Of a stretch of 64,000 nt of DNA, positions 1 through 64,000 are shown in pieces; positions within the stretch are counted from its first letter, which is position 1, and every line of letters starts with the position of its first letter. This stretch comes from Rheinheimera sp. EpRS3 (GTDB lineage Bacteria; Pseudomonadota; Gammaproteobacteria; Enterobacterales; Alteromonadaceae): NCBI RefSeq assembly GCF_001513785.1, contig NZ_LNQS01000001.1:806001-870000 (forward strand), written 5' to 3'. Made by a program: the position numbers and the translations under genes. A model generated the notes under the pieces. It was not told where the DNA came from and ran no database searches. It saw only the letters and a list, made by a program, of their open reading frames with translations.

Positions 1-26
1 CTGAACCGGCTGCATACAGTCCAGGT

Positions 27-1034
27 TTATAAACGCTCTAACATCGCAGCGGTAAAGTCGGTGGTGCCGAAGCTGCCGCCTAAATCACGGGTAGTGCGAT
101 CGCCGGTGGCGATAACATCTGCCAGTGCGCTACGGATTTTCTCCGCTTTATCCTGCATACCTAAATATTCCAGCATCTGAATAGAGGCCAGGATCACTGA
201 GCTTGGGTTCGCCAGGTTTTTACCGGCAATATCCGGCGCGCTGCCGTGTACTGCTTCAAAAATAGCGCAATCTGTACCAATGTTCGCGCCTGGTGCCATA
301 CCTAAGCCACCGACTAAACCGGCGCATAAATCTGACAAAATATCGCCAAACAGGTTAGTAGTAACAATAACGTCGAACTGCTGCGGGTTCATTACCAGCT
401 GCATACAGGCGTTATCAACAATCATTTCCTGTGCTTCAATATCCGGGTAGCGGGTAGCTACTTCACGTGCTGTTTTCAGAAATAAACCTGAGGTGGATTT
501 CAGAATATTGGCCTTGTGTACAATAGTCACTTTCTTGCGCTTTTCGCGCCGTGCCGTTTCAAAGGCAAATACTGCAATACGCTCGGCACCGTCTTTAGTC
601 ACAATACTGGTTGCTTCTGCTACCAGGCCGTCGGCAGACACGACCTGGCCATGGCCAGAGTACATACCTTCCGTGTTTTCACGGATAGTGATGATGTCGA
701 TGTTTTCGTAACGGGCTTTAGTGCCTTTAAATGAAATAACCGGGCGCACGTTAGAGTACAGGTTAAATTTCTTGCGCAGCGTTACATTAATAGAGGTAAA
801 ACCTTCACCCACCGGCGTGGTCAGAGGGCCTTTTAAGGTGATTTTATTGCGGGCAATGGCATCCAGCGTGGCCTGTGGTAACAGCTCACCGGTTTTTTCC
901 AGCGCAGTTAAACCGGCATCGACATATTCATAATCGAAGTTGCAGCCCACTTTATCCAGTACCTGAATGGCGGCTTCAACGATACTTGGGCCTATGCCAT
1001 CGCCTTTAATGACAGTAATAATTTGCTTGCTCAT
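27..1034 (-). CDS. NAD-dependent isocitrate dehydrogenase
   Basis: Oxidative decarboxylation of isocitrate to 2-oxoglutarate in the TCA cycle, in the cytoplasm. The 335-residue length fits the short NAD-type family (like mitochondrial IDH3 and isopropylmalate dehydrogenase), not the ~415-residue NADP-type Icd of E. coli. Visible motifs are the N-terminal GDGIGP (residues 11-16), the substrate loop SINVTLRKKF (81-90), ENTEGMYSG (119-127), the family signature NLFGDILSD (227-235) and the cofactor segment EAVHGSAPDIAGKNLANP (260-277). The ATG has an AAGGA ribosome site. A 163-bp gap upstream separates it from the next gene and presumably holds its promoter, although I see no clear boxes there. 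Isopropylmalate or tartrate dehydrogenase is less likely given the overall match. Confidence 0.9.
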   Translation of the reverse strand: MSKQIITVIKGDGIGPSIVEAAIQVLDKVGCNFDYEYVDAGLTALEKTGELLPQATLDAIARNKITLKGPLTTPVGEGFTSINVTLRKKFNLYSNVRPVISFKGTKARYENIDIITIRENTEGMYSGHGQVVSADGLVAEATSIVTKDGAERIAVFAFETARREKRKKVTIVHKANILKSTSGLFLKTAREVATRYPDIEAQEMIVDNACMQLVMNPQQFDVIVTTNLFGDILSDLCAGLVGGLGMAPGANIGTDCAIFEAVHGSAPDIAGKNLANPSSVILASIQMLEYLGMQDKAEKIRSALADVIATGDRTTRDLGGSFGTTDFTAAMLERL

Positions 1035-1197
1035 GGGGGATCCTTAGCTGTCGTATTTATTAGGAAAGAGGGCCTCTGGCGGGCCTGAAAACGGCGCAGA
1101 ATATAGCATTTTTCGGCACATTACGCCAGTTTGGTGCCAGTTTAGCGCAGTTATCTGTGTTATATACGCTATAAGGCTGGTGAATGTTGTAATAAAA

Positions 1198-2559
1198 CTA
1201 CAATTTAAGGCTGATGGGGTAATAGCATTGGCTGCGTTGTATCAGTTGTTGCAGCCACACATCTGCTGCAACCGCTGTATTGCCAGCCGTTGCAGTTTTA
1301 CTCAGCAGAGCGTTAAAGGATTGGGCTGATGCTGCGCAGTACAGCACCAGGCTGCTATGCCATGCCAGTTGCAGATTAACCGCAACTACTGTTAAACGCT
1401 GGCTTGTACTGGGTTGTAGCCAGGCCGTAACCGCGGCGCTGTAATGATCCAGCTGGTATAGCTGCAGCAGTTCAATAAGCTGTGGCAGGTAAGTTTCACT
1501 TTGGCAATTTAGCGCCGGAGTAAAAGCGCTTTGGTAACCGGTGGTAGTACGATTAACCAGCGCAGTGCGCTGGTAAAGTGGGTTAAGCCATAGCGGGGCG
1601 CAGCAACACAGTGCCAGCAAGCGGCTATCGGTGCTTTGCAGCTTGGGCATAAACAGTTGCAGCGCTTGTGCAAGCACATGACAAAACTGACTAAACACGT
1701 CCTGCCACGGGTGATGCAGGGCACTAAGATAATGCTGCAGCTCTGCCTGAGCCAGCGCTGCAGGCAAGGCATCACGGCCGATAATGCCAATAGCCAGCTT
1801 TACGCTATGCACACTTTGCTGCTGGCGGTTTAACTGGCTTGCCAGTGCCAGCAAGGGTGCTGAGCGCTCCGGGCTGGTTGTCAGGTAATGCTCTAAGGTT
1901 TTGTTGTCATAATGGCGCAGTTCGCTAAAGCGGGAATGTTGCAGCAAATGGGCAAAGGTATCCGGTTGTGGTGTTAGCTCTGTAACTGGCTGCTGCAGTA
2001 GCTGGTGCAAAATATCTAATTCATAGTCACTTTGGCTTAGCATCAGGCGCGTGGCTAACTGCCCCTGCCATTCGCTGCGGTTAGACAGATACTCACTTTG
2101 TGTTAGCAGCAGGCTCAACAATGTTTGTTGCCATTGCGGTTGTTTGCGCTCAGTGGCATAGCAGCCACTTAACACTTTCACTACGCTGGCAGCTTGCGGC
2201 AGCGCTTTAAGCTGCCTGGCGGCTGTCAGGGCAGGGTACGGCAATGGCGATGTTTGCACTGCAGACACTAAAGCGCTGCAGCAGCCGGCAAGAAGCAGTA
2301 AACGCCGGTTAATCGGTTGTAGCTGATAGCAACCGGCAAGATATAACAATACCTCAATACGCCACAGTGATGCTGGCAGTTGGTGGATTGGCTGGTTAAT
2401 GCCGTCATAAGTGATTGTAGTATCAAGTGCTTCGCGCTGTTTGCTTAGCCGTATTGCTGTTTTATACAGCGCCTCAGCTGTGGCAGTGGTGTCATCCTGG
2501 CTAACGCAGTGTTGGTAAAGTTGCTGATAACGCTGCCATGGGCCTGGGTCAGTTTGCAT
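1198..2559 (-). CDS. Unknown protein, Leu/Gln-rich, last gene of the xni-ppnN unit
   Basis: I do not recognise this 453-residue protein. It is rich in Leu, Gln and Ala and looks almost entirely alpha-helical, with no clear signal peptide, no transmembrane helix and no catalytic motif. Cysteine pairs occur (for example GCCSA near residue 92 and CCCA near residue 318) but do not form an obvious metal site. It overlaps the upstream DUF3192 gene by 11 bp, so it is probably translationally coupled to it and transcribed with xni and ppnN. The composition suggests a helical-repeat scaffold; that is inference only. Coding status is supported by length, lack of stops and the tight overlap. Confidence 0.6.
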   Translation of the reverse strand: MQTDPGPWQRYQQLYQHCVSQDDTTATAEALYKTAIRLSKQREALDTTITYDGINQPIHQLPASLWRIEVLLYLAGCYQLQPINRRLLLLAGCCSALVSAVQTSPLPYPALTAARQLKALPQAASVVKVLSGCYATERKQPQWQQTLLSLLLTQSEYLSNRSEWQGQLATRLMLSQSDYELDILHQLLQQPVTELTPQPDTFAHLLQHSRFSELRHYDNKTLEHYLTTSPERSAPLLALASQLNRQQQSVHSVKLAIGIIGRDALPAALAQAELQHYLSALHHPWQDVFSQFCHVLAQALQLFMPKLQSTDSRLLALCCCAPLWLNPLYQRTALVNRTTTGYQSAFTPALNCQSETYLPQLIELLQLYQLDHYSAAVTAWLQPSTSQRLTVVAVNLQLAWHSSLVLYCAASAQSFNALLSKTATAGNTAVAADVWLQQLIQRSQCYYPISLKL

Positions 2560-2974
2560 GGCCGCTAATAACAGTGTAGCGCTGCACCGCCTCTTCGCCT
2601 ATGGCTTGCAGGTTGCGGTTTTTAAACAGCAAGGCTGTGCATTCATCAGCAGTCGTTATGCCATCTGAAACGCTGCGGTGGGTGCGGTAATACAATACCT
2701 GATACAGATCTTTGCCCTGCAACACTGCCTCAGTAATATCTGGTGTGCCAAGGCGGCGCATAACGTCGTCCTGTGTCAGGTTGTCAGTCAATTTATATTG
2801 GTTGATCAGTTTATAGTTAAAGGCTTCCCGGTCTACCCAGGTCATTTGGTCGACATCATCCTGATAGCAGAAAAATACTGTAGCCGTGAGCAACAGATAC
2901 ACTACCAGCCCGATACTGAGCCAGGTCCATTTACGTAGTTTCAGCTGAAACATTGAAGTGGCTTTTTGCATCAT
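2549..2974 (-). CDS. DUF3192 protein with N-terminal membrane anchor
   Basis: A 141-residue protein with one hydrophobic segment (about residues 16-40) followed by a short periplasmic domain. The domain carries the DUF3192 pattern: LGTPD near residue 76, VLYYRTH near 93, then SDGITTADECTALLF. The same pattern is in the lipoprotein at 9894-10253, so the two are paralogues. The fold resembles small SmpA/BamE-like envelope domains; the function is not known to me. The start lies one base after the xni stop (TGATATG), which points to co-transcription with xni. A shorter start at Met8 is possible. Confidence 0.75.
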   Translation of the reverse strand: MMQKATSMFQLKLRKWTWLSIGLVVYLLLTATVFFCYQDDVDQMTWVDREAFNYKLINQYKLTDNLTQDDVMRRLGTPDITEAVLQGKDLYQVLYYRTHRSVSDGITTADECTALLFKNRNLQAIGEEAVQRYTVISGHAN

Positions 2975-2975
2975 A

Positions 2976-3788
2976 TCAGGGGGCTACCACCGGCTGGATC
3001 CGCATATCCTGCAAGTTTAGCCCCAGCTGTACATCGGTTTTTAATGCCAGAATTTGCATAAAAACTTTAATTTGTTCTTTATGCTGCAGAATCTTTTCGC
3101 GCAATTTTTTATGGCAATCCGGGTGTTCTAGTGCTTCGGTCAGCGTAGCCCCAAGCGCCAGCAGATCATGGGCACCTTTGGGGCCAATGCCATTTACACC
3201 GGGAATATTGTTGGTGCTATCACCCACCAGGCTCCAGTAACGCACCAGCTGAGCTGTACTAACCCCAAACTTTTGCTGCACCGCTTCTTCGGTTTGGTGC
3301 TGGCGGGCAAAGGCATCGTAAATTTGAATGTGCGGGCTTAGTAAGGGTAAAAAACCTTTGTCTGTTGACACTATGGTAACCTGCTGGCCGTGTTGCGCCA
3401 GTTTTACTGCGATAGAGGCAATAATATCATCGGCTTCATATTCATCTTGTTGCACGCTGTCAAAGCCAAGCGTTTTGGCGCACTGCTGCAAGCCGGGCAG
3501 GGCATCTGCCAGAATGGTTGGCATTGGTTTACGGTTAGCTTTGTATTCAGCGTACAGCGTTTTACGCCACAGGCTGTTGCGTCCGTCAAATACCAGTACA
3601 GCGTGGCTTGGTGCTAATTCTTGCTGTAATCTTGCCAGTGCCTGACGCAGCATATTTTCTGTATTACGAATGATCTGAGTTTTGGTGCCCTCAGCAACAT
3701 CGTCGGTTACAGGCAAGTATGGCCGCTCCTGCACGGCGTAAAGCCGGCGTATCAGGTTAAGCGCATCAATTAACAGCAAGTGTGCCAT
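2976..3788 (-). CDS. xni: Flap endonuclease Xni (exonuclease IX family)
   Basis: A 270-residue single-domain 5'-nuclease homologous to the 5'-3' exonuclease domain of DNA polymerase I; E. coli Xni is about 251 residues. It cleaves 5' flap DNA. Seen: N-terminal LLIDALNLIRR with the first metal aspartate, FDGRNSLWRKTLYAEYKANRKPMP (the arch region), EYEADDIIASIA with the metal-binding acidic cluster, VSTDKGFLPLL, and the helix-hairpin-helix part VGDSTNNIPGVNGIGPKGAHDLL. It sits 1 bp downstream of ppnN, an association also known from enteric bacteria, and 1 bp before the DUF3192 gene, so it belongs to one minus-strand unit. Confidence 0.9.
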   Translation of the reverse strand: MAHLLLIDALNLIRRLYAVQERPYLPVTDDVAEGTKTQIIRNTENMLRQALARLQQELAPSHAVLVFDGRNSLWRKTLYAEYKANRKPMPTILADALPGLQQCAKTLGFDSVQQDEYEADDIIASIAVKLAQHGQQVTIVSTDKGFLPLLSPHIQIYDAFARQHQTEEAVQQKFGVSTAQLVRYWSLVGDSTNNIPGVNGIGPKGAHDLLALGATLTEALEHPDCHKKLREKILQHKEQIKVFMQILALKTDVQLGLNLQDMRIQPVVAP

Positions 3789-3789
3789 G

Positions 3790-5148
3790 TTAGCGTACTA
3801 CCTTGTAACAGGGTTCATATTTGCTGCCAGGTAGCTTCATTCTGCCCTGGTCCACAAAAGCCTGTAATAGTGTATCCATCATTTGCATCAGTTTGGGCTC
3901 ACCACTTATCTGGAACGGACCATGTTGGCGAATGGCTTTAATACCTTCGTCTTTGACATTACCGGCAACAATGCCGGAGAATGCACGGCGCAGGTTGGCT
4001 GCCAGTGTTGCGCTGTCCTGATCCAGGTGCAAGTCCAGTGCGGCCATATTCTGATGATTCGGGATAAAAGGCTGCTGAAAGTCAGGTTCTATCTGCAGTG
4101 TCCAGTTAAAGTGGTAGGCATCGCCGACAGATTTGCGGTAATGCCGTACCTCGGCAGCAGCCAGCTTAAGCTTACGCGCTACTGCTGGGGCATCATCAAT
4201 AATAATTTCAATCAGTTCTAATGCTGCACTACCCAGGGTATTTTCGATAAAACTGGCAATTTCGCCAAAGTAAGCCTCGCTTTGCTTTGGCCCGGTTAAA
4301 ATAATAGGTAATGTCTGCTGCTGGTTCTCTTCGTGCAGCATAATGCCAAGCAGATATAGCAGTTCTTCTGCGGTACCTGCGCCGCCAGGAAAAATAATAA
4401 TGCCGTGCGCTACCCGGACAAAAGCTTCCAGCCGTTTTTCGATATCCGGCAGGATCACCAGCTCATTCACGATAGGGTTTGGTGGTTCGGCAGCAATAAT
4501 GCTCGGCTCTGTCAGGCCAAGGTAGCGGCCAGTGCTAATGCGTTGTTTATTGTGGCCGATGGTGGCGCCTTTCATCGGGCCTTTCATAGCGCCAGGGCCA
4601 CAGCCGGTGCAAATATCCATGCCACGCAGCCCAAGTTCATAGCCTACTTCTTTGGTGTATTTATATTCCACTTCATTAATAGAGTGGCCACCCCAGCAAA
4701 CAATCATATTAGGCTCGTTACTGGCATCAATTACACGGGCGTTGCGCAAAATATCAAATACGGTGTGAGTAATATGATCGCTGTTGTTTAGATCCAGCCA
4801 ACTTTTACTGCTTTGTAAGCGACTGTGGTAAAACAGAATATCGCGCAGTACGGCAAACAGGTGCTCGTGTATACCTTTGATAATCTTACCGTCAACAAAG
4901 GCGCTGTGCGGCGGATTAAATAATTCAATTTTAATGCCGCGTTCACGGCTGATTAGATTAACGGCAAAATCGCTGAACTGCTCATAAATTTCGGCTGAGC
5001 TGTCGGTGTGGCTACCCACATTCAGCACTGCCAAACAGCAGTTACGAAATAAACGGAAGGCTTCTTGCTGGGTATTTTGCTTTAAATGGTCAACTTCCAG
5101 CTGTGATAATAAATCCATAGACCCAAGTGGGTTTAACTGCACATGCAT
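3790..5148 (-). CDS. ppnN: Nucleotide 5'-monophosphate nucleosidase PpnN
   Basis: Hydrolyses the N-glycosidic bond of purine and pyrimidine nucleoside monophosphates in nucleotide salvage; in E. coli (YgdH) it is a direct target of (p)ppGpp. The protein has 452 residues against 454 in E. coli and shares the LNPLGSMDLLSQLEVD amino terminus. The Rossmann-like LOG domain is visible: GCGPGAMKGPMKGA near residue 182 and PGGAGTAEE at about 254-262. I place the start at 5148, not at the in-frame ATG at 5166, because AAGGAG lies just upstream of 5148 and the homologue begins there. It is 33 bp after the GGDEF gene and 1 bp before xni. Confidence 0.92.
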   Translation of the reverse strand: MHVQLNPLGSMDLLSQLEVDHLKQNTQQEAFRLFRNCCLAVLNVGSHTDSSAEIYEQFSDFAVNLISRERGIKIELFNPPHSAFVDGKIIKGIHEHLFAVLRDILFYHSRLQSSKSWLDLNNSDHITHTVFDILRNARVIDASNEPNMIVCWGGHSINEVEYKYTKEVGYELGLRGMDICTGCGPGAMKGPMKGATIGHNKQRISTGRYLGLTEPSIIAAEPPNPIVNELVILPDIEKRLEAFVRVAHGIIIFPGGAGTAEELLYLLGIMLHEENQQQTLPIILTGPKQSEAYFGEIASFIENTLGSAALELIEIIIDDAPAVARKLKLAAAEVRHYRKSVGDAYHFNWTLQIEPDFQQPFIPNHQNMAALDLHLDQDSATLAANLRRAFSGIVAGNVKDEGIKAIRQHGPFQISGEPKLMQMMDTLLQAFVDQGRMKLPGSKYEPCYKVVR

Positions 5149-5181
5149 ATGTGCTCCTTTATACATTAGGTTAATGCCGTG

Positions 5182-6789
5182 TCAGGAGGCAGGTTTAAGA
5201 ATAACTTTATCACGGCCTGCTTTTTTGGCTTCGTACAGCGCTTCATCGGCACGATCAAAAGCACTGCGATTGGTGTCTTGTTCTGTAAATCGGGTCGCGC
5301 CAAATGAAATGGTAATAGGCACATTTACATTTTTGAATTTAAAAGGGATTTTACCAATTTTCTCCCTTAAGGCGTTAAGCCGCTTTTCCAGTTCGGCTAA
5401 CTCAGTTTCCGGAAATAGCATAATAAACTCTTCACCACCGTAACGGGCGATAAAATCGGTTTCGCGCAGGTTGAGTTTCAGCGTTTTAGCAATCACTTTG
5501 AGCGTTTTATCACCGGCACTGTGGCCGTAGCTATCATTAATGTTTTTAAAATGATCAACATCTGCCAGCACCACGCAAAGTGGTTTTTTATAGCGTTGCC
5601 AGCGTTTAATTTCTAATTGGTAGCGCTCATCAAAAGCCGCGCGGTTGGGTATTTCTGTGAGTGCATCTTGCAGGCTGCGGAAATTTTGCTCGGCAATGCG
5701 CTTTTTAAAAGTGCCGGCATCTGTTTCCAGCTCGCCGAGGCGTTGTTCCATATTGCCAAGTGTTAACAGCAATTGCTGCCGTTCCTGCTGTTCCAGCTGC
5801 TCTTTTTCACGTAACGATCCGGTAATAGCAGTTAACTTATCACTGACCAGTAATTTTAACTGTTCCAGCGACGTGGCCTTTTGGCTGACATGGCTAAGAT
5901 GATCAATTTGCAACTCAATTTGCTGATTTAGCACCAGCATTTTTTGTTTCAGATCGGTCGATGCACTTAACGACGATACCACTGATTGTTGCACGCTGGT
6001 CAGGGCATCATTGAGTTTTAATAAAAAATGTTCAGCCGACTGACGCTCGCGGTTAATACTGCTGATAATAATGCCGATGGTTTTTAAGCAAGCTTCCAGC
6101 AAAGCATCAATGGGCAGTTTGCCCAGCAAACTCAGCCGGATGGCATCAATTTCGGCAGCACTTTCTTCGGCAAACGCCAGCTCGCTCAGCAAGTTGGTTA
6201 ACTCGACACTGATTTGGCGGCAAATATGGCCGTAGCGTACGTCATCATCGTCATCGCTGTCGGCCAGGTACTGTTTGGCTTGCAGTACGTTTTGATACAG
6301 TTTGGCCAGTTCAGTTAAGTGCGGTAAAAATGCATGCACCGTAGCAGAGGGTTGGCCGACTTTTCCCAATAACAGGCGTAAATCGCGGCGTAGCTGGTCG
6401 GGCAAACCTTTTTGTTGCTGCAACAGCTTACCGGCGTCTGCCAGGCCCTGCTGCATGCTTTGAATGTCGGCCTGGTGCCTTGATTCTAACAGTTTAAGAT
6501 TGTCGCTGGTGGCCTCAATAAACGGTAGCAGTTTTTCCAGATCGGTGCCGCGGTTTAGTTCGGTTCGCAACTTTGCCAGCCGGTTATCTAAATCGACATC
6601 CCCCCCTTTGCACGCCAGAGACAGCCGCGAGACAAACTGGGCCAGAATTTTAAACTGGGTTTCATAAGTGTCTTCAAGCGCTTTACGTGCTTTAAGTGCG
6701 CTAGCCAGTTGTTTTTGTGTGTCGTCTTGCAAGACCACCACCTGAGGGTTCGCTGTTAAATCTATGTTTAGATTTAAGTATATCGGCAA
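5182..6789 (-). CDS. Diguanylate cyclase with long N-terminal coiled-coil region
   Basis: The C-terminal third is a GGDEF domain that makes cyclic di-GMP from two GTP. The active motif is GGEEF (residues 451-455), with a product-inhibition I-site RETD (442-445) at the standard five-residue distance. Before it, about 360 residues of helical, coiled-coil-rich sequence contain no recognisable PAS, GAF or transmembrane segment, so the protein seems cytosolic and its signal is unknown. The reading frame opens with TTG at 6789, with no good ribosome site. A GTG pair near residue 17 is an alternative, so the first ~20 residues are uncertain. It is probably the first gene of the unit with ppnN, which would place c-di-GMP and (p)ppGpp-responsive genes together. 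Confidence 0.85.
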   Translation of the reverse strand: MPIYLNLNIDLTANPQVVVLQDDTQKQLASALKARKALEDTYETQFKILAQFVSRLSLACKGGDVDLDNRLAKLRTELNRGTDLEKLLPFIEATSDNLKLLESRHQADIQSMQQGLADAGKLLQQQKGLPDQLRRDLRLLLGKVGQPSATVHAFLPHLTELAKLYQNVLQAKQYLADSDDDDDVRYGHICRQISVELTNLLSELAFAEESAAEIDAIRLSLLGKLPIDALLEACLKTIGIIISSINRERQSAEHFLLKLNDALTSVQQSVVSSLSASTDLKQKMLVLNQQIELQIDHLSHVSQKATSLEQLKLLVSDKLTAITGSLREKEQLEQQERQQLLLTLGNMEQRLGELETDAGTFKKRIAEQNFRSLQDALTEIPNRAAFDERYQLEIKRWQRYKKPLCVVLADVDHFKNINDSYGHSAGDKTLKVIAKTLKLNLRETDFIARYGGEEFIMLFPETELAELEKRLNALREKIGKIPFKFKNVNVPITISFGATRFTEQDTNRSAFDRADEALYEAKKAGRDKVILKPAS

Positions 6790-6835
6790 AAGTAATAAAT
6801 GCGATCACTGTTTTAAGCAAAATGTATTAGCAGAT

Positions 6836-6865
6836 AAAAAAACAGCAGGCCCTAAGGCCTGCTGT
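6836..6865 (-). terminator. Rho-independent terminator after a small minus-strand transcript
   Basis: Perfect 10-bp stem ACAGCAGGCC/GGCCTGCTGT (6842-6851 with 6856-6865) and a 4-base loop. Seven A residues on the plus strand (6836-6842) give the U-tract for minus-strand transcription. No larger minus-strand gene ends here: queF stops about 330 bp away. The terminator therefore probably serves the small reading frame at 6897-6959. Confidence 0.75.
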
Positions 6866-6896
6866 AGCAGGGGATTTATCTTTATTATTGTCCGGT

Positions 6897-6959
6897 TTAC
6901 TTTTTACACAGGTAATAAGGTAACCAGGTTTGTTCTTCAGCAGAGGTCAGGTGTTGCAT
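6897..6959 (-). CDS. Candidate 20-residue small protein
   Basis: A short reading frame in a 403-bp AT-rich gap (6790-7192) with no larger gene. It would encode MQHLTSAEEQ then TWLPYYLCKK. Support: AAGGG lies nine bases before the ATG, the stop is 31 bases before a strong terminator oriented for this strand, and a 9-bp hairpin (6986-7008) would lie in its leader. No promoter is certain; a TATAAA-like box preceded by TTTAAA occurs near 7080-7105. It could be a small membrane or regulatory peptide, a leader peptide, or chance within a non-coding RNA. The rest of the gap is AT-rich with nothing else I can name. Confidence 0.4.
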   Translation of the reverse strand: MQHLTSAEEQTWLPYYLCKK

Positions 6960-6985
6960 AATCAGCATCCCTTGTTGGAACTACT

Positions 6986-7008
6986 GTCCGGCAGTCCATC
7001 TGCCAGAC
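6986..7008 (-). promoter_or_regulatory. Leader hairpin upstream of the small gene
   Basis: GTCCGGCAG (6986-6994) and CTGCCAGAC (7000-7008) pair over nine positions with one G-U type mismatch around a 5-base loop. On the minus strand this would form in the RNA about 20 bases before the ribosome site of the 20-residue frame. A role in its translation is inference. Confidence 0.35.
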
Positions 7009-7192
7009 GCTGCATATTTAAACAGAAAAAATTGGTTTTTGAAAGTTGGTATGTAATGTTTCTGTGCTTATTTCAGATTTTATAAACCTTTTGCTGTTAA
7101 TTTAAATTTACAGATTTATATTTCACTGATTTAGTTGGTATTTATTTATTGGGTGTTTTTGATTTTGAAAGTCTTTTTGTAATGTTACATGT

Positions 7193-8050
7193 TTACTGTC
7201 GGCTTAAGCGAATTGCCGGTGGGGTGCAGGGCTCACTGGCGCGCCAGGGGTTGATATCCAGCCCACCGCGACGGGTATAGCGGGCGTAAACACACAAAAA
7301 GCTGGGCTGACAATGTGACCAGATGTCGCTGAAAATACGTTCAACACATTGTTCATGAAACTCGTTGTGGCTGCGAAAGCTGATCAAATAACGTAACAGC
7401 GCTGCGTGATCCAGCGCTTTGCCACGGTAATGGATATAAACACTGGCCCAATCGGGTTGAGAGGTAATTAAACAATTCGATTTAAGTAAGTGAGAGTGCA
7501 GCTTCTCTTCAACGATATCGGCATCAGTCTGGGTTTGCAGTAAGCTGGCATCATAGTGGTACTGGGTAATTTCAATATCCAGATCATCAATACAGCGCCC
7601 TGGGATCCAGGTAGGCTGAAACGCCATAATCTCATTAACGTTATGCAGGCTGACTTTTACTTCTTTACCGGCACAGGCTGATAAATCGCGCTGCAAATGC
7701 TGATACACCTGGCCCAGATCAGCAAAGCGGCTTTGGTTAAAACTGTTGAGGTATAACTTAAATGACTTGGACTCAATTAAATTTGCCGAGTTGTAAGGCA
7801 CCACAAAGGTAGCCAGCGCTACCATAGGTTTACCTTTGGCATTAAGCCAGGATAACTCGTAACCGTGCCAGATGTCCTGACCTACAAAGGGTAAGGCTGT
7901 TGCCGCCAGACCAATATCATCCCGGCCCAGGCTGCGGGGTACTGCCTGCAATAAACTGGCATCATACTGATCGGCATAGGCGGTTACTTTACCAAGGCTT
8001 AATCCGGCAAGAAGTTCTGAGTGGTTGCTGGTCATGTCTGTTTTTGTCAT
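7193..8050 (-). CDS. queF: NADPH-dependent 7-cyano-7-deazaguanine reductase QueF
   Basis: Reduces preQ0 to preQ1 in queuosine tRNA-modification synthesis. This is the long, two-domain (YqcD-type) form. The QueF motif [12 protein letters not shown] is present in the N-terminal half, and the catalytic cysteine is in [11 protein letters not shown] (Cys193 from this start). The N-terminus [27 protein letters not shown] matches the E. coli protein (282 residues). I use the ATG at 8050 (285 residues); 8035 is an alternative giving 280. A longer frame from a TTG at 8122 would run into syd and is not supported by homology. It diverges from syd, as in enteric bacteria. Confidence 0.93.
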
Positions 8051-8109
8051 CACGGCGTAGTTAGCGTTACAATGGTGCAAGTTTATCATAAAGTTTGATG
8101 GAAGGTCGC

Positions 8110-8661
8110 GTGGCTCTGGCAACGAATTACAGTCAATTTATTCAGCGTGCAGTACTGTGGCATCAGCAGCAACAGCTGGCATTAACGACCTGGGCCGATC
8201 CCAAAAGCCCGTCACCCTGTCAGGTGGCAGAAGCTGTTGACGACAAGGTGCAATGGCAGCCGGTATTGCAGCAACCGCCTGCTGATTTTTCTAATGTTGA
8301 GCAGGCACTTGAGCTGGAGTTACACCCGGATATAAAAAGCTTTTATCAGTTACAGTATGGTGCGGGCCTGGCCGCTGAGCATAGCCGCGGCAAGCTGCTG
8401 CTGCTAATGGTATGGAACAGCGATGATGTAAAGCGGCTACAGGAGAACATTATCGGCCATATTATTATGAAGCGGCGGTTAAAGCAGCGCGAGACAGTGT
8501 TTTTTGCCACCACTGAAGATGATGATATTTTGCTGTCGGTACTTAACAGCACAGGTGAAGTGTTTGTAGAGCATGTAGGGCAGGAAGTAAAAGAAAAGCT
8601 GGCCGACAACCTGGCTGATTTTATCAGCCAGCTGGCACCTTGTAGTTACGACGGGCTTTGA
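8110..8661 (+). CDS. syd: SecY-interacting protein Syd
   Basis: Cytoplasmic protein that binds SecY at the inner membrane and is thought to monitor assembled translocon; E. coli Syd has 181 residues. Conserved parts seen are [38 protein letters not shown] and the C-terminal [10 protein letters not shown] choose GTG at 8110 because GGAAGG lies four bases before it; ATG at 8098 is in frame and would add four residues. The 5' end lies within about 60 bp of the divergent queF start. The 3' end overlaps the convergent zinc-ribbon gene by 16 bp. Confidence 0.88.
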
Positions 8662-9425
8662 CAATCCCAGGCAATATTACCCAGCAAGCGGCAGTTATCG
8701 CATTTAAAGTCGAATAACTGCTGTAATGGCTGCTTTAAACGCCAGTTTCCGCCGCAGCCGGGGCAGGGCTTATCTGCTTCTTTTTCGCAGTTATTACTGC
8801 TGCCACTGTACAACGCATAGTACACCGGCGTGTTATTGGCCTGCTCCAACTGGCGCGCCAGCTGCCGGCCCTGTTTGTTTAATCTGCTATTTAGCTGCTG
8901 CAAACTGCGTTCTGCACTTTTAACCAGTACCCGTGTTTGCTGCATTTGTATCTCGTCCAGCGCCTGGTACTGCAACTGCCAGCGAATAAGTTTTTCATGA
9001 TCTGTCGTTTCGGCATTTAGCTGATATAACGGCACTGGCGCAAGATGTTCGCCGCAGCGTACCGGCGAGCAAGTGTCATTAAAACGGCTGTACAGAATAT
9101 AAAAATCTGCGCTGTGGCAGGGATCGGTATGCTGCGACATCAGATCCATACCCAGGATATGGACTTGCGGATAAGCCAGGCCTGCCGGAGCTAATTGCTG
9201 CAGTGCATCCAAGCCTTTGGCGCTGTGGTGTTTTTGTTGTAAAGCCTGCTCATCCGGCAGCACTATACGGCTGTTAAAGCTGTCCTGTTGCCAGGCGGTT
9301 GGAAATTCCCGCCCCAACACCTGGCCATTAAATATCAAGGTTTCAATATAGCGGCGAATAGCGCTTTCGGCGCTATTAAAGTCGGTATCAGCAATAACCT
9401 TAAACTGCAGCTCTGCCAGATACAT
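8646..9425 (-). CDS. DUF2310 zinc-ribbon protein
   Basis: A 259-residue protein of the DUF2310 (COG5595-like) family, annotated generally as zinc-ribbon and possibly nucleic-acid binding. The C-terminus shows two cysteine pairs, CPGCGGNW at about residues 223-230 and CDNC near 243-246, followed by another Cys in the tail, consistent with one zinc site. The N-terminal two thirds are a mixed domain with a helical stretch (about 160-205). It lies 2 bp after the small gene at 9428-9718, so the two are probably co-transcribed, and it converges on syd with a 16-bp overlap. Its cellular role is unknown. Confidence 0.75.
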   Translation of the reverse strand: MYLAELQFKVIADTDFNSAESAIRRYIETLIFNGQVLGREFPTAWQQDSFNSRIVLPDEQALQQKHHSAKGLDALQQLAPAGLAYPQVHILGMDLMSQHTDPCHSADFYILYSRFNDTCSPVRCGEHLAPVPLYQLNAETTDHEKLIRWQLQYQALDEIQMQQTRVLVKSAERSLQQLNSRLNKQGRQLARQLEQANNTPVYYALYSGSSNNCEKEADKPCPGCGGNWRLKQPLQQLFDFKCDNCRLLGNIAWDCQSPS

Positions 9426-9427
9426 GG

Positions 9428-9718
9428 CTATTTATCCAGCTTGCTGAGCAGCAAATCCAGTTTAGCTTCAATGCGTGCCAGAGTTTGCGCCAGGGTGGAG
9501 TCTGGGCATTCAGGAGCGGCCAGCGCAGGTAAGGGGTCTGTGCTTGGGGCTGTTTCGTCAAATACCGGGTTATTTCGCCACTGCTGGTAGGCTGCAAATA
9601 ACTGTTGTGGCGCGATACGCCCGGCTAAGCGGGCACGGAACAACGCCAGGCTGGGCGTTTTGCCCTCACGTTGCAGTTGTGCAGCAACTTGTTGTAACAG
9701 TTGTATGGGATCTGTCAT
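9428..9718 (-). CDS. Small conserved protein, possible helix-turn-helix-like N-terminus
   Basis: A 96-residue protein. The first half has a GKTPSLALFRARLAGRIAPQQLF segment that reads like the short helical KfrA_N-type DNA-binding element. The C-terminus (about 72-96) is a heptad-like LARIEAKLDLLLSKLDK coiled coil. A linker rich in Pro, Ala and Asp joins them. The arrangement suggests a small oligomeric DNA- or protein-binding factor, which is inference. It starts a two-gene minus-strand unit with the DUF2310 gene and has a 175-bp divergent region upstream, shared with the DUF3192 lipoprotein gene. Confidence 0.55.
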   Translation of the reverse strand: MTDPIQLLQQVAAQLQREGKTPSLALFRARLAGRIAPQQLFAAYQQWRNNPVFDETAPSTDPLPALAAPECPDSTLAQTLARIEAKLDLLLSKLDK

Positions 9719-9893
9719 GGCTTTTGCCTGTTTGACTAACTAATAGCGAAATTTACCACTAAGTGCTTACAGATAGTAGCGATAATTTTATAAGTTACTG
9801 TTTTACATTGTTTTAATCTGTGGCATGGCATTTGCTGAGCTAATGGCAGGCTGCTACTGCAGCTGATTATTAAAACAACACAGGAAAATCATT

Positions 9894-10253
9894 ATGTTAG
9901 CAAAAGTATTTGTGGCCGCTGCCTTAGCAGTTACGTTATCAGGATGTGTGATTGCAGTAGGGGGCAAGCACGAATTAGATGATGACAGCAGTTGGAAGAA
10001 AACTCAGCAGTATAATCAGGAACAGATTAACCGGCTGGCCCTGAATAGCAGCGCAGAAGACGTACGCACCTTATTGGGTACGCCCGATTTTACTGAGTCG
10101 TTTAATAAAGACGGTGAAACGGTACAGGTATTGTTTTATCGCACGCATCATATAAAAAGTGATGGTAAAACCACCAAAGATGAATGTACGCCGCTTATTT
10201 TTAAACAAAACAAGCTTAGCGGCTGGGGCGATAAAGCCTATCAGTATCTGTAA
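9894..10253 (+). CDS. DUF3192 lipoprotein
   Basis: A 119-residue protein with a lipoprotein signal peptide; the lipobox is LSGC, with the modified Cys at residue 18. The mature part carries the DUF3192 pattern: LGTPDF near residue 62, VLFYRTHHIKSDGKTTKDECTPLIF in the second half. It is clearly paralogous to the protein at 2549-2974, which has a membrane anchor instead of a lipid. The ribosome site AGGAAA precedes the ATG. It is monocistronic and ends at a hairpin shared with the convergent DUF1569 gene. Function unknown; a small envelope protein with a SmpA/BamE-like fold is plausible. Confidence 0.8.
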   Translation: MLAKVFVAAALAVTLSGCVIAVGGKHELDDDSSWKKTQQYNQEQINRLALNSSAEDVRTLLGTPDFTESFNKDGETVQVLFYRTHHIKSDGKTTKDECTPLIFKQNKLSGWGDKAYQYL

Positions 10254-10263
10254 TACGAACACT

Positions 10264-10289
10264 TACCCGGCGCAGTCGCCCGCCGGGTA
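10264..10289. terminator. Hairpin between convergent genes
   Basis: TACCCGGCG (10264-10272) and CGCCGGGTA (10281-10289) form a perfect GC-rich 9-bp stem with an 8-base loop, between the convergent DUF3192 and DUF1569 genes. No U-tract follows on either strand, so its terminator role rests on position and stem strength. Confidence 0.5.
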
Positions 10290-10294
10290 TAGCA

Positions 10295-10813
10295 TTAGCT
10301 TAGTGTTATTTCCTGCAGATGATTTTGCACATGCAGGTAATGAGCGCTGTAATATTGTGCTTTGGTCAGCTTACCATAAGCAAAATGCGGCGCTAAATCG
10401 CCTTGCCAGGCAATAAATAATTCAATTTCGGTTACTAGTTCAGCCAGCGCTACGTCGTTAGGCACAGCATCAACCAATTTTGCTGCGCCGGGAATGGGTT
10501 CATCCAGTGGATGCGACATGGTGCCGCTGGCTGAGAATACATTTAATGCAGCCGCACCTGCGGTGTACTGAAACAAAGCTGATTTTGCCTGCGGGTAGCC
10601 AAGGCGCGAGTAGCGGATACTTTGCGCAAGATGCTGAAACACTTTGCTAACGCTCCAGTTGCCGTGGCTGGTTAGTGTAGCTGCCGGTAAGCGTTTTAAT
10701 TGCGCCAACAGTTCATCCAGCGGGTAGTGCCGTGCCATAGCCACCATTTTAGTGCCAAATGCCACTGCCAAAGGTGCGCCAACTGCGGTTAAAAGAAATT
10801 TGCGTCGGTTCAT
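10295..10813 (-). CDS. DUF1569 (DinB-like) protein with Tat-type signal
   Basis: A 172-residue protein. The N-terminus MNRRKFLLTAVGAPLAVAFG has a twin-arginine-like NRRKFL and a hydrophobic stretch, indicating export as a folded protein. The remainder fits the DUF1569 four-helix family: NWSVSKVFQHLAQSIRYS near residue 57, a middle GxMSHPLDEPIPG segment, and HYLHVQNHLQEI at the C-terminus, whose histidines could bind metal as in DinB-fold proteins. Single gene, divergent from the TerC-family gene over a 155-bp spacer. No function is established to my knowledge. Confidence 0.7.
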   Translation of the reverse strand: MNRRKFLLTAVGAPLAVAFGTKMVAMARHYPLDELLAQLKRLPAATLTSHGNWSVSKVFQHLAQSIRYSRLGYPQAKSALFQYTAGAAALNVFSASGTMSHPLDEPIPGAAKLVDAVPNDVALAELVTEIELFIAWQGDLAPHFAYGKLTKAQYYSAHYLHVQNHLQEITLS

Positions 10814-10968
10814 GCCAAAATCGGGTATCAGGTTATTTTTTGCTTACGTTAGCTTGTTTATATTCAAGCTGCCACTAAATTAAGCTGATTTGGCTGATGT
10901 AAATATCTGCAAACCTGAGTAGCATGGCATAACGATATTGTCGCAACCAGATTAGCGAAGGACACATC

Positions 10969-11718
10969 ATGTTTGACTGGATCTACAGCCCGGAAGCCTG
11001 GGTGGCGTTAGGCACTTTAATGGCACTTGAGATTGTGCTGGGGATCGACAATATTATTTTTATTTCTATTCTGGTAGGGAAATTACCGCCAGAGCAGCGC
11101 GATTCAGCCCGGCGTATTGGCCTTGGCCTGGCAATGTTATCGCGTCTGTTGCTGTTATTCAGCCTGGCCTGGGTTATTGGCCTGACAGAGCCGTGGTTTA
11201 GTGTGTTTGGTTTTGATATCTCCGGCCGTGATTTTGTACTGATTGTCGGTGGCTTTTTTCTGTTGGCAAAATCTACTCATGAAATTCACGACAGCCTGGA
11301 AGGCGCCAGCCAGATCAGCGCAACGAAAGCGGCAACGGGTTATCTGGCAATTTTAGTACAAATTATGCTGTTGGATATCGTGTTCTCGCTCGATTCGGTT
11401 ATTACCGCAGTAGGGCTGGTTGAGCACCTGTCAATTATGGTTATTGCTGTTGTAGCTTCGGTACTGGTGATGTTATTTGCGGCTAAACCGATAGGTGAAT
11501 TTGTCGATCAACACCCCACTATAAAAGTACTGGCGTTGTCGTTTTTAATGCTGATTGGTTTTGCACTGGTGGCAGAAGGGCTGGATGTGCATGTACCCAA
11601 AGGTTATATCTATTTTGCTATGGCATTTTCAATGTGTGTTGAACTTATCAACCTTAAAGTACGCAAGAAAAACCAGCATGAAACAGTAAAACTGCATAAA
11701 AAAACGGATATGGAATAA
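10969..11718 (+). CDS. TerC-family membrane protein (YgdQ-like)
   Basis: A 249-residue integral membrane protein with about seven hydrophobic segments. The TerC signature is clear: LEIVLGIDNIIF near residues 21-32 and the repeat-like LDIVFSLDSVITAVG near 135-149, each with conserved acidic residues inside the membrane that may bind Mn(II) or other cations. The overall match is to YgdQ of E. coli (237 residues). Members of the superfamily (MntP neighbours, Alx) are tied to manganese export or exoenzyme metallation; a role for this one is inferred. The ATG has GAAGGA upstream. I looked for a yybP-type manganese riboswitch in the 155-bp upstream gap and could not identify one. Confidence 0.85.
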   Translation: MFDWIYSPEAWVALGTLMALEIVLGIDNIIFISILVGKLPPEQRDSARRIGLGLAMLSRLLLLFSLAWVIGLTEPWFSVFGFDISGRDFVLIVGGFFLLAKSTHEIHDSLEGASQISATKAATGYLAILVQIMLLDIVFSLDSVITAVGLVEHLSIMVIAVVASVLVMLFAAKPIGEFVDQHPTIKVLALSFLMLIGFALVAEGLDVHVPKGYIYFAMAFSMCVELINLKVRKKNQHETVKLHKKTDME

Positions 11719-11766
11719 GTGCATGTTTGCTTTTACAAGCGCCGGGCGATTGGCTAACATCTGGCC

Positions 11767-12420
11767 ATGATTGACGCCGGTAGCAACCAACCCCACTTCT
11801 GGCAGGTGTCCAGAGACAACCAGACTTATACTGAGCTGTGTAATGCTTTGTATGAGCGTGAACTGCTACGTTTGTCGCAGCTTAGTACGGAGCAATTACT
11901 ACGTCTGCCAAACCGTTTAGCCAGCTTGCCGTTTTATATCCGCCGGGCGGCCAGTAATATATTGCAGCAAAATAACGCGTTGCAGCTGGATAGCCAAAAT
12001 GCGTCCTGGTATCACAAACAGGCAGCAAGTTGCCCGGCACGTAAACAGCAGGCCGATCCGATAGATGCGTTTTACAACAAATATGCCAAACCCGGCCTGA
12101 TAGTGCCGGTGTACATAACTCAACTGACGCACGAGCAGATAGTGCTTGATAGCGTAGATGAAGTTGACCTCACCGGGCAGCGCCTGCATTGCAATGAGCA
12201 CGGCTGGTTTAGTTTTTCCGGCACACCGCTGGCACAGGAAAACAGCGATAAGTTTGTGCTGAAACCCGCCAAAGCTATTATGACTGCCGCCTGCTGTGGC
12301 CATCAGTGGTTAAATGGTGACAAAAAGCCACCGCGTTTGCTTAGCCTGCGCGAATTGTTGCTGGCGAGTCGGTTAAACTGGCAAAACTTTGCCAAACCTT
12401 TACCGGCATTGTTAGCCTGA
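11767..12420 (+). CDS. Unknown 217-residue protein
   Basis: Not recognised. It has no signal peptide or membrane helix and seems cytoplasmic. The first half is polar and helical; the second has a beta-rich stretch near LIVPVYITQLTHEQIVLDSVDEVDL (about 115-140) and a Cys/His spot (AACCGHQW, near 177-184) that could bind a metal. It follows the TerC-family gene by 48 bp in the same direction and precedes ftsB by 73 bp, so it may be read with either. The start is the only reasonable ATG but has a weak ribosome site. Confidence 0.55.
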   Translation: MIDAGSNQPHFWQVSRDNQTYTELCNALYERELLRLSQLSTEQLLRLPNRLASLPFYIRRAASNILQQNNALQLDSQNASWYHKQAASCPARKQQADPIDAFYNKYAKPGLIVPVYITQLTHEQIVLDSVDEVDLTGQRLHCNEHGWFSFSGTPLAQENSDKFVLKPAKAIMTAACCGHQWLNGDKKPPRLLSLRELLLASRLNWQNFAKPLPALLA

Positions 12421-12493
12421 TGTTGGTTTTCCTGCTTTGCAATCTGAGGCAGAGGCTTCATAATAACCGCAGTCTGTTTAATGAAGCTGTATT

Positions 12494-12793
12494 ATGCGAA
12501 TACTCACTTTACTGTTGGTAATTGTGCTGGGCTTGCTGCAATACCGTTTGTGGTTGGGCCAGCACAGTATTGCCGATTACTTTCGTTTGCAAGAAGAGCT
12601 GCGTACCCAGCAGGCCAGCAATCTGGAGCTGGAAAAGCGTAACCGCTTATTAAAAGCCGATGTGACCGACTTGCAACAGGGGCTGGAAGCGATTGAAGAG
12701 CGCGCCCGCAATGAGCTTGGGTTAATTAAGCAAGACGAAATATTCTTCCGTTTATTCAGCCAGGCAGAGCCGGGTAAAACAATTAATGACTAA
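12494..12793 (+). CDS. ftsB: Cell division protein FtsB
   Basis: Small bitopic division protein, 99 residues (about 103 in E. coli). One N-terminal transmembrane helix (about residues 3-21) is followed by a periplasmic coiled coil (about 28-70: LQEELRTQQASNLELEKRNRLL). It forms the FtsQLB complex that activates septal peptidoglycan synthesis. The conserved ERARNELGLIKQDEIFF segment lies at about 72-88. It overlaps ispD by 8 bp, the standard gammaproteobacterial arrangement, and starts the long co-directional run that ends at rpoS. Confidence 0.93.
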   Translation: MRILTLLLVIVLGLLQYRLWLGQHSIADYFRLQEELRTQQASNLELEKRNRLLKADVTDLQQGLEAIEERARNELGLIKQDEIFFRLFSQAEPGKTIND

Positions 12794-13478
12794 CCTTAAT
12801 TATCCTGCTATTGCCGCCATAGTGCCTGCCGCTGGCGTTGGTGCACGCATGCAGGCTGATCGGCCCAAGCAATATCTGGTTTTGCATGGTAAAACCATTT
12901 TGGAACACAGTGTTGCCAGGTTGCAGGCGGTTGCTGGTGTTGAACAAATCTGGCTGGCGCTGGCAGCAGATGATCCCTATTTTGATGCTACTGCGTTAAG
13001 CCACAGTAATGTTATCCGGGTTAAAGGTGGTGAAGAGCGTATGCATTCGGTGCTCAATGCACTGAATTTTGTAGATGAACATCAATACCCCTGGGTGCTG
13101 GTGCATGACGCAGCCCGGCCGTTGGTGCGCCAATCTGATATTGAACAGCTAATTCAGCGTTGTTTAGCCAGTGGCGAGGGCGGCATTTTGGCCTGCCGTG
13201 TGCGCGACACCATGAAACGCGGTGAATTAATAGTAGCTGAAACAGTGAGCCGCGAGCATTTGTGGCATGCTCTGACACCGCAGTTTTTTCCTACCGGCTT
13301 GTTAAAAGCCGCCTTGCAGGACGCTATCAGCGCCGGAGTTCATATTACTGATGAAGCATCCGCGATGGAATGGGCCGGCCACAGTGTGCTGCTGGTGGAA
13401 GGCCACAGCGACAATATTAAAATTACCCAGCCAGCCGATTTAGCCCTGGCTGCGTTTTATCTGGAGCAAAGTAGTTAA
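12786..13478 (+). CDS. ispD: 2-C-methyl-D-erythritol 4-phosphate cytidylyltransferase IspD
   Basis: Third step of the MEP isoprenoid pathway: MEP + CTP to CDP-ME. The nucleotide-binding motif [17 protein letters not shown] is at residues about 13-29, followed by the conserved [13 protein letters not shown] near 79 and the VHDAARPLV region near 103-111. Length 230 residues, close to 236 in E. coli. It overlaps ftsB by 8 bp and shares one base with the ispF start (TAATG), so translation is probably coupled. Confidence 0.96.
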
Positions 13479-13957
13479 TGAATATGCGTATTGGTCACGG
13501 CTTTGATGTACATGCCTTTGGTGGCGAAGGTCCGGTAACGCTGGGTGGCGTTAAAATTGAATATACGCAGGGCCTGCTGGCACATTCTGATGGTGATGTT
13601 GTGTTGCATGCATTATCCGATGCTTTACTTGGTGCAGTAGCGCTTGGTGATATCGGCCATCATTTTCCTGACACTGACGCTGCTTTTAAAGGTATTGATA
13701 GCCGGATACTACTGCGTAAGGTGTTTGCTGATGTTAGTGCAGCCGGTTATAAAGTCGGTAATCTTGATATCACTATTATGGCGCAAGCGCCTAAAATGGC
13801 GCCGCATATTGATGCCATGCGCCAGTGTATTGCCGATGATTTAGCTTGTCAGTTGTCACAGGTAAATGTAAAAGCCACTACCACAGAAAAGCTCGGTTTT
13901 GTTGGCCGCAAAGAGGGTATAGCGGCAGAGGCCGTGGTACTGCTGGTTGGCGCATGA
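13478..13957 (+). CDS. ispF: 2-C-methyl-D-erythritol 2,4-cyclodiphosphate synthase IspF
   Basis: Cyclises CDP-ME 2-phosphate to MEcPP in the MEP pathway; a homotrimeric zinc enzyme. Residues GHGFDVHAF near the N-terminus supply two metal ligands (Asp and His), the third ligand His is in [13 protein letters not shown], and the C-terminal [22 protein letters not shown] is typical. The 159-residue length matches the family. It overlaps the ispD stop by one base and the truD start by four (ATGA). Confidence 0.96.
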
Positions 13958-14997
13958 CCGCTGCACAGCCCCTGAGTTATCTGTACGGTGAACCTGCAGC
14001 TACAGCGTTATTACGCCAGCACAGTGATGATTTTATTGTTGAAGAGCAGCTTAATTTCAGCCCGAGTGGCGCCGGTGAGCATATTTTGCTGCATATCGAA
14101 AAAACCGGCCAGAACACCCAGTATGTTGCCAAGCAACTGGCAGAGCTTACCGGCTTGCGTGCCCGCGATATCAGTTATGCCGGCTTAAAAGACCGCCATG
14201 CGGTTACCCGGCAGTGGTTTTGTTTCAAGTGGCCAATTAAGCAGCCGCTTGACTGGCAAAGCTGGCAGCTGGAAGGTTGCACTGTGCTGGATATGCAGCG
14301 CCATTATCGCAAACTGCGTTTAGGCGCACTTAAAGCTAATCTGTTTCAGATCCGCTTGCGCCAGGTATCAGATATTAACGATGTGCTTAGCCGTGCTGAG
14401 TTGCTAAGCCAGGGCGTACCTAATTATTATGGTGAGCAGCGTTTTGGTATTAACGGTGGCAATCTGGCGTTAGCGCAACAACTGTTTAATGGCCAGAGTA
14501 TTACTGATCGTAAACTGCGTGGCCTGGCATTATCGGCCGCCCGATCTTATGTGTTTAATCAGCAGGTTTGTGCCCGCATCAGTGCGGGTTTATTTAATAC
14601 CGTGCAACATGGTGATGTGCTGCAGTTAAATGGCTCTGGCTCGGTGTTTCGGGCGCCCGAGGCTGATGCCAAATTGCAGCAGCGCCTGCAACAGCAGGAC
14701 CTGCATATTACCGCGGTGCTGGCGGGCATTGGCGAGCCAATGGTCAGCGGTACAGCAGCAGAATTTGAGCAGCAGGTGCTTGCACAGCACAGTGGCCTGG
14801 TGCAGGGACTGGAAGATTATCGCTTAAAAGCCGAACGGCGGGCGATACGGCTGTTACCACAACAGTTAACAGTGCAACAACAGGGTAATGATATAACGCT
14901 AAGCTTTGCGTTACCCGCAGGTTGTTTTGCTACCAGCGTGCTCAGAGAGCTGCTGAAGTATCAGGATTGCGGCCGTAAAACCGTTGATATGGAGTAG
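13954..14997 (+). CDS. truD: tRNA pseudouridine(13) synthase TruD
   Basis: Makes pseudouridine at position 13 of tRNA-Glu. The catalytic aspartate is in [14 protein letters not shown]; further TruD features are [16 protein letters not shown] at the N-terminus and [11 protein letters not shown] in the middle. With the ATG at 13954, which overlaps the ispF stop as ATGA, the protein has 347 residues (349 in E. coli). An in-frame ATG at 13846 lies deep inside ispF and would add a tail not seen in the family, so I reject it. It ends five bases before surE. Confidence 0.94.
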
Positions 14998-15001
14998 CCA
15001 G

Positions 15002-15754
15002 ATGCGAATTTTATTAAGTAATGATGATGGTGTGCATGCTAAAGGTATGCAGGTGCTGCAACAGGCGCTGAGCCAGATAGCTGAAGTAACAACAGTCGGG
15101 CCCGATCGCAACTGTAGCGGTGCCAGCAATTCATTAACGCTGATAAACCCGTTACGGGTGCAGCAGATGGATAACGGCTTTTTGTCGGTAAACGGCACAC
15201 CGACAGACTGCGTGCATTTAGCTATCAGCCAGCTGCTGGATTTTACGCCAGACTTAGTAGTAGCCGGTATTAACCATGGCGCTAACCTGGGGGATGACGT
15301 ACTGTACTCGGGTACTGTCGCTGCAGCCACAGAAGGGCGGCACTTAGGTTTACCTGCCATTGCGGTTTCACTGGCCGGGCGTGATGAAGAGCATTTTGCT
15401 ACAGCCGCCTATGTTACTGTGCAGGTTATTAAAAAGCTAAAGTCACACCCGTTACCGGCAGATCAGATTTTAAATATTAATGTACCGGCGGTATCAATAG
15501 AGCAGCTAAAAGGCATTCAGGTAACCCGTCTGGGCCGGCGCCATAAAGCCGAAACCATGACCAGTGCTACCGATCCTTGGGGTCGGAAAATTTACTGGTA
15601 TGGCTCACTGGGGCCGGAGCTGGATGCTGGCGAGGGCACCGACTTTCATGCCATAGCTAATGGTTATGCGTCTGTAACACCACTGCAAATTGACATGTCA
15701 GCTTATAAAAGCATGGACACATTACGTCAGTGGTTAGAGGGGATCAGTTTGTAA
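15002..15754 (+). CDS. surE: 5'/3'-nucleotidase SurE
   Basis: Metal-dependent nucleoside monophosphate phosphatase, also with exopolyphosphatase activity in E. coli. The N-terminus [15 protein letters not shown] has the metal-binding Asp pair, followed by [16 protein letters not shown] and the active-site loop [23 protein letters not shown]. Length 250 residues, normal for the family. The start at 15002 is chosen by homology; GGAG lies upstream inside the end of truD. surE and pcm are neighbours here, as is usual in stress-survival clusters that end with rpoS. Confidence 0.95.
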
Positions 15755-15755
15755 C

Positions 15756-16394
15756 ATGGCAGTAGCAACATCACGCAGCGCCGCGGTATTGGCGCAAAAA
15801 CTTCAGGCTGAAGGCATCCGCAACCCACAGGTTCTGGCGGCTATAGCACACACACCACGCCATCTGTTTGTTGAGGCGGTCCTGGCACACAAAGCCTATG
15901 AAAATACCGCCCTGCCGATTGGGCAGGGCCAGACTATTTCTCAGCCTTATATTGTTGCCCGCATGACAGAATTATTATTGCAGGACAAAGCGCCGGGTAA
16001 GGTATTGGAAATTGGTACCGGCTCAGGTTATCAAACTGCAATACTGGCCAGGCTATTTTCGCATGTATGCAGTGTTGAGCGCATTAAAGCGCTGCAGTTT
16101 CAGGCTAAGCGGCGCTTGCAACAGCTGGATTTACACAATGTATCGATGAAACATGGCGATGGCTGGCAGGGCTGGCCCAGTAAAGCCCCGTTTGACAGTA
16201 TTATTGTTACTGCGGCCCCGGTTGAAGTGCCTGTAGCCTTGTTGCAACAACTGACTGAGGGCGGCCGGTTAGTGATCCCGGTGGGGTTACATGATCAGGT
16301 GTTGCGGGTGTACCAGCGTAATGGCGATGATTTTAGCAGCACGGACATTGAAGCGGTGCGTTTTGTGCCTCTTGTGCCGGGTGCACTGGCCTGA
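15756..16394 (+). CDS. pcm: Protein-L-isoaspartate O-methyltransferase
   Basis: SAM-dependent repair of isoaspartyl residues in aged proteins. SAM-binding motif I is [15 protein letters not shown], preceded by [18 protein letters not shown], which contains the catalytic serine region of the PCMT family. Length 212 residues (208 in E. coli). It begins one base after surE and is followed at 13 bp by the DUF368 gene. No unusual feature. Confidence 0.95.
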
Positions 16395-16407
16395 TTAAGG
16401 AAAATTA

Positions 16408-17310
16408 ATGCAATATATTCAGTGGATTATCAAAGGGCTGGCGATGGGGGCTGCTGATGTGGTGCCGGGTGTGTCAGGCGGTACTTTGGCCTTTATTTTG
16501 GGCATCTATGAGCGTTTGCTGGCCGCCATCAGCAACTGCAATGTGCAGGCATTGCGCTTGCTTGGGCGAGGCAAAATTGCTGCATTGTGGCAGCATATTG
16601 ATGGCACATTTTTACTTTGCTTGTTTGGCGGCATTTTCATCAGCATTTTCTCTCTGGCTGGGGTAATAAGCTATTTTCTCGAGTATCGGCCCATTCCGTT
16701 GTGGGCGCTATTTAATGGCCTGATTCTGGCGGCATTACCCACGCTGATAAAAAGCCTGCGCTGGAACTTACTGCGTGTCGGGTTGTGTCTGTTGGGAGTG
16801 GCTTTCGCTGTATCGGTTGGCATGCTGGCGCCTCATGAACTTAAGCCTGCACCCTGGTTGTTCTTTATTGCCGGTGCGATAGCAATATGTGCAATGATCC
16901 TGCCCGGTATTTCCGGCAGTTTTATCCTGCTGATTTCAGGTATGTATGCGCCGGTACTGTTGGCGGTAACGGAATTACAGCTTGGTGTGCTGGCGCTGTT
17001 TCTGGCAGGCTGCATTTTTGGTTTACTGAGTTTTTCCCGTTTACTAAACTGGCTGCTGCAGCATTACCATGACGCCACGCTGGCGCTGTTAATTGGGGTG
17101 GTAATTGGCGCTTTTTACCGGATTTGGCCCTGGCAGGCCGAGCAAAAAATGTATCTGCCATGGCAGTATGCCAGGCAGGTGGGTGATGCAGATATTGGTA
17201 TGGCATTGGTGTGCCTGATTGCTGGCATAGGCATTATGTTACTGCTGTTAAATCTGGAAAAATGGTTTACTCTGCCTGCTACGGCGGAAAATGCGACGAC
17301 GAAAGACTAA
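16408..17310 (+). CDS. DUF368 polytopic membrane protein (undecaprenyl-phosphate translocase family)
   Basis: A 300-residue inner-membrane protein with about eight to ten hydrophobic segments. The DUF368 hallmarks are two similar motifs: GAADVVPGVSGGTLAFILGIYERLL at the N-terminus (about 15-39) and AICAMILPGISGSFILLISGMY in the second half (about 158-179), an inverted-repeat arrangement. DUF368 members (PopT type) have been reported to recycle the C55-phosphate carrier lipid across the membrane. It lies between pcm and nlpD, which is not the enteric order. The nlpD ribosome site begins right after its stop. Confidence 0.85.
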   Translation: MQYIQWIIKGLAMGAADVVPGVSGGTLAFILGIYERLLAAISNCNVQALRLLGRGKIAALWQHIDGTFLLCLFGGIFISIFSLAGVISYFLEYRPIPLWALFNGLILAALPTLIKSLRWNLLRVGLCLLGVAFAVSVGMLAPHELKPAPWLFFIAGAIAICAMILPGISGSFILLISGMYAPVLLAVTELQLGVLALFLAGCIFGLLSFSRLLNWLLQHYHDATLALLIGVVIGAFYRIWPWQAEQKMYLPWQYARQVGDADIGMALVCLIAGIGIMLLLLNLEKWFTLPATAENATTKD

Positions 17311-17324
17311 AGGAGGTTTTTATT
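17311..17324 (+). promoter_or_regulatory. Strong ribosome site preceding an ATT codon (nlpD start)
   Basis: AGGAGG at 17311-17316 immediately follows the DUF368 stop. Five bases later, in the nlpD frame, comes ATT (17322-17324). No ATG, GTG or TTG in that frame lies at usable distance. The nearest in-frame TTG (17379) has no ribosome site. Confidence 0.55.
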
Positions 17325-18236
17325 CGTTGTACTAGCCACAGCTACCTGCAAAGCGCAACAACACGTCCGGTCTGGTTTTTGGCGCGTGCCTTTTGGCTGT
17401 GGTTAATACTGTTGATAATGGTGCTAAGTGGCTGTTCTTCCCGCTCCACACCGGCACCGGTCAGCACGCTGGAGCTGCGGGAGAATTTCTATCAACAGCG
17501 CAACCGTGGTTCATTGTCTGCCAGCAGTTATACCGTTAAACGCGGCGATACCCTCTATTCTATTGCTTTTCGGGCCGGTAAAGATGTGCGCGAAGTGGCA
17601 CGGCTGAATGCCATTGCCAGCCCTTACACTATTTACCCCGGACAACAGCTTAAACTTACCGGAACTGCGGCCCGCCGGGTTGCTAAAACCGTGGCTAAGC
17701 CCGCGCCAAAGGCTGTAAAAAATACAAATAAGAATAATTCAAGCCAAGCAAAATCAAATAGTTCGGTAAAACCGGCTAAACCTGTTGCACCGAAAAATCA
17801 AACGGGTTATGTTCAGAACAGAACAGCGCCGGAAAAAAAGGCGCAAAATCCTACCCTAAGTGGGAACGTGGTGCAATGGCAATGGCCGGTAAAAGGCAAA
17901 ATAATTTCCGGTTTTTCGCATCAGCAACAAGGCAACAAAGGGGTGGATATTGCCGGGCGTGAAGGTAACAGAATAAATGCAGCAGCCAGCGGCCAAGTGG
18001 TTTATGCCGGTAGTGCGTTAAGAGGTTATGGTAATTTAATTATTATCAAGCACAACGATGATTACTTAAGTGCTTACGCGCATAACCGTAAATTGTTGGT
18101 AACAGAAAGACAAATGGTTACTGCCGGGCAGCAGATAGCCGAAATGGGCAGTACTGATGCTACGGATCCACGTTTGCACTTCGAGATCCGCTTTCGTGGC
18201 ACCTCCGTAGACCCATTAAAATATTTACCAAAATAA
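17322..18236 (+). CDS. nlpD: Murein hydrolase activator NlpD (LysM, degenerate M23)
   Basis: Outer-membrane lipoprotein that activates the amidase AmiC at the septum. Order: signal peptide with lipobox LSGC, LysM domain (TVKRGDTLYSIAFRAGKDV... YPGQQLKL), Lys/Pro/Asn-rich linker, and a C-terminal LytM/M23 domain. The domain is non-catalytic: the first metal-ligand motif reads NKGVD instead of HxGxD, and RLHFEI replaces HLHFE. From the ATT at 17322 the lipidated Cys is residue 38, a long amino-terminal region; a TTG at 17379 would give a more typical peptide but lacks a ribosome site. In relatives a main rpoS promoter lies within nlpD. Confidence 0.85.
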   Translation: MRCTSHSYLQSATTRPVWFLARAFWLWLILLIMVLSGCSSRSTPAPVSTLELRENFYQQRNRGSLSASSYTVKRGDTLYSIAFRAGKDVREVARLNAIASPYTIYPGQQLKLTGTAARRVAKTVAKPAPKAVKNTNKNNSSQAKSNSSVKPAKPVAPKNQTGYVQNRTAPEKKAQNPTLSGNVVQWQWPVKGKIISGFSHQQQGNKGVDIAGREGNRINAAASGQVVYAGSALRGYGNLIIIKHNDDYLSAYAHNRKLLVTERQMVTAGQQIAEMGSTDATDPRLHFEIRFRGTSVDPLKYLPK

Positions 18237-18320
18237 TAAGATCAAAAACACAAGTAATATCAGGAATGGACGCGATATGCCTTAGTTGGCTCCTGACCCT
18301 GTAGACGTGGGAGAAAGGAT

Positions 18321-19313
18321 ATGGGACAAAAGAGTGACGATGACGTTTTAGATTTTAAAGAAGATGAACTGATAGACGAAGCTGCCTTGCTGGAAGACGA
18401 TGCAGAGCCGGATGTGGCTGATTTAGCGGCTGAAGAAAGTGTGACTGAAGATGTTTTTGCCCGTGATGACAGCCATAAAACTATGGATGCAACACAAATT
18501 TATCTGGGTGAAATAGGGTTTTCGCCATTATTGTCTGCTGAAGAAGAAGTATATTTTTCCCGTTTGGCATTAAAAGGCGATCAGGCAGCACGTAAGCGTA
18601 TGATAGAAAGCAATTTACGCTTAGTAGTTAAAATTGCCCGCCGCTATATTAACCGTGGTTTAGCGTTACTGGATTTAATCGAAGAAGGTAACCTTGGCCT
18701 GATCCGCGCGGTAGAAAAATTTGATCCTGAACGCGGTTTCCGCTTCTCAACCTATGCCACCTGGTGGATCCGCCAGACCATAGAACGCGCTATTATGAAC
18801 CAAACCCGCACCATCCGCCTGCCCATTCATGTCGTGAAAGAGCTGAATATATACCTGCGTGCTGCGCGGGAATTGTCACAAAAGCTGGATCACGAACCGA
18901 CACCGGAAGAAATTGCCAGTGCGCTGGACAGGCCGGTAGAAGAAGTGCGCAAAATGCTGAAGTTAAATGAAAAAATAACCTCGGTAGATACGCCGGTAGC
19001 AGGCTCATCAGAAAAGCAGTTGCTTGATGTTATCGCTGATGAAAAAGAGTTGGGGCCGGAAACTGAACTGCAGGATGAAGATATTCGCCAGCACTTAGTA
19101 GTATGGCTAAATGAGCTGAATCCAAAACAGCGTGAAGTACTGGCACGGCGTTTTGGTTTGCTTGGCTATGAGCCTTCGACATTGGAAGATGTTGGCCATG
19201 AAATTGGTTTAACCCGGGAACGGGTGCGGCAAATTCAGGTTGAAGCGCTGCGGCGTTTACGGGAAATTGTTACCCATCAGGGACTAAACATAGAAACCCT
19301 GTTTCAGGATTAA
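18321..19313 (+). CDS. rpoS: RNA polymerase sigma factor RpoS
   Basis: Stationary-phase and general-stress sigma factor, 330 residues as in E. coli. An acidic N-terminal part precedes region 1.2/2 ([16 protein letters not shown], then [44 protein letters not shown] and [17 protein letters not shown]), region 3, and region 4.2 with the helix-turn-helix [23 protein letters not shown]. The ATG has GAAAGGA upstream in an 84-bp spacer after nlpD. A hairpin terminator follows at 19351. Confidence 0.97.
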
Positions 19314-19350
19314 CCCATGTTAAAACGTGGCTAAAACTAGCTGAAACCAA

Positions 19351-19382
19351 ACAAGGCGCTATCTGGCGCCTTGTTGTTTTTG
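19351..19382 (+). terminator. Rho-independent terminator after rpoS
   Basis: ACAAGGCGC (19351-19359) pairs perfectly with GCGCCTTGT (19366-19374) around a 6-base loop, followed by TGTTTTTGT. The stem touches the last codons of the convergent GntR gene, so it may also act on that transcript, though the U-tract favours the plus strand. Confidence 0.8.
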
Positions 19383-20003
19383 TAGCAACTGCACCAGCAA
19401 ATTACCGGCCTCAGTAATATGGCGCACCAGCAGTTTACCGGCTTGTTCTGTGTCGCCGTGGCGCAACAAAGTGAGTAATTCTGCATGCTCAGCGGCACTG
19501 GTATCGGCATAGGCCAAGGCTTGCTCCTGATACCCCAGATAGCGTGATACCTGCTGATGCAGTTGGTCCAGCAAGCGCAGTAAATGTGGCTTAGCGCAGC
19601 TTTGATACAATATGCGGTGGAACTGCCAGTTTAATTCTCCGCGCTGATAAGGCGCCAGATGTTTATGCGCCGCAATATAGGCCAGTAAGTCTTCAGCCTG
19701 GCCCAATTGGCTGAAACTCATATTGGCTGCAGCCAATTGCAGTGCCAGCGGCTCCAATTGTAAACGCAACAAACACAGCTCTTGTGCTTCAGTAGCGCTA
19801 AAACCCGGCACCTGCATACCGGCTTTGCCATGTGGCTCCAGCCAGCCATCGCTTAATAGTGCCTGTTGTACATCGCGCACAACAATACGGCTTACGCCAT
19901 AATGCTCTGCCAGTTGTTGCTGGGTAAGCACGGTACCTGGTGGCCAGTGCTGCAGCTGAATATGCTTTTTTAGCTGGTTGTAAAGCTGTTGCTTTTTCAG
20001 CAT
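19359..20003 (-). CDS. GntR-family (FCD/FadR type) transcription regulator
   Basis: A 214-residue regulator. The winged helix is at residues 1-70 (PPGTVLTQQQLAEHYGVSRIVVRDVQQALLSDGWLEP), and an all-helical FCD ligand domain follows (about 80-205) with the metal/acid-binding histidines visible in ELNWQFHRILY, EHAEL and VRHITEAG. FCD proteins commonly bind small organic acids. The gene starts at the last base of the transporter gene's stop, so the two form one operon. It probably autoregulates through the palindrome upstream of the transporter (21208-21223). Its ligand may be the transporter's substrate; this is inference. Confidence 0.85.
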   Translation of the reverse strand: MLKKQQLYNQLKKHIQLQHWPPGTVLTQQQLAEHYGVSRIVVRDVQQALLSDGWLEPHGKAGMQVPGFSATEAQELCLLRLQLEPLALQLAAANMSFSQLGQAEDLLAYIAAHKHLAPYQRGELNWQFHRILYQSCAKPHLLRLLDQLHQQVSRYLGYQEQALAYADTSAAEHAELLTLLRHGDTEQAGKLLVRHITEAGNLLVQLLQKQQGAR

Positions 20004-21172
20004 CAGTGGCTCCGGCGCAAGCCATTGATTATCAGCAGGATTAAACCACCGGCAATAATGCCCCAGAACGCGGCTGCAACACCGAAGAAACTCACGCCGC
20101 TTGCTGTAACCAGCAAGGTTACGACAGCCGCTTCGCGGTGCTCGCCTTCAGCAGTAGCTACGGCCAGGTTTGCACCAATGGTGCCAAGCAACGCCAGGCC
20201 AGCCAGCGCAGCAATCATTTCTTTAGGGAAAGCGGCAAATAGCGCCACTACAGTGGCACCGGCTAAACCTGCCAGCAGGTAAAATACACCGGCCGCTATA
20301 CCGGCAATATAACGTTTATCTTTGTCGGGGTGTGCTTCAGTGCCGGTGCAAATAGCCGCAGTAATAGCAGCCAGGTTAATGGAGAAAGCGCCCCAGGGGG
20401 CCAGCAGTAAGGTTGATAGGGCAGTGCTGCTGATAAGCGGTGACACCGGCGTTTGATAACCGCTGGTACGGATCACCGCAACACCGGGGATATTCTGTGA
20501 TGCCATGGTAACCAGCAGCAGTGGCAGGCCAACACCGAGTAAGGCGCTGAGTGACCAATGCGGTGTTACCCATACCGGTGTGGTTAAACTTAGCGTAACG
20601 GCGCTGTAATTAAACTGGCCCTGTGCCACTACACACAGCAGCCCTGTTAACAGTACCCACAAAATGGCATAGCGCGGCATAAGGCGTTTGGCCAGCAAGT
20701 AGCTTAAGCACATCAGGCCAACCAGTAATAACTGGTTTTGAAGTGAGGTAAAAATACTTAAGCCAAACTGCAGCAAAATACCCGCCAGCATGGCACTGGC
20801 CAGTGGCAACGGAATAAGCCGGGTTAACTTATCAAACCAACCGCTAAGGCCGATAATAACGCCAAGTGCCGCGGTAAATATAAATACACCTACCGCTTCG
20901 TTGATGGTTAAGCCCTGCAGGCTGGTTGCTAAAAGGGCCGCGCCGGGAGTAGACCAGGCGGTAATAATCGGCGCTTTGTAATACCAGGACAAACCAATAC
21001 AGGTAGCAGCCATACCCAGGCCCAGCGCCAACAGCCAGGATGCCATTATCTCCTGAGTGGCACCGGCAGCAGCTGCAGCTTGCAGCACTATCGCTACCGA
21101 GCTGGCAAAGCCGACCAGCACCGCAACAAAGCCAGCGACTATGGCCGAGAGGCTAAGATCGTTAATCCGCAT
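20003..21172 (-). CDS. BenE-family transporter (benzoate/H+ symporter-like)
   Basis: A 389-residue polytopic inner-membrane protein with about twelve hydrophobic segments, of the BenE/YdcO family. Recognisable parts are AWSTPGAALLATSLQGLTINEAVGVFIFTAALG and SQNIPGVAVIRTSGYQTPVSPLISSTALSTLLLAPWGAFSINLAAITAAICTGTEAHPD. Characterised members move benzoate with protons, but no benzoate-catabolic genes are nearby, so the substrate here is open. It is the first gene of a two-gene operon with its GntR regulator, wedged between rpoS and mutS. Confidence 0.85.
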   Translation of the reverse strand: MRINDLSLSAIVAGFVAVLVGFASSVAIVLQAAAAAGATQEIMASWLLALGLGMAATCIGLSWYYKAPIITAWSTPGAALLATSLQGLTINEAVGVFIFTAALGVIIGLSGWFDKLTRLIPLPLASAMLAGILLQFGLSIFTSLQNQLLLVGLMCLSYLLAKRLMPRYAILWVLLTGLLCVVAQGQFNYSAVTLSLTTPVWVTPHWSLSALLGVGLPLLLVTMASQNIPGVAVIRTSGYQTPVSPLISSTALSTLLLAPWGAFSINLAAITAAICTGTEAHPDKDKRYIAGIAAGVFYLLAGLAGATVVALFAAFPKEMIAALAGLALLGTIGANLAVATAEGEHREAAVVTLLVTASGVSFFGVAAAFWGIIAGGLILLIINGLRRSH

Positions 21173-21193
21173 AAGCTAACCCAAACTTGAAAA

Positions 21194-21230
21194 AGTATAC
21201 CTAATTTAAAATGTATACATTTTTTGTCAA
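21194..21230 (-). promoter_or_regulatory. Promoter and palindromic operator of the transporter-gntR operon
   Basis: A perfect 16-bp palindrome AAAATGTATACATTTT (21208-21223) lies about 36 bp upstream of the transporter start, and a second GTATAC core lies at 21195-21200, 18 bp away centre to centre. On the minus strand TTGACA (21225-21230) precedes the palindrome and TATACT (21194-21199) follows it. The 25-bp distance between these boxes is too long for an ordinary promoter, so the exact -10 is unclear. GntR autoregulation is inferred. Confidence 0.6.
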
Positions 21231-21274
21231 GTAATTACAGTGAGAGGAATGCAGATTGGTGTGGCGGCCCGAAC

Positions 21275-21363
21275 CGGTTTGTCCACACTGACACGCCGTA
21301 AATACATCCCTGTAGGCTCGATTCGGCCATCCCGGCCTGCAACGGTCAGTTTAGAACAAACCG
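21275..21363. repeat. Hairpin-type intergenic element with 18-19 bp inverted ends
   Basis: The left end CGGTTTGT-n5-CTGAC (21275-21292) is mirrored by GTCAG-n6-ACAAACCG (21345-21363). Between them lies GC-rich sequence with further small dyads (TACATCCCTGTA; GGCC-n5-GGCC). The layout looks like a short palindromic intergenic repeat family rather than a gene. The core ACGCCGTAAATACATCCC resembles repeats I recall from Alteromonadales genomes, but only one copy is in this window. It sits between mutS and the transporter promoter. Confidence 0.5.
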
Positions 21364-21388
21364 ATTCTGGCTGGGTTATACATCTGAG

Positions 21389-23941
21389 CTACAGATGTTG
21401 CTTTAATTGATATAACAACTCCAGTGCCTGACGGGCGGTTAAATCATCCGGATTAATATCGCGCAGTTGCTCTACTACCGGATGTTCGGTTTCCAGCAGG
21501 CTAAGTTGCGGTTGTATCGCTGTTTTTACCGATGCTGTGCTGCTGTGCTGCTCCAGCTCACTGAGTTTATATCGTGCCTGCTTAATAACGGCTTTAGGCA
21601 CACCGGCCAGTTGTGCTACCTGTAAGCCAAAGCTTTTGCTGGCGGCGCCGTCCTGCACGTGGTGCATAAACACTATGCTGTCGCCATGCTCTACTGCGTC
21701 CAGATGCACATTAGCCAGCCCCGGCAATTGCTCTGCCAGTTCAGTCAGTTCAAAGTAATGGGTGGCAAACAAGGTTAAGGCTTTAATTTTAGTTGCCAGA
21801 TAATCGGCACAGGCCCAGGCTAAACTTAAACCATCGTAAGTACTGGTACCACGGCCAATTTCGTCCATCAGCACCAGGCTGTGCTCGGTGGCGTGATGCA
21901 AAATAGTGGCAGTTTCGGTCATCTCTACCATAAAGGTAGAGCGGCCGGAGGCCAGATCATCTGAAGCGCCAATACGGGTAAAGATACGGTCTATCGGGCC
22001 AATTTGGGCGCTGTCGGCTGGTACAAAACAGCCGATATAGGCCATTAGCACAATCAGTGCGGTTTGGCGCATATAGGTAGATTTACCGCCCATATTTGGC
22101 CCGGTAATCATCAGCATGCGGCGTTGCTGGTGTAAATGCAGCGGGTTGGCAATAAAGGGTTCGGTTAATACCTGCTCTACCACCGGGTGACGCGCTTGCT
22201 GCAACACTATGCCTGTTTGGCTGCTAAGCTGTGGCCGGCAGTAGTTCAGGCTGTCGGCCCGCTCGGCAAAAGTACACAATACATCCAGCTCGGCCAGTGC
22301 CTGCGCCAGCTGTTGCAACGGTGCCAGGAACGGTGCTGTTAGTTCAAACAGCTGTTCGTATAACTGCTTTTCCAGCGCCAGTGCTTTGCTCTGGCTGCCA
22401 AGTACTTTGTCTTCGTACTCTTTAAGCTCGGGAATAATATAGCGCTCGTTGTTTTTCAGTGTTTGGCGCCGTACATATTCCGGTGGAACCTTGGTGTCGG
22501 CGCTGCGGCCTGTTTCAATGTAATAACCATGAATACGGTTAAAGCCTACTTTTAGTGAAGCAATACCGGTGCGCTCGCGCTCGCGCTGTTCCAGTTGTTC
22601 TAAATAATCGGTGGCACCGGTAGCCAAAGCCCGCCATTGGTCCAGCTCGGCATTGTAACTACTGGCAATAACACCACCATCGCGGATCAATACCGGTGGT
22701 GTTTCTACAATTGCCTGCTCTAACAGCGTGCATAGCTGCGGCAATGGCTGGGCAGCCAGGCTGATTTGTTGCAGTAAAGCACTGCTAAGTGGTGACAGCT
22801 GCGGTGCTAGTACCGGCAATTGCTGCAGTGCCTGGCGCAGGCGGGCAAAGTCACGCGGGCGGGCACTGCGCAGCGCTAAACGGGCGATAACCCGTTCAAT
22901 ATCGCCAATCTGTTTTAATAGGGGTTGCAGCTGCTCATATTCTGTATTCAGTTCTGTTACGGCATCCAGCCTAGCGTTAACCTGTGCCTGATTACGCAGC
23001 GGTGCATGGATCCAGCGTTTTAACTGGCGCGAACCCATTGCTGTCTGGCTGCGGTCCAGCACGGCAGCCAGCGTATGTTCGTAGTTGCCGGCTAAGTTTT
23101 GCGTTAATTCCAGATTACGGCGGGTGGCGGCGTCGAGCACAATATTGTCTTGTGAGCGTTCCAGCGCCACTGCACGGATATGCGGCAGGGCGGCGCGTTG
23201 GGTGTCTTTAACATATTGCATTACGCAACCGGCCGCCATTAGCGCTACCGGTGCTTCATCTACACCAAAGCTCAGCAAGTCTTTAGTAGCAAACTGCTGG
23301 CACAGTAAACGCTTAGCGGTGGCCAGCTCAAATTCCCACACCGGGCGACGGCGCGCGCCTTTGCGTTTTTCTACCAGATAACTGTCGGCGAAATCTTCCG
23401 GGTACAGTAGCTCTGCCGGGTTTAGCCGCTGCAACAGCGCAGTTAAATCATCTATATTGTCTACCTGATTCAGCAAAAAACGGCCGCTGCTTAAATCTAA
23501 CTGTGCCAGGCCGTATTGGCCACGCAACTGGCTGATAGCACAAAGTAAATTATCCTGCCGCTCATTTAACAGGGCTTCATCGGTAACAGTGCCGGGGGTA
23601 ACAATGCGTACTACTTTGCGCTCAACCGGGCCTTTGCTGGTGGCCGGATCGCCAATTTGCTCACAAATCGCCACCGATTCGCCCAGCTGTACCAAACGGG
23701 CAAGATAGCCTTCAACCGCGTGATAAGGCACGCCCGCCATCGGGATCGGTGTACCGGCGCTCTGGCCGCGCTTGGTCAGCGAAATATCCAGCAGTGCCGC
23801 TGCGCGTTTAGCGTCGTCATAAAATAGTTCGTAAAAGTCACCCATACGATAAAACAGCAGAATGTCAGGGTGTTCACTTTTTAACCCCAGATACTGCTGC
23901 ATCATGGGTGTATGAGAAGACAGGTCTTTGATAATAGTCAT
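21389..23941 (-). CDS. mutS: DNA mismatch repair protein MutS
   Basis: Recognises base mismatches and small loops and starts methyl-directed repair with MutL. Length 850 residues (853 in E. coli). Domain I has the mismatch-wedge motif [17 protein letters not shown]; the clamp and lever domains follow; the ATPase carries Walker [10 protein letters not shown] (about 614-622), the Walker B region [22 protein letters not shown], and [10 protein letters not shown]. The C-terminal tail ends with a helical tetramerisation-like segment. It runs opposite to rpoS and is a single gene. A 286-bp spacer separates it from the dehydrogenase operon. Confidence 0.97.
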
Positions 23942-24170
23942 ACAGATGTTCTTATCCGCGGCCGTTAGCGTTGATAAAGCCGGGGATTATAACAGAAGTT
24001 TTTTAGCGCGTGTGATCGCTAGGTACAGGTGGTGAATATTTAGAAAAGTTGTAATTATCGTAGTTTGGCTACGACTATTTAAATAAATCTAAATTAACTT
24101 CCAGGTACAAGTGTTTTTTGGCTCAGCTGATAATTACAGACCATTCACTTGTGGCACTGCAGGATGAAAA

Positions 24171-24205
24171 TAAAAAAGCTCCCTGTCTCTGCGATCAGGG
24201 AGCTT
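24171..24205 (-). terminator. Rho-independent terminator of the keto-glycoside operon
   Basis: AAGCTCCCTG (24176-24185) pairs perfectly with CAGGGAGCTT (24196-24205) around a 10-base loop. A run of A at 24172-24177 gives the U-tract on the minus strand. It lies 23 bp after the stop of the subunit-3 gene. Confidence 0.85.
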
Positions 24206-24227
24206 AATAAAAAATGCTGGCTAAGGC

Positions 24228-25025
24228 TTAACTCACCGGATAAGCAAAGTCACTCAACCCCAGTTCTGCCAGTGTTTTATTTAAGTGGCTGTATGCCTCC
24301 GGCGTGGGGCCGGGGTAGGCGCCGGCGATGGGAACATTACCCAGATAGCCGATATCTTTAATGCCTTCCGGCGTACAGAAATAAGCTGCCAGTACCAGAT
24401 TGCGCAGTCGGCCAAAGGCTTTGGCTACGCGCTGGAATTGTTGCGGGGTTTGCTCGTTGTCGTAGGCAATATCGTCAATAATTGCCAGCTGTTGCGTTGT
24501 GCCAAGTGCCGTAAATTGCTGCGAGAAGCGCAGAGCCGCTTCGTCGTCCAGCCAAGCCAGTGCCGATAGAATAGTCAGCCTGTCCCGCTGTTGGCTGGGA
24601 TAGGGCGCGCTAACCCATTCATCGATCACCGTTGGTACCTGCACGGCAGAAGCCGACGGCGATTGGCCTTCCTGCGGCACGATAATGTCAGACAGCAAAG
24701 CTACCAGTGATAATTGCGCGGCTGTTAAGGTTAAAGGCCAGGGGGCTTCGGGTGGCATAATCAGATTGGGATCTTTACCGTAACCTTTGGCGGTGACAGG
24801 TTGCAGCTTTAGTTCTGGCCAGTGCTCTGCGCTTGTTGTGCCGCTGGCTGTTTTTGCCGTAGGTGTTGGCTCACAACCTGACAGCGAAGGCAGCATAGCA
24901 CTGGCGGCCAGTGCGGCCAGCAGTTTTAACGAATCACGCCGGCTTAAATGGTTGGTGTAAGCCGGTGTCAGGCCGTCGGCGTGCTCAGTGGTGTTTGGGT
25001 TTGGTATTATGGTTGGTTTTTGCAT
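24228..25025 (-). CDS. Gluconate 2-dehydrogenase subunit 3-like protein, Tat lipoprotein
   Basis: Small partner subunit of periplasmic FAD (GMC) sugar dehydrogenases; in known complexes it helps folding and export of the large subunit. The N-terminus has a twin-arginine motif LSRRDSLKLL (about 28-37) and a lipobox LSGC near residue 51, so a Tat-exported lipoprotein is likely. The domain spans about residues 95-260 (for example LLSDIIVPQ, EGIKDIGYLGN, AYPGPTPEAY). 265 residues. It overlaps the stop of the large subunit by one base and ends 23 bp before a strong terminator. Confidence 0.85.
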   Translation of the reverse strand: MQKPTIIPNPNTTEHADGLTPAYTNHLSRRDSLKLLAALAASAMLPSLSGCEPTPTAKTASGTTSAEHWPELKLQPVTAKGYGKDPNLIMPPEAPWPLTLTAAQLSLVALLSDIIVPQEGQSPSASAVQVPTVIDEWVSAPYPSQQRDRLTILSALAWLDDEAALRFSQQFTALGTTQQLAIIDDIAYDNEQTPQQFQRVAKAFGRLRNLVLAAYFCTPEGIKDIGYLGNVPIAGAYPGPTPEAYSHLNKTLAELGLSDFAYPVS

Positions 25026-26707
25026 TACAGTTTCCCCGCTGTTAATTGATCTGCCAGCCAGGCGCTGTTACGCATTGCCAGTGTCATAATGGTCAGGGTG
25101 CAGTTTTTATGTGGGTTGGAGGCAAAAACGCCGCCGTCCATGACAAACAGGTTCGGACAATCCCAGCTTTGGCCCCATTGGTTAGTTACTGAGTCTTTGC
25201 TTGAGCTACCCATCCGGGTGGTGCCCACTTCGTGAATAATTTCGCCGCCTTTTCTAATGGCATCTTCGGCTGACGGTAACTCGTTAACTGTCGCGCCCAT
25301 CGTTTCCAAAATGGCTTTGGCGGTTTTCAGGCCATGCTCGACTTGTTTAAGCTCGTGCTCGGACCATTTCCAATGAAAACGTGCTACCGGAATACCCCAT
25401 TTGTCTGTTACCTGGGGGTCTATATCCATGTAGCAGTGCTCGTTTGGCAGCATTTCACCGCGTAGCGCAAACGAAACATAAGAGCCGTAATGGGAGCGTA
25501 CCTGCTGTTTTAGCGACGTGCCGTAACCTTGCAGGTTACCGCTGACATAAGCGCCTGGTTCACCAAAGCGCCCGCCAAGCTCAAAGTGATAACCACGCGG
25601 GAAATCCAGTTCTTTATTGGCTTGCGCTTTGTGGCCCCACCAGGGAATAAACAGATGGTTGGCGGTGTGGCCGTCTTCGTTATAGCGCGGCCGGTCCATT
25701 AGTGCTGGTACCAGTGCTGACAGGCCAGCGCCGGTAGAGTCCATCAGGTTGCGGCCAACCTGGCCGCTGGAGTTGGCCAGGCCGTTAGGATGACTGGCGC
25801 TTTTTGAATTAAGCAAAATACGTGCTGACTCACAGGCACTGGCGGCCAGGATCACCACTTTGGCACTGAGCTGTTGTTCAGTGGCGGTTTTTTTATCGAT
25901 ATAGCTGATGCCGGTAACCTTGCCTTGATCATCAGTGGTAACTGCTTTAACCATAGCGTCGGTAATAATACGCAAATTACCGGTAGCCTGTGCCATCGGC
26001 AGCAATGACGTGGTGGTTTGAAAAGCGGCACCAATTGAGCAGCCGTAGCCGCAGGGCGTGGTATAAAAACAGGCTGCGCGGTTATCCAGCGGTTTGGTCA
26101 GCACAGCACGGTGCATAGGCACCGCTGTAATACCGTGTTTTTTTGCCGCAGCGGCTATCAGTAATTCTGGTACCCGTGGTGCGGGTGGCGGCTGTAACAC
26201 CCCTTCCGGTGACGGTGGCATATCATCCAGGCCGGTATTGGTGCCGCAAACGCCTACTAAAGCTTCGGTTTTGTCGTACCAGGGGGCGATGTCGTCGTAG
26301 TTAAAGGGCCAGTCGGCGCCCAGACCATCGCGGCTTTTGCCTTTAAAATCATGCTCGCTAAAACGCAGCGAATAGCGGCCCCAGTGGTTGGTGCGGCCAC
26401 CCAGCATGCGGGCACGCCACCATAAAAAGTCTGAACCTTCGGCTGTGGTATAGGGTTCGTTTGGTACCTGCCAGCCACCGTCTACGGTGGAGTCATAAAA
26501 ACCGAAGTCTTTATCTGGTGTGGAGGTGCCCATCAGCGGTGCGGCTGAGTTAGGCCTGAACATCGGAGTTTCTGTTTTAGGGTCGTAATTACGGCCAGCT
26601 TCCAGCAGTAGCACTTTGTGGCCTTGCCGGGTTAACTCATAAGCGGCCATGGCGCCACCGGCGCCTGAGCCGACAACCAATACGTCATAAGCAAAATCGT
26701 TCATCAT
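25025..26707 (-). CDS. GMC oxidoreductase, likely glycoside 3-dehydrogenase large subunit
   Basis: A 560-residue FAD enzyme of the GMC family, the type that oxidises C3 of glucosides and other sugars. The FAD motif is VVGSGAGGAMAAYELTRQGHKVLLLEAG (11-38), with GGRTNHWGRYSLRF near 108-121. The C-terminal GMC_oxred_C part has HEVGTTRMGSS and NPHKNCTLTIMTLAMRNSAWLA with the catalytic His. It has no signal of its own and probably leaves the cell with the Tat-borne subunit 3. It overlaps DUF1080 by four bases (ATGA) and subunit 3 by one. The link to 3-keto-glycosides comes from the DUF1080 partner. Confidence 0.85.
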   Translation of the reverse strand: MMNDFAYDVLVVGSGAGGAMAAYELTRQGHKVLLLEAGRNYDPKTETPMFRPNSAAPLMGTSTPDKDFGFYDSTVDGGWQVPNEPYTTAEGSDFLWWRARMLGGRTNHWGRYSLRFSEHDFKGKSRDGLGADWPFNYDDIAPWYDKTEALVGVCGTNTGLDDMPPSPEGVLQPPPAPRVPELLIAAAAKKHGITAVPMHRAVLTKPLDNRAACFYTTPCGYGCSIGAAFQTTTSLLPMAQATGNLRIITDAMVKAVTTDDQGKVTGISYIDKKTATEQQLSAKVVILAASACESARILLNSKSASHPNGLANSSGQVGRNLMDSTGAGLSALVPALMDRPRYNEDGHTANHLFIPWWGHKAQANKELDFPRGYHFELGGRFGEPGAYVSGNLQGYGTSLKQQVRSHYGSYVSFALRGEMLPNEHCYMDIDPQVTDKWGIPVARFHWKWSEHELKQVEHGLKTAKAILETMGATVNELPSAEDAIRKGGEIIHEVGTTRMGSSSKDSVTNQWGQSWDCPNLFVMDGGVFASNPHKNCTLTIMTLAMRNSAWLADQLTAGKL

Positions 26708-27399
26708 TTCAGCTCATTAATTTTCAGATTTTTAAACCACACCACATCGCCATGATCCTGCAAACCGATATGGCCGCTGCTGTTGGCGGCAAACCCTTGC
26801 CAGTTGGCAAACTTGCTGGCGGCCACCAGTTGCTGCCACTCTGGGCTGTGGAGCTCCACCGATACTGCCTGCACATCGTTCTGCCAAATGGTTAACTGGT
26901 TTTTCTGCAGCCGGATGCGTACCTGATTCCACTCACCGGCTATTTTGTGCGAAGCCGCAGGCGAGGCGATCATGTCGTATAAAGAGCCGGATAAATGGTT
27001 TGCCAGTTTGTTGTCGGGGTGGCGTTCGTTATCCAGGATCTGAATTTCCGGGGCATGCGAATAAATCTGGCTGCCGGTTTCGTCTACCAGAATAAAAATG
27101 CCGCTATTGCCGCCTTCGGCAATTTTCCAATCCAGCTTAAGGTCAAAATCCTGATATTGGGCTTTAGTTAGAATGTCGCCGCCGCCTTTACCGGTTAGCT
27201 TAATAGCGCCATCTTCAATGACCCACTTATCGCTTAACCCTTGCTGTTTAAAGTTACGCCACTGCGACAGGTCTTTGCCATTAAACAGCAGTTGCCAGCC
27301 ATCCTGTTGCTCTTGCGCGGTTAACTGATTATCCGCGGCGAGTGCGCCAAAGCTACCAAGCGCTAGCAGCAGGGCGTAAAGTTGGTGTCTGATTTTCAA
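26704..27399 (-). CDS. DUF1080 3-keto-glycoside hydrolase/lyase
   Basis: A 231-residue secreted protein: signal peptide about 1-21 (ending ALAA), then one DUF1080 concanavalin-like domain (WQLLFNGKDLSQWRNF, DILTKAQYQDFDLKLDWKIAEGGNSGIF, NHLSGSLYDMI, GHIGLQDHGDVVWFKNLKI). DUF1080 proteins act on 3-keto-glycosides, cleaving the glycosidic bond after C3 oxidation. As first gene of the operon, with a dehydrogenase and its subunit downstream, it suggests a complete periplasmic oxidise-then-cleave route. A LacI-like operator lies upstream. Confidence 0.82.
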   Translation of the reverse strand: MKIRHQLYALLLALGSFGALAADNQLTAQEQQDGWQLLFNGKDLSQWRNFKQQGLSDKWVIEDGAIKLTGKGGGDILTKAQYQDFDLKLDWKIAEGGNSGIFILVDETGSQIYSHAPEIQILDNERHPDNKLANHLSGSLYDMIASPAASHKIAGEWNQVRIRLQKNQLTIWQNDVQAVSVELHSPEWQQLVAASKFANWQGFAANSSGHIGLQDHGDVVWFKNLKINELK

Positions 27400-27446
27400 G
27401 GTCGTTCTCCTGTTGTTGCAGTGATTGTTGTTATAGGCACTGTTTC

Positions 27447-27485
27447 AATGTAACCGATATCATTGTGTTTGCTGTTATAGTGCAA
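27447..27485 (-). promoter_or_regulatory. Promoter with LacI-type operator for the keto-glycoside operon
   Basis: On the minus strand TTGCAC (27480-27485) and TGATAT (27457-27462) are 17 bp apart, a good sigma-70 arrangement. AATGTAACCGATATCATT (27447-27464) overlaps the -10. It has a central CG and two half-sites of the kind used by LacI-family sugar regulators, although the halves differ from each other. No LacI gene is in the window, so the regulator would act from elsewhere. The rest of the 352-bp gap (27400-27751) has one more palindrome and AT-rich sequence, and no convincing gene. Confidence 0.5.
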
Positions 27486-27621
27486 ACAGCTACAAAATAA
27501 AAGAGTAATTCGATAAACAGACGGCGCTTTTTTAGTGCAAAAACTCGATATTTGCTACAGTGCTGCGGCATAATTAGCCGGTAACCAGGCCAATTTAGTC
27601 TGGTATGGCTGGCTAGTCTTG

Positions 27622-27639
27622 AATGTAATGCGTTACATT
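27622..27639. promoter_or_regulatory. Palindromic site upstream of pncC
   Basis: AATGTAATGCGTTACATT has perfect 7-bp arms (AATGTAA/TTACATT) around TGCG. It lies about 112 bp before the pncC start and 223 bp from the DUF1080 start. It looks like a transcription-factor site; LacI- or TetR-type proteins are possible. It could serve either direction. Confidence 0.45.
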
Positions 27640-27751
27640 TTTGTGGCGAATATAGCAAGGCTGACGGTTTTACAGCGTGGCCAAGCGGTACTTGCTCCGT
27701 TTTCGGTTCTGGCGGCATAATAGCAGGCACTTATTACGATGTAGGTGAATT

Positions 27752-28249
27752 ATGGCGACCGCAGACAGTATGACACTGGCAGCACAGCTTGGGCAGTTAC
27801 TGGTGCAGAAAAAATGGACTATCACCACTGCTGAATCCTGTACCGGCGGTGGTATAGGTTACTGGTTAACCGCAGTACCCGGCAGTTCAGCTTATGTTGA
27901 CCGCGGCTTTATTACCTATAGCAACAAAGCCAAGCAGCAATTACTGGCTGTGCGCAGCGCAACTTTGCTACAGTTTGGTGCGGTGAGTGAAGAAACCGTA
28001 CGTGAAATGGCCGAAGGCGCTGCCAAAGCTGCCAATGCGAATATGGCCATTGCCGTGTCCGGTATTGCCGGCCCGGATGGCGGCTCAGTATATAAGCCGG
28101 TGGGCACTGTGTGTTTTGGCTTTTACCTTAATGGTAATGTAGCCAGCAGCCATTTGGTATTTGCCGGTGATCGCCAACAGGTACGCCAGCAAGCCATCGA
28201 TTACGCCCTCAAACAAAGCATTGAGCTGTTGACAGCTTTAGCAAACTAG
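27752..28249 (+). CDS. pncC: Nicotinamide-nucleotide amidohydrolase PncC (CinA C-terminal type)
   Basis: Deamidates NMN to nicotinate mononucleotide in NAD recycling. The 165-residue stand-alone domain matches E. coli PncC (YgaD): TTAESCTGGGIGYWLTAVPGSSAYVDRGFITYSN near the N-terminus, with the catalytic Ser/Lys region, and AVSGIAGPDGGS(V)YKPVGTVCFG near 107-130. AGGTG lies before the ATG. It is directly upstream of recA, a common pairing. The recA promoter -35 lies inside its last codons. Confidence 0.92.
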   Translation: MATADSMTLAAQLGQLLVQKKWTITTAESCTGGGIGYWLTAVPGSSAYVDRGFITYSNKAKQQLLAVRSATLLQFGAVSEETVREMAEGAAKAANANMAIAVSGIAGPDGGSVYKPVGTVCFGFYLNGNVASSHLVFAGDRQQVRQQAIDYALKQSIELLTALAN

Positions 28250-28269
28250 ACTACTGTACGAGCATACAG
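28229..28269 (+). promoter_or_regulatory. recA promoter with LexA (SOS) box
   Basis: TTGACA (28229-28234), a 17-bp spacer and TACTGT (28252-28257) form a sigma-70 promoter. CTGTACGAGCATACAG (28254-28269) fits the LexA consensus CTGT-n8-ACAG exactly and overlaps the -10, so LexA would block transcription. The -35 is inside the end of pncC. recA starts about 43 bp downstream. Confidence 0.9.
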
Positions 28270-28311
28270 TGTTAATTGTCCGGCAAGCCCGGCTCAACCA
28301 TGGATATAAAA

Positions 28312-29355
28312 ATGGACGACAACAAACAAAAAGCGCTCACTGCCGCCTTAGGTCAAATTGAACGTCAGTTCGGTAAAGGTTCTATTATGCGTTTGGGTGA
28401 TAGCACCGCGCTGGATATTGCTGCCGTATCTACCGGTTCACTGGGGCTGGATATTGCACTGGGCATCGGCGGTTTACCTTATGGCCGTATCGTCGAAATT
28501 TATGGCCCGGAGTCGTCTGGTAAAACTACCTTAACCTTACAGGTTATTGCTGAAGCGCAAAAAGCCGGTAAAACCTGTGCTTTTATCGATGCCGAGCATG
28601 CGCTGGACCCGGTTTATGCCAAAAAGCTGGGTGTTAAGGTAGAAGACCTGCTGGTATCGCAGCCGGATACCGGTGAGCAGGCACTGGAAATTTGTGACAT
28701 GTTAGTGCGCTCTGCTGCAGTAGATGTTGTAGTAGTCGACTCGGTAGCTGCTTTAACGCCAAAAGCTGAAATTGAAGGTGACATGGGCGACAGCCATATG
28801 GGCCTGCAAGCCCGCTTAATGTCACAGGCACTGCGTAAGCTAACCGGTAATATTAAACGCTCTAATACTTTGTGTATTTTTATCAACCAAATCCGCATGA
28901 AGATCGGTGTCATGTTCGGTAACCCGGAAACCACTACCGGTGGTAATGCGCTGAAATTCTACGCTTCTGTGCGCTTAGATATCCGCCGTATTGGCTCGGT
29001 AAAAGACGGTGATGAAATTACCGGTAACGAAACCCGCGTTAAAGTAGTGAAAAACAAAGTGGCGCCACCGTTTAAACAAGCCGAGTTTATTATTCAGTAC
29101 GGTGCCGGCATTAATAAGCTGGGCGAACTGATTGATTTAGGTGTAGCCCAGGGCTTAGTAGATAAAGCCGGTGCCTGGTATGCGTATCAGGGCAATAAAA
29201 TTGGCCAGGGTAAGGCAAATGCGATGAAGTTTTTGGCAGATAACCAACCTGTTGCTGACGAAATTGAAAAAGAGCTGCGTTCGCGCCTGTTGTTAAAGCC
29301 GGGTGAAAAACCGATTGAAGAAAGCATACCAGAGGCGTTTGAAGCCGACTTATAA
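28312..29355 (+). CDS. recA: Recombinase RecA
   Basis: Strand exchange in homologous recombination and co-protease for LexA in the SOS response. 347 residues from the ATG at 28312, where [26 protein letters not shown] aligns with the family start; ATG at 28300 would add four residues. Walker A is GPESSGKTT, followed by [51 protein letters not shown] and the DNA loop [37 protein letters not shown]. No recX follows; a strong terminator comes next. Confidence 0.97.
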
Positions 29356-29378
29356 GTCGTGTTCATCTGCCGTTAATA

Positions 29379-29403
29379 AAGCCAGCTTAAGCTGGCTTTT
29401 TTT
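29379..29403 (+). terminator. Rho-independent terminator after recA
   Basis: AAGCCAGC (29379-29386), loop TTAA, GCTGGCTT (29391-29398), then a T-run to 29403. It cleanly separates recA from the next cluster. The remaining 110 bp before the next gene must hold that cluster's promoter, but I see no clear boxes. Confidence 0.9.
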
Positions 29404-29515
29404 GTGATAAATTTTAACTTGCTCTGTTGTTCATGCAGCGATAAGCTGTTGACTTAGCCAGTTTTGTTGCTCCCAAAACGTAAACAAGCAGTAAACGGTA
29501 GCCGGTATCAGAATA

Positions 29516-32128
29516 ATGATAATAATAACAAGGCTATGCCTTATCGCAGTTTGTATTGTACTGGTAGCATGCAAAGCAGATATCAGCGTACAGGATGAAC
29601 CCACCGATCCGGTAGTGCAGGAAATTGCCCTCGCTTTTGTTGAACGCCCGTTACTGGTTGACGACGAACGCTATCAAAGCAATTTGTTTGACCCTTCAGC
29701 CTTTAATCCCGGTGCACGGTTAGTACTTAAGCAAAATGCGTTTGCCCAGTCAGCTGAAACCGATCTTACTGCCAGCCTGTTTACCGAAAATTCCCTATAC
29801 GATGTAAAAGATTTAGCCGCTTCGCCAGATGGCACTACCTTGTTGTTTGCCCTGCGCGCGCCGCAATTACCCAATGTTGCCGATGAGCTGCAGCCGAAGT
29901 GGGATTTATGGCGTTACGACGTTGCCAGTAAAACGGTTAGCCCGTTAATTGCCGATACACAACTGGCCCAGCGCGGCCATGATATCAGCCCGGCATTTTT
30001 ACCTGATGGCCGTATTATTTTCAGTTCTACCCGGCAGATTATTTCCCGGCAAATTTTATTAGATGAGTTTAAGCCGCAATATACGGCGTTGGATGAAGAC
30101 ATAAACTCGCCAGCGTTTAACCTGCATGTTATGAATGCCGATGGCAGCAATATTAGCCAACTGAGTTTTAACCTGAGCCACGACCTCTATCCGGTAGTAC
30201 TGGACGATGGCCATATTTTATATAGCCGCTGGGACAACCAGAGCGATCGCTCAATGCTTAACTGGTATCGTATGCGGCCCGATGGCAGCGAGAACCAACT
30301 GGTGTATGGCTGGCATTCGCATAACAGCGGGGCGGAGCAATCGGCAGTGGAGTTTGCTAAGGCGACAGTGCTGGATGATGGCGCTGTGTCTCTGGCTCTG
30401 GCCGGGGTAGATGCACCTTATTACAACAGCTGGCCACAACGTGTGGCACTGGATCTTGCCAGTGACAATGAGCAAGCCCTGGCAGGTGAAACACTGAATA
30501 TGCCAGCGCAGACACCATTATTTGCCTGGGCGTTTGACAATACCAGCCGCGCCGAGCGTGCCGGGGCAGTTAATAGCTACGCTGCACTGAAAGATGGCAC
30601 TGGCCGTTATCTGGTGAGTTGGTCACCGTGTCGCGTGGTGCAGGAAGAAACCATCTTAAGTTGTGCTCAGGTGGCAGAAGATGCCGGGCTGGAACTGGCA
30701 GAACCTTTGTACGGTTTATGGTTGTTTGATACACAAAAGCAAACTCAGGTGCCGGTGCGGCCCGGCCAGGAAGGGGTATTGGTAACAGAGCCTGTCGTGT
30801 TGCAACCTTACACTGCCGGCGCTTTTTTACCGGCAAATCCATTGCTGGACGCAGAGCTGGCTGCGCAAAATGCCGCCGTGCTGGATATTCGTAGCGTATA
30901 TGATTTTGCCGGTGTGGCTGAGGTGGATATTGCCCGGTTGTCTGATCCGATGCAAAGCAATGCTACGCAGCGCCCCGCGCGGTTTTTACGGCTGGCACGC
31001 GGTGTGCCTTTGCCGCCAGAAGAGGTGCTGGACACACCAGACTTTGCCTTTGGCGTTAGCCGCCGTCAGTTGATGCGCGAGATTCTGGGTACTGTTGCCA
31101 TTGAGCCCGATGGCTCTGTGCAGGTAAAAGTACCCGCCAATGTGCCATTTAATCTGGCGGTGCTTAATGGCGAAGGCCAGGCTGTTTCTGCATTGCACCA
31201 GCAATGGATAACACTGCGCCCCGGCGAAACGCTTAGCTGCAATGGCTGCCATACGCCGCAAAGTACCGCGCCGCATGGCAGAGTAAACGGCGAAGGTGAA
31301 GCGGCCAGTGCTAATGCCGGAGCAGCAGGTTTGGCTGCCTTCCCTAATGCTAATCCGCAATTGCTGGCGCAGCCCGGTGAAACCATGGCGCAAACCGCCG
31401 CCAGGTTAAATGGCATACCAGAGCTTAGCGAAGCATTGCAGTATTTAGATATCTGGACCGATCCGGCCAGGCGTGCGCCGGATGCAGCTGTGCAGATCAG
31501 CCTGCAGGATCTGACCACAACTTTACCGGCCGGGCTGGAGTGCTTTTCGCAGTGGCTGGCCAGTTGCCGGTTACGCATAGATTACCCAACCCATATTCAA
31601 CCACTGTGGCAGGAAGATCGGCGCCGCTTTGATCCGGATAGTAACGAACTGATTGCCGATCATACCTGTGTCAGTTGCCATAGCAGAACCGATGCTAACG
31701 GCGATAGCCGGGTACCTTTGGCACAACTGGAACTGGATGCAGAGCCGTCAGATCTGCAAGCTGAGCATTATCGCAGTTACCGCGAACTGTTAAGTGCCGA
31801 TAACGAGCAGGAGCTGGTGGGCGCTGTGCTGGTTGATCGCCTGGTGCAGGCTACCGATGCTGACGGTAATTTGCTGTTTGTTACCGACGGCGCCGGCAAT
31901 CTGGTACTTGATGACAACGGCAATCCCATTCCTGTGATGGTAACAGTGGCGGTTACCCCCGCCATGCGCGCTGGCAGCGCTGTGGGCAGTGGCGCATTTT
32001 TCAGTTTATTTGGTAATACTGGCAGCCATCAGGGTTATTTAACAGCCACCGAGCTTAAACTGCTGGCCGACTGGCTGGATATTGGTGCACAGTATTACAA
32101 CTCGCCTTTTGCCGTGCCGGAGCAATAA
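29516..32128 (+). CDS. HzsA-like beta-propeller lipoprotein with two c-heme motifs
   Basis: An 870-residue exported protein. The signal peptide ends in lipobox LVAC (Cys19). Residues about 90-300 show TolB/PD40-like propeller repeats (SPDGTTLLFAL, LPDGRIIFSSTR, NLHVMNADGSNISQLSFN, DGHILYSRWDN). The middle part resembles the domain named after the hydrazine synthase alpha subunit (LDIRSVYDF, ARFLRLARGVPLPP, VPANVPFNLAVLN). CNGCH (575-579) and CVSCH (718-722) are c-type heme sites. Such proteins occur far outside anammox bacteria, so hydrazine chemistry is not implied. It heads an unbroken ~20-kb run of genes and likely carries electrons at the outer membrane or in the periplasm. Confidence 0.75.
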   Translation: MIIITRLCLIAVCIVLVACKADISVQDEPTDPVVQEIALAFVERPLLVDDERYQSNLFDPSAFNPGARLVLKQNAFAQSAETDLTASLFTENSLYDVKDLAASPDGTTLLFALRAPQLPNVADELQPKWDLWRYDVASKTVSPLIADTQLAQRGHDISPAFLPDGRIIFSSTRQIISRQILLDEFKPQYTALDEDINSPAFNLHVMNADGSNISQLSFNLSHDLYPVVLDDGHILYSRWDNQSDRSMLNWYRMRPDGSENQLVYGWHSHNSGAEQSAVEFAKATVLDDGAVSLALAGVDAPYYNSWPQRVALDLASDNEQALAGETLNMPAQTPLFAWAFDNTSRAERAGAVNSYAALKDGTGRYLVSWSPCRVVQEETILSCAQVAEDAGLELAEPLYGLWLFDTQKQTQVPVRPGQEGVLVTEPVVLQPYTAGAFLPANPLLDAELAAQNAAVLDIRSVYDFAGVAEVDIARLSDPMQSNATQRPARFLRLARGVPLPPEEVLDTPDFAFGVSRRQLMREILGTVAIEPDGSVQVKVPANVPFNLAVLNGEGQAVSALHQQWITLRPGETLSCNGCHTPQSTAPHGRVNGEGEAASANAGAAGLAAFPNANPQLLAQPGETMAQTAARLNGIPELSEALQYLDIWTDPARRAPDAAVQISLQDLTTTLPAGLECFSQWLASCRLRIDYPTHIQPLWQEDRRRFDPDSNELIADHTCVSCHSRTDANGDSRVPLAQLELDAEPSDLQAEHYRSYRELLSADNEQELVGAVLVDRLVQATDADGNLLFVTDGAGNLVLDDNGNPIPVMVTVAVTPAMRAGSAVGSGAFFSLFGNTGSHQGYLTATELKLLADWLDIGAQYYNSPFAVPEQ

Positions 32129-32851
32129 ATGATACGGCTATTAATGTTACTTCTTAGTGTATTAAGCCTGCAGTTAATGGCTGAAACAGTCGCTGTTAAA
32201 GTAAGCGGCGACTTTGTCAATTTGCATTCCGGCCCCGGCCGCGGTTACCCCATCGTGCAGGTAGCCATTAAAGGTGAGGCGTTAGTACTCAATAAACGCC
32301 GGACCGACTGGGTACAGGTAGAGTTTAAACAACAGCAGTACTGGCTGGCGCGAGCTGATCTGACGCAATTGGTTACGCTACAACAGCAGACATTCACTGT
32401 GTCGGATGAGCGCATAGCATTGTATGAGCAGCGTTCGCTTGAAGCGGGCTTTATGTTTGGCGACTTTAACGGCAGCAGTTTTTATCAGCTGTCGCTGGCG
32501 TATTTGTTTAGCCCCTATGTGCAAACCGAGCTGGCGGTAGGGCAGGCTAATGGAGATCAGGCTGACAACCTGTCAGCCGAGCTAAGCGTGTATTTAAGCC
32601 CGATGCCACACTGGCGCTGGTCACCTTATTTTGGCATCGGCGGTGGTGTGCTGCGTACCACGCCGCGAACGGTGCTGGTGCAAACGCCGGATCGTAATAA
32701 CAGCCTGGCCAGTGCTGAGTTGGGGGTACGTTATTACCTTCGCCGTAATTTTATCGCCCGTGCCGGTTACCGGCGCAGTATTATCGTTACCGATCGCAAT
32801 GACAACGAAGAGATAGACACATGGAAACTTGGTTTCAGCGTATTTTTTTAG
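32129..32851 (+). CDS. SH3-domain outer-membrane beta-barrel protein
   Basis: A 240-residue exported protein. A signal peptide (about 1-18, ending LMA) is followed by a bacterial SH3 domain (about 20-80: VNLHSGPGRGYPIVQVAIKGEALVLNKRRTDWVQVEF, WLARADLT). A short barrel region follows (about 110-240) with alternating aromatic strands, ending in the outer-membrane signature of a terminal Phe (FSVFF). The SH3 part may bind peptidoglycan while the barrel sits in the outer membrane. It begins one base after the HzsA-like gene and overlaps the next barrel gene by 31 bp. Confidence 0.72.
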   Translation: MIRLLMLLLSVLSLQLMAETVAVKVSGDFVNLHSGPGRGYPIVQVAIKGEALVLNKRRTDWVQVEFKQQQYWLARADLTQLVTLQQQTFTVSDERIALYEQRSLEAGFMFGDFNGSSFYQLSLAYLFSPYVQTELAVGQANGDQADNLSAELSVYLSPMPHWRWSPYFGIGGGVLRTTPRTVLVQTPDRNNSLASAELGVRYYLRRNFIARAGYRRSIIVTDRNDNEEIDTWKLGFSVFF

Positions 32852-33435
32852 TGCTGGGTCTGGCACCCGCTCTGGCTTATGCACAGCAGGTTGAGCCGGA
32901 TATCAACCAAAGCAGTATCAGCGAAAACGTGCTGGATAGCGAAAACTGGTTGCTGGGCCTGCATGGCGGCATGATCAATATTGAAGATTTTGGCAGCAGT
33001 GCACTGGGTGCATTGCAGCTTAGTTACCACATTAACGAAGACTTTTACCTGAGCGCCGAGTACGCCATGGCTAAAGCTGGGCGCACCTCGTTTGAAGAGC
33101 TGAGCGGCGCGGCGCCACTGCTGACCGACAGCGAACGCGAGTGGCGTTATTACGGCGCTCATATCGGCTATGTGCTGTTACCGGGCGAAGTGTTTTTAAA
33201 CCGTAACTACGCGATGAACAGCGGCCTGTCGGTATTTGCCGGTGGTGGAAATGTCGATTTTGCCGGAGATAAGGTATTCGCGCTGCAACTGGGCAGCCAG
33301 TTCAAACTATACGCCACAGACTGGCTGGCGCTTGAGCTGACCTTTAGCGACTATATTTTTGAAACCACCATACTGGCGCGCAGCAAAACCACACATAACC
33401 TTAGCCTGGCTTTGGGTATGGCGGTGTATTTCTAG
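32821..33435 (+). CDS. Outer-membrane beta-barrel protein (OMP_myx_plus-like)
   Basis: A 204-residue exported barrel. The signal peptide ends at about residue 21 (AYA-QQ). The rest matches in style a family of small barrels first noticed near gliding-motility and proteosortase genes in myxobacteria (TIGR04565-like): SENWLLGLHGGMINIEDFGSS, EDFYLSAEYAMAKAG, and a last strand ending GMAVYF with terminal Phe. It overlaps the upstream SH3-barrel gene by 31 bp. Pairing of two barrels suggests a joint outer-membrane unit; that is inference. Confidence 0.68.
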   Translation: METWFQRIFLVLGLAPALAYAQQVEPDINQSSISENVLDSENWLLGLHGGMINIEDFGSSALGALQLSYHINEDFYLSAEYAMAKAGRTSFEELSGAAPLLTDSEREWRYYGAHIGYVLLPGEVFLNRNYAMNSGLSVFAGGGNVDFAGDKVFALQLGSQFKLYATDWLALELTFSDYIFETTILARSKTTHNLSLALGMAVYF

Positions 33436-33455
33436 TTGTTGATACAGAGGTAGTA

Positions 33456-33938
33456 ATGAAACGATTAATACAAAGCAGCATGCTGCTACTGGCACTGGGG
33501 TTGTCAGCTACGGTGCAGGCGCAAACCGCACCCGATTTCACCTTAAAGGCACTGGATGGCAATAACCTGCGTTTAGCCGAGCAACGTGGCGACATTATGC
33601 TTATTAATTTCTGGGCCAGTTGGTGCGGCCCCTGTATTCAGGAAATGCCGGCGCTGGACAAACTGGCGCAAAAATACCAGATGCTGGGGGTGCAGGTTTG
33701 GGGCGTGAATGTCGAAAGTGACAACTCCGCCGCCAAAGCCTACCTGAGCAAGGTGCAGGTGGCGTTTCCTATTCTGTTTGATGTTGATAACAGTGTGTCG
33801 AAAGATTATCGCGTAGAGGCGATGCCCACCACAGTGATATTGGATAAAGACGGTAAGGTGCGCAGTGTGCACCGCGGATATAAGCCGGGGTATGAAAAAA
33901 AATATGAAGACGACATCAAAGGTTTATTACGTGAATAA
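33456..33938 (+). CDS. TlpA-family periplasmic thioredoxin
   Basis: A 160-residue exported thioredoxin-fold protein. Signal peptide about 1-22 (ending VQA), then the redox motif WASWCGPC with Cys57 and Cys60, and the cis-Pro loop VEAMPTTVILDKDG near 125. TlpA/ResA proteins reduce disulfides in apocytochromes or partner proteins; here three c-heme proteins and Cys-rich DUF4266 are in the same run, so it may serve their maturation. Ribosome site AGAGGT. It overlaps the DUF4266 start by eight bases. Confidence 0.85.
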   Translation: MKRLIQSSMLLLALGLSATVQAQTAPDFTLKALDGNNLRLAEQRGDIMLINFWASWCGPCIQEMPALDKLAQKYQMLGVQVWGVNVESDNSAAKAYLSKVQVAFPILFDVDNSVSKDYRVEAMPTTVILDKDGKVRSVHRGYKPGYEKKYEDDIKGLLRE

Positions 33939-34155
33939 ACATCTGCTAAGCGCCGCAGCGGTGCTACTGTTACTCAGTGGCTGTGCCGGTATGGAGCCTT
34001 GGGTAAAACCCTACGAGCGCGACAAACTGGCCGATCCGATCATGGCGTTCGGCCGCCATCCGGTGGCATTGCAGCATGTTGCCCACGTGCAGGACTCACG
34101 TGAAGCCGCCAAAGGCGCAAATGGCAGCGGAGGCGGTGGTTGTGGCTGTAACTAG
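33931..34155 (+). CDS. DUF4266 lipoprotein with Gly/Cys-rich tail
   Basis: A 74-residue lipoprotein. I place the start at GTG 33931, inside the end of the TlpA gene, with AAAGG eight bases before; a longer frame from 33865 would add residues that are not signal-like. The lipobox is LSGC. The mature part has the DUF4266 pattern: VKPYERDKLADPIM, a HVAHVQDSREAAKG segment, and a tail of Gly residues ending CGCN. The two tail cysteines could bind metal or form a disulfide handled by the thioredoxin next door. DUF4266 and DUF3570 genes typically occur side by side, as here. Confidence 0.8.
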   Translation: MNKHLLSAAAVLLLLSGCAGMEPWVKPYERDKLADPIMAFGRHPVALQHVAHVQDSREAAKGANGSGGGGCGCN

Positions 34156-35272
34156 GCTGTTAGCATTACTGTGCTTTATGTGTTCAGTAGCGCAGGCGGC
34201 AGTATTGCCGGAAGACAGGGCTGATCTGATGTACCACAGCTATCAGGGCGGTGGTGTGTCTATTGATGGCCCGGCGGTGATGCTGCGTAAAAAAGCCGGT
34301 CAGGCGGTGTCGTTATCGGCCTATTACTATATTGATACCGTATCCGGCGCCTCTATTGATGTGGTAGCCACAGCGTCGGCTTATAGCGAAACACGCCATG
34401 AAAAGCGTGTTGGCATTGATTATTTGGCAGGTAACAGCATTTTAAGCGCCAACTACGCCCAAAGCGACGAAGATGATTACAAGGCTAAATCGGTGTCTTT
34501 TGCTATAGCTCATGACACCTTTGGCGGCATGACCACCCTTAGCCTGGAGGCTGGTCTTGGCGATGACGACGTCGGCCGCAACGGCGATGAAAGTTTTAGC
34601 GAAAGCGTAAAACGCTACAACTACAAACTGGGCTGGACCCAGGTGCTAAGCAGCAACTGGATCAGCGCCCTGAATGTGCAGGTTGATTTAGACGAAGGCT
34701 TTTTAAATAACCCTTATCGCAGTGTGCGTTACCGTGATAATACCGAGCCGCTCGGCTATGGCTATCAAAGCGAGGTGTATCCCTCTACCCGTAATTCACT
34801 GGCAGTTGCCGTGGTAAACAAAGTGTATTTGCCCTATCGCGCTGCACTTAGCTTTAACCTGCGCCATTATCAGGACAGTTGGGATATCCGTGCACTGGAT
34901 GCCGAGCTGGAATATGTGCACCCGCTTAGCCAGCGCTGGACGCTGGACGCGAAAATACGCTGGTACAGCCAAAGCCAGGCCGAGTTTTACCGTGACTTAT
35001 TTGATTTTGCCAGCCAGCAAAACTTTATGGCGCGTGACAAAGAGCTGAGCGACTTTACCAACTGGACTTTTGGCGTCGGGGCCAGTTACCGCCTGCCGGG
35101 CTGGGACTTTTGGCCACTGGCCAAACCCGAACTTAACCTGCAGTGGGACCACATCCGCTTTAGCTATAACAATTTTCGTGATGTAACCGCCACCGACACC
35201 GACGTTGGCCTGGAGCCACTGTACCGGCTGGACGCCAATGTGTTGCGGGCGTTTTTTAGTCTGTATTTTTAA
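34121..35272 (+). CDS. DUF3570 outer-membrane protein with possible flavinylation site
   Basis: About 383 residues from ATG 34121 (AAAGG upstream; a GTG at 34142 is an alternative). The signal peptide ends near residue 26 (AQA). The remainder is beta-strand rich with a last strand ending FFSLYF, typical of an outer-membrane barrel. Near the N-terminus, D72-T-V-S-G-A-S78 fits the acceptor pattern Dxx(S/T)GA(S/T) of the flavin transferase ApbE, and an apbE gene lies at the end of the cluster. The gene overlaps DUF4266 by 35 bp. Attachment of FMN here is inference. Confidence 0.78.
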   Translation: MAAEAVVVAVTRLLALLCFMCSVAQAAVLPEDRADLMYHSYQGGGVSIDGPAVMLRKKAGQAVSLSAYYYIDTVSGASIDVVATASAYSETRHEKRVGIDYLAGNSILSANYAQSDEDDYKAKSVSFAIAHDTFGGMTTLSLEAGLGDDDVGRNGDESFSESVKRYNYKLGWTQVLSSNWISALNVQVDLDEGFLNNPYRSVRYRDNTEPLGYGYQSEVYPSTRNSLAVAVVNKVYLPYRAALSFNLRHYQDSWDIRALDAELEYVHPLSQRWTLDAKIRWYSQSQAEFYRDLFDFASQQNFMARDKELSDFTNWTFGVGASYRLPGWDFWPLAKPELNLQWDHIRFSYNNFRDVTATDTDVGLEPLYRLDANVLRAFFSLYF

Positions 35273-35301
35273 CCGGGCTTACTTTTTAACAGGACAAAAT
35301 A

Positions 35302-35808
35302 ATGAGAGCGCTACTACTAAGTTGTTTGCTGTTGCTAAGCGCCCAGGCAGGTGCCAATACGCCCGCCAGTGATCAGCTGGAGCAGCTGAAACAGCAGGTT
35401 ATTCAGTTAAACCGCGAGCTGTTTTTGCTGGAGGAAGAATTGTTATTTCCACCGCAAACTCAACTTGCTGTGTTTTTGTCGGTAGACAGCGGCCAGTTTT
35501 TCCAGCTCGACAGTGTTGAGCTAATGCTGAACGACAAACCGGTAGAGGGCCATTTATACACTGCTCAGCAGTGGGATGCGCTAAAACGTGGTGCTATCCA
35601 GCCGTTGTACAAAGGCAATGTTAAAGCCGGAGAGCATAACCTGACGGCGGTATTTGTTGGCAAAGGGCCGGACAACCGCGACTACCGCCGTGCAGTAAGT
35701 TACCGCTTTAATAAAGCAGAAGATGCCGTATTGCTGGAGCTGCAGGTAAAAGATCGCAGCAGTGATTATCAACCTGAATTTATTGTGCAGCCATGGTCAA
35801 ACGACTGA
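35302..35808 (+). CDS. Small periplasmic coiled-coil protein, unknown
   Basis: A 168-residue exported protein. Signal peptide about 1-19 (ending AGA), a short coiled coil (about 24-46: DQLEQLKQQVIQLNRELFLLEEELL), then a beta-rich domain with phrases such as VFLSVDSGQFFQLDSVELMLNDKPV and GEHNLTAVFVGKGPDNRDY. The latter resembles a small sandwich domain that may bind another envelope protein. I do not recognise a named family. It overlaps the next gene by 16 bp and starts the part of the run that encodes TPR and TolQR-like proteins. Confidence 0.65.
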   Translation: MRALLLSCLLLLSAQAGANTPASDQLEQLKQQVIQLNRELFLLEEELLFPPQTQLAVFLSVDSGQFFQLDSVELMLNDKPVEGHLYTAQQWDALKRGAIQPLYKGNVKAGEHNLTAVFVGKGPDNRDYRRAVSYRFNKAEDAVLLELQVKDRSSDYQPEFIVQPWSND

Positions 35809-37640
35809 TAGTGCCCGTCAGCCTGGTATTGCTATCTGTTTTTGTGATGGCAGAGCCGGTATCGCTTAGCGAAAAACATTATCGCCAGGCGGCGTGGGCC
35901 TTTTATCAGCAACAACCTGCCAGCGCGCTTGAAGCGCTGCAACTGGCGCCGCAGCAGGATGGCCGCATCCGCTTACTGGAAGCCGGTTTGTATTTGCAAC
36001 TGGCTATGCCGCAACATGCTGCTACTGCGCTGGAACAGGTGTTGGCACAGCCTGCAGATGATAACGCCGTACCTCAGGCTCTGAAAAATATTGCCTTATT
36101 GCAGTTTGCCCGTTATCAGTTAGAACTGGGCAATAAAACCGCTGCCCGCCAGTATCTGGAGCAGGTGAATATTACCGCCGATGGTGCCTGGCGCGGCCAG
36201 CAGCAACTGCTAAGCCAGCTTATTCACTGGCCGGATATCAGTGTGCCGCCCCAGCCGGATTTTGTCTCACTGGCAGATCAGCCAGAAATGCCTTATGTCA
36301 TCAGTAATCAGGCGCTGGTGCTGGCAAAGCAGCAGCCAGAACAGGCGCTTAACTGGCTGGCCGGGTTGCAGCAGCAATTTGTCACGCCAGCTGAGCAAGG
36401 CTTCTGGCAACAGCTGTTTTCCGGACGCTGGAGTTTACTTAGCCGGCCTGATGGTTTTGTTTATCCTGATGACGAAAAGCAGGCGCTGGATGATTACCTA
36501 CAGCTTACTCAGGCCCAGCTGCATATTCAGCTGCAGGATTATGCCGCAGCCGATGCTATTCTGGCTAACTTTGGCCGCGACAGTGTGCTTAGCAGCAATG
36601 CGCTGGAGCTATATAGCTATATTCTTACCGAGCAGCGGCATATTCCGGCTTTGCTGGCAGTATTGCAGCAACAGATCCGTCAGCAACCGTTTAGCAACAC
36701 GGCCTGGCAAGCGGCAACCCGCATCGGCGAGCAGTTAGAGCGGGCATTGCAGCCCGATGATGCGCTGGCCGCTTACAACTGGGCCGACAATTACTATCAG
36801 CAGCAATACCAGCTGATTAATCAGCAGGCGAATCCGCTTCAGGTGCAGCAAGTGGTGCAAGGTGCCAGCCAGTGGCAGCAATTACAGTTAACTAACGACA
36901 ACAATCTGTACCGGCTACAGCAGGATATTATTGCGCTACAGCAACAGCTTACGGCTGCACCAGAGCGCCAGCAGCGGCTGACGAGCTTGCAGCAAACGGC
37001 TGAGTTTAAGTTAAACCAGCAACAACAATTACTCAGCAGCCAGTTGCCACAGCTTAGTGCACGGCGCCAGCAATTGCAGGGTGAGTTTGCGGCAGTACAG
37101 CAGCAAATCAGCGCATTAACAGACAATAGCCTGCCGCTGGCTCTGACACAGGGCAAGCTGTACCAGCAGGTAAGCAGGCTGCAGCGTGCCGGGCAACATT
37201 TACAGCAGTTACCGCCTGAGCAGGCCGACACTTACAGTCAGCGCCTGACCCGGCTGCGTGGTTTGTTGCAGTGGCAATATTATGAAGATAGCGCCGCGCA
37301 GCAATATCAGCTTAGCCGGTTGCAGCAGCAAATCAGCATGGCGCTTACTGAGCTGGATAACCGCTTACAGGCACTGCGCCGGCAAGGCACACAAACTGAC
37401 CGGCTGCGTCGGCAACAGCAACGCTTAACCGAATTAAGCGCGCAGCAGCAACAGCTGAACCTGGCGCTGTTAAGCCAGCAACAGCAATTACTGGCGCAGC
37501 TGAATCAGCGGTTACAACAGCACCGCCAGCAAGATATCGCGCGGTTGCAACAGTTGCAGCGGCACAATAAAGAATCACTGGCCCGGGTGATGGAACTGGT
37601 ATTGCTAAAGCGTGCCGCTAACAGCGGAGGCCAGCCATGA
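35793..37640 (+). CDS. Gln-rich periplasmic repeat and coiled-coil protein
   Basis: A 615-residue exported protein with a signal peptide (about 1-20). Residues about 25-320 are TPR-like helical repeats (HYRQAAWAFYQQQPASALEAL, LYLQLAMPQHAATAL). Residues about 350-610 are long coiled coil, extremely rich in Gln, Leu and Arg (repeated QQQ, RLQQ, LTSLQQ). Such a rod could span a good part of the periplasm. It overlaps both neighbours by a few bases (ATGA into the next gene), so strict co-translation is likely. It has no close match that I recognise; a structural element of the envelope complex is inferred. Confidence 0.65.
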   Translation: MVKRLIVPVSLVLLSVFVMAEPVSLSEKHYRQAAWAFYQQQPASALEALQLAPQQDGRIRLLEAGLYLQLAMPQHAATALEQVLAQPADDNAVPQALKNIALLQFARYQLELGNKTAARQYLEQVNITADGAWRGQQQLLSQLIHWPDISVPPQPDFVSLADQPEMPYVISNQALVLAKQQPEQALNWLAGLQQQFVTPAEQGFWQQLFSGRWSLLSRPDGFVYPDDEKQALDDYLQLTQAQLHIQLQDYAAADAILANFGRDSVLSSNALELYSYILTEQRHIPALLAVLQQQIRQQPFSNTAWQAATRIGEQLERALQPDDALAAYNWADNYYQQQYQLINQQANPLQVQQVVQGASQWQQLQLTNDNNLYRLQQDIIALQQQLTAAPERQQRLTSLQQTAEFKLNQQQQLLSSQLPQLSARRQQLQGEFAAVQQQISALTDNSLPLALTQGKLYQQVSRLQRAGQHLQQLPPEQADTYSQRLTRLRGLLQWQYYEDSAAQQYQLSRLQQQISMALTELDNRLQALRRQGTQTDRLRRQQQRLTELSAQQQQLNLALLSQQQQLLAQLNQRLQQHRQQDIARLQQLQRHNKESLARVMELVLLKRAANSGGQP

Positions 37641-40507
37641 GCCTGTTACGCATTAGTGTGCTGGCCGCAGCCTGTAGTTTACTGCTACAAAGCTGTAGTT
37701 CAGTGCCCGAGCAAAACAAACGGCCGCGACTGGCGGATTTACCGGCGTTTGATCGCAGCATGCTGTCTGCTGATCTTAGCGTAAGCGAGCAACAACTGGA
37801 TCTGATATACCAGCAGATACTCAGCATGCAGCCAGCCGAACAAACGCGTAAGCGTATTTTGTATCGCTTATCGCAAATGCACACCAGCCAACTGGAACAA
37901 TCTGAGCTGCCAACGGCACAGGAGCAAACTGCACTGCGTGCTTTAGTGCAGCGCTACGAGCAACTGCTGCGTGATTATCCGCAAGAACCAAACAACGAGC
38001 TTATCCGCTATCAGCTGGCGCGCAGTTACGATTTACTGGCCGAGCAAAACGCCTGCCTGCAGCAGTTGGATATTTTGCTGCGCGATTACCCATCTTCACC
38101 CTTTGCCAGCGAAGTATGGTTTCGTAAAGCCGATATTCACTACAGCTTTGCTGATTACGAGGCCGCCTTAGCTGCCTATTTAGCCGTGCTGAACGGCACC
38201 GACCTGACCTTAAAGCAGCACGCCCGTTATATGGCTGGCTGGAGTTACTTTAAATTACAGCAGTTTGAACAGGCCGATGAGCAGTTTTTGCATCTGCTGG
38301 ATGATACCTATACTGAATTACTGCTGACAGAAAACACCCAGCCACAGCAAAGCCTGCGCAGTGAAGTACTGCGGACCTTAAGCATTTCACTCAGTTATCA
38401 GCAACAAGGCCAAAGCCTGCAGGCACTATTACAACGGGTGCCTTATCGCAGTGGTGAGCGCTCAGTGGTGTATGTGGCCGAGCTGTATCAGACACTGGCG
38501 CGTTTTTTAGCAGAAAAACAATTGCTGAGCGAAAGCCTGCAAAGTTACCGGCTGTTTATTCAGCATTACCCGGCAACCATCACCGCAGCAGAATTTCAGC
38601 TGCTGCTGATTGAACATTATCTGGCGTCAGGTGAAGCCGATTTAGCCCTTAGCGCGCAGCAGGAATATATCAGCCTGTTTGGCCCCGGCTCAGCATTCTG
38701 GCAGCAGGCCCGCAGCGCCGAGCTGGCGCAAGTGCAACCATTATTGCTGCAGTATCTGGATTACTTTGCCCGCGCCCATTATGCCCGCGCCACGGCGTTG
38801 CAGGGCGGGGAGAGAATAACCGGCTTTGCCGCGGCCATACCGCTTTGGCAAGCCATGCTGACAGTACTGCAGCAAACGCCAAACAGCGCGCACCCGCCTG
38901 CGGATACTAGCTACCCGCAGGCGGACTTAAGCTACCTGCTGGCAGAATCTTATGCCGGTGCTGGCCAGTATGATGCCGCGCTTGAGCTTTATACCTGGCT
39001 TGGCTACCAAGCGCCATTAACCGATGCCAGCTTGTTTAGTGCGCAGGATGCCGCTTATAAAGCTTTACTGCTCAGCGAGCAGTTATCGTCTCAAAGTGAC
39101 GCAGCAGCACTGGCTCTGTGGCAACAGCAAAGCCGTTTTGTGGCGCAGCACCGCCAGCACCCTGCAGCACAGCAAGTGGCGTTGCAACAGCTGCAACAAC
39201 GTTATAGCGAGCAGGATTACCATGCCGTACTGCTACACAGCGCTGATGTGATTAACTGGGGCGATAATCTGCAAAGCTCAGCTACGAATAACTCAGCTAC
39301 GCAAAACTCAGCAGCGCCAAGCCAGCGCGCATTAGTGCAGGAAGCGCAGTTTTTACAAAGCCAGAGCGAGCTGGCACTAAAGCAATATGCCGCTGCAGAG
39401 CAGAGTATTAACTCGCTATTACAGCAAACCTTGTCAGCAGATCGCCGCGAACTGTTAACGGCACAACTGGCGTCCAGTATTTATCAGCAGGCACAGCAAA
39501 AAGATGCAACTTTAGTAGCAGTGCAGGCACATTTACAGCGTTTGTTAAGCGCATTGCCGCAGTCGGAATATCACGAAGCCGCGGCTTATCAGCAAATAGA
39601 ATTACAGCTGGCGGCCAGGGATTATCCGGCAGCAATTACGCTGCTAAGTGCTTTTATTCAGCGTTATCCTGGTACTGAGCGCACGGTGGCCGCCAAAGCA
39701 CTGCTGCTGGACAGTTACGAGCAAGCAGAGCAATGGGACAAAGCCGCCGCTCAGCTAATAGCACTGAGCAGCGAAGGTGATGTGCAGCAACAGCGCGAAG
39801 CCCTGTACCTGGCTGCACAGTATTATCAGCGCGCTAACAGTAACGACAAAGCGCTTGATGCCTGGCGCAGCTATGCCAACCGTTATCCGCAGCCGCATCT
39901 GTTGGCGCAGGAAGCGCGTTATCAACTGGTGCAGCTGTATCAGGCGCAGCGGGATCTGTCGCGGCAAAATTTCTGGCGGGAAAAAATTGCCAGCTTTGAG
40001 CAACAGTTTGCCAGCGAAGGAAACGAGCGTACCCAGCAGTTAGCGGCGCAGGCGTTGCTGCAACTGGGGCAGCACGAAAGCAGTTTATTTGCCGCAATCA
40101 GGCTTAGCCATCCGCTGCGGCAAAGCTTACAACAAAAACGTCAGCATATGAGTGGTGCTATTAAGCACTATGAGCAAGCCATTAGCTATGGCGTGGCCTC
40201 AATGGTTAGTGAAGCCCAGTTCAGAGTAGCGGAGTTATATCAGCAAATGGCCACGGCTTTGCTGCAGTCAGACCGGCCCAAAGGGCTGGACGAGCTGGCG
40301 CTGGAAGAATACGAGCTATTGCTGGAAGAGCAGGCGTTTCCGTTTGAAGAGCAAGCCATTGCTATTTACCAGCAAAATACCCGCCTGACTCAACAGCAGG
40401 TATGGGACAGTTGGGTGCAGCAAAGTTTTATCCGGTTGGCGCAGTTGCTGCCGGCCAAATTTAATAAAACCGAAGCCTATACCGGAGTAGCCGATGCCGC
40501 TGATTAA
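37637..40507 (+). CDS. Large TPR-repeat outer-membrane lipoprotein
   Basis: A 956-residue lipoprotein; lipobox LQSC with Cys20. The mature protein is a long series of TPR-type repeats of the YbgF/GltE style (LRDYPSSPFASEVWFRKADIHYSFADYEAALAAYLAV; IQRYPGTERTVAAKALLLDSYEQAEQWDKAA; AWRSYANRYPQP). A low-complexity insertion with a 15-bp tandem repeat lies at 39277-39321 and a 10-bp inverted repeat at 38894-38924. Architecture and context recall the TPR lipoproteins (AglT/GltE) of the myxobacterial Agl/Glt machine. It overlaps the upstream gene by four bases and the downstream gene by 14. Confidence 0.7.
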   Translation: MSLLRISVLAAACSLLLQSCSSVPEQNKRPRLADLPAFDRSMLSADLSVSEQQLDLIYQQILSMQPAEQTRKRILYRLSQMHTSQLEQSELPTAQEQTALRALVQRYEQLLRDYPQEPNNELIRYQLARSYDLLAEQNACLQQLDILLRDYPSSPFASEVWFRKADIHYSFADYEAALAAYLAVLNGTDLTLKQHARYMAGWSYFKLQQFEQADEQFLHLLDDTYTELLLTENTQPQQSLRSEVLRTLSISLSYQQQGQSLQALLQRVPYRSGERSVVYVAELYQTLARFLAEKQLLSESLQSYRLFIQHYPATITAAEFQLLLIEHYLASGEADLALSAQQEYISLFGPGSAFWQQARSAELAQVQPLLLQYLDYFARAHYARATALQGGERITGFAAAIPLWQAMLTVLQQTPNSAHPPADTSYPQADLSYLLAESYAGAGQYDAALELYTWLGYQAPLTDASLFSAQDAAYKALLLSEQLSSQSDAAALALWQQQSRFVAQHRQHPAAQQVALQQLQQRYSEQDYHAVLLHSADVINWGDNLQSSATNNSATQNSAAPSQRALVQEAQFLQSQSELALKQYAAAEQSINSLLQQTLSADRRELLTAQLASSIYQQAQQKDATLVAVQAHLQRLLSALPQSEYHEAAAYQQIELQLAARDYPAAITLLSAFIQRYPGTERTVAAKALLLDSYEQAEQWDKAAAQLIALSSEGDVQQQREALYLAAQYYQRANSNDKALDAWRSYANRYPQPHLLAQEARYQLVQLYQAQRDLSRQNFWREKIASFEQQFASEGNERTQQLAAQALLQLGQHESSLFAAIRLSHPLRQSLQQKRQHMSGAIKHYEQAISYGVASMVSEAQFRVAELYQQMATALLQSDRPKGLDELALEEYELLLEEQAFPFEEQAIAIYQQNTRLTQQQVWDSWVQQSFIRLAQLLPAKFNKTEAYTGVADAAD
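38894..38924. repeat. GC-rich 10-bp inverted repeat inside the TPR lipoprotein gene
   Basis: CCGCCTGCGG (38894-38903) and CCGCAGGCGG (38915-38924) are perfect complements around an 11-base loop. The segment encodes a Pro/Asp/Tyr-rich turn between TPR units. It could form a strong mRNA hairpin within the operon. Confidence 0.6.
39277..39321 (+). repeat. Three copies of a 15-bp tandem repeat in coding sequence
   Basis: CTCAGCTACG begins at 39277 and 39292, and a variant CTCAGCAGCG at 39307, giving a 15-bp period in frame. It encodes a Ser/Ala/Thr/Asn-rich linker in the TPR lipoprotein. Copy-number change would lengthen or shorten the linker without a frameshift. Confidence 0.7.
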
Positions 40508-41102
40508 GCCTGCTTTGGTTAAGTATTTTCTGGCAGCAGCCTTATGCAGCCTGGCCGCTTGCAGCCAGTTGCCGGTAAATACTGCCCCTGTAACACCTGT
40601 TGTTGCAGCACCGCAGTTAAGCGCTTTACAGCAGCAACAGTTTGATGAGGGCAAAGCGTTGTTAGTCGCCGGCCAGTATAGTGCGGCGCAAAACATCTTC
40701 AGTGCGCTGGCAACGCAGCAAAGCAGCTTTGCCGGTATCTGGTATAACCTGGCGTTAAGCCAGTGGCACAGTGGTGATGCTGCCAGCGCACAAAGCAGCC
40801 TGCAACAGGCGGTGCATGCCTCTGCCGCTCACAGTGCCAGCCATAATTTGCTAGGTATTTTGGCCCGCCAGCAAGGTAACTTTCGCCAGGCTGAGCGGCA
40901 TTTTCAGCGGGCGTTACAGGCACAACCAGATTACGCCATAGTGCATAAAAATCTGGCATTTTTATATGAGCTGTACCTCGGCCAGCCGCTAGCGGCGCAT
41001 TACCACTACCAGCAATACTATGCCATGACGCAAGATGAGCAGGCGAAAGCCTGGCTGGCACTGCTGGAACAACAATTGGATCAGGAGGCAGCGAATGAAT
41101 AG
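40494..41102 (+). CDS. TPR lipoprotein
   Basis: A 202-residue lipoprotein with lipobox LAAC (Cys near residue 23). Residues about 55-185 have three TPR-like units (GKALLVAGQYSAAQNIFSAL; SHNLLGILARQQGNFRQAERHFQRALQAQPDYAIVHKNLAFLYEL). It overlaps the large TPR lipoprotein gene by 14 bp and the next small gene by eight. Together with the 956-residue protein it gives the run two lipid-anchored TPR proteins, like the PilF- or GltE-type partners in other trans-envelope machines. Confidence 0.75.
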   Translation: MPLIKPALVKYFLAAALCSLAACSQLPVNTAPVTPVVAAPQLSALQQQQFDEGKALLVAGQYSAAQNIFSALATQQSSFAGIWYNLALSQWHSGDAASAQSSLQQAVHASAAHSASHNLLGILARQQGNFRQAERHFQRALQAQPDYAIVHKNLAFLYELYLGQPLAAHYHYQQYYAMTQDEQAKAWLALLEQQLDQEAANE

Positions 41103-41397
41103 GCTGATGTTAGTTGGCATAGTGTTAGTGGCCAGTTTTAGCCTGCTGGCGCAACAGCGCACGCAGCAGGTACAGGTGGAAAGCACTATTAGTGGTAATC
41201 AGGAGCAACCGAAAACCATTTATGTGCTGCCGTGGCAAAGCCCGGTTAGCGTGATCCGCATTCCCGGTGAGCCATTAACCCAGCAGGCACCGGCACTGTC
41301 GCCACTGGATCGGCAGCAATTTTTACGTTTTATCGCTGTACAGCAGGGCAACCAGGCTGGCGCGGCTACCCCAACAGTTAATCCACAAAAGCAATAA
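41095..41397 (+). CDS. Small exported protein, unknown
   Basis: 100 residues from ATG 41095, which has an excellent AGGAGG site; longer in-frame starts are not supported. The first ~20 residues (MNRLMLVGIVLVASFSLLA) are a signal peptide or anchor. The mature part is short and polar, with TIYVLPWQSPVSVIRIPGEPL in the middle and a Gln/Pro/Ala-rich end. It sits between a TPR lipoprotein and the TolQ-like gene. Not recognised; perhaps a small accessory subunit. Confidence 0.6.
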   Translation: MNRLMLVGIVLVASFSLLAQQRTQQVQVESTISGNQEQPKTIYVLPWQSPVSVIRIPGEPLTQQAPALSPLDRQQFLRFIAVQQGNQAGAATPTVNPQKQ

Positions 41398-41410
41398 GAG
41401 GACATTTTTC

Positions 41411-42070
41411 ATGGAGTTGTTAAACGGCATGGTTCGGTTTTTACAGGAAGGCGGCGTATTTATTTACCCTATCGCCTTTATCCTGGTGCTTGGCATCGTT
41501 ATTGCCGTTGAACGCTGGTGGTTTTTACGCAGTGTGTATGGCGTAAACCAGCGCGCTATGGCGCAGGTACAAAGTGCAGTAGCACAGGCCGACACCAGCC
41601 GCATTGTACAACTGGCCGCCAGCAGTAGTGCTCCAATTCTGGCGATGCTGGCCAGTGGCGTACACCGGCTGCGCTCATCGTCCAAGCGTGAAGATATGGA
41701 GTACGCGATGGAAGAAGTGGTACTGGAATACAGTCTGCGTCTGCAAAAACGCACACCTTTTCTGGCCACCCTGGCCAACGTAGCCACTTTGCTTGGCCTG
41801 CTGGGGACCATTATGGGTTTAATTGCCGCGTTTTCGGCGGTAGCCAATGCTGATCCTTCAGAGAAAGCCAGCTTGCTGTCATCGAGTATTTCGGTAGCAA
41901 TGAACACCACCGCCTTTGGCCTTATTACCGCCATTCCACTGGTGTTTGTCCATGCCTTACTGCAGGGCAAAACAGCCAGCATTATCGATACCATGGAAAT
42001 GGTCGGCATTAAGCTGATGAACAGTATTGCCAAACAAACTGATGGTGGCGCGGATGATAAAAAGGCGTAA
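41411..42070 (+). CDS. MotA/TolQ/ExbB proton-channel protein
   Basis: A 219-residue inner-membrane protein with three transmembrane helices (about 16-36, 117-142 and 160-183). The family signature is in LATLANVATLLGLLGTIMGLIAAFSAV with conserved small residues and Thr lining the channel. With TolR/ExbD partners it forms a proton-driven motor. Ribosome site GAGGAC. The TolR-like gene downstream overlaps it by 17 bp. The gene is not in a tol-pal or exb-tonB iron context: neighbours are TPR lipoproteins and AgmX, so it is closer to AglR in arrangement. Confidence 0.88.
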   Translation: MELLNGMVRFLQEGGVFIYPIAFILVLGIVIAVERWWFLRSVYGVNQRAMAQVQSAVAQADTSRIVQLAASSSAPILAMLASGVHRLRSSSKREDMEYAMEEVVLEYSLRLQKRTPFLATLANVATLLGLLGTIMGLIAAFSAVANADPSEKASLLSSSISVAMNTTAFGLITAIPLVFVHALLQGKTASIIDTMEMVGIKLMNSIAKQTDGGADDKKA

Positions 42071-42572
42071 AGCACCCCTTGCCGATGCCGAGCTTGATAT
42101 CACGTCCTTTATGAACCTGATGATCGTGCTGGTGCCGGTATTACTGCTAAGCCTGGTGTTTGCGCAAATTCGCGTGCTGAATATTCAGCTGCCGCCATTA
42201 AGCGAACAGCAACTGCAGCAAGAGCAAGAACAGCCGCAGCAACTGGAACTGGAAATTCACGCCGACAGGCTGCGGCTGAATTATCCGGCCGGTGAACCGC
42301 TGCGGGTATTTGAACTGACAGAGCAAGGCAGGCTGGATTTTGCCGCGCTTAGCCTGTATTTACAGGATTTAAAGCTAACCTTTTCGCAAAAACAGATAAA
42401 AAAACAAGATATTACCATTCTGGCACCCGACGATCTGGACTACCAGACGCTGGTAACGGCAATGGACACCGTGCGCTCGTTTAAAGCCGTGGTAGCCGCG
42501 CAGTTGGTAGATGCAGAGCTATTTCCGCAAATATCACTGGGCGAGTTACCCAAAGCGGAGGGCAGTGAATGA
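42054..42572 (+). CDS. TolR/ExbD-like protein 1, Asn in place of the membrane Asp
   Basis: A 172-residue bitopic protein from ATG 42054, inside the end of the TolQ-like gene. One N-terminal helix (about 18-38) precedes a periplasmic domain ending KAVVAAQLVDAELFPQISLGELP. The position that normally holds the proton-carrying Asp of TolR/ExbD reads FMNLM (Asn21); the nearest acids, Glu13 and Asp15, lie just before the helix. The protein may not carry protons itself. It is followed by a second TolR-like gene with normal Asp, overlapping by four bases. Confidence 0.82.
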   Translation: MIKRRKAPLADAELDITSFMNLMIVLVPVLLLSLVFAQIRVLNIQLPPLSEQQLQQEQEQPQQLELEIHADRLRLNYPAGEPLRVFELTEQGRLDFAALSLYLQDLKLTFSQKQIKKQDITILAPDDLDYQTLVTAMDTVRSFKAVVAAQLVDAELFPQISLGELPKAEGSE

Positions 42573-43090
42573 AAATGTCATTTCGCGCCAAACGCTTAGA
42601 GCGGCAGAACCAACGTTTGGCGCAGGCTGGTAAACTGAACCTGGTCGCGCTGATGGATATTTTCACCATACTGGTATTCTTTTTAATGGTGAACCAGTCT
42701 GAAGTTAAAGTGCTGCAAAGCAATAAAGAGATCAACTTACCGCGTTCAGTATCTGAGCAGTTACCCAGCGAAAAAGTGATGTTAACCATTACCACCAACG
42801 GTGTGCTGGTGCAGGGTAAACCGGTGTGGCAGGGCGATTGGCAGCAAGACAGCAACAACTGGCTGCCTGAGCTTACTGAGGCGTTAACTGTCGAGCTGAA
42901 TTATCTGGCCAACCGGGCCGGGCCTTTAGCGCCAGAGCAACAGCCGGTTGGCCGGGCGCTGACGATACTGGGTGATGCTGCTACGCCTTATGCGCTGCTG
43001 CGCCAGTTAATGGCTATTTGTGCTGCTACCGAATACCGCGATTTATCGCTGGCGGTGGAAGCTATGGCGCCAGCTGTGGAGGCGCCATGA
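42569..43090 (+). CDS. TolR/ExbD-like protein 2 with canonical Asp
   Basis: A 173-residue bitopic protein. The transmembrane helix (about 24-43) contains LVALMDIFTILVFFLMV with Asp30 at the conserved proton-binding site. The periplasmic part has VMLTITTNGVLVQGKPVW and a C-terminal ALLRQLMAICAATEYRDLSLAVE, as in ExbD/TolR. One TolQ with two TolR homologues also occurs in the AglR-X-V type motors. It overlaps both neighbours by four bases (ATGA). Confidence 0.86.
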   Translation: MKMSFRAKRLERQNQRLAQAGKLNLVALMDIFTILVFFLMVNQSEVKVLQSNKEINLPRSVSEQLPSEKVMLTITTNGVLVQGKPVWQGDWQQDSNNWLPELTEALTVELNYLANRAGPLAPEQQPVGRALTILGDAATPYALLRQLMAICAATEYRDLSLAVEAMAPAVEAP

Positions 43091-44031
43091 CAGCAGCGAT
43101 CCTGACTGACAGCAGTTGGCAATTTGAAGATAAGCGCTTTTACCGGCTGTTATGGCTGGGTTTTGCGCTATGGCTGATATTTGCGGTACTGATACCCGCG
43201 CTGACAGTGCCAGAGCGTAGCCGGCAAGTACAGGAGCAACTGCCGCCGCAGCTGGCGCGGGTAGTGCTGGAAGAGCGCAAAGCCCCACCGCCACCAGAGC
43301 CGCCACCCGTGCAGGAACCGTTGCCACAGCCAAAACCCGAGCCGGTTGCCGTAACCGAACCTGTGCCCGCCGTCGCTGAACCGGTAAAGCCGGACCCACA
43401 ACGTGCGCGTGAACAGGCGCAGCAGGCCGGTTTGCTGGCAATGAAAGATGATTTGGCAGAGCTTAGGCAAAGCTTTCTGCTGAACAATACCGCACCACAG
43501 GTAAAAAGCAGCGGTGAACAACAAGCTACCCAGGTAGAGCGTAAGCTGCTGCGCAATGACGCCAGTAAACAATTTGCGGCGGCGCAGGCGGCTGCAGTGG
43601 CTGGCGATATAGCACGTTCTGAACTGGCTGATACCGGCACGACCGCGCTGGCCGAAGCTGAACTAAAGGGCTTATCGGCCACCGGCAGCGCTGAGCAGCA
43701 AAGCCGCAGCAATGCCAATGCCAGCACTAACAGCGCCGGGCAGGGCCGCTCAGAAGCGGCTATCCGTCGGGTGCTGGAAGCAAATAAAAGCAGCTTGTAC
43801 ACGCTGTACAGCCGGGCTTTACGTGCTAACCCTTTACTAAAAGGCAAGGTGGTGTTTGAGCTGGTTATTAAGCCAGACGGTAGCCTGGCAGAAGTTACCA
43901 TAGTGCAAAGTGAGCTTAACGACAGCAAGCTGGAGCGGCAGTTGGTGCTGCGCTTAGGTTCCGTTAATTTTGGTGCTGAAGCTGTAGCTTTAACCCGTTC
44001 ACGGTGGACAGTAGAATTTTTACCGGGCTGA
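43087..44031 (+). CDS. AgmX/TonB-like energy-transducing protein
   Basis: 314 residues from ATG 43087. A short cytoplasmic start and one transmembrane helix (about 21-43) are followed by a Pro/Glu/Val-rich segment (about 68-105, PPPPEPPPVQEPLPQPKPEP) that could cross the periplasm. After a Gln/Ala/Ser linker, the C-terminal domain (about 215-314: EAAIRRVLEANKSSLYTLYSRALRANPLLKGKVVFELVIKPDGSLAEVTI) matches the AgmX/PglI C-terminal type, related to TonB. It would transfer motor energy to an outer-membrane partner. It overlaps the second TolR gene as ATGA. Confidence 0.84.
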   Translation: MTAAILTDSSWQFEDKRFYRLLWLGFALWLIFAVLIPALTVPERSRQVQEQLPPQLARVVLEERKAPPPPEPPPVQEPLPQPKPEPVAVTEPVPAVAEPVKPDPQRAREQAQQAGLLAMKDDLAELRQSFLLNNTAPQVKSSGEQQATQVERKLLRNDASKQFAAAQAAAVAGDIARSELADTGTTALAEAELKGLSATGSAEQQSRSNANASTNSAGQGRSEAAIRRVLEANKSSLYTLYSRALRANPLLKGKVVFELVIKPDGSLAEVTIVQSELNDSKLERQLVLRLGSVNFGAEAVALTRSRWTVEFLPG

Positions 44032-44054
44032 TAACACAGCCGGAGGTGATAAAA

Positions 44055-45251
44055 ATGCGTTATCTAGGCTATGTCAGAGTAATGGTTTTTGGCAGTTTGC
44101 TCTTTGCTGCGATGGCGCAGGCCGGTTCACTGGAGCAGGCAAAAAGGCTGCATGACCGTATCGCAGGTGTACCGGCAGATGCCGCCACCTTAAGCCAGAT
44201 GCAGGCGCTGATTGATGGCGGTAATGCCACGGCGGCAGCGGAGCTGGCCATGCAGCACCCGGATTTTTACCGCACAACGCTGAAGTTATTTGCCTCAGCG
44301 GCAACCAACCGCGAGCTGGATGTGTTCGAGCCGCTGAACGATTACAGCGCCACCGTGATCGGTCTGGTGCGAGATGATGTAGATTTTCGCCAGTTGCTGC
44401 AAACCGACATTTTATATGTCGGTGCCGACAGCCTGGGTTTACCGCAGTATCAAAGTAACAATAACGAACACTATCTGGCGCTGGAGCGCGAAGCCGTCGA
44501 TTTAGCCCAGCACTTACAGCCTCGGGCGCAAAGCACGTTAAATGGTATTCCGGCAGATGCAGCCGCGGGGGTAATGACCAGTCGCGCCGCCGCGAAGGCA
44601 TTTTTTTACCTTGGCACTAACCGCGCCATGTTTCGTTTTACGCTGATGAGCCAACTGTGCACCGACTTAGAGCCGCTGCAGGATATCACCACGCCAACCG
44701 ACCGGATCCGGCAGGATGTCAGCCGCAGCCCCGGTGGTGACAGCCGTATTTTTAACAACCGCTGTGTCGGCTGTCACGCCGGCATGGACTCGTTGGCGCA
44801 AGCCTTTGCCTATTACGATTATCAGTTTACTGATGAAAGCGGCAGCAACGGCCGGGTTTTTTATCAGCAAAGCGGCACGCAAAATGAAAGCACCCAAAGC
44901 CGGGTGCAACCCAAATACCATATCAATGCCGGCACCTTCCCTTATGGCTTTCGCACACAGGACGACAGCTGGACTAACTACTGGCGCGAAGGACAAAACC
45001 AGGCGCTGGGCTGGGATAACAGCCTGCCGGGTGAAGGTAACGGCGCCAGAAGCCTGGGTCAGGAGCTGGCCAACAGCGCTGCTTTTGCTCAGTGCCAGGT
45101 AAAAAAGGTATTTCGTACGGTGTGCCTGCGCGAGCCGGAAAACCTCAGTGATGTGGCTGCACTGCACAGCATTACCGACAGTTTTCGCAGTGGCGGTTAC
45201 CGCCTGAAACAGGTGTTTGCCGACACCGCTACTTATTGTATGGGAGACTAA
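44055..45251 (+). CDS. Exported c-type heme protein (DUF1588-like pattern)
   Basis: 398 residues from ATG 44055, which has GGAGGTG upstream. Signal peptide about 1-24 (ending AQA). A helical N-terminal half is followed by RCVGCHAGMDSLAQAFAYYDY, with C237VGCH241 as c-heme motif. The phrase resembles the CxxCHxxMDPxGxxxExFD signature of the DUF1588 part of planctomycete-type cytochrome proteins. Other cysteines occur near the C-terminus. It is 23 bp after agmX-like and 3 bp before the next gene, so probably in the same operon. Confidence 0.65.
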   Translation: MRYLGYVRVMVFGSLLFAAMAQAGSLEQAKRLHDRIAGVPADAATLSQMQALIDGGNATAAAELAMQHPDFYRTTLKLFASAATNRELDVFEPLNDYSATVIGLVRDDVDFRQLLQTDILYVGADSLGLPQYQSNNNEHYLALEREAVDLAQHLQPRAQSTLNGIPADAAAGVMTSRAAAKAFFYLGTNRAMFRFTLMSQLCTDLEPLQDITTPTDRIRQDVSRSPGGDSRIFNNRCVGCHAGMDSLAQAFAYYDYQFTDESGSNGRVFYQQSGTQNESTQSRVQPKYHINAGTFPYGFRTQDDSWTNYWREGQNQALGWDNSLPGEGNGARSLGQELANSAAFAQCQVKKVFRTVCLREPENLSDVAALHSITDSFRSGGYRLKQVFADTATYCMGD

Positions 45252-45254
45252 CCG

Positions 45255-47681
45255 ATGAAGTTATTTTTACTCCCATTACTGGCGTTAAGCCTGTTGTTAG
45301 CCGGTTGCGGTGGGGCAGAAGTAGAGCAAAACCCGCCACCACCGGTACAGGAAGACAATGTTAATTACACCGGGCCTGCACCGCAAACGGCTGATATCCA
45401 GCTGTTTAAACTTACGCTGTGGGATAATATCGCCGCCGGTAACCGCTGCGGTGCCTGTCATGTTGCCGGTAATACCGCGCCATTTTTTGCCCGTAACGAC
45501 GATATTAACCTGGCCTATGCTGCTGCCACCCCGCTGGTTAATCTGGCCGATCCGGCGCAATCGCTGCTGGTAACTAAACTGGCCGGTGGCCATAATTGCT
45601 GGCAGGCCAGCGACAGTGCCTGTGCCGACACTATGGCGCAGTGGGTGCGTAACTGGGCTAACAGCACCGACACCCAAAGCGCTACCGTAACCCTGGTTGC
45701 GCCGCCGGTGCGCGAGCCCGGTGCCAGCAAAGCGTTGCCGGACGATGCCACCTTGTTTGGCGGTTCGGTGTATCCGCTGCTGCGCCAGCACTGTGTAAAC
45801 TGCCACGCGCCGGATGCACCACAAACCCAGTCGCCATTTTTTGCCGACAGCGATCTTGCCGCGGCCTATCAGGCCAGCCGTAAACTGATTAACCTCGACA
45901 GCCCAGAACTGTCGCGCTTTGTTGCCCGGCTGGCGGGAGAGTTTCATAACTGCTGGTCAAACTGTGACGATGATGCGGCCACTATGCTGGCAGCGGTGCG
46001 CCAGATAGCCGACAGTGTTGAGCTAACTGAACTTGACCCGGCATTAGTGCCGTCTAAGGCTTTGCGGCTGGACGATGGTGTGGTGGCCTCCAGTGGTGGC
46101 CGCTTTGAAGCTAACCAGATTGCGTTTTATCAGTTTAAAACCGGCAGTGGCGCTATTGCCTACGACACCTCAGGCGTAGAGCCAGCGGCAAATTTAAGCC
46201 TGCAGGGTGATATTGGCTGGGTAACCGGCTGGGGTATTCAGATTAACAGTGGCCGGGCGCAGGCCAGCACGCAAAATAGCAACAAGCTGGCCCGGCTTAT
46301 CAGCGCCACCGGTGAAATGACGGTAGAAGCCTGGGTAGTGCCGGCTAATGTGACGCAGGAAGGCCCGGCCGCTATTGTCAGCTATGCTGGCAGCAGCACC
46401 GAGCGTAACTTTACGCTGGGCCAGACACAGTACAACTACAACTTTTTACTGCGCTCTGCCGCCACGGATTTTGCCGGTTTGCCGGCATTAAGCACAGCAG
46501 ATGCCGATCAACTGCTGCAGGCTACATTGCAGCATGTGGTGCTGACACAAGACCCGGTAAACGGCCGGCGCATTTATATCAATGGCCAGGACAGCGGTGC
46601 GCGCGACACCGCAGATGCTATCCGTAACTGGGATGACAGCTATGCGCTGATTGTCGGTAACGAAGCCAACGGCAACCGCCAATGGCAGGGCACCATGCGC
46701 TTGCTGGCTATTCACAATAAAGCCTTAACTGCAGCGCAAATTCAGCAAAACTATAATGTTGGTGTCGGGCAGAAGTTTTACCTGTTATTTGGCGTTGGCG
46801 AGCTGATTAACCTGCCCGACAGTTATATTGTGTTTGAGGTAGCCCAGTTTGATAATTACTCTTATCTGTTTAACTCGCCCTATCTGGTAAATCTGGAGGG
46901 GCGCAGCCTGCCACAGGCACTGACGATTAGCGGCATGGCGATAGGCATTAACGGTCAAGAAGCGGTAACCGGCCAGAGCTGGCTAAAACAACGTTTTAAC
47001 CTGGCATCCGGCACGCCACTGTCAGAAGGGGCCGAGTTGTCGGCGCAGGGCACTATTATTGCTGCTGAGCAAGGCGCGGCCAGCGACGAGTTCTTTTTAT
47101 CGTTCGGCCGTATTGGCGAGCTGGAAAATGTGCGCACCGGCATCAGTGTGCCGGTGCAACAGATTACCGCCAGCACCAGAGAGAGTAGTGATATTGGCCT
47201 GAGAACCTTTGCAGAAATTCATGCCAGTATGAGCGCGCTGACCGGCGTAGCACAAGAACAAAGCGCGGTAGCAGACATTTACCAGACCATACAGCGGCAG
47301 TTACCGGCAGCTGAGGCTATCGATACCTTTGTCTCGGCGCAGCAGATGGCGATCACGCAGTTAGCTATCGCTTACTGTAATGCCGCTATTGAAGATACCA
47401 GTTTGCGCCAAAGCTGGTTCCCGGCGGCAGATTTTAGTGCCAGCCCGGCTATCACCTACAGCCTGGCTAACCGGCCGTTGGTTGTGCAGCCGCTACTTAA
47501 CCGGTTAATGCCGTTGTCACCGGCAAGCTCAGCATCGCCGGCCGATGTTGAAGCTGAACTGGATGCGCTGATCACCCGCTTAAGCACCTGCAGCGGCGCT
47601 TGTAGCAGTGACCGCAGCCTTACCATTGCCAAAGCGGCCTGTACTGCGGTACTGGCCAGTGCAGAACTGCTGGTGCAGTAG
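45255..47681 (+). CDS. Di-heme LamG-domain lipoprotein
   Basis: An 808-residue lipoprotein with lipobox LAGC near residue 18. Two c-heme motifs follow: C65GACH69 and C180VNCH184, each in a similar setting (RNDDINLAYAAATPLVNL versus FADSDLAAAYQASRKLINL), so the region is an internal duplication of one mono-heme module. Residues about 350-505 form a LamG/concanavalin-like domain (GEMTVEAWVVPA, HVVLTQDPVNGRRIYINGQ, WQGTMRLLAIHNKALTAAQIQQNYNVG) that may bind glycans or the cell surface. The rest is unassigned. Surface-exposed redox function is inferred. Confidence 0.7.
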   Translation: MKLFLLPLLALSLLLAGCGGAEVEQNPPPPVQEDNVNYTGPAPQTADIQLFKLTLWDNIAAGNRCGACHVAGNTAPFFARNDDINLAYAAATPLVNLADPAQSLLVTKLAGGHNCWQASDSACADTMAQWVRNWANSTDTQSATVTLVAPPVREPGASKALPDDATLFGGSVYPLLRQHCVNCHAPDAPQTQSPFFADSDLAAAYQASRKLINLDSPELSRFVARLAGEFHNCWSNCDDDAATMLAAVRQIADSVELTELDPALVPSKALRLDDGVVASSGGRFEANQIAFYQFKTGSGAIAYDTSGVEPAANLSLQGDIGWVTGWGIQINSGRAQASTQNSNKLARLISATGEMTVEAWVVPANVTQEGPAAIVSYAGSSTERNFTLGQTQYNYNFLLRSAATDFAGLPALSTADADQLLQATLQHVVLTQDPVNGRRIYINGQDSGARDTADAIRNWDDSYALIVGNEANGNRQWQGTMRLLAIHNKALTAAQIQQNYNVGVGQKFYLLFGVGELINLPDSYIVFEVAQFDNYSYLFNSPYLVNLEGRSLPQALTISGMAIGINGQEAVTGQSWLKQRFNLASGTPLSEGAELSAQGTIIAAEQGAASDEFFLSFGRIGELENVRTGISVPVQQITASTRESSDIGLRTFAEIHASMSALTGVAQEQSAVADIYQTIQRQLPAAEAIDTFVSAQQMAITQLAIAYCNAAIEDTSLRQSWFPAADFSASPAITYSLANRPLVVQPLLNRLMPLSPASSASPADVEAELDALITRLSTCSGACSSDRSLTIAKAACTAVLASAELLVQ

Positions 47682-47691
47682 GAGATAAAAG

Positions 47692-49269
47692 ATGAAAAGA
47701 GCAAAACCTTTGCACCCCGACAGCCCGTTGCTGCATGCCTGCCACAGTAAACCGGTAAGCCGACGCGACTTTATCGCCTGTGGTTTAAGTTACGGCGCTG
47801 CAGTGCTAACCACTGGCTCGGTATTTGGCATGTTTGCTAACCCCGGTAAAGCACAGGCGCAGTTATCACCTGATTTAGAAGCGCTAAAACAGCTGTGCGG
47901 TATTAATGTGCAGGGCGCTGGTAAAATTCCGTTTATTTGCTTCGACTTAGCCGGTGGCGCCAATATTGCCGGTTCTAATGTGTTGGTGGGCGGTGCAGGG
48001 GGCCAGCTCGATTTTTTATCGGTGCAGGGCTACAGTAAACTGGGCCTGCCGCCGGATATGGTGCCAACAGCAGTTAATGCCGCTAACCCGGCCGGGGGCT
48101 TTGTTAATAATCAGCTGGGGTTGGCGTTTCACAGCGATTCACAAATGCTGGCCGGCATTTTAGAGCGTACCACTTTGGCTACCCAAGCCATGACCAATGG
48201 CGCTGTGTTACCGTCACGCTCGGAAAACGATACCGGCAATAACCCGCATAACCCGATGTACGCTATTGCCAAAGCCGGTGCCAGCGGTTCATTAATGCCA
48301 TTGGTAGGGTCGCGCAATTCAGATTCCGGCGCTAACTCTATGGCACCAATGGAGTTTTATAATGCCGAACTGCGGCCGACCAAAATTGACCGGCCAAGTG
48401 ATGTTACCGGCCTGGTTGATGTTGGCGATTTGTTCGGCCTGTTAAACCAAAATGATGCCGTGGCGGTGATGGAATCTGTGCAGCGCATCAGCGACAGCAA
48501 ACTAAGCCGGGTTAATACCAATATCAGCCGCGATGCGGTGATTAAAGATCTGATCCGCTGTGGTTATGTAAAAAGTGCTGATCTGGCCGATCGCTTTGGT
48601 AACCCGGCGACACTGGATCCGGCCGCTGATGTGGATATTGTCGGTGCGGCCGGTATTTTTAGCGCGGCAGAATTTAACGGCGATGCCGAGTTTCGTAAAA
48701 CCGCTTCGGTAATGAAGCTGGTGGTAAATGGCTTTGCCGGTGCGGGTTCCATCACCATTGGGGGTTACGACTACCACACCGGTGAACGCGGTACCGGTGA
48801 GCTGCGCGATTTACGCGCCGGCCGTTGTATTGGCGCCTGCCTGGAATATGCCGCAAGAATGAACCAGCCGCTGATGATTTATGTGTACAGTGATGGCTCG
48901 GTAGACAGCAACGGCCGTATTGACGATTCAGAAGCAGGTCGGGGTAAAGGCGAGTGGACTGGCGATAACTCCTCCACTGCTGCCTCTTTTCTGCTGGTAT
49001 ACAGCCCCAATGGCCGCCCCTCTTTGCTGGGTGGTACCACGGCGGAGCAGGCCAGACATCAGCAAATTGGCTTTATGCGGCCGGATGCGTCGGTAGAAAC
49101 CGGCTCATCGGTGGCAGCGAACAACGTTAACCTGCTGGTGCAAACAGTGCTGTTAAACTATCTGGCACTAAGCGGTGAGCAAAACCGTCTGGCCGAAGTG
49201 GCACCGTTTCATGGTTTAGGTAATGCTGCCAGTATTGACCGCCTTACAGCATTTGAGCCTATTGTTTAG
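47692..49269 (+). CDS. Tat-exported DUF1501-like protein
   Basis: A 525-residue protein. A twin-arginine motif SRRDFIACG (residues 23-31) and a hydrophobic stretch lead to a likely cleavage near AQA at about 56. The body resembles DUF1501/DUF1552 proteins of the alkaline-phosphatase-like fold: FICFDLAGGANIAGSN near the start, GGYDYHTGERGTGELRDL at about 357-374 and IYVYSDGSVDSNGRIDDSE near 400. Catalytic residues cannot be assigned by eye. In planctomycetes DUF1501 genes pair with c-heme proteins; here it follows two c-heme genes. It is the last gene of the ~20-kb run. Confidence 0.55.
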   Translation: MKRAKPLHPDSPLLHACHSKPVSRRDFIACGLSYGAAVLTTGSVFGMFANPGKAQAQLSPDLEALKQLCGINVQGAGKIPFICFDLAGGANIAGSNVLVGGAGGQLDFLSVQGYSKLGLPPDMVPTAVNAANPAGGFVNNQLGLAFHSDSQMLAGILERTTLATQAMTNGAVLPSRSENDTGNNPHNPMYAIAKAGASGSLMPLVGSRNSDSGANSMAPMEFYNAELRPTKIDRPSDVTGLVDVGDLFGLLNQNDAVAVMESVQRISDSKLSRVNTNISRDAVIKDLIRCGYVKSADLADRFGNPATLDPAADVDIVGAAGIFSAAEFNGDAEFRKTASVMKLVVNGFAGAGSITIGGYDYHTGERGTGELRDLRAGRCIGACLEYAARMNQPLMIYVYSDGSVDSNGRIDDSEAGRGKGEWTGDNSSTAASFLLVYSPNGRPSLLGGTTAEQARHQQIGFMRPDASVETGSSVAANNVNLLVQTVLLNYLALSGEQNRLAEVAPFHGLGNAASIDRLTAFEPIV

Positions 49270-49348
49270 CTATTTTTTTGCAGCGGCAGGCAAAGTGGCT
49301 TCGCCGGGCTTATAGTTGATGTCTGTGCGTTTTATTGCAGGGTGCATA

Positions 49349-50155
49349 ATGAAAGGGTTTCTGGCGCTTATTGTTAGCTGCATTCTTAGCCAGCCGGTAT
49401 ACAGCTGCACTTTACGTATGGGCATTGAAACCAGCTTCGCACCTTACATCATGCAGCACGGCGACAGCTGGCGAGGTATGAATGTTGAGCTGCTGCAACG
49501 GTTGGTGCAAGAGATAGGCTGCGAGCTTGAGTTTATTCACAGCCCCTGGCTGCGTTCGTTAAAGCTAATCGAGCAGGGCGAGCTGGATGTGTTAAGCCAC
49601 CTTAGCTATAACGCTGAACGCAGCAAACAGTTTGCTTTTATTGGCCCGCATCAGCAGGAAACCATTTATCTGGTAGGTTTGCCGCGTGCTTTCCCCGGCC
49701 TTACTGCGGTAGAGCAATTACAAAACAGCGGCACCACCGGCATTATCGCGCTGCTAAATGGGGCTTATTACGGTGACAAGCTGGACAGCATTTTAAATGA
49801 TGCAAAAAACCGCACCCGTTTTGTGTTTATCCGCGGTAACGAAGATAAGCAGGCATTATTACTCAATGGCCGGGTGCACGGTGTGCTGGAAGACATTGCG
49901 GCTTACCATTACTGGAAAGTACAGCCAGGTTTACCCACGGCAGATTACATACCGTTGTTTCAGGTGCATCAGAGCATGGTGTATTTTGGCTTTAACCTTC
50001 GCACCATTAGCAGCATACAGTTACAACAATTAGCGCAGGCCTGGCAAAAACTGTACGCAGACGGCACTCTGGCCGCTATTGTGCAGCGTTATCCGCTGTC
50101 CGGTTATCAGATTAAACTGCCCAAACCCGCTTCTTTATTGCCTGCAACAGAATAA
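49349..50155 (+). CDS. Periplasmic solute-binding protein (SBP_bac_3 type)
   Basis: About 268 residues from ATG 49349 (AGGGTG upstream; an in-frame ATG lies at 49319). Signal peptide about 1-19 (ending VYS). The extracellular solute-binding family 3 fold is visible: LRMGIETSFAPYIMQHGDSWRGMNVELLQRLVQEIGCELEFIHSPW, then IEQGELDVLSHLSYNAERSKQFAFIGPHQQETIYLVG and a C-terminal LAQAWQKLYADGTLAAIVQRY. No ABC transporter genes are nearby, so it may be an orphan binding or sensing protein. It lies 79 bp after the DUF1501-like gene and converges on apbE. Confidence 0.8.
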   Translation: MKGFLALIVSCILSQPVYSCTLRMGIETSFAPYIMQHGDSWRGMNVELLQRLVQEIGCELEFIHSPWLRSLKLIEQGELDVLSHLSYNAERSKQFAFIGPHQQETIYLVGLPRAFPGLTAVEQLQNSGTTGIIALLNGAYYGDKLDSILNDAKNRTRFVFIRGNEDKQALLLNGRVHGVLEDIAAYHYWKVQPGLPTADYIPLFQVHQSMVYFGFNLRTISSIQLQQLAQAWQKLYADGTLAAIVQRYPLSGYQIKLPKPASLLPATE

Positions 50156-50168
50156 ACCAGCAGGCAAC

Positions 50169-51167
50169 TCAGGGTTGGCTCAGGCCGCTGGAAAAATGCA
50201 TTTGCCGCTCTGCGGTAATAAATATGGCGTCATAACCATCGATTTGTTCAATCAGTGCCATACCCTGCTTTAATCCCAATACAAATAATGTGGTAGATAA
50301 TGCATCGGTTTGGGTGGTGTCAGCACCGGTCACTGTTACGCTAAGCAGGCCGGTAGCACTTTGGCCGGTTTTAGGGTCCAGAATATGATGGTAGCGCACA
50401 CCATCTTCAATAAAGTAACGTTCATAATCGCCTGATGTGCTGATAGCACTGTTTTCCAGTGGTAACTGGGCGGCGTATTTATCGTCCTGGCGCGGGTGTT
50501 TAATGGCTACCAGCCAGGGTTTGCCTCTTTTATCGCCCAACAGGCGGGTATCACCACCGGCAGTAAGCAACGCATTGCTGATGCCATGCTGTGCCAGTAA
50601 GGCAATGCTGCGCTCAACCGCATAACCTTTGGCTATGCCGCCCAGATCAATTTTAACGCCAGGCTGGGCAAAGCGGACGGTGTTATTTTTTAGTAGTTCA
50701 ACGCTCTGATAATTAACATATTGTCTGGCTTTTTGTAGCTCTGTAGCGTCAGGCTTTTTATGGTTACGGTAATCGTAGTAAAAACCGACTGAAGCAAAGG
50801 TAATATCAAAAGCACCGTTGCTTTGCTGTGAAATCTGCTTGGCGCGCTGCAATAACTGATACATCTCAGCAGATACCTGCACCGGTTTTTTTGCCGCTTC
50901 GCGGTTTAACAGGCTGAGTTCACTGCTGGCAATGTAAGGGCTCATCAGCTGGTTTATCCGCTCAAACTCGGCCTGCACTTCACTGATCAGCTGTTCTGCT
51001 TGTTTGCTGTCTTCACTCCACAGCTCAATATAGGCCTGAGTACCCAGTGTCTGAAACGACTTTTGTTGCCACTGCGCATTAGCAGTGGCTGTGAACTGCA
51101 GCAAAAACACAGCAATAACAAAACAGAACAGAGCGGGCTGGCGGCATGGTTTCATTAAAAAAGTCAT
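50169..51167 (-). CDS. apbE: FAD:protein FMN transferase ApbE
   Basis: Attaches FMN covalently to Thr/Ser of exported redox proteins. 332 residues with a signal peptide (cleavage near NAQ at about 31). Conserved parts are TLGTQAYIELW, INQLMSPYIASSELSLLN, NGAFDITFASVGFYYDYR, KIDLGGIAKGYAVERSIALL, NALLTAGGDTRLLG and HHILDPKTGQSATGLLSVTVTGADTTQTDALSTTLFVLG. The gene is opposite in strand to the preceding cluster and converges on the solute-binding gene. The only candidate substrate I found nearby is the DUF3570 protein (SGAS motif). Confidence 0.92.
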   Translation of the reverse strand: MTFLMKPCRQPALFCFVIAVFLLQFTATANAQWQQKSFQTLGTQAYIELWSEDSKQAEQLISEVQAEFERINQLMSPYIASSELSLLNREAAKKPVQVSAEMYQLLQRAKQISQQSNGAFDITFASVGFYYDYRNHKKPDATELQKARQYVNYQSVELLKNNTVRFAQPGVKIDLGGIAKGYAVERSIALLAQHGISNALLTAGGDTRLLGDKRGKPWLVAIKHPRQDDKYAAQLPLENSAISTSGDYERYFIEDGVRYHHILDPKTGQSATGLLSVTVTGADTTQTDALSTTLFVLGLKQGMALIEQIDGYDAIFITAERQMHFSSGLSQP

Positions 51168-51523
51168 AAATAATATCTGCCAATATCTAAACGAAAATCA
51201 CTGCAATTCACTGTATCACCTTATGTAATTCATCAGCCAGGCCTAATATAGCTAATGCAGATATTAAATGTATTTCTAATGAAAATATCAATTTATTTGA
51301 TAAATTTATTATATGTTTGCAAAGCGCTAAACAATCACTATCTTTAATCGCATTATGTAAATGCTCCTTGTATAAATAACCCGCTGTTTGTTTTTGTTAT
51401 TTGTTTTTACTGTTGTTGGGGACTAAAAGCGCAGTTAAAAGCGCTGCCGGTATTCACTGTTAATCTGAAGTATCGTTCACAGCCAAGAAGGCTGTGTGGT
51501 GTTCGTTTGGCTGGAAACACAAC
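51168..51523. promoter_or_regulatory. AT-rich divergent region before the injection-system genes
   Basis: A 356-bp gap between apbE and the cap-protein gene, without a convincing gene. It contains a 10-bp inverted repeat TAATATCTGC/GCAGATATTA (51171-51180 with 51257-51266), an AT-rich stretch (about 51240-51400), a small AGCGC/GCGCT dyad near 51428-51444 and a 7-bp hairpin just before the cap gene. The main promoter of the injection-system operon and that of apbE should lie here; I cannot place -35/-10 boxes with confidence. Confidence 0.5.
51478..51496 (+). promoter_or_regulatory. Hairpin in the leader of the injection-system operon
   Basis: CACAGCC (51478-51484) pairs with GGCTGTG (51490-51496) around AAGAA, ending 27 bases before the first ATG. 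No U-tract follows, so it is not a standard terminator. It could stabilise or regulate the leader mRNA. Confidence 0.4.
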
Positions 51524-52105
51524 ATGATAGCAAAGACGTTGTCACAGTTGGCGGTGCAATTAAACCGTTTTTTGCGGCATAACTTCAAACTGGAAGAAGA
51601 TGTGGTGCTGGTGTCGAACTTAAATGAGGCCGATGGCACCGTATTGACCCAGGTTAATAACAAACTGGTGCTATTTTTAGTTGGCATCGAAAAAGAAGCC
51701 GCTTCGCGCAGTAAAACAACATTGCTGGATACCGGCTTTGCCCGCAGTGCTAACAGTGCCCCGCCACTGCATCTGAATTTGTATGTCATGCTGGCCGCCA
51801 ATTTTAATGGCACTAACTACAGCGATGCGCTGACATTACTGTCGGCCAGTATCAGTTTTTTTCAGCGCAATCCGCTGTTTACTCATCAAAACCTGCCTGA
51901 TCTTGACCCCTCTATTGAACGGCTGGCGCTGGATATGGAAAACCTGAGCATTCAGGATGCCAGTAACCTGTGGGGCATGTTAAGCGGTAAATACCTGCCA
52001 TCGGTACTATACAAAGTGCGGATGATTAGCTTTGACGGCGCGGATATTTACAGCCAAAGCAGCTTATTGCGCAAACCGGCCACTGATGTTGGAACTCAGT
52101 CATGA
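51524..52105 (+). CDS. DUF4255 protein (Afp16/Pvc16-like tube or sheath cap)
   Basis: 193 residues from ATG 51524. The DUF4255 N-terminal pattern is clear: IAKTLSQLAVQLNRFLRHNFKLEEDVVLVSNL, then PPLHLNLYVMLAANFNGTNYSDALTLLSASISFFQRNPLF and a C-terminal YLPSVLYKVRMISFDGADI. In Afp and PVC particles this protein terminates the tube/sheath at the distal end and sets the finished length. In those loci it is usually the last structural gene; here it comes first, an altered order. It overlaps the next gene as ATGA. Confidence 0.85.
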   Translation: MIAKTLSQLAVQLNRFLRHNFKLEEDVVLVSNLNEADGTVLTQVNNKLVLFLVGIEKEAASRSKTTLLDTGFARSANSAPPLHLNLYVMLAANFNGTNYSDALTLLSASISFFQRNPLFTHQNLPDLDPSIERLALDMENLSIQDASNLWGMLSGKYLPSVLYKVRMISFDGADIYSQSSLLRKPATDVGTQS

Positions 52106-52944
52106 GTTACCTGCCTTTATGTCATATTGTGCTGCAGCATCAATATTTTAGTGATGGTTTGGCGCAGCAGCTACGTCTGGTACCTGCAGCTCAAACACAG
52201 CGCCACTTACAAAATGCCCAGTTGCTGGTTAAGCCGACAAAACAGGGCGCCGTGTTGCTGCTGGATACCAGCCGTCGCGACATAGCTGCTGCCTGTTGTG
52301 AGCCAATTTTGACATTATATTTTTTGTTGTACAGCGACGACCCGCAGTTTGGCAGTTACAGCCTGCCAGTGTTAGAGGCACAACAATTGTTGTACTGCGA
52401 TAACCGGGCACCGGTGCCGGATGATGCGGCCTTACGTTTACATGCCAAACCGGAGCTTGGCAGCGCAGAGGTAATAAGTGCTAATGATGCGCCAGTGGCC
52501 GATGTACTGCCGCCAAAAGGCAAACCCTTACCTGTAATGCTGCTGGCCCTTGATATAACCGCTTTGCACATAACGCAACTTACAGCGGATAACGCAATAT
52601 CTTATCTGTTGCGGTTTGGCAGCAGGCAAAGTGTCTGGCGCTATTACCTCTGTGGCACAGCCTTTGCGCAACCGCTGCGCATTCAGGATATGGCGCAGCA
52701 AACCCATTTTATACAGCAAAACGATACCCGTTTGGCCAATGGCCTTGTGGCGCAGGTATTTGATTCTGCCCAGCCTTTAAAGCTGCAGCAATTCAGCCCG
52801 TACCGGTTTCAACTAATAACCACAACACATGGTAGTGAGAAAATTCTGATCAAACGGCTGCCGGTTGCAGTGGCCGGGCAAATCGATAAAGCAGTAGTCA
52901 ATGGAGTAGCAAGCAACGTGTCGGAAATTTACCTTAACTATTAA
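52102..52944 (+). CDS. Unknown protein between cap and sheath genes
   Basis: A 280-residue protein I do not recognise. No signal peptide or membrane helix. It seems mostly beta-strand, with stretches such as GAVLLLDTSRR, PILTLYFLLYSDDPQFGSYSLP, VMLLALDITALHITQL and FRFQLITTTHG-like segments, and a Gly-Lys-Pro-rich hinge near 137. Position (coupled to the DUF4255 gene and 17 bp before the sheath gene) indicates a structural or assembly part of the injection particle, possibly a second cap-like or baseplate-associated domain. No toxin motif is visible. Confidence 0.6.
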   Translation: MSYLPLCHIVLQHQYFSDGLAQQLRLVPAAQTQRHLQNAQLLVKPTKQGAVLLLDTSRRDIAAACCEPILTLYFLLYSDDPQFGSYSLPVLEAQQLLYCDNRAPVPDDAALRLHAKPELGSAEVISANDAPVADVLPPKGKPLPVMLLALDITALHITQLTADNAISYLLRFGSRQSVWRYYLCGTAFAQPLRIQDMAQQTHFIQQNDTRLANGLVAQVFDSAQPLKLQQFSPYRFQLITTTHGSEKILIKRLPVAVAGQIDKAVVNGVASNVSEIYLNY

Positions 52945-52961
52945 CCAGAAAGGAACACATC

Positions 52962-54521
52962 ATGGGGCAGATGAAAACGCCAGGCGTTTATATCGTAGAG
53001 AAAAATGCCTTTCCCAATTCGGTGGTGGAAGTGGCAACGGCCGTGCCGGCTTTTATCGGCTATACCGAAAAAGCACTGAACGGCAATAAGTCACTGACTA
53101 ACCAGCCTATGCGTATCAGTTCAATGTCAGAGTTTCATAATTACTTTGGTTTTGCACCGACACCGATGTTTGGTTTGGCCGAAGCCAAGGCGCCGGGCGA
53201 CAACACCTTCATTGTTGGCGGTAAGTCGTATCAGCTCAGCCACGACAGCGGTAAAAACCTGCTGTACTACGCCATGATGCTGTTTTATCAAAACGGTGGA
53301 GGCCCTTGTTACATTGTGTCGGTAGGCAACTACGCAGACGATGTTGAAGGGGCGAAATTAATGGCCGGTATTGATCAACTGATCAAAGAGCAGGAACCGA
53401 CCATGCTGGTGATCCCCGAGGCGGTGCTACTGGCCGAAGACGATTGTATCGCAGTACAACAAGCGGCACTGGCACACTGTGGCGGCAAAATGCGCAACCG
53501 TATTGCTATTTTGGATGTATGGCAGGGGTATAAGCCACGCCAGCACCCGGACGGCGATTGCATTGATAATTTCCGCGGTAAGCTGGGCATTAACTATCTG
53601 GATTTTGCCAGCGCTTATTACCCCTGGCTCAACACCACCATAGTGCAGGAACGTGATCTGAGCTATCTGAACCTGACTCCCGCCGATCTGCTACAGCAGT
53701 TGCTTAAAACGGAGCGGAACCTGCCAGACGAACTGCCCGCATTGGATGAGAAAGCCACCGCTGCTGATAAAGCAGCCCAGCTAAAACTACAACAACAACT
53801 GGATGCCATTAACGATATCAGCAAAGACTGGAGCAAGCTGGATCAAGCTGAAATGGTTGCCAGCCAGATGTTATTGCACAAAAGCTTAAAAGCTATCAGC
53901 CCGCTGTACAGCCAGTTACTGGGGCAAATGCGTGATGTGTTAAACCTGCTGCCGCCCGCTGCCGCAATGGCCGGTATTTACACCATGGTGGATAACACCA
54001 AAGGTGTGTGGAAAGCCCCGGCTAATGTCAGTTTAAGTGCTGTGGTATCACCGGCGGTAAATATTACCCACGATGAGCAGGAAGATTTAAACGTTAGCAC
54101 CCAGGGTAAGTCGGTTAATGCCATTCGTACCTTTATTGGCGAAGGCACTCTGGTGTGGGGCGCCCGCACGCTGGATGGTAACAGCCTGGATTGGCGCTAC
54201 ATTAGTGTGCGGCGCACCATGATCATGCTGGAAGAATCTATCCGGCTTGGCACCAAAGCCTATGTATTTGAAAACAATACTGCCAGCACCTGGGTTACCG
54301 TTAAAAGCATGATCCGTAATTTTCTTACCGGTATCTGGAAACGTGGCGGTTTAGCCGGTGCGTCACCGGAAGATGCGTTTAGTGTCAGCGTGGGTTTGGG
54401 TGAAACCATGACATCAGAAGATATTCTTGAAGGCATTTTGCGTGTCACGGTGTTAGTGGCGCTGATCCGCCCGGCCGAGTTTATTGAAATTACGTTCCAG
54501 CAGCAGATGCAGAAATCTTAA
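52962..54521 (+). CDS. Contractile sheath protein (Afp2/Pvc2-like)
   Basis: A 519-residue phage-tail-sheath family protein. The N-terminus MKTPGVYIVEKNAFPNSVVEVATAVPAFIGYTEKA, the middle LNYLDFASAYYPWL-like segment and the C-terminal IRTFIGEGTLVWGARTLDG, WRYISVRRTMIMLEESIRLGTKAYVFENN, VKSMIRNFLTGIWKRGGLAGASPEDAF are typical. It contracts to drive the inner tube. AAAGGA precedes the ATG. A charged Ala/Lys/Gln helical insertion lies at about residues 255-300. Only one sheath gene is seen, while Afp has three. Confidence 0.93.
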   Translation: MGQMKTPGVYIVEKNAFPNSVVEVATAVPAFIGYTEKALNGNKSLTNQPMRISSMSEFHNYFGFAPTPMFGLAEAKAPGDNTFIVGGKSYQLSHDSGKNLLYYAMMLFYQNGGGPCYIVSVGNYADDVEGAKLMAGIDQLIKEQEPTMLVIPEAVLLAEDDCIAVQQAALAHCGGKMRNRIAILDVWQGYKPRQHPDGDCIDNFRGKLGINYLDFASAYYPWLNTTIVQERDLSYLNLTPADLLQQLLKTERNLPDELPALDEKATAADKAAQLKLQQQLDAINDISKDWSKLDQAEMVASQMLLHKSLKAISPLYSQLLGQMRDVLNLLPPAAAMAGIYTMVDNTKGVWKAPANVSLSAVVSPAVNITHDEQEDLNVSTQGKSVNAIRTFIGEGTLVWGARTLDGNSLDWRYISVRRTMIMLEESIRLGTKAYVFENNTASTWVTVKSMIRNFLTGIWKRGGLAGASPEDAFSVSVGLGETMTSEDILEGILRVTVLVALIRPAEFIEITFQQQMQKS

Positions 54522-54562
54522 TTAACTAACCGGTTTATTAAACGAATACAAGGAGCTTAACA

Positions 54563-55021
54563 ATGGCTGATGACGGTTCAACCCAATCCACTTCGGTATG
54601 GCCCTTACCGAAGTTTTATTTCCAGGTGAAATGGGACTCTGAAGTAATGTCGTTTCAGGAGGTATCCGGCCTGGATGTCGAGGCGCAAATTATTGAATAC
54701 CGCGCCGGTGATAACCCGGTGTTTTCTGCCACCAAAATGCCGGGGCTGAAAAAGTCCGGCAACGTGACGATGAAAAAAGGCGTGTATAAATCGGATAACA
54801 AATTCTGGGCCTGGTTTAGCCAGATCAAGATGAACACCATCAAGCGTCTGCCCATCACCATCAGTTTGCTGGATGAAGCAGGCGGCACCACGATGGTGTG
54901 GACCTTAACCAACGCCTGGCCAACTAAAATCACCGGCACTGATCTGAAGTCAGACGGCAATGAGGTGGCAATAGAAACCATTGAAATTGTGCATGAAGGT
55001 ATCACCATTGATAACCCGTAA
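54563..55021 (+). CDS. Inner tube protein 1 (Afp1/Pvc1-like)
   Basis: A 152-residue phage-tail tube protein (gp19 family). Features: WPLPKFYFQVKWDSEVMSFQEVSGLDVEAQIIEYRAGDNPVFSATKMPGLKKSGNVTMKKGVYKSDNKFW, and the C-terminal VWTLTNAWPTKITGTDLKSDGNEVAIETIEIVHEG. These proteins stack as hexamers to form the tube lumen that carries cargo. The gene has AAGGAG upstream and lies 41 bp after the sheath gene and 15 bp before a second, diverged tube gene. Confidence 0.93.
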   Translation: MADDGSTQSTSVWPLPKFYFQVKWDSEVMSFQEVSGLDVEAQIIEYRAGDNPVFSATKMPGLKKSGNVTMKKGVYKSDNKFWAWFSQIKMNTIKRLPITISLLDEAGGTTMVWTLTNAWPTKITGTDLKSDGNEVAIETIEIVHEGITIDNP

Positions 55022-55036
55022 CAGGTAATACGCAGT

Positions 55037-55501
55037 ATGAGTGAACTGGCCACGTCAGATTATCCGTTACCGGCGTTTTATTTCCGGGTGAAGTTTGCTT
55101 CATCCGGTGATAGCGCCGACACGGCATTTCAGGAAGTGTCGGGTATAGGTGCACAACTGGATACCGAAGATGTGGTGGAGGGCGGTGAAAACCGTTTTGT
55201 GCATAAACTGCCCAAAGCGGTCAAGCACGGCAATCTGGTATTAAAACGCGGCATAGCACCAAACAGCTCTTTGCTGGTGCAATGGTGCATTAAGGTGTTT
55301 GAACAAGGGGTGGATATAGCCATTACACCGATGACAATCACCGTGGAATTGTTGGATGAAACCGGGCAACCCGCCCGCAGCTGGTCTTTTGTTAACGCTT
55401 ACCCCGTTAGCTGGCAGGTAGAAGGCTTTAACGCCAGTAAAAACGAGGTGGCCATAGAAAAGCTGGAATTCAGTTATCAGTACGTAAACCGGGAGCGCTA
55501 A
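55037..55501 (+). CDS. Inner tube protein 2 (Afp5/Pvc5-like)
   Basis: A 154-residue homologue of the preceding tube protein (LPAFYFRVKFAS, FQEVSGIGAQLDTEDVVEGGENRFVHKLPKAVKHGNLVLKRGI, RSWSFVNAYPVSWQVEGFNASKNEVAIEKLEFSYQYV). In Afp/PVC particles the second tube protein sits at the base, linking the tube to the spike. The order tube 1, tube 2 directly after the sheath is compact relative to Afp. It ends four bases before the DUF5908 gene. Confidence 0.9.
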   Translation: MSELATSDYPLPAFYFRVKFASSGDSADTAFQEVSGIGAQLDTEDVVEGGENRFVHKLPKAVKHGNLVLKRGIAPNSSLLVQWCIKVFEQGVDIAITPMTITVELLDETGQPARSWSFVNAYPVSWQVEGFNASKNEVAIEKLEFSYQYVNRER

Positions 55502-55505
55502 CACT

Positions 55506-55679
55506 ATGCCGATTGAAGTCACCAAACTGATTGTAAAATCTACTCTGCTGGAGCCGCCAAGCGACAGCCCGGCACGCCCACCTTACCCGGCACAGGATTT
55601 ACAACAATTAAAGCAGGACATCCTGCAGGAATGCCAGCGGCTACTGCAACAGGCGCAGTATGAGCAGAGGCCGCGCTGA
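55506..55679 (+). CDS. DUF5908 small protein (Afp6/Pvc6-like)
   Basis: 57 residues, too short for usual gene cut-offs. It opens MPIEVTKLIVKSTL, the typical start of DUF5908 proteins (MPIEI...), continues with a Pro/Ser-rich linker and ends with a Gln-rich helix (LKQDILQECQRLLQQ). It lies in the same place as Afp6/Pvc6, between tube 2 and the LysM protein. The stop TGA overlaps the next start (TGATG). Probably a tube-baseplate adaptor or chaperone; its role is unproved. Confidence 0.8.
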   Translation: MPIEVTKLIVKSTLLEPPSDSPARPPYPAQDLQQLKQDILQECQRLLQQAQYEQRPR

Positions 55680-56362
55680 TGAGTGGCAGTAAGTCGCTGT
55701 TAACCATCAGCTGTTGTGACAACAATGGCCAGCCCACGGGCGAAGGGCAGTTTCAGGCCATGATTAACCCGGCCAGCCTGAATCATCAGTTGGGTATTAG
55801 TTATAACACCGATAACAGCAACAATCTGCCGGTGGGTAAGTCGGCAGTAGAAAGCAAACTTAGCCAGTACCAGCAAGAAAAACTCAGCTTTGATCTGGTG
55901 CTGGATGGCACCGGCGTGGTGCCGGTTTCAGCGCAACAGGAGCCCGATGTCAGCAAGCAGATAAAACAGCTGAAAAACGTGGTGTATCACTATGTTGGGG
56001 AAAAACACGAACCCAGCATCGTAAAGCTGCAGTGGGGCCAGAGCTTCAGTTTTGTCGGCCGCTTAAATAGCATGACAGTGGATTACACCCTGTTCAAACC
56101 CGGTGGCGACCCGCTACGTGCAAAAATTAAGCTGAATTTCGGCAGCTACATGTCAAACAAACAAGAGGCACTAAAAGCCGACAGGCAATCGCCGGATCTG
56201 ACGCATCAGGTACTGGTAAAAGCTGGTGATACCCTGCCTAACCTGTGTTACCGCATCTACCGTGACAGCAGTTACTACCTGGCCGTCGCTGAATTTAATC
56301 AATTGGACAGTGTCAGCGTGCTTACGCCCGGCCGCCAGTTGTATTTTCCACCACTGAGGTAA
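55679..56362 (+). CDS. LysM baseplate/spike-adaptor protein (Afp7/Pvc7-like)
   Basis: A 227-residue protein. The N-terminal part (MINPASLNHQLGISYN, VLDGTGVVPV, FVGRLNSMTVDYTLFKPGGDPLRAKIKLNFGSY) is the contractile-injection tube/spike adaptor type. A LysM domain closes the protein (about 175-225: HQVLVKAGDTLPNLCYRIYRDSSYYLAVAEFNQLDSVSVLTPGRQLYFP). In Afp the protein connects the tube base with the VgrG-like spike. Starts on the DUF5908 stop and ends three bases before the spike gene. Confidence 0.87.
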   Translation: MSGSKSLLTISCCDNNGQPTGEGQFQAMINPASLNHQLGISYNTDNSNNLPVGKSAVESKLSQYQQEKLSFDLVLDGTGVVPVSAQQEPDVSKQIKQLKNVVYHYVGEKHEPSIVKLQWGQSFSFVGRLNSMTVDYTLFKPGGDPLRAKIKLNFGSYMSNKQEALKADRQSPDLTHQVLVKAGDTLPNLCYRIYRDSSYYLAVAEFNQLDSVSVLTPGRQLYFPPLR

Positions 56363-56365
56363 GTT

Positions 56366-58153
56366 ATGGCCAATTCCCCGTTACAAGGTGCCGACGGACC
56401 GGTAAGGCTTAGCATAACCAGCGATGGCACTGCGCTGGCCGACAGCATCAGTATTATCAGTGTCGATATTACCAAGGCGCTAAACCGGGTGCCGCTGGCT
56501 GTGCTGACATTCAGTGACGGCGATATGCCGGCGAAAGATTTTCCACTGTCTAATCAGGCGTCGTTGGTGCCGGGCGCCAAACTGGTGGTCAGTGCCGGTT
56601 ATAGTGATGATGAACAACAAATCTTTAGCGGCGTAGTGGTAAAGCACAGCCTGGCGATTAGTGGTAATAATCAGGCGCAGCTTATTGTTGAGTGCCGCGA
56701 CCCTGTTTTTGCTGCCACGCTGGCGCGTACTAATGCCAATTATACCAACATGACCGACAGTGATATCTGGCAGCAACTGGCCGGTAAGTATGCTGTTAGC
56801 TGCAATGCTACGGCAACCGCTGAAAGCCATGCCGAGCTGGTGCAATACTACAGCACTGACTGGGATTTTATGCTGCTGCGTGCTGAAGTAAACGGCATGT
56901 TGCTGTGCGCCGATGACGGCAAGCTGAGTATAGCGCCGCCGGATACCACTGCAGCAGCGGTACTTTGCGTAACTTACGGTGATGATTTACTCAGCTTTAA
57001 CGCCAGCCTGGATGCCAGCCAGCAGTTTAGCTCGGTTAAAACAGTTAGCTGGAACCCTGCCAACCAGCAGATCCAAAGCGAAGAAGCCGCCAGTGCAACC
57101 CTTACTGCGCAGGGAAATATAGCTGCCGGCACGCTGGCCGATGTCGCAGCAGTAAAAGAATTTCGTTTGCAAAGTAATGCCCCGCTTACTGATGCCAGTT
57201 TAACCAGCTGGGCGAAAGCGCAGCAGCTGAAATCCGCACTGGCGCGAATTCGCGGTGAATTGCGCTGTCAGGGCTCTGCGCTGCTAAAACCCGGCGTATT
57301 AATTACAGTCAGTGGTGTAGGCGAGCGTTTTAACGGTGACGTTTTTGTGTCTCAGGTGCGGCATATTATTGCAGATGGCGATTGGATATCTCAGGTGAGT
57401 TTTGGTATGTCGGCGCAGTGGTTTGCGCAAAATACCGATATCAGCGCCCCCTTAGCTGGCGGCGTGTTACCCGGCGTCAGTGGCTTGCAAATTGGTGTCG
57501 TGCAGCAACTGGACAGCGATCCGGCGGGCGAATGCCGCATTCAGGTCAAAGTACCGTTACTGGAGGCTGAAACCGAAGGCATCTGGGCCCGTTTACTGAG
57601 TTTTTATGCCTCAAACGGCTTTGGCCAGTTTTGCCTGCCGGAAGTGGGGGACGAAGTGATCCTGGGCTATCTGAATAATGACCCCGGTTATCCGGTGATC
57701 CTCGGCAGTGTTTACAGCAGCAATAAACAGCCGCCTTATGCCGCAGCAGCAGATAACAACATTAAAGCTTTTGTCAGCCGCACCAAGCTGACATTGGAGT
57801 ACGACGAAGAGAAGAAAAAAATCAGTATCTGGACTCCGGCAGGTAATAAAGCCGTGCTGGACGACGACAGTAAAACCATTTTGCTGCAAGACCAGCATGG
57901 CAACAAGGTTGAGCTGTCTGACAGCGGCATTTTGCTTGATAGCCCCAAAGACATCAGCTTAAACGCTAAAGGCAAAATCAGTTTGCAGGCGGTGTCTAAT
58001 ATTGAACTGGCCGCCAAAGCCGATTTTAAGGCCGAAGCGCTTAATATCAGCCAGCAGGCCAATGTCGGTTTTACCGCTAAAGGTAATGCCAGCGCCGAAT
58101 TATCTGCCAGCGGCCAGACCACGGTGAAAGGTGCCATGGTAATGATTAACTAG
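56366..58153 (+). CDS. VgrG-like central spike protein (Afp8/Pvc8-like)
   Basis: A 595-residue spike protein. The gp27-like N-terminal half (about 1-350) is followed by an OB-fold (about 375-455: GVVQQLDSDPAGECRIQVKVPLLEAETEGIWARLLSFYASNGFGQFCLPEVGDEVILGYLNNDPGYPVILGSVYSS) and a C-terminal beta-helix with DKSKTILLQDQHGNKVELS-type repeats that forms the needle shaft. It carries the PAAR tip encoded next. No effector extension is seen at the C-terminus. Confidence 0.9.
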   Translation: MANSPLQGADGPVRLSITSDGTALADSISIISVDITKALNRVPLAVLTFSDGDMPAKDFPLSNQASLVPGAKLVVSAGYSDDEQQIFSGVVVKHSLAISGNNQAQLIVECRDPVFAATLARTNANYTNMTDSDIWQQLAGKYAVSCNATATAESHAELVQYYSTDWDFMLLRAEVNGMLLCADDGKLSIAPPDTTAAAVLCVTYGDDLLSFNASLDASQQFSSVKTVSWNPANQQIQSEEAASATLTAQGNIAAGTLADVAAVKEFRLQSNAPLTDASLTSWAKAQQLKSALARIRGELRCQGSALLKPGVLITVSGVGERFNGDVFVSQVRHIIADGDWISQVSFGMSAQWFAQNTDISAPLAGGVLPGVSGLQIGVVQQLDSDPAGECRIQVKVPLLEAETEGIWARLLSFYASNGFGQFCLPEVGDEVILGYLNNDPGYPVILGSVYSSNKQPPYAAAADNNIKAFVSRTKLTLEYDEEKKKISIWTPAGNKAVLDDDSKTILLQDQHGNKVELSDSGILLDSPKDISLNAKGKISLQAVSNIELAAKADFKAEALNISQQANVGFTAKGNASAELSASGQTTVKGAMVMIN

Positions 58154-58162
58154 GAGCTTTGT

Positions 58163-58462
58163 ATGCCACCAGCAGCGCGTTTAACCGATATGCACCAGTG
58201 CCCGATGCAAACGCCCGGCCTGCCGCCGATCCCGCATGTCGGTGGCCCGGTGATTGGGCCAGGAGTACCCACAGTGCTGATTGAAAAACTGCCCGCAGCC
58301 GTATTGGGTGACAGCTGCGTGTGCGTGGGCCCGCCAGATAGCATTATTAAAGGTTCTGCCACAGTAATGATTGGCGGTAAACCGGCCGCCCGGCTCGGTG
58401 ATACCTGTGCTCATGGCGGTGCAGTAATCATGGGTGCGCCCACCGTGATGATAGGAGGCTAA
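58163..58462 (+). CDS. PAAR-domain spike tip protein (Afp10/Pvc10-like)
   Basis: A 99-residue protein consisting of one PAAR domain, the zinc-binding cone at the tip of the spike. Gly/Pro-rich repeats (PGLPPIPHVGGPVIGPGVPTVLIEKLPAAVLGDSCVC, ATVMIGGKPAARLGDTCAHGGAVIMGAPTVMIGG) contain the conserved Cys and His residues. Here it lies between the spike gene and the gp25-like gene; in Afp the gp25-like gene comes first, so the order is switched. Its end holds AGGAGG, the ribosome site of the next gene. Confidence 0.93.
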   Translation: MPPAARLTDMHQCPMQTPGLPPIPHVGGPVIGPGVPTVLIEKLPAAVLGDSCVCVGPPDSIIKGSATVMIGGKPAARLGDTCAHGGAVIMGAPTVMIGG

Positions 58463-58888
58463 ATGAGCGCCGAGCAACCGGATAACGCATTTTTAGGCAT
58501 TGGCTGGGCTTTTCCGCCCGGTTTTGGCCGTGGCAGTTGCCACAGCGAAATGGTGACAGATCAGCAGGATATAGAGCAAAGCCTGCGCATTTTGTTTTCT
58601 ACCCGCCCCGGTGAGCGGGTAATGCAGCCGGAATATGGCTGTTCCTTGCAGCGCTATGTATTTAGCACTCTGGATGAGCATGCACTGGCCAATATTATTG
58701 ATGCCATCAGCCATGCGGTGCTGTTTTTTGAGCCGCGTATTCAGCTACTGCAGGTAACGCCAGATTTGCAGCAGATTTTTGATGGTGTGTTAATGCTGCA
58801 GCTAAGTTATCAGATCCGCGGCACTAACAGCCGGCACAATATGGTGTATCCGTTTTACTTACTTGAAGGCACAGAGGTGGCGCAGTGA
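58463..58888 (+). CDS. gp25-like baseplate wedge protein (Afp9/Pvc9-like)
   Basis: A 141-residue GPW/gp25 family protein: FLGIGWAFPPGF near the start, DIEQSLRILFSTRPGERVMQPEYGCSLQRYVFSTLDEHALANIIDAISHAVLFFEPRI in the middle, with the conserved EPR motif that joins sheath and baseplate. It starts directly after the PAAR stop (TAAATG) and overlaps the large baseplate gene by four bases (GTGA). Confidence 0.92.
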   Translation: MSAEQPDNAFLGIGWAFPPGFGRGSCHSEMVTDQQDIEQSLRILFSTRPGERVMQPEYGCSLQRYVFSTLDEHALANIIDAISHAVLFFEPRIQLLQVTPDLQQIFDGVLMLQLSYQIRGTNSRHNMVYPFYLLEGTEVAQ

Positions 58889-61800
58889 CAGTCGGCCTAA
58901 GCTCATATGCACACTGGCCGGCATTGTTTCATGCTGATGGCACGGCACAAAGTGAGCAGCGTTATGCGCCGCTGCAAAGCGATTATTTTCAGCCCGACAC
59001 GCTGAATTTTAACCAGTTGCTGAGCCTTGCCGCCGGGCTGGCAGAGAATATTCGCTTTGTTGATCTGGACGGCAGTACGCAGGGCAACTGGCGCCAACTA
59101 TTTAGCCGCAGCGAACCGGCCATTCTGGCACAGATAGCCGCACTGGATGCAAACCGGCTGCAACAGGACTTGGAAATACTGCAGCAACAAACGCCGCTGA
59201 GGCAATTTAATTTTGTAATGACGCTGCTACAGCAATATCACCAGTGGTATCACCAATTGCTGCAACTGGGCTCTGAATCTGCCGTGATACTGGCCGACAA
59301 ATTACACAGCAGCTGGCAAACCCAATTGGCGCCTTATTTGCCGTTGTTACAGCAAGCCACAGCAAGCCTGCCCGGCACGGCAGACTTTACTGCGTTGCTG
59401 CAGTTTGCGCCGGCAAGTGCTGCAACATGCAGTGTGGATGAAGCGCTACAACGCAGTGCGGCAGGTAGCTTGCAACTATGCCGCTATTTGCAGCAGGAAA
59501 CCGCCGGGCAACTTAACCAGTTATTGCGTTCACAGCAAAATGAGCCGGCGTTGGCACTGTTTCTGGCATTTTTACGCTTGTATCAGGGCAACCAGCACCA
59601 GCTAAACCAGTTAACTGAGCGTCATCTGGCATTTTACTATGATGACTGCCTGAAAATGCCCTGGCGTAAACCGATAGCGCAAAGTATCTGGCTTAGCCTG
59701 CAACCTGCGGCAACTGCAGTATTATTGCCAGCCAACACCCGTTTTAGTGCCGGTAAAACAGCCGACGGTACGCCGCTGTTGTTTCATACTACCGCTCCAC
59801 AATACCTGCAGGCCGTGCAGGTGCAACAGCTATACAGTTTGAGTTTGCTCAGCAGTAAACGTATTTCACCCGAACAGGAACTGGGTTTTGTCAGCCGTAT
59901 TTACAGCAGTGGCGCCAGTATTGATGCATCCGGCGGGCGGGCGCTGTTTGTGGCGAATGACGACATACCCCGTATGCCGGGGTTCGCCATAGTGTCGCCT
60001 ACTTTGCAGCTGAGCGAGGGCGAGCGCTGTATAGAGCTGCAACTGCGCTTAACGCCGCCGCAGCAACTGGCTGCCAGGTTAACTGAGTTGCTGCAGCGGG
60101 CAGATTACAGCTGGCCGCAACGTTTACAGCAGGCGTTGGCGATAATTTTAACCACGCTGGACTATGCAATATTGCCATCACAGTTGCAGCAGGATGCTAC
60201 TGTGCTTGCCAGCAGCCTGCCAGATTTACCGGTAATGCCGGTGGCAGCGCGCTGGCTGGCGTTTTATCAGCAGGTACTGCTGCTGTTGCTGCTGCGTACC
60301 GAACAACAGCCAGAGTTCAGCCGCTTGTTCGGGATGTTGTTTAGTTACTATCTGTTTGGCCCCGACAACTGGTTAAGCGCAAAAGACAGCCAGGCGGTGT
60401 TGGCGAAAGCTGAGCTGCTGGCACTGCAAAATGGCAATGTGCAAAGTTACCAGTGTGTGCAGCAATTGCTGAGTGACGACAGGATGACGGTGTTTTACCG
60501 TTACTGCAGCGACTTATTTTTATTATCGCTATCTACCGCCACTGGTTTTGTCAGTGTGGCTGAATATTCTATCCAGCCGCTGGGCCCGGCTACACTGGGG
60601 CTGCAGTTACGTTGTCAGCTTAGCAGCAGCTTTGCCGCGATATGTGCTTTTAACGACACTGACGCCAGTATGCGTCTGACATTAAACCCCATGGCGAAGC
60701 TGTGCGGTTACTCGCTGTGCAGCCAGTTTGACATTGCGCAATGCCGGCTTGAAGTAAGCGTAAAAAATGCCCGCAGCCTTAACCTGAGTAATCAGCTGGG
60801 GCCACTGGATGCCACTAAACCGTTTTGGCCGTTTGGCCCGGTACCACTGCCAGGCAGTTATCTGTTGTTTAACCACAGTGACTGGCAACACAAACATTTA
60901 CAGCAGCTTGAACTTGAACTGGACTGGGCTGAACTGCCGGTTGCCAGCGAAGGGCTGGCCGGCCATTATGTGGCATACGGTGAAGATATCAGCAACTACA
61001 GTTTTAAGGCCCGGCTGGCGTTGTTGGATCAGGGCCGCTGGCAAGAGGTAACTGAAGATTATCAACACCAGGCCGAGTTTTGCCTGTTTGCTGCAGCGCA
61101 CAGCCATGCTCCGGTGCAGCCTAAGCAGCAACTGGTTTTCAGTGCTGTCAGTGGTTTCAGGTTAACGGCGGCACAGGCTGCCCAACCGTATCATCCTGCC
61201 GCCAGTCAGGGCTTTTTCCGCCTTAGCCTTAGCCAGCCGGTCAGCGGTTTTGGCCATGGCCGTTATAGCACAGCCCTGAGTGAAACCCTGCTTTATAACG
61301 CTAAGCACAAAAAACCGCGGCCATTGCCGCAGCCGCCCTATGCGCCGCTGTTGCAACTGCTAAGTGTAAGTTACAGCGCTTATTGCGATATTCATACCAG
61401 CCGTGATCCCGCCAGTGGCAACCGTGATCGCTTGCTGCAGTTGTATCCGTTTGGCCAGCGCCAAAGCTACCCCAGCGCCCGGCGTGATGCTGTGCGGCTA
61501 TTGCCACATTTTGCGCATCAGGCTTATGTGTTTATTGGTTTAACCGGGGCCAGTGTTAGCGGCCAGCTTAGTTTGTTATTTGATATTGAACCCGCCAGCG
61601 GCAGCAGCAATACCGTACCGGAAAATGCGCTGCGCTGGCAGTATCTGCATGATGATGAATGGCTGGATTTCACCGATCAGGCGCTGCTGACAGATAGCAG
61701 CCGTGGCCTGACATCAAGTGGTGCTGTGATATTGCAATTGCCGCATGCCCTGCAACAACAGCATCAGTTAATGCCCTCGGGACAGGCCTGGTTACGGCTG

Positions 61801-62769
61801 TGCTGCGCCGGGCAAAGCCGGCGCTATGGCAACCTGAGGCGCATTATGCCAAATGCCGTGCAATTACTGGCAACAGAGCCATTGCCCGATGCCGCTATGC
61901 TAAGCCACAGTGCCTTGCAGTGGGCGCTGCAAAGCAAGCAGGCAGGTATTACGGTTAGCGGTTATTTGCCCGTTTTACAACAAACCCCGCGTGAGGAAAG
62001 CAGCGTAGCCAGAGTGCAGCGTATTGCCGAACGCTTAAGCCACAAGCAACGCGCCAGCACAGCATGGGATTTTGAACGCCTGGTGCTGCAGGCTTTTCCG
62101 CAGTTGGCTAAGGTAAAGTGTTTCCCTAATGCCGCGCTGGAGCAAAACAGCCTTATGAGCGGCCGGCTGTTGCTTATTGTGGTGGCAAAACCGCCGGGCT
62201 GTCAGCATCAGGCTTGCCAGCGCAGCCTGGTTAGTGGCGAGTTGCTACGCCAGATTAAACACTATGTCGCAGCGCTGGCATCGCCTTTTGCCAGCATCGA
62301 AGTGGCGAATCCCGGTTTTGAACAGTTACAGGTACGCTGTGCTGTGCAGCTTAATCAGTCCTTACACAGTGGCGACGGCTTGCAGCGCCTGCAGCAGGCC
62401 CTTTCTGACTATCTTTGCCCGTGGCATGAACAGGGGCTGGATGCGCGCTTTGGCTGGCAGTTAAGGCCACAGTTAGTGCAATCTTTTATTCAGCAACAAC
62501 CTTACGTTGACTACGTGACAGACTTTTCTCTGCTGCATATCAGCCAGTATGGCAGCCGTCAGTATCAGTTACAGGACAGTGCCAGCTACCAGCATACCGA
62601 ACAACTGGTATTACAGCCGGTGCGGCCCTGGAATTTACTAACACCGGCGCGGCAGCACAGTTTACGCGTGCTGGCAGTGCCTAAACCTGAACTGGCGCAG
62701 CGCACCGGAGTTAGCGAACTGGAAATTGGCCATACCTTTATTATTCAGCAGGAAGCACGCGATGGCTAA
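58885..62769 (+). CDS. Very large baseplate protein (Afp11/Pvc11-like)
   Basis: A 1294-residue protein that begins with GTG on the gp25-like stop, with AGAGGTGG upstream. Position and the baseplate-J-like C-terminal part (about 1040-1290: RIAERLSHKQRASTAWDFERLVLQAFPQLAKVKCFPN, FASIEVANPGFEQLQVRCAVQLN) identify it as the Afp11 type. It is larger than the Afp11 proteins I remember. Long Gln/Leu-rich stretches make up the middle. It forms the outer baseplate with Afp12. It overlaps the fibre-like gene by eight bases. Confidence 0.85.
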   Translation: MTVGLSSYAHWPALFHADGTAQSEQRYAPLQSDYFQPDTLNFNQLLSLAAGLAENIRFVDLDGSTQGNWRQLFSRSEPAILAQIAALDANRLQQDLEILQQQTPLRQFNFVMTLLQQYHQWYHQLLQLGSESAVILADKLHSSWQTQLAPYLPLLQQATASLPGTADFTALLQFAPASAATCSVDEALQRSAAGSLQLCRYLQQETAGQLNQLLRSQQNEPALALFLAFLRLYQGNQHQLNQLTERHLAFYYDDCLKMPWRKPIAQSIWLSLQPAATAVLLPANTRFSAGKTADGTPLLFHTTAPQYLQAVQVQQLYSLSLLSSKRISPEQELGFVSRIYSSGASIDASGGRALFVANDDIPRMPGFAIVSPTLQLSEGERCIELQLRLTPPQQLAARLTELLQRADYSWPQRLQQALAIILTTLDYAILPSQLQQDATVLASSLPDLPVMPVAARWLAFYQQVLLLLLLRTEQQPEFSRLFGMLFSYYLFGPDNWLSAKDSQAVLAKAELLALQNGNVQSYQCVQQLLSDDRMTVFYRYCSDLFLLSLSTATGFVSVAEYSIQPLGPATLGLQLRCQLSSSFAAICAFNDTDASMRLTLNPMAKLCGYSLCSQFDIAQCRLEVSVKNARSLNLSNQLGPLDATKPFWPFGPVPLPGSYLLFNHSDWQHKHLQQLELELDWAELPVASEGLAGHYVAYGEDISNYSFKARLALLDQGRWQEVTEDYQHQAEFCLFAAAHSHAPVQPKQQLVFSAVSGFRLTAAQAAQPYHPAASQGFFRLSLSQPVSGFGHGRYSTALSETLLYNAKHKKPRPLPQPPYAPLLQLLSVSYSAYCDIHTSRDPASGNRDRLLQLYPFGQRQSYPSARRDAVRLLPHFAHQAYVFIGLTGASVSGQLSLLFDIEPASGSSNTVPENALRWQYLHDDEWLDFTDQALLTDSSRGLTSSGAVILQLPHALQQQHQLMPSGQAWLRLCCAGQSRRYGNLRRIMPNAVQLLATEPLPDAAMLSHSALQWALQSKQAGITVSGYLPVLQQTPREESSVARVQRIAERLSHKQRASTAWDFERLVLQAFPQLAKVKCFPNAALEQNSLMSGRLLLIVVAKPPGCQHQACQRSLVSGELLRQIKHYVAALASPFASIEVANPGFEQLQVRCAVQLNQSLHSGDGLQRLQQALSDYLCPWHEQGLDARFGWQLRPQLVQSFIQQQPYVDYVTDFSLLHISQYGSRQYQLQDSASYQHTEQLVLQPVRPWNLLTPARQHSLRVLAVPKPELAQRTGVSELEIGHTFIIQQEARDG

Positions 62770-63556
62770 ACGTAACCGTAATACGCTGAAAAACTTTTTC
62801 CGCGATGGCGCTATGCCTTCGGCGCAGGAATTTTCTGATCTGATTGACTCGTCATTAAATACACTGGAAGACGGTTTTGATAAATCGGCCCGTTATGGTT
62901 TTGAAATCACGGTGCTGGGTAAACACACCGAGTTACTCAGTTTTTTCCGCGATAACCTCAGCGAGCAGCCGGTGTGGAGTATCAGCTTTGACGAGCGCAG
63001 CAATGCGCTGCAATTTAAGCATGTTGATCAAGCCCTGCTAACCCTGACACCCCAGCAACGGCTGGGGATTGGCACCGCTAATCCTGCCAGCACGCTTGAG
63101 GTTGCCGGTGTGATCACGCAGCAGGGGCGGCAGGGGTATCAACCCACCGGTAAACGCCAGGTGCTGGCCAACGGGCAGTGGCATGATATCAGTGGCCCTT
63201 TGCAGGGCTGTCAGGCGTTTGAAATAATGGCTGGTACCGGTAATAAAGGCACGGGCAAGTATGCCTTGTTGCAGGCAGTGGCACTTAACACGCATAACCC
63301 GGGTGGCTGGTGGTTTAATTTTCTCAACCGTAAAAAACGTATTCGTGTGCAGCAGGCGTATTATTTGTCACGCAGCAGCAAGCTGGATTTACGCTGGCAG
63401 GCGCTGGAGCAGGGTTATTGTTTGCAGTTGCGCTCGCGCACGGATCTGGGAGCTAATATTCGCATCAGCTACTACCTGACCCAGCTCTGGTTTGACGCCG
63501 ATATGAGCCAGTGCTGGCAGGATCCTGCCAGTGGCCGCGGAGGCACCGGTGGCTGA
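62762..63556 (+). CDS. Fibre-like baseplate-associated protein
   Basis: 264 residues from ATG 62762. The N-terminus NTLKNFFRDGAMPSAQEFSDLIDSSLNTLEDGF is an attachment motif seen in tail-fibre and adhesin proteins of contractile systems, and LGIGTANPASTLEVAGVI (about 100-117) is the GIGTxxPxxxLxVxG motif of phage fibres. The C-terminal domain (about 145-260) has beta-rich sequence with GGWWFNFLNRKKRIRVQQAYYLSRSS and may be a receptor-binding or capping piece. Its place between the Afp11-like and Afp12-like genes is unusual. It ends in a Gly-rich tail. Confidence 0.7.
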   Translation: MAKRNRNTLKNFFRDGAMPSAQEFSDLIDSSLNTLEDGFDKSARYGFEITVLGKHTELLSFFRDNLSEQPVWSISFDERSNALQFKHVDQALLTLTPQQRLGIGTANPASTLEVAGVITQQGRQGYQPTGKRQVLANGQWHDISGPLQGCQAFEIMAGTGNKGTGKYALLQAVALNTHNPGGWWFNFLNRKKRIRVQQAYYLSRSSKLDLRWQALEQGYCLQLRSRTDLGANIRISYYLTQLWFDADMSQCWQDPASGRGGTGG

Positions 63557-64000
63557 GTACAGTATTAAGCGGCGCCAGACGCACGAGAAAGACAGCTTTA
63601 CAGCCTTAAAACAGCAAGCGCTGGCCGATATTCAGCAACTGGCCGGTAAACGCTGGACCGACTACAACCTGCATGACCCCGGTATTACCTTGCTGGAGCA
63701 ATTATGTTTCAGCCTGACAGAGCTGCAGTACCGCTGTAATTTTTCTATGGCTGATTTGCTCAGTGGCCCGGATGGCAAAATAGACTTTGCCGCCCTGGGC
63801 CTGGTATCGCCAGAACAAATTCTCAGCAGCAGGCCAACCACCGCTGCCGATTACCGCCGTTATCTGTTGGATCAGCTGCCGCAGCTGGCCGACATTTATT
63901 TACTGCCCGGCGCTGTATTGGGCTTATACCGCGCTGTTGCCGTGGCAGCCCAACCTGATGAGCCAACGGCCCCCCTTATTGCCGCTATCAGGCGCTGTTA
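63549..64000 (+). CDS. Afp12/Pvc12-like baseplate protein (partial, runs off the edge)
   Basis: An open frame from GTG 63549, overlapping the stop of the preceding gene by eight bases, to the right edge with no stop (150 codons). It begins MAEYSIKRRQTHEKDSFTAL and has YNLHDPGITLLEQLCFSLTELQYRCNF at about 38-64, the typical start of Afp12-type baseplate J-like proteins (HDPG..LLE..). Full-length members have several hundred residues or more, so most of the gene lies outside the window. Confidence 0.85.
   Translation, partial: MAEYSIKRRQTHEKDSFTALKQQALADIQQLAGKRWTDYNLHDPGITLLEQLCFSLTELQYRCNFSMADLLSGPDGKIDFAALGLVSPEQILSSRPTTAADYRRYLLDQLPQLADIYLLPGAVLGLYRAVAVAAQPDEPTAPLIAAIRRC

What the first reader, a model, noticed from the sequence alone, without database searches (positions are those of the whole stretch)
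29516..51167. A ~20-kb envelope cluster joining an Agl/Glt-like proton motor with c-heme and flavin proteins
Eighteen co-directional genes with overlaps or tiny gaps encode one TolQ/ExbB protein, two TolR/ExbD proteins, an AgmX/TonB-like transducer, two TPR lipoproteins, a long coiled-coil protein and three predicted outer-membrane barrels. This set matches the parts list of the AglRQS/Glt trans-envelope machine (established for myxobacterial gliding). Interleaved with it are an HzsA-like di-heme lipoprotein, two more c-heme proteins, TlpA, DUF4266/DUF3570, a Tat DUF1501-like protein and nearby apbE. I know no described system that combines these. Inference: a proton-motive-force-driven machine that moves, assembles or exports redox proteins at the outer membrane.
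Basis: partly seen in the sequence, partly recalled or inferred. Interest (0 to 1): 0.9.

Follow-up and report, generated by a model that had tools for sequence, protein, structure and literature searches.

The report
Proton motor tied to redox barrels
A run of about 18 genes in a marine-type bacterium joins a proton-driven envelope motor to outer-membrane barrels, a flavin carrier and heme proteins, and the same partnership recurs in many related bacteria, which gives a first testable clue to what this motor does outside the gliding myxobacteria.

Summary
Nineteen co-directional genes (29516-50155) plus an opposed apbE encode a TolQ/TolR/TolR/AgmX motor, TPR and coiled-coil proteins, three outer-membrane barrels (one of them DUF3570), TlpA, DUF4266, an HzsA-like diheme lipoprotein, two more c-heme proteins and a Tat protein. 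The nearest relatives found are Rheinheimera.

Two recurring modules emerge: a nine-gene motor core (M) and a redox/outer-membrane module (R). In 369 gammaproteobacterial genomes, 53 of 56 with this DUF3570 subfamily have the core TolQ, against 31 of 313 without it; two of the three exceptions show other core genes at contig ends. R and M genes recur in several orders. Of 20 other DUF3570 loci that I chose, none has the extra R genes or the motor genes. R seems to need M; M often occurs without R.

New details: one TolR has Asn at the pore position (99 of 105), the other Asp (104 of 104); DUF3570 is predicted to be a 16-strand barrel whose flavin site lies among conserved loops at one mouth.

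Both halves were known separately (Luciano 2011; Méheust 2021); my searches found no paper joining them. "DUF1501" is not supported. That the motor mechanically serves a surface redox complex is inference.

The parts
29516..32128 (+). HzsA-like diheme lipoprotein (propeller + HZS_alpha middle domain)
   Evidence: PF18582 61.4 bits, PD40; two CxxCH and lipobox LVAC; phmmer to hydrazine synthase alpha 5c2v_A E 2.9e-5, CxxCH aligned
32129..32851 (+). b1: SH3 domain + outer-membrane barrel
   Evidence: SH3_3 and OMP_b-brl just below cut-off; C-terminal F in 57 of 59 homologues, Y in 2
32821..33435 (+). b2: outer-membrane barrel, OMP_myx_plus family
   Evidence: TIGR04565 142 bits, cut-off 60; C-terminal F 69 of 69
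33456..33938 (+). TlpA/ResA-type periplasmic thiol redox protein
   Evidence: AhpC-TSA 107 bits; WCxxC in 72 of 74 homologues
33865..34155 (+). DUF4266 lipoprotein with C-terminal CGCN (CxC); true start probably a downstream ATG
   Evidence: PF14086 77.4 bits; ends CGCN in 38 of 38 loci; lipobox LSGC
34076..35272 (+). DUF3570 flavo-barrel of the motor-linked subfamily; flavinylation-type site D87..S90-G-A-S93
   Evidence: PF12094 135.6 bits; site; 16-strand barrel model, pLDDT 79.5
35302..35808 (+). core gene u168, small protein of unknown family, probably exported
   Evidence: found in 71 of 80 loci
35793..37640 (+). core gene cc615, TPR/coiled-coil protein, probably exported
   Evidence: 64 of 80 loci; weak PspA/SMC coiled-coil hits
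37637..40507 (+). core gene tpr956, TPR lipoprotein (YbgF/BamD-like repeats)
   Evidence: 74 of 80 loci; TIGR02795 44 bits, below cut-off
40494..41102 (+). core gene tpr202, TPR lipoprotein; weak GltE and Tgl hits
   Evidence: 74 of 80 loci; TPR_12 48.5 bits; NF033758 GltE 26 vs cut-off 225
41035..41397 (+). core gene u120, small protein of unknown family
   Evidence: 75 of 80 loci
41411..42070 (+). TolQ/ExbB-type channel (AglR position)
   Evidence: PF01618 97.8 bits
42027..42572 (+). TolR1 (AglQ position); pore position N30
   Evidence: PF02472 54.8 bits; N 99, S 5, D 1 of 105; aligned to the Asp of ExbD 7ajq_F
42569..43090 (+). TolR2 (AglS position); pore position D30
   Evidence: PF02472 47.9 bits; D 104 of 104, one row with a gap
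43018..44031 (+). AgmX/GltG-type TonB-like transducer
   Evidence: NF033768 56.5 vs cut-off 40
44004..45251 (+). cyt415 (c4), one c-heme, PSD2/DUF1585-like C-terminus
   Evidence: PF07624 23.2 vs cut-off 25.8; one CxxCH in 32 of 32
45255..47681 (+). cyt808 (c8), diheme lipoprotein with LamG domain
   Evidence: PF13385 74.7 bits; two CxxCH in 31 of 36, one in 2, none in 3
47692..49269 (+). Tat-exported conserved protein of unnamed family ('DUF1501-like' in the finding; not confirmed)
   Evidence: RR-x-F at residue 24; 8 relatives 56-89% identical to it; no informative Pfam match
50169..51167 (-). ApbE FAD:protein FMN transferase
   Evidence: PF02424 287.7 bits

Best explanation
A two-module envelope machine. 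Module M is a proton-driven trans-envelope motor: a TolQ ring, a two-protein TolR axle, an AgmX/TonB-like transducer, TPR lipoproteins and a coiled-coil protein. Module R is an outer-membrane redox complex: three barrels, one a DUF3570 barrel with a flavinylation-type site; an HzsA-like diheme lipoprotein; a LamG diheme lipoprotein; a monoheme protein; a Tat-exported protein; and a thiol pair (TlpA, DUF4266 CxC) with ApbE to load the flavin. Shown here: the gene sets, their repeated linkage and genome-level co-occurrence, the Asn/Asp split of the TolR pair, and conservation of heme, thiol and barrel signatures. Inferred: the motor, through AgmX and the TPR proteins, does mechanical work on the R complex in the outer membrane (gating, moving or cycling the barrel-bound flavin/heme site), so that electrons pass between the periplasmic thiol pair and a surface substrate, perhaps a polysaccharide held by the LamG domain. 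Least certain: the substrate, the direction of electron flow and what the work achieves.
For: Co-occurrence 53 of 56 vs 31 of 313 genomes (Fisher p 4e-38, not corrected for relatedness), with both in 28 families. Two of the three exceptions carry other core genes at contig ends. R genes and core genes recur in several orders; 38 of 80 named loci have DUF3570 beside the core and 63 of 80 have at least one R gene within the 10 kb on either side. In 10 of 21 regions where DUF3570 and TolQ are not close (L103-L123), the u168-cc615-tpr956 half of the core lies beside DUF3570. Negative control: 0 of 20 chosen other DUF3570 loci have HzsA, b1, b2, cytochromes, the Tat protein or TolQ/TolR/AgmX; two have weak TPR hits. 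TolR1 Asn in 99 of 105, TolR2 Asp in 104 of 104. DUF3570: 16-strand barrel model with conserved positions at one mouth, 39 of 92 loop residues vs 3 of 29 at the other, flavin site included. AgmX C-terminal domain above cut-off.
Against: M occurs without this DUF3570 subfamily in 31 of 84 genomes; of these I looked at 14 core regions, 13 without any R gene and one with a weak TlpA-like hit (L127-L140). The c4-c8-Tat triplet stands alone in G230 and G263, and G297 and G512 have the Tat protein and TolQ but not this DUF3570. Genomes with only other DUF3570 are also richer in the core (16 of 38) than genomes with none (15 of 275), so part of the co-occurrence is taxonomic. The [ST]GA[ST] site reads SSAS or SAAS in 20 of 38 loci, so flavinylation is uncertain there. 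Which barrel end faces outward rests on the usual outer-membrane topology. No expression or interaction data.
Confidence: 0.5

Rival explanations
1. Assembly or export: the motor moves R lipoproteins and barrels to, through or along the outer membrane (as the Agl motor moves Nfs or Glt parts) but takes no part once they are in place.
For: R has lipoproteins with lipoboxes (HzsA-like, DUF4266, cyt808) and three barrels; the Agl motor drives surface movement of Nfs and Glt parts in Myxococcus (PMC3858216, passages); one-sided need of R for M.
Against: No export partner stands out among the recurrent neighbours except type II secretion gspLMN-like genes beside ApbE in 10 loci (identified by eye, no family search).
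Confidence: 0.25
2. TonB-like import: the AgmX C-terminal domain opens one barrel to bring a substrate into the periplasm, where the heme and flavin enzymes act on it.
For: AgmX has a weak TonB_C match (17 bits, cut-off 24.6); the DUF3570 model resembles outer-membrane transport barrels in general (top match the PelBC transporter, TM 0.49).
Against: No TonB-dependent-receptor or plug family matched in the cluster; a TonB box was not looked for; cyt808 and the HzsA-like protein are lipoproteins that may face outward.
Confidence: 0.17
3. No functional coupling: two envelope modules share a locus and a clade by inheritance or joint transfer.
For: The R label follows the core tree (7 Fitch changes vs mean 12.0, minimum 8 in 500 shuffles); the core lacks this DUF3570 in 31 of 84 genomes.
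Against: Linkage in several orders; both present though far apart on one contig in G014, G059, G173 and G479; 0 of 20 chosen other DUF3570 loci linked to the motor.
Confidence: 0.08

Closest known systems
Agl/Glt core complex (AglRQS + GltC, D, E, G) of Gammaproteobacteria, Luciano et al. 2011 (PMC3169522; passages and section 7 read)
   Same: One TolQ, two TolR, a GltG/AgmX-type transducer and TPR proteins clustered in Gammaproteobacteria; function stated as unknown there; an extra gene without myxobacterial homologues.
   Different: The passages read name no redox partners; TolR1 here has Asn where a review (PMC9389320, passages) describes a conserved aspartate in both AglQ and AglS; full-length GltG/GltE models far below cut-off.
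ApbE-DUF3570-DUF4266-thioredoxin flavinylation clusters, Meheust et al. 2021 (PMC8238504; passages read)
   Same: Same four gene types; DUF3570 shown there to be flavinylated at [ST]GA[ST] sites; DUF4266 with C-terminal CxC.
   Different: Separate DUF3570 subfamily here (230 bits or more vs 132 or less with profile A1, one 149.6-bit fragment aside), in genomes with the motor (53 of 56), and accompanied by further genes (HzsA-like, b1, b2, c4, c8, Tat protein); no DsbD in the cluster.
Planctomycete-type cytochromes (PSCyt/PSD) with LamG domains (PMC5615132; passages read)
   Same: c-heme proteins with PSD2/DUF1585-like end and LamG (PF13385) domain, function unknown, proposed to act on carbohydrates.
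   Different: PSD2 match just below cut-off; here tied to a motor; the Tat partner has no Pfam family.
Hydrazine synthase alpha subunit HzsA
   Same: Propeller repeats plus HZS_alpha middle domain with CxxCH, two CxxCH in all.
   Different: NCBIfam equivalog score 35.5 vs 800; no HzsB/HzsC match in the cluster; organisms are not anammox (recalled).

Membership tests
Agl/Glt core complex | TolQ/ExbB-type AglR with two adjacent TolR/ExbD genes | tested here: met
   PF01618 and two PF02472 above cut-off; TolR1 found in 79 and TolR2 in 77 of 80 loci
Agl/Glt core complex | Both AglQ and AglS keep the membrane aspartate (PMC9389320 passages) | tested here: not met
   TolR1 N30 in 99 of 105, TolR2 D30 in 104 of 104
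Agl/Glt core complex | GltG with AgmX/PglI C-terminal domain | tested here: met
   NF033768 56.5 vs 40; the full-length GltG model is not reached (33.7 vs 650)
Agl/Glt core complex | GltE TPR lipoprotein | tested here: inconclusive
   NF033758 26 vs 225; lipobox and TPR present
Agl/Glt core complex | GltC and GltD | not testable with these tools
   No NCBIfam GltC/GltD hit (I do not know whether such models exist); no Myxococcus sequences were at hand
Agl/Glt gliding machine (Group A genes) | gltA, B, F, H, I, J, K present | tested here: inconclusive
   Only a GltJ partial hit 32.5 vs 450 and, for another gliding protein, CglE 17.3 vs 70
DUF3570 flavinylation system | ApbE, DUF3570, DUF4266 with CxC and thioredoxin-like protein together | tested here: met
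DUF3570 flavinylation system | [ST]GA[ST] flavin site in DUF3570 | tested here: met
   SGAS in the window; [ST]GA[ST] in 18 of 38 loci, SSAS/SAAS in the other 20
DUF3570 flavinylation system | DsbD electron donor beside it | tested here: not met
   No DsbD match among the 20 cluster proteins; the paper also counts 316 clusters without DsbD beside them
DUF3570 flavinylation system | Covalent FMN on DUF3570 | not testable with these tools
   Needs UV-gel or mass spectrometry
Hydrazine synthase | HzsA equivalog with HzsB and HzsC | tested here: not met
   35.5 vs 800 bits; no HzsB/HzsC match
DUF1501 | Pfam DUF1501 match | tested here: not met
   No DUF1501 match in 9 members at E up to 1
Tol-Pal / TonB-ExbBD | TolQ/ExbB equivalog and TonB or Pal partner | tested here: not met
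   TolQ 59.9 vs 221, ExbB 47.7 vs 206; TonB_C 17 vs 24.6; no Pal match
Planctomycete PSCyt/PSD proteins | PSD2/DUF1585 domain | tested here: inconclusive
   23.2 vs cut-off 25.8

The most novel reading that the evidence does not exclude
A new class of envelope machine in which proton flow mechanically drives a surface flavo-cytochrome complex: a lopsided TolR axle (one Asp, one Asn subunit) works, through an AgmX transducer, on a flavin-bearing barrel whose conserved outer mouth exchanges electrons with an extracellular substrate. Motor force and redox chemistry would be joined across the whole envelope.
Probability: 0.3. Interest if true: 0.93.

Novelty: new variant of a known kind. Interest (0 to 1): 0.8.

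Why it matters
The Agl/Glt core of Gammaproteobacteria was described in 2011 as a conserved complex of unknown function (PMC3169522). The link to a defined redox and barrel set gives a concrete, testable role in bacteria such as Rheinheimera, Shewanella and Alteromonas. It also places the motor-linked DUF3570 proteins, HzsA-like proteins and LamG cytochromes in one system, and the Asn/Asp TolR pair offers a natural experiment on how 5:2 rotary motors work with one protonatable site.

Tried and rejected
DUF1501 membership: rejected by sequence; the structure model was poor (mean pLDDT 51.4), so the fold is unsettled. SBP_bac_3 as a part: rejected, matches in 8 of 80 loci only. Other recurrent partners: all-against-all searches of unassigned neighbours found only clade-level or seemingly unrelated ones. 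Spread beyond Gammaproteobacteria: in a sample of 145 genomes of the phylum the core TolQ was found in 6, all of the same class, and the three DUF3570 hits of this subfamily lay in the window's own family; G590, outside the class, has a weak DUF3570 of the other kind. Structures by sequence: none for DUF3570, one weak match (E 0.24) for the Tat protein, none convincing for AgmX or TolR2. Literature: searches gave no paper that joins the two modules; the library is open-access PubMed Central only.

Limits: one search kept the best 80 of 553 relatives; one search used 95 of 117 regions (all five genes needed); the Fitch count used 63 tips. Counts were typed by hand from the tables. The 20 control loci and the regions were chosen by me from longer lists; two control contigs are only 7.5-7.8 kb. 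Match tables were cut by the tool.
Full report
The window. The DNA is part of a 4.40-Mb, 14-contig genome whose TolQ is 99% identical to those of Rheinheimera hassiensis and R. pacifica. The run starts 160 bases after recA and holds 19 + strand genes, then apbE on the other strand. Two corrections: the Tat protein 47692-49269 has no DUF1501 match, and the substrate-binding protein 49316-50155 looks like a local passenger.

Two modules. I took 80 named loci around relatives of the TolQ (best 80 of 553) and searched their ORFs with profiles of each window protein. Nine genes, u168-cc615-tpr956-tpr202-u120-TolQ-TolR1-TolR2-AgmX, are each found in 64 to 80 of the loci and form the core M. The genes b1, b2, TlpA, DUF4266, DUF3570 lie directly upstream of the core in loci of Rheinheimera, Arsukibacterium, Shewanella, Colwellia, Alteromonas, Paraglaciecola, Pseudoalteromonas, Catenovulum and one Marinobacter copy, among others: 38 of 80 loci carry DUF3570 (b1 or b2 is missing at the locus edge in some). 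Fifteen further loci have ApbE beside the core, 8 have cytochrome/Tat genes, 2 only the barrels, and 17 show the core alone or are short.

Genome-level test. With a profile of this DUF3570 subfamily (A1) and of the TolQ (A2), the same 369 gammaproteobacterial genomes were searched. A1 scores are two-peaked: 56 genomes at 230 bits or more, other DUF3570 at 132 or less (one 149.6-bit fragment belongs to G272, already counted). TolQ is in 53 of the 56 and in 31 of the other 313 (odds ratio 161, Fisher p 4e-38, not corrected for kinship; 28 families hold both). Of the three exceptions, G382 and G272 show u168 and cc615 (G382 also tpr956) at contig ends; G534 is a 71% complete genome whose DUF3570 contig is 4.4 kb. 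Genomes with only other DUF3570 have the TolQ in 16 of 38, those with none in 15 of 275, so taxonomy explains part of the signal. The Tat protein (A3) is found in 50 genomes, two of them by fragments alone; 46 have TolQ and 45 the DUF3570 subfamily. An earlier sample of 197 genomes of the order, read by hand, agrees: of 22 genomes with a low-scoring DUF3570 of 93-144 bits, 20 have the TolQ at E 1e-30 or better; G127 has AgmX 1.2 kb away at a contig end, and G152's DUF3570 proved not to be of this subfamily (89 bits with the subfamily profile, plain cluster). G023, with a weaker 34-bit match, also has the TolQ. Seven of the 28 TolQ-bearing genomes have no such DUF3570.

Linkage. In 53 genomes with both, the distance is at most 12 kb in 17, 12-25 kb in 10, over 500 kb on one contig in G479, and on different contigs in 25. 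Sixty fetched stretches show several orders, among them: core, ApbE, Tat, c8 and c4 on one strand with HzsA, b1, b2, TlpA, DUF4266, DUF3570 on the other; core followed by the opposed triplet; R wholly apart from the core (G014, G059, G173). In 10 of the 21 stretches L103-L123 the u168-cc615-tpr956 half of the core lies beside DUF3570 while TolQ lies elsewhere. I looked at 14 of the 31 genomes with core but without the subfamily: 13 core regions hold no R gene and one a weak TlpA-like hit. The R label changes at least 7 times on the core tree (63 tips; 12.0 mean and 8 minimum in 500 shuffles), so it is partly inherited and partly gained or lost anew.

Negative control. Twenty chosen loci of other DUF3570 proteins show DUF4266 in all 20, TlpA in 19 and ApbE in 19, and no HzsA, b1, b2, cytochrome, Tat, TolQ, TolR or AgmX gene; two have a weak hit to the tpr202 profile (38 and 53 bits). 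The core-linked ApbE scores 405-469 bits with the ApbE profile, those of the control loci 35-202, but that profile was built from core-linked copies. The triplet c4-c8-Tat stands alone in G230 and G263, a real counter-example for those three genes.

The motor. TolR1 has Asn at the pore position in 99 of 105 sequences, Ser in 5 and Asp in 1; TolR2 has Asp in 104 of 104. The position aligns with the aspartate of ExbD. A review describes a conserved aspartate in both AglQ and AglS of Myxococcus and says their pairing is unknown (PMC9389320, passages). If the two TolR proteins pair, the axle has one protonatable site. The count includes cores without R, so this is a feature of the core.

The barrel and the flavin. 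DUF3570 is modelled as a 16-strand barrel (pLDDT 79.5, pTM 0.74); Foldseek finds outer-membrane barrels that are only loosely alike (top match PelBC, TM 0.49). With the usual topology (N-terminus in the periplasm, C-terminal aromatic) the long loops face outward. In most porins such loops vary (recalled); here 39 of 92 loop residues are at least 95% conserved, against 3 of 29 at the other end and 39 of 229 in strands. The flavin-type site, D87 to S93, lies there. The site has the [ST]GA[ST] form in 18 of 38 loci and reads SSAS or SAAS in 20. DUF4266 ends CGCN in 38 of 38. HzsA-like proteins keep two CxxCH in 29 of 31, c4 one in 32 of 32, c8 two in 31 of 36.

Reading. The simplest account is a motor core that serves more than one client, with R as a common client in the lineages sampled. 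What the motor does to R is not shown. I favour mechanical work on the outer-membrane complex, because a one-sided need for the motor, conserved loops around the flavin site and a TonB-like transducer all fit; export and import remain open.

Known and new. The core was described without known function (PMC3169522), its cousins drive gliding and spore-coat assembly (PMC3858216), and the flavin quartet was described with proof of flavinylation (PMC8238504). Of these I saw passages, plus section 7 of the first. Eight searches found no paper that joins them; most papers of subscription journals are outside the library.

Noticed in passing
window 51494-63556 (+): Contractile injection system-like cluster directly after apbE: Pvc16_N, sheath, two gp19 tubes, CIS_tube, VgrG-like hub, gp25 and a 1294-aa protein without Pfam match.
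   Followed up: no
window 24228-27399 (-): 3-keto-disaccharide hydrolase, GMC oxidoreductase and gluconate 2-dehydrogenase subunit 3 in a row, perhaps a keto-sugar pathway, before recA.
   Followed up: no
L031, L037, L046, L047, L050, L051, L055, L065, L067, L070 (first 2-3 kb): Genes that look like the end of a type II secretion operon (gspL, M, N by eye) directly upstream of ApbE and the motor core.
   Followed up: partly
L143 6473-11800; L144 11547-17182: The c4-c8-Tat triplet without motor or DUF3570 in the stretch.
   Followed up: partly
L013 1750-2972: DUF3570 of Shewanella algicola reads in two pieces, a frameshift or sequencing error.
   Followed up: no
G000:C8:225126-225965 and G000:C9:475647-476489: Two further ApbE genes in the window's own genome, so the cluster's ApbE is not the only candidate to load DUF3570.
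   Followed up: no
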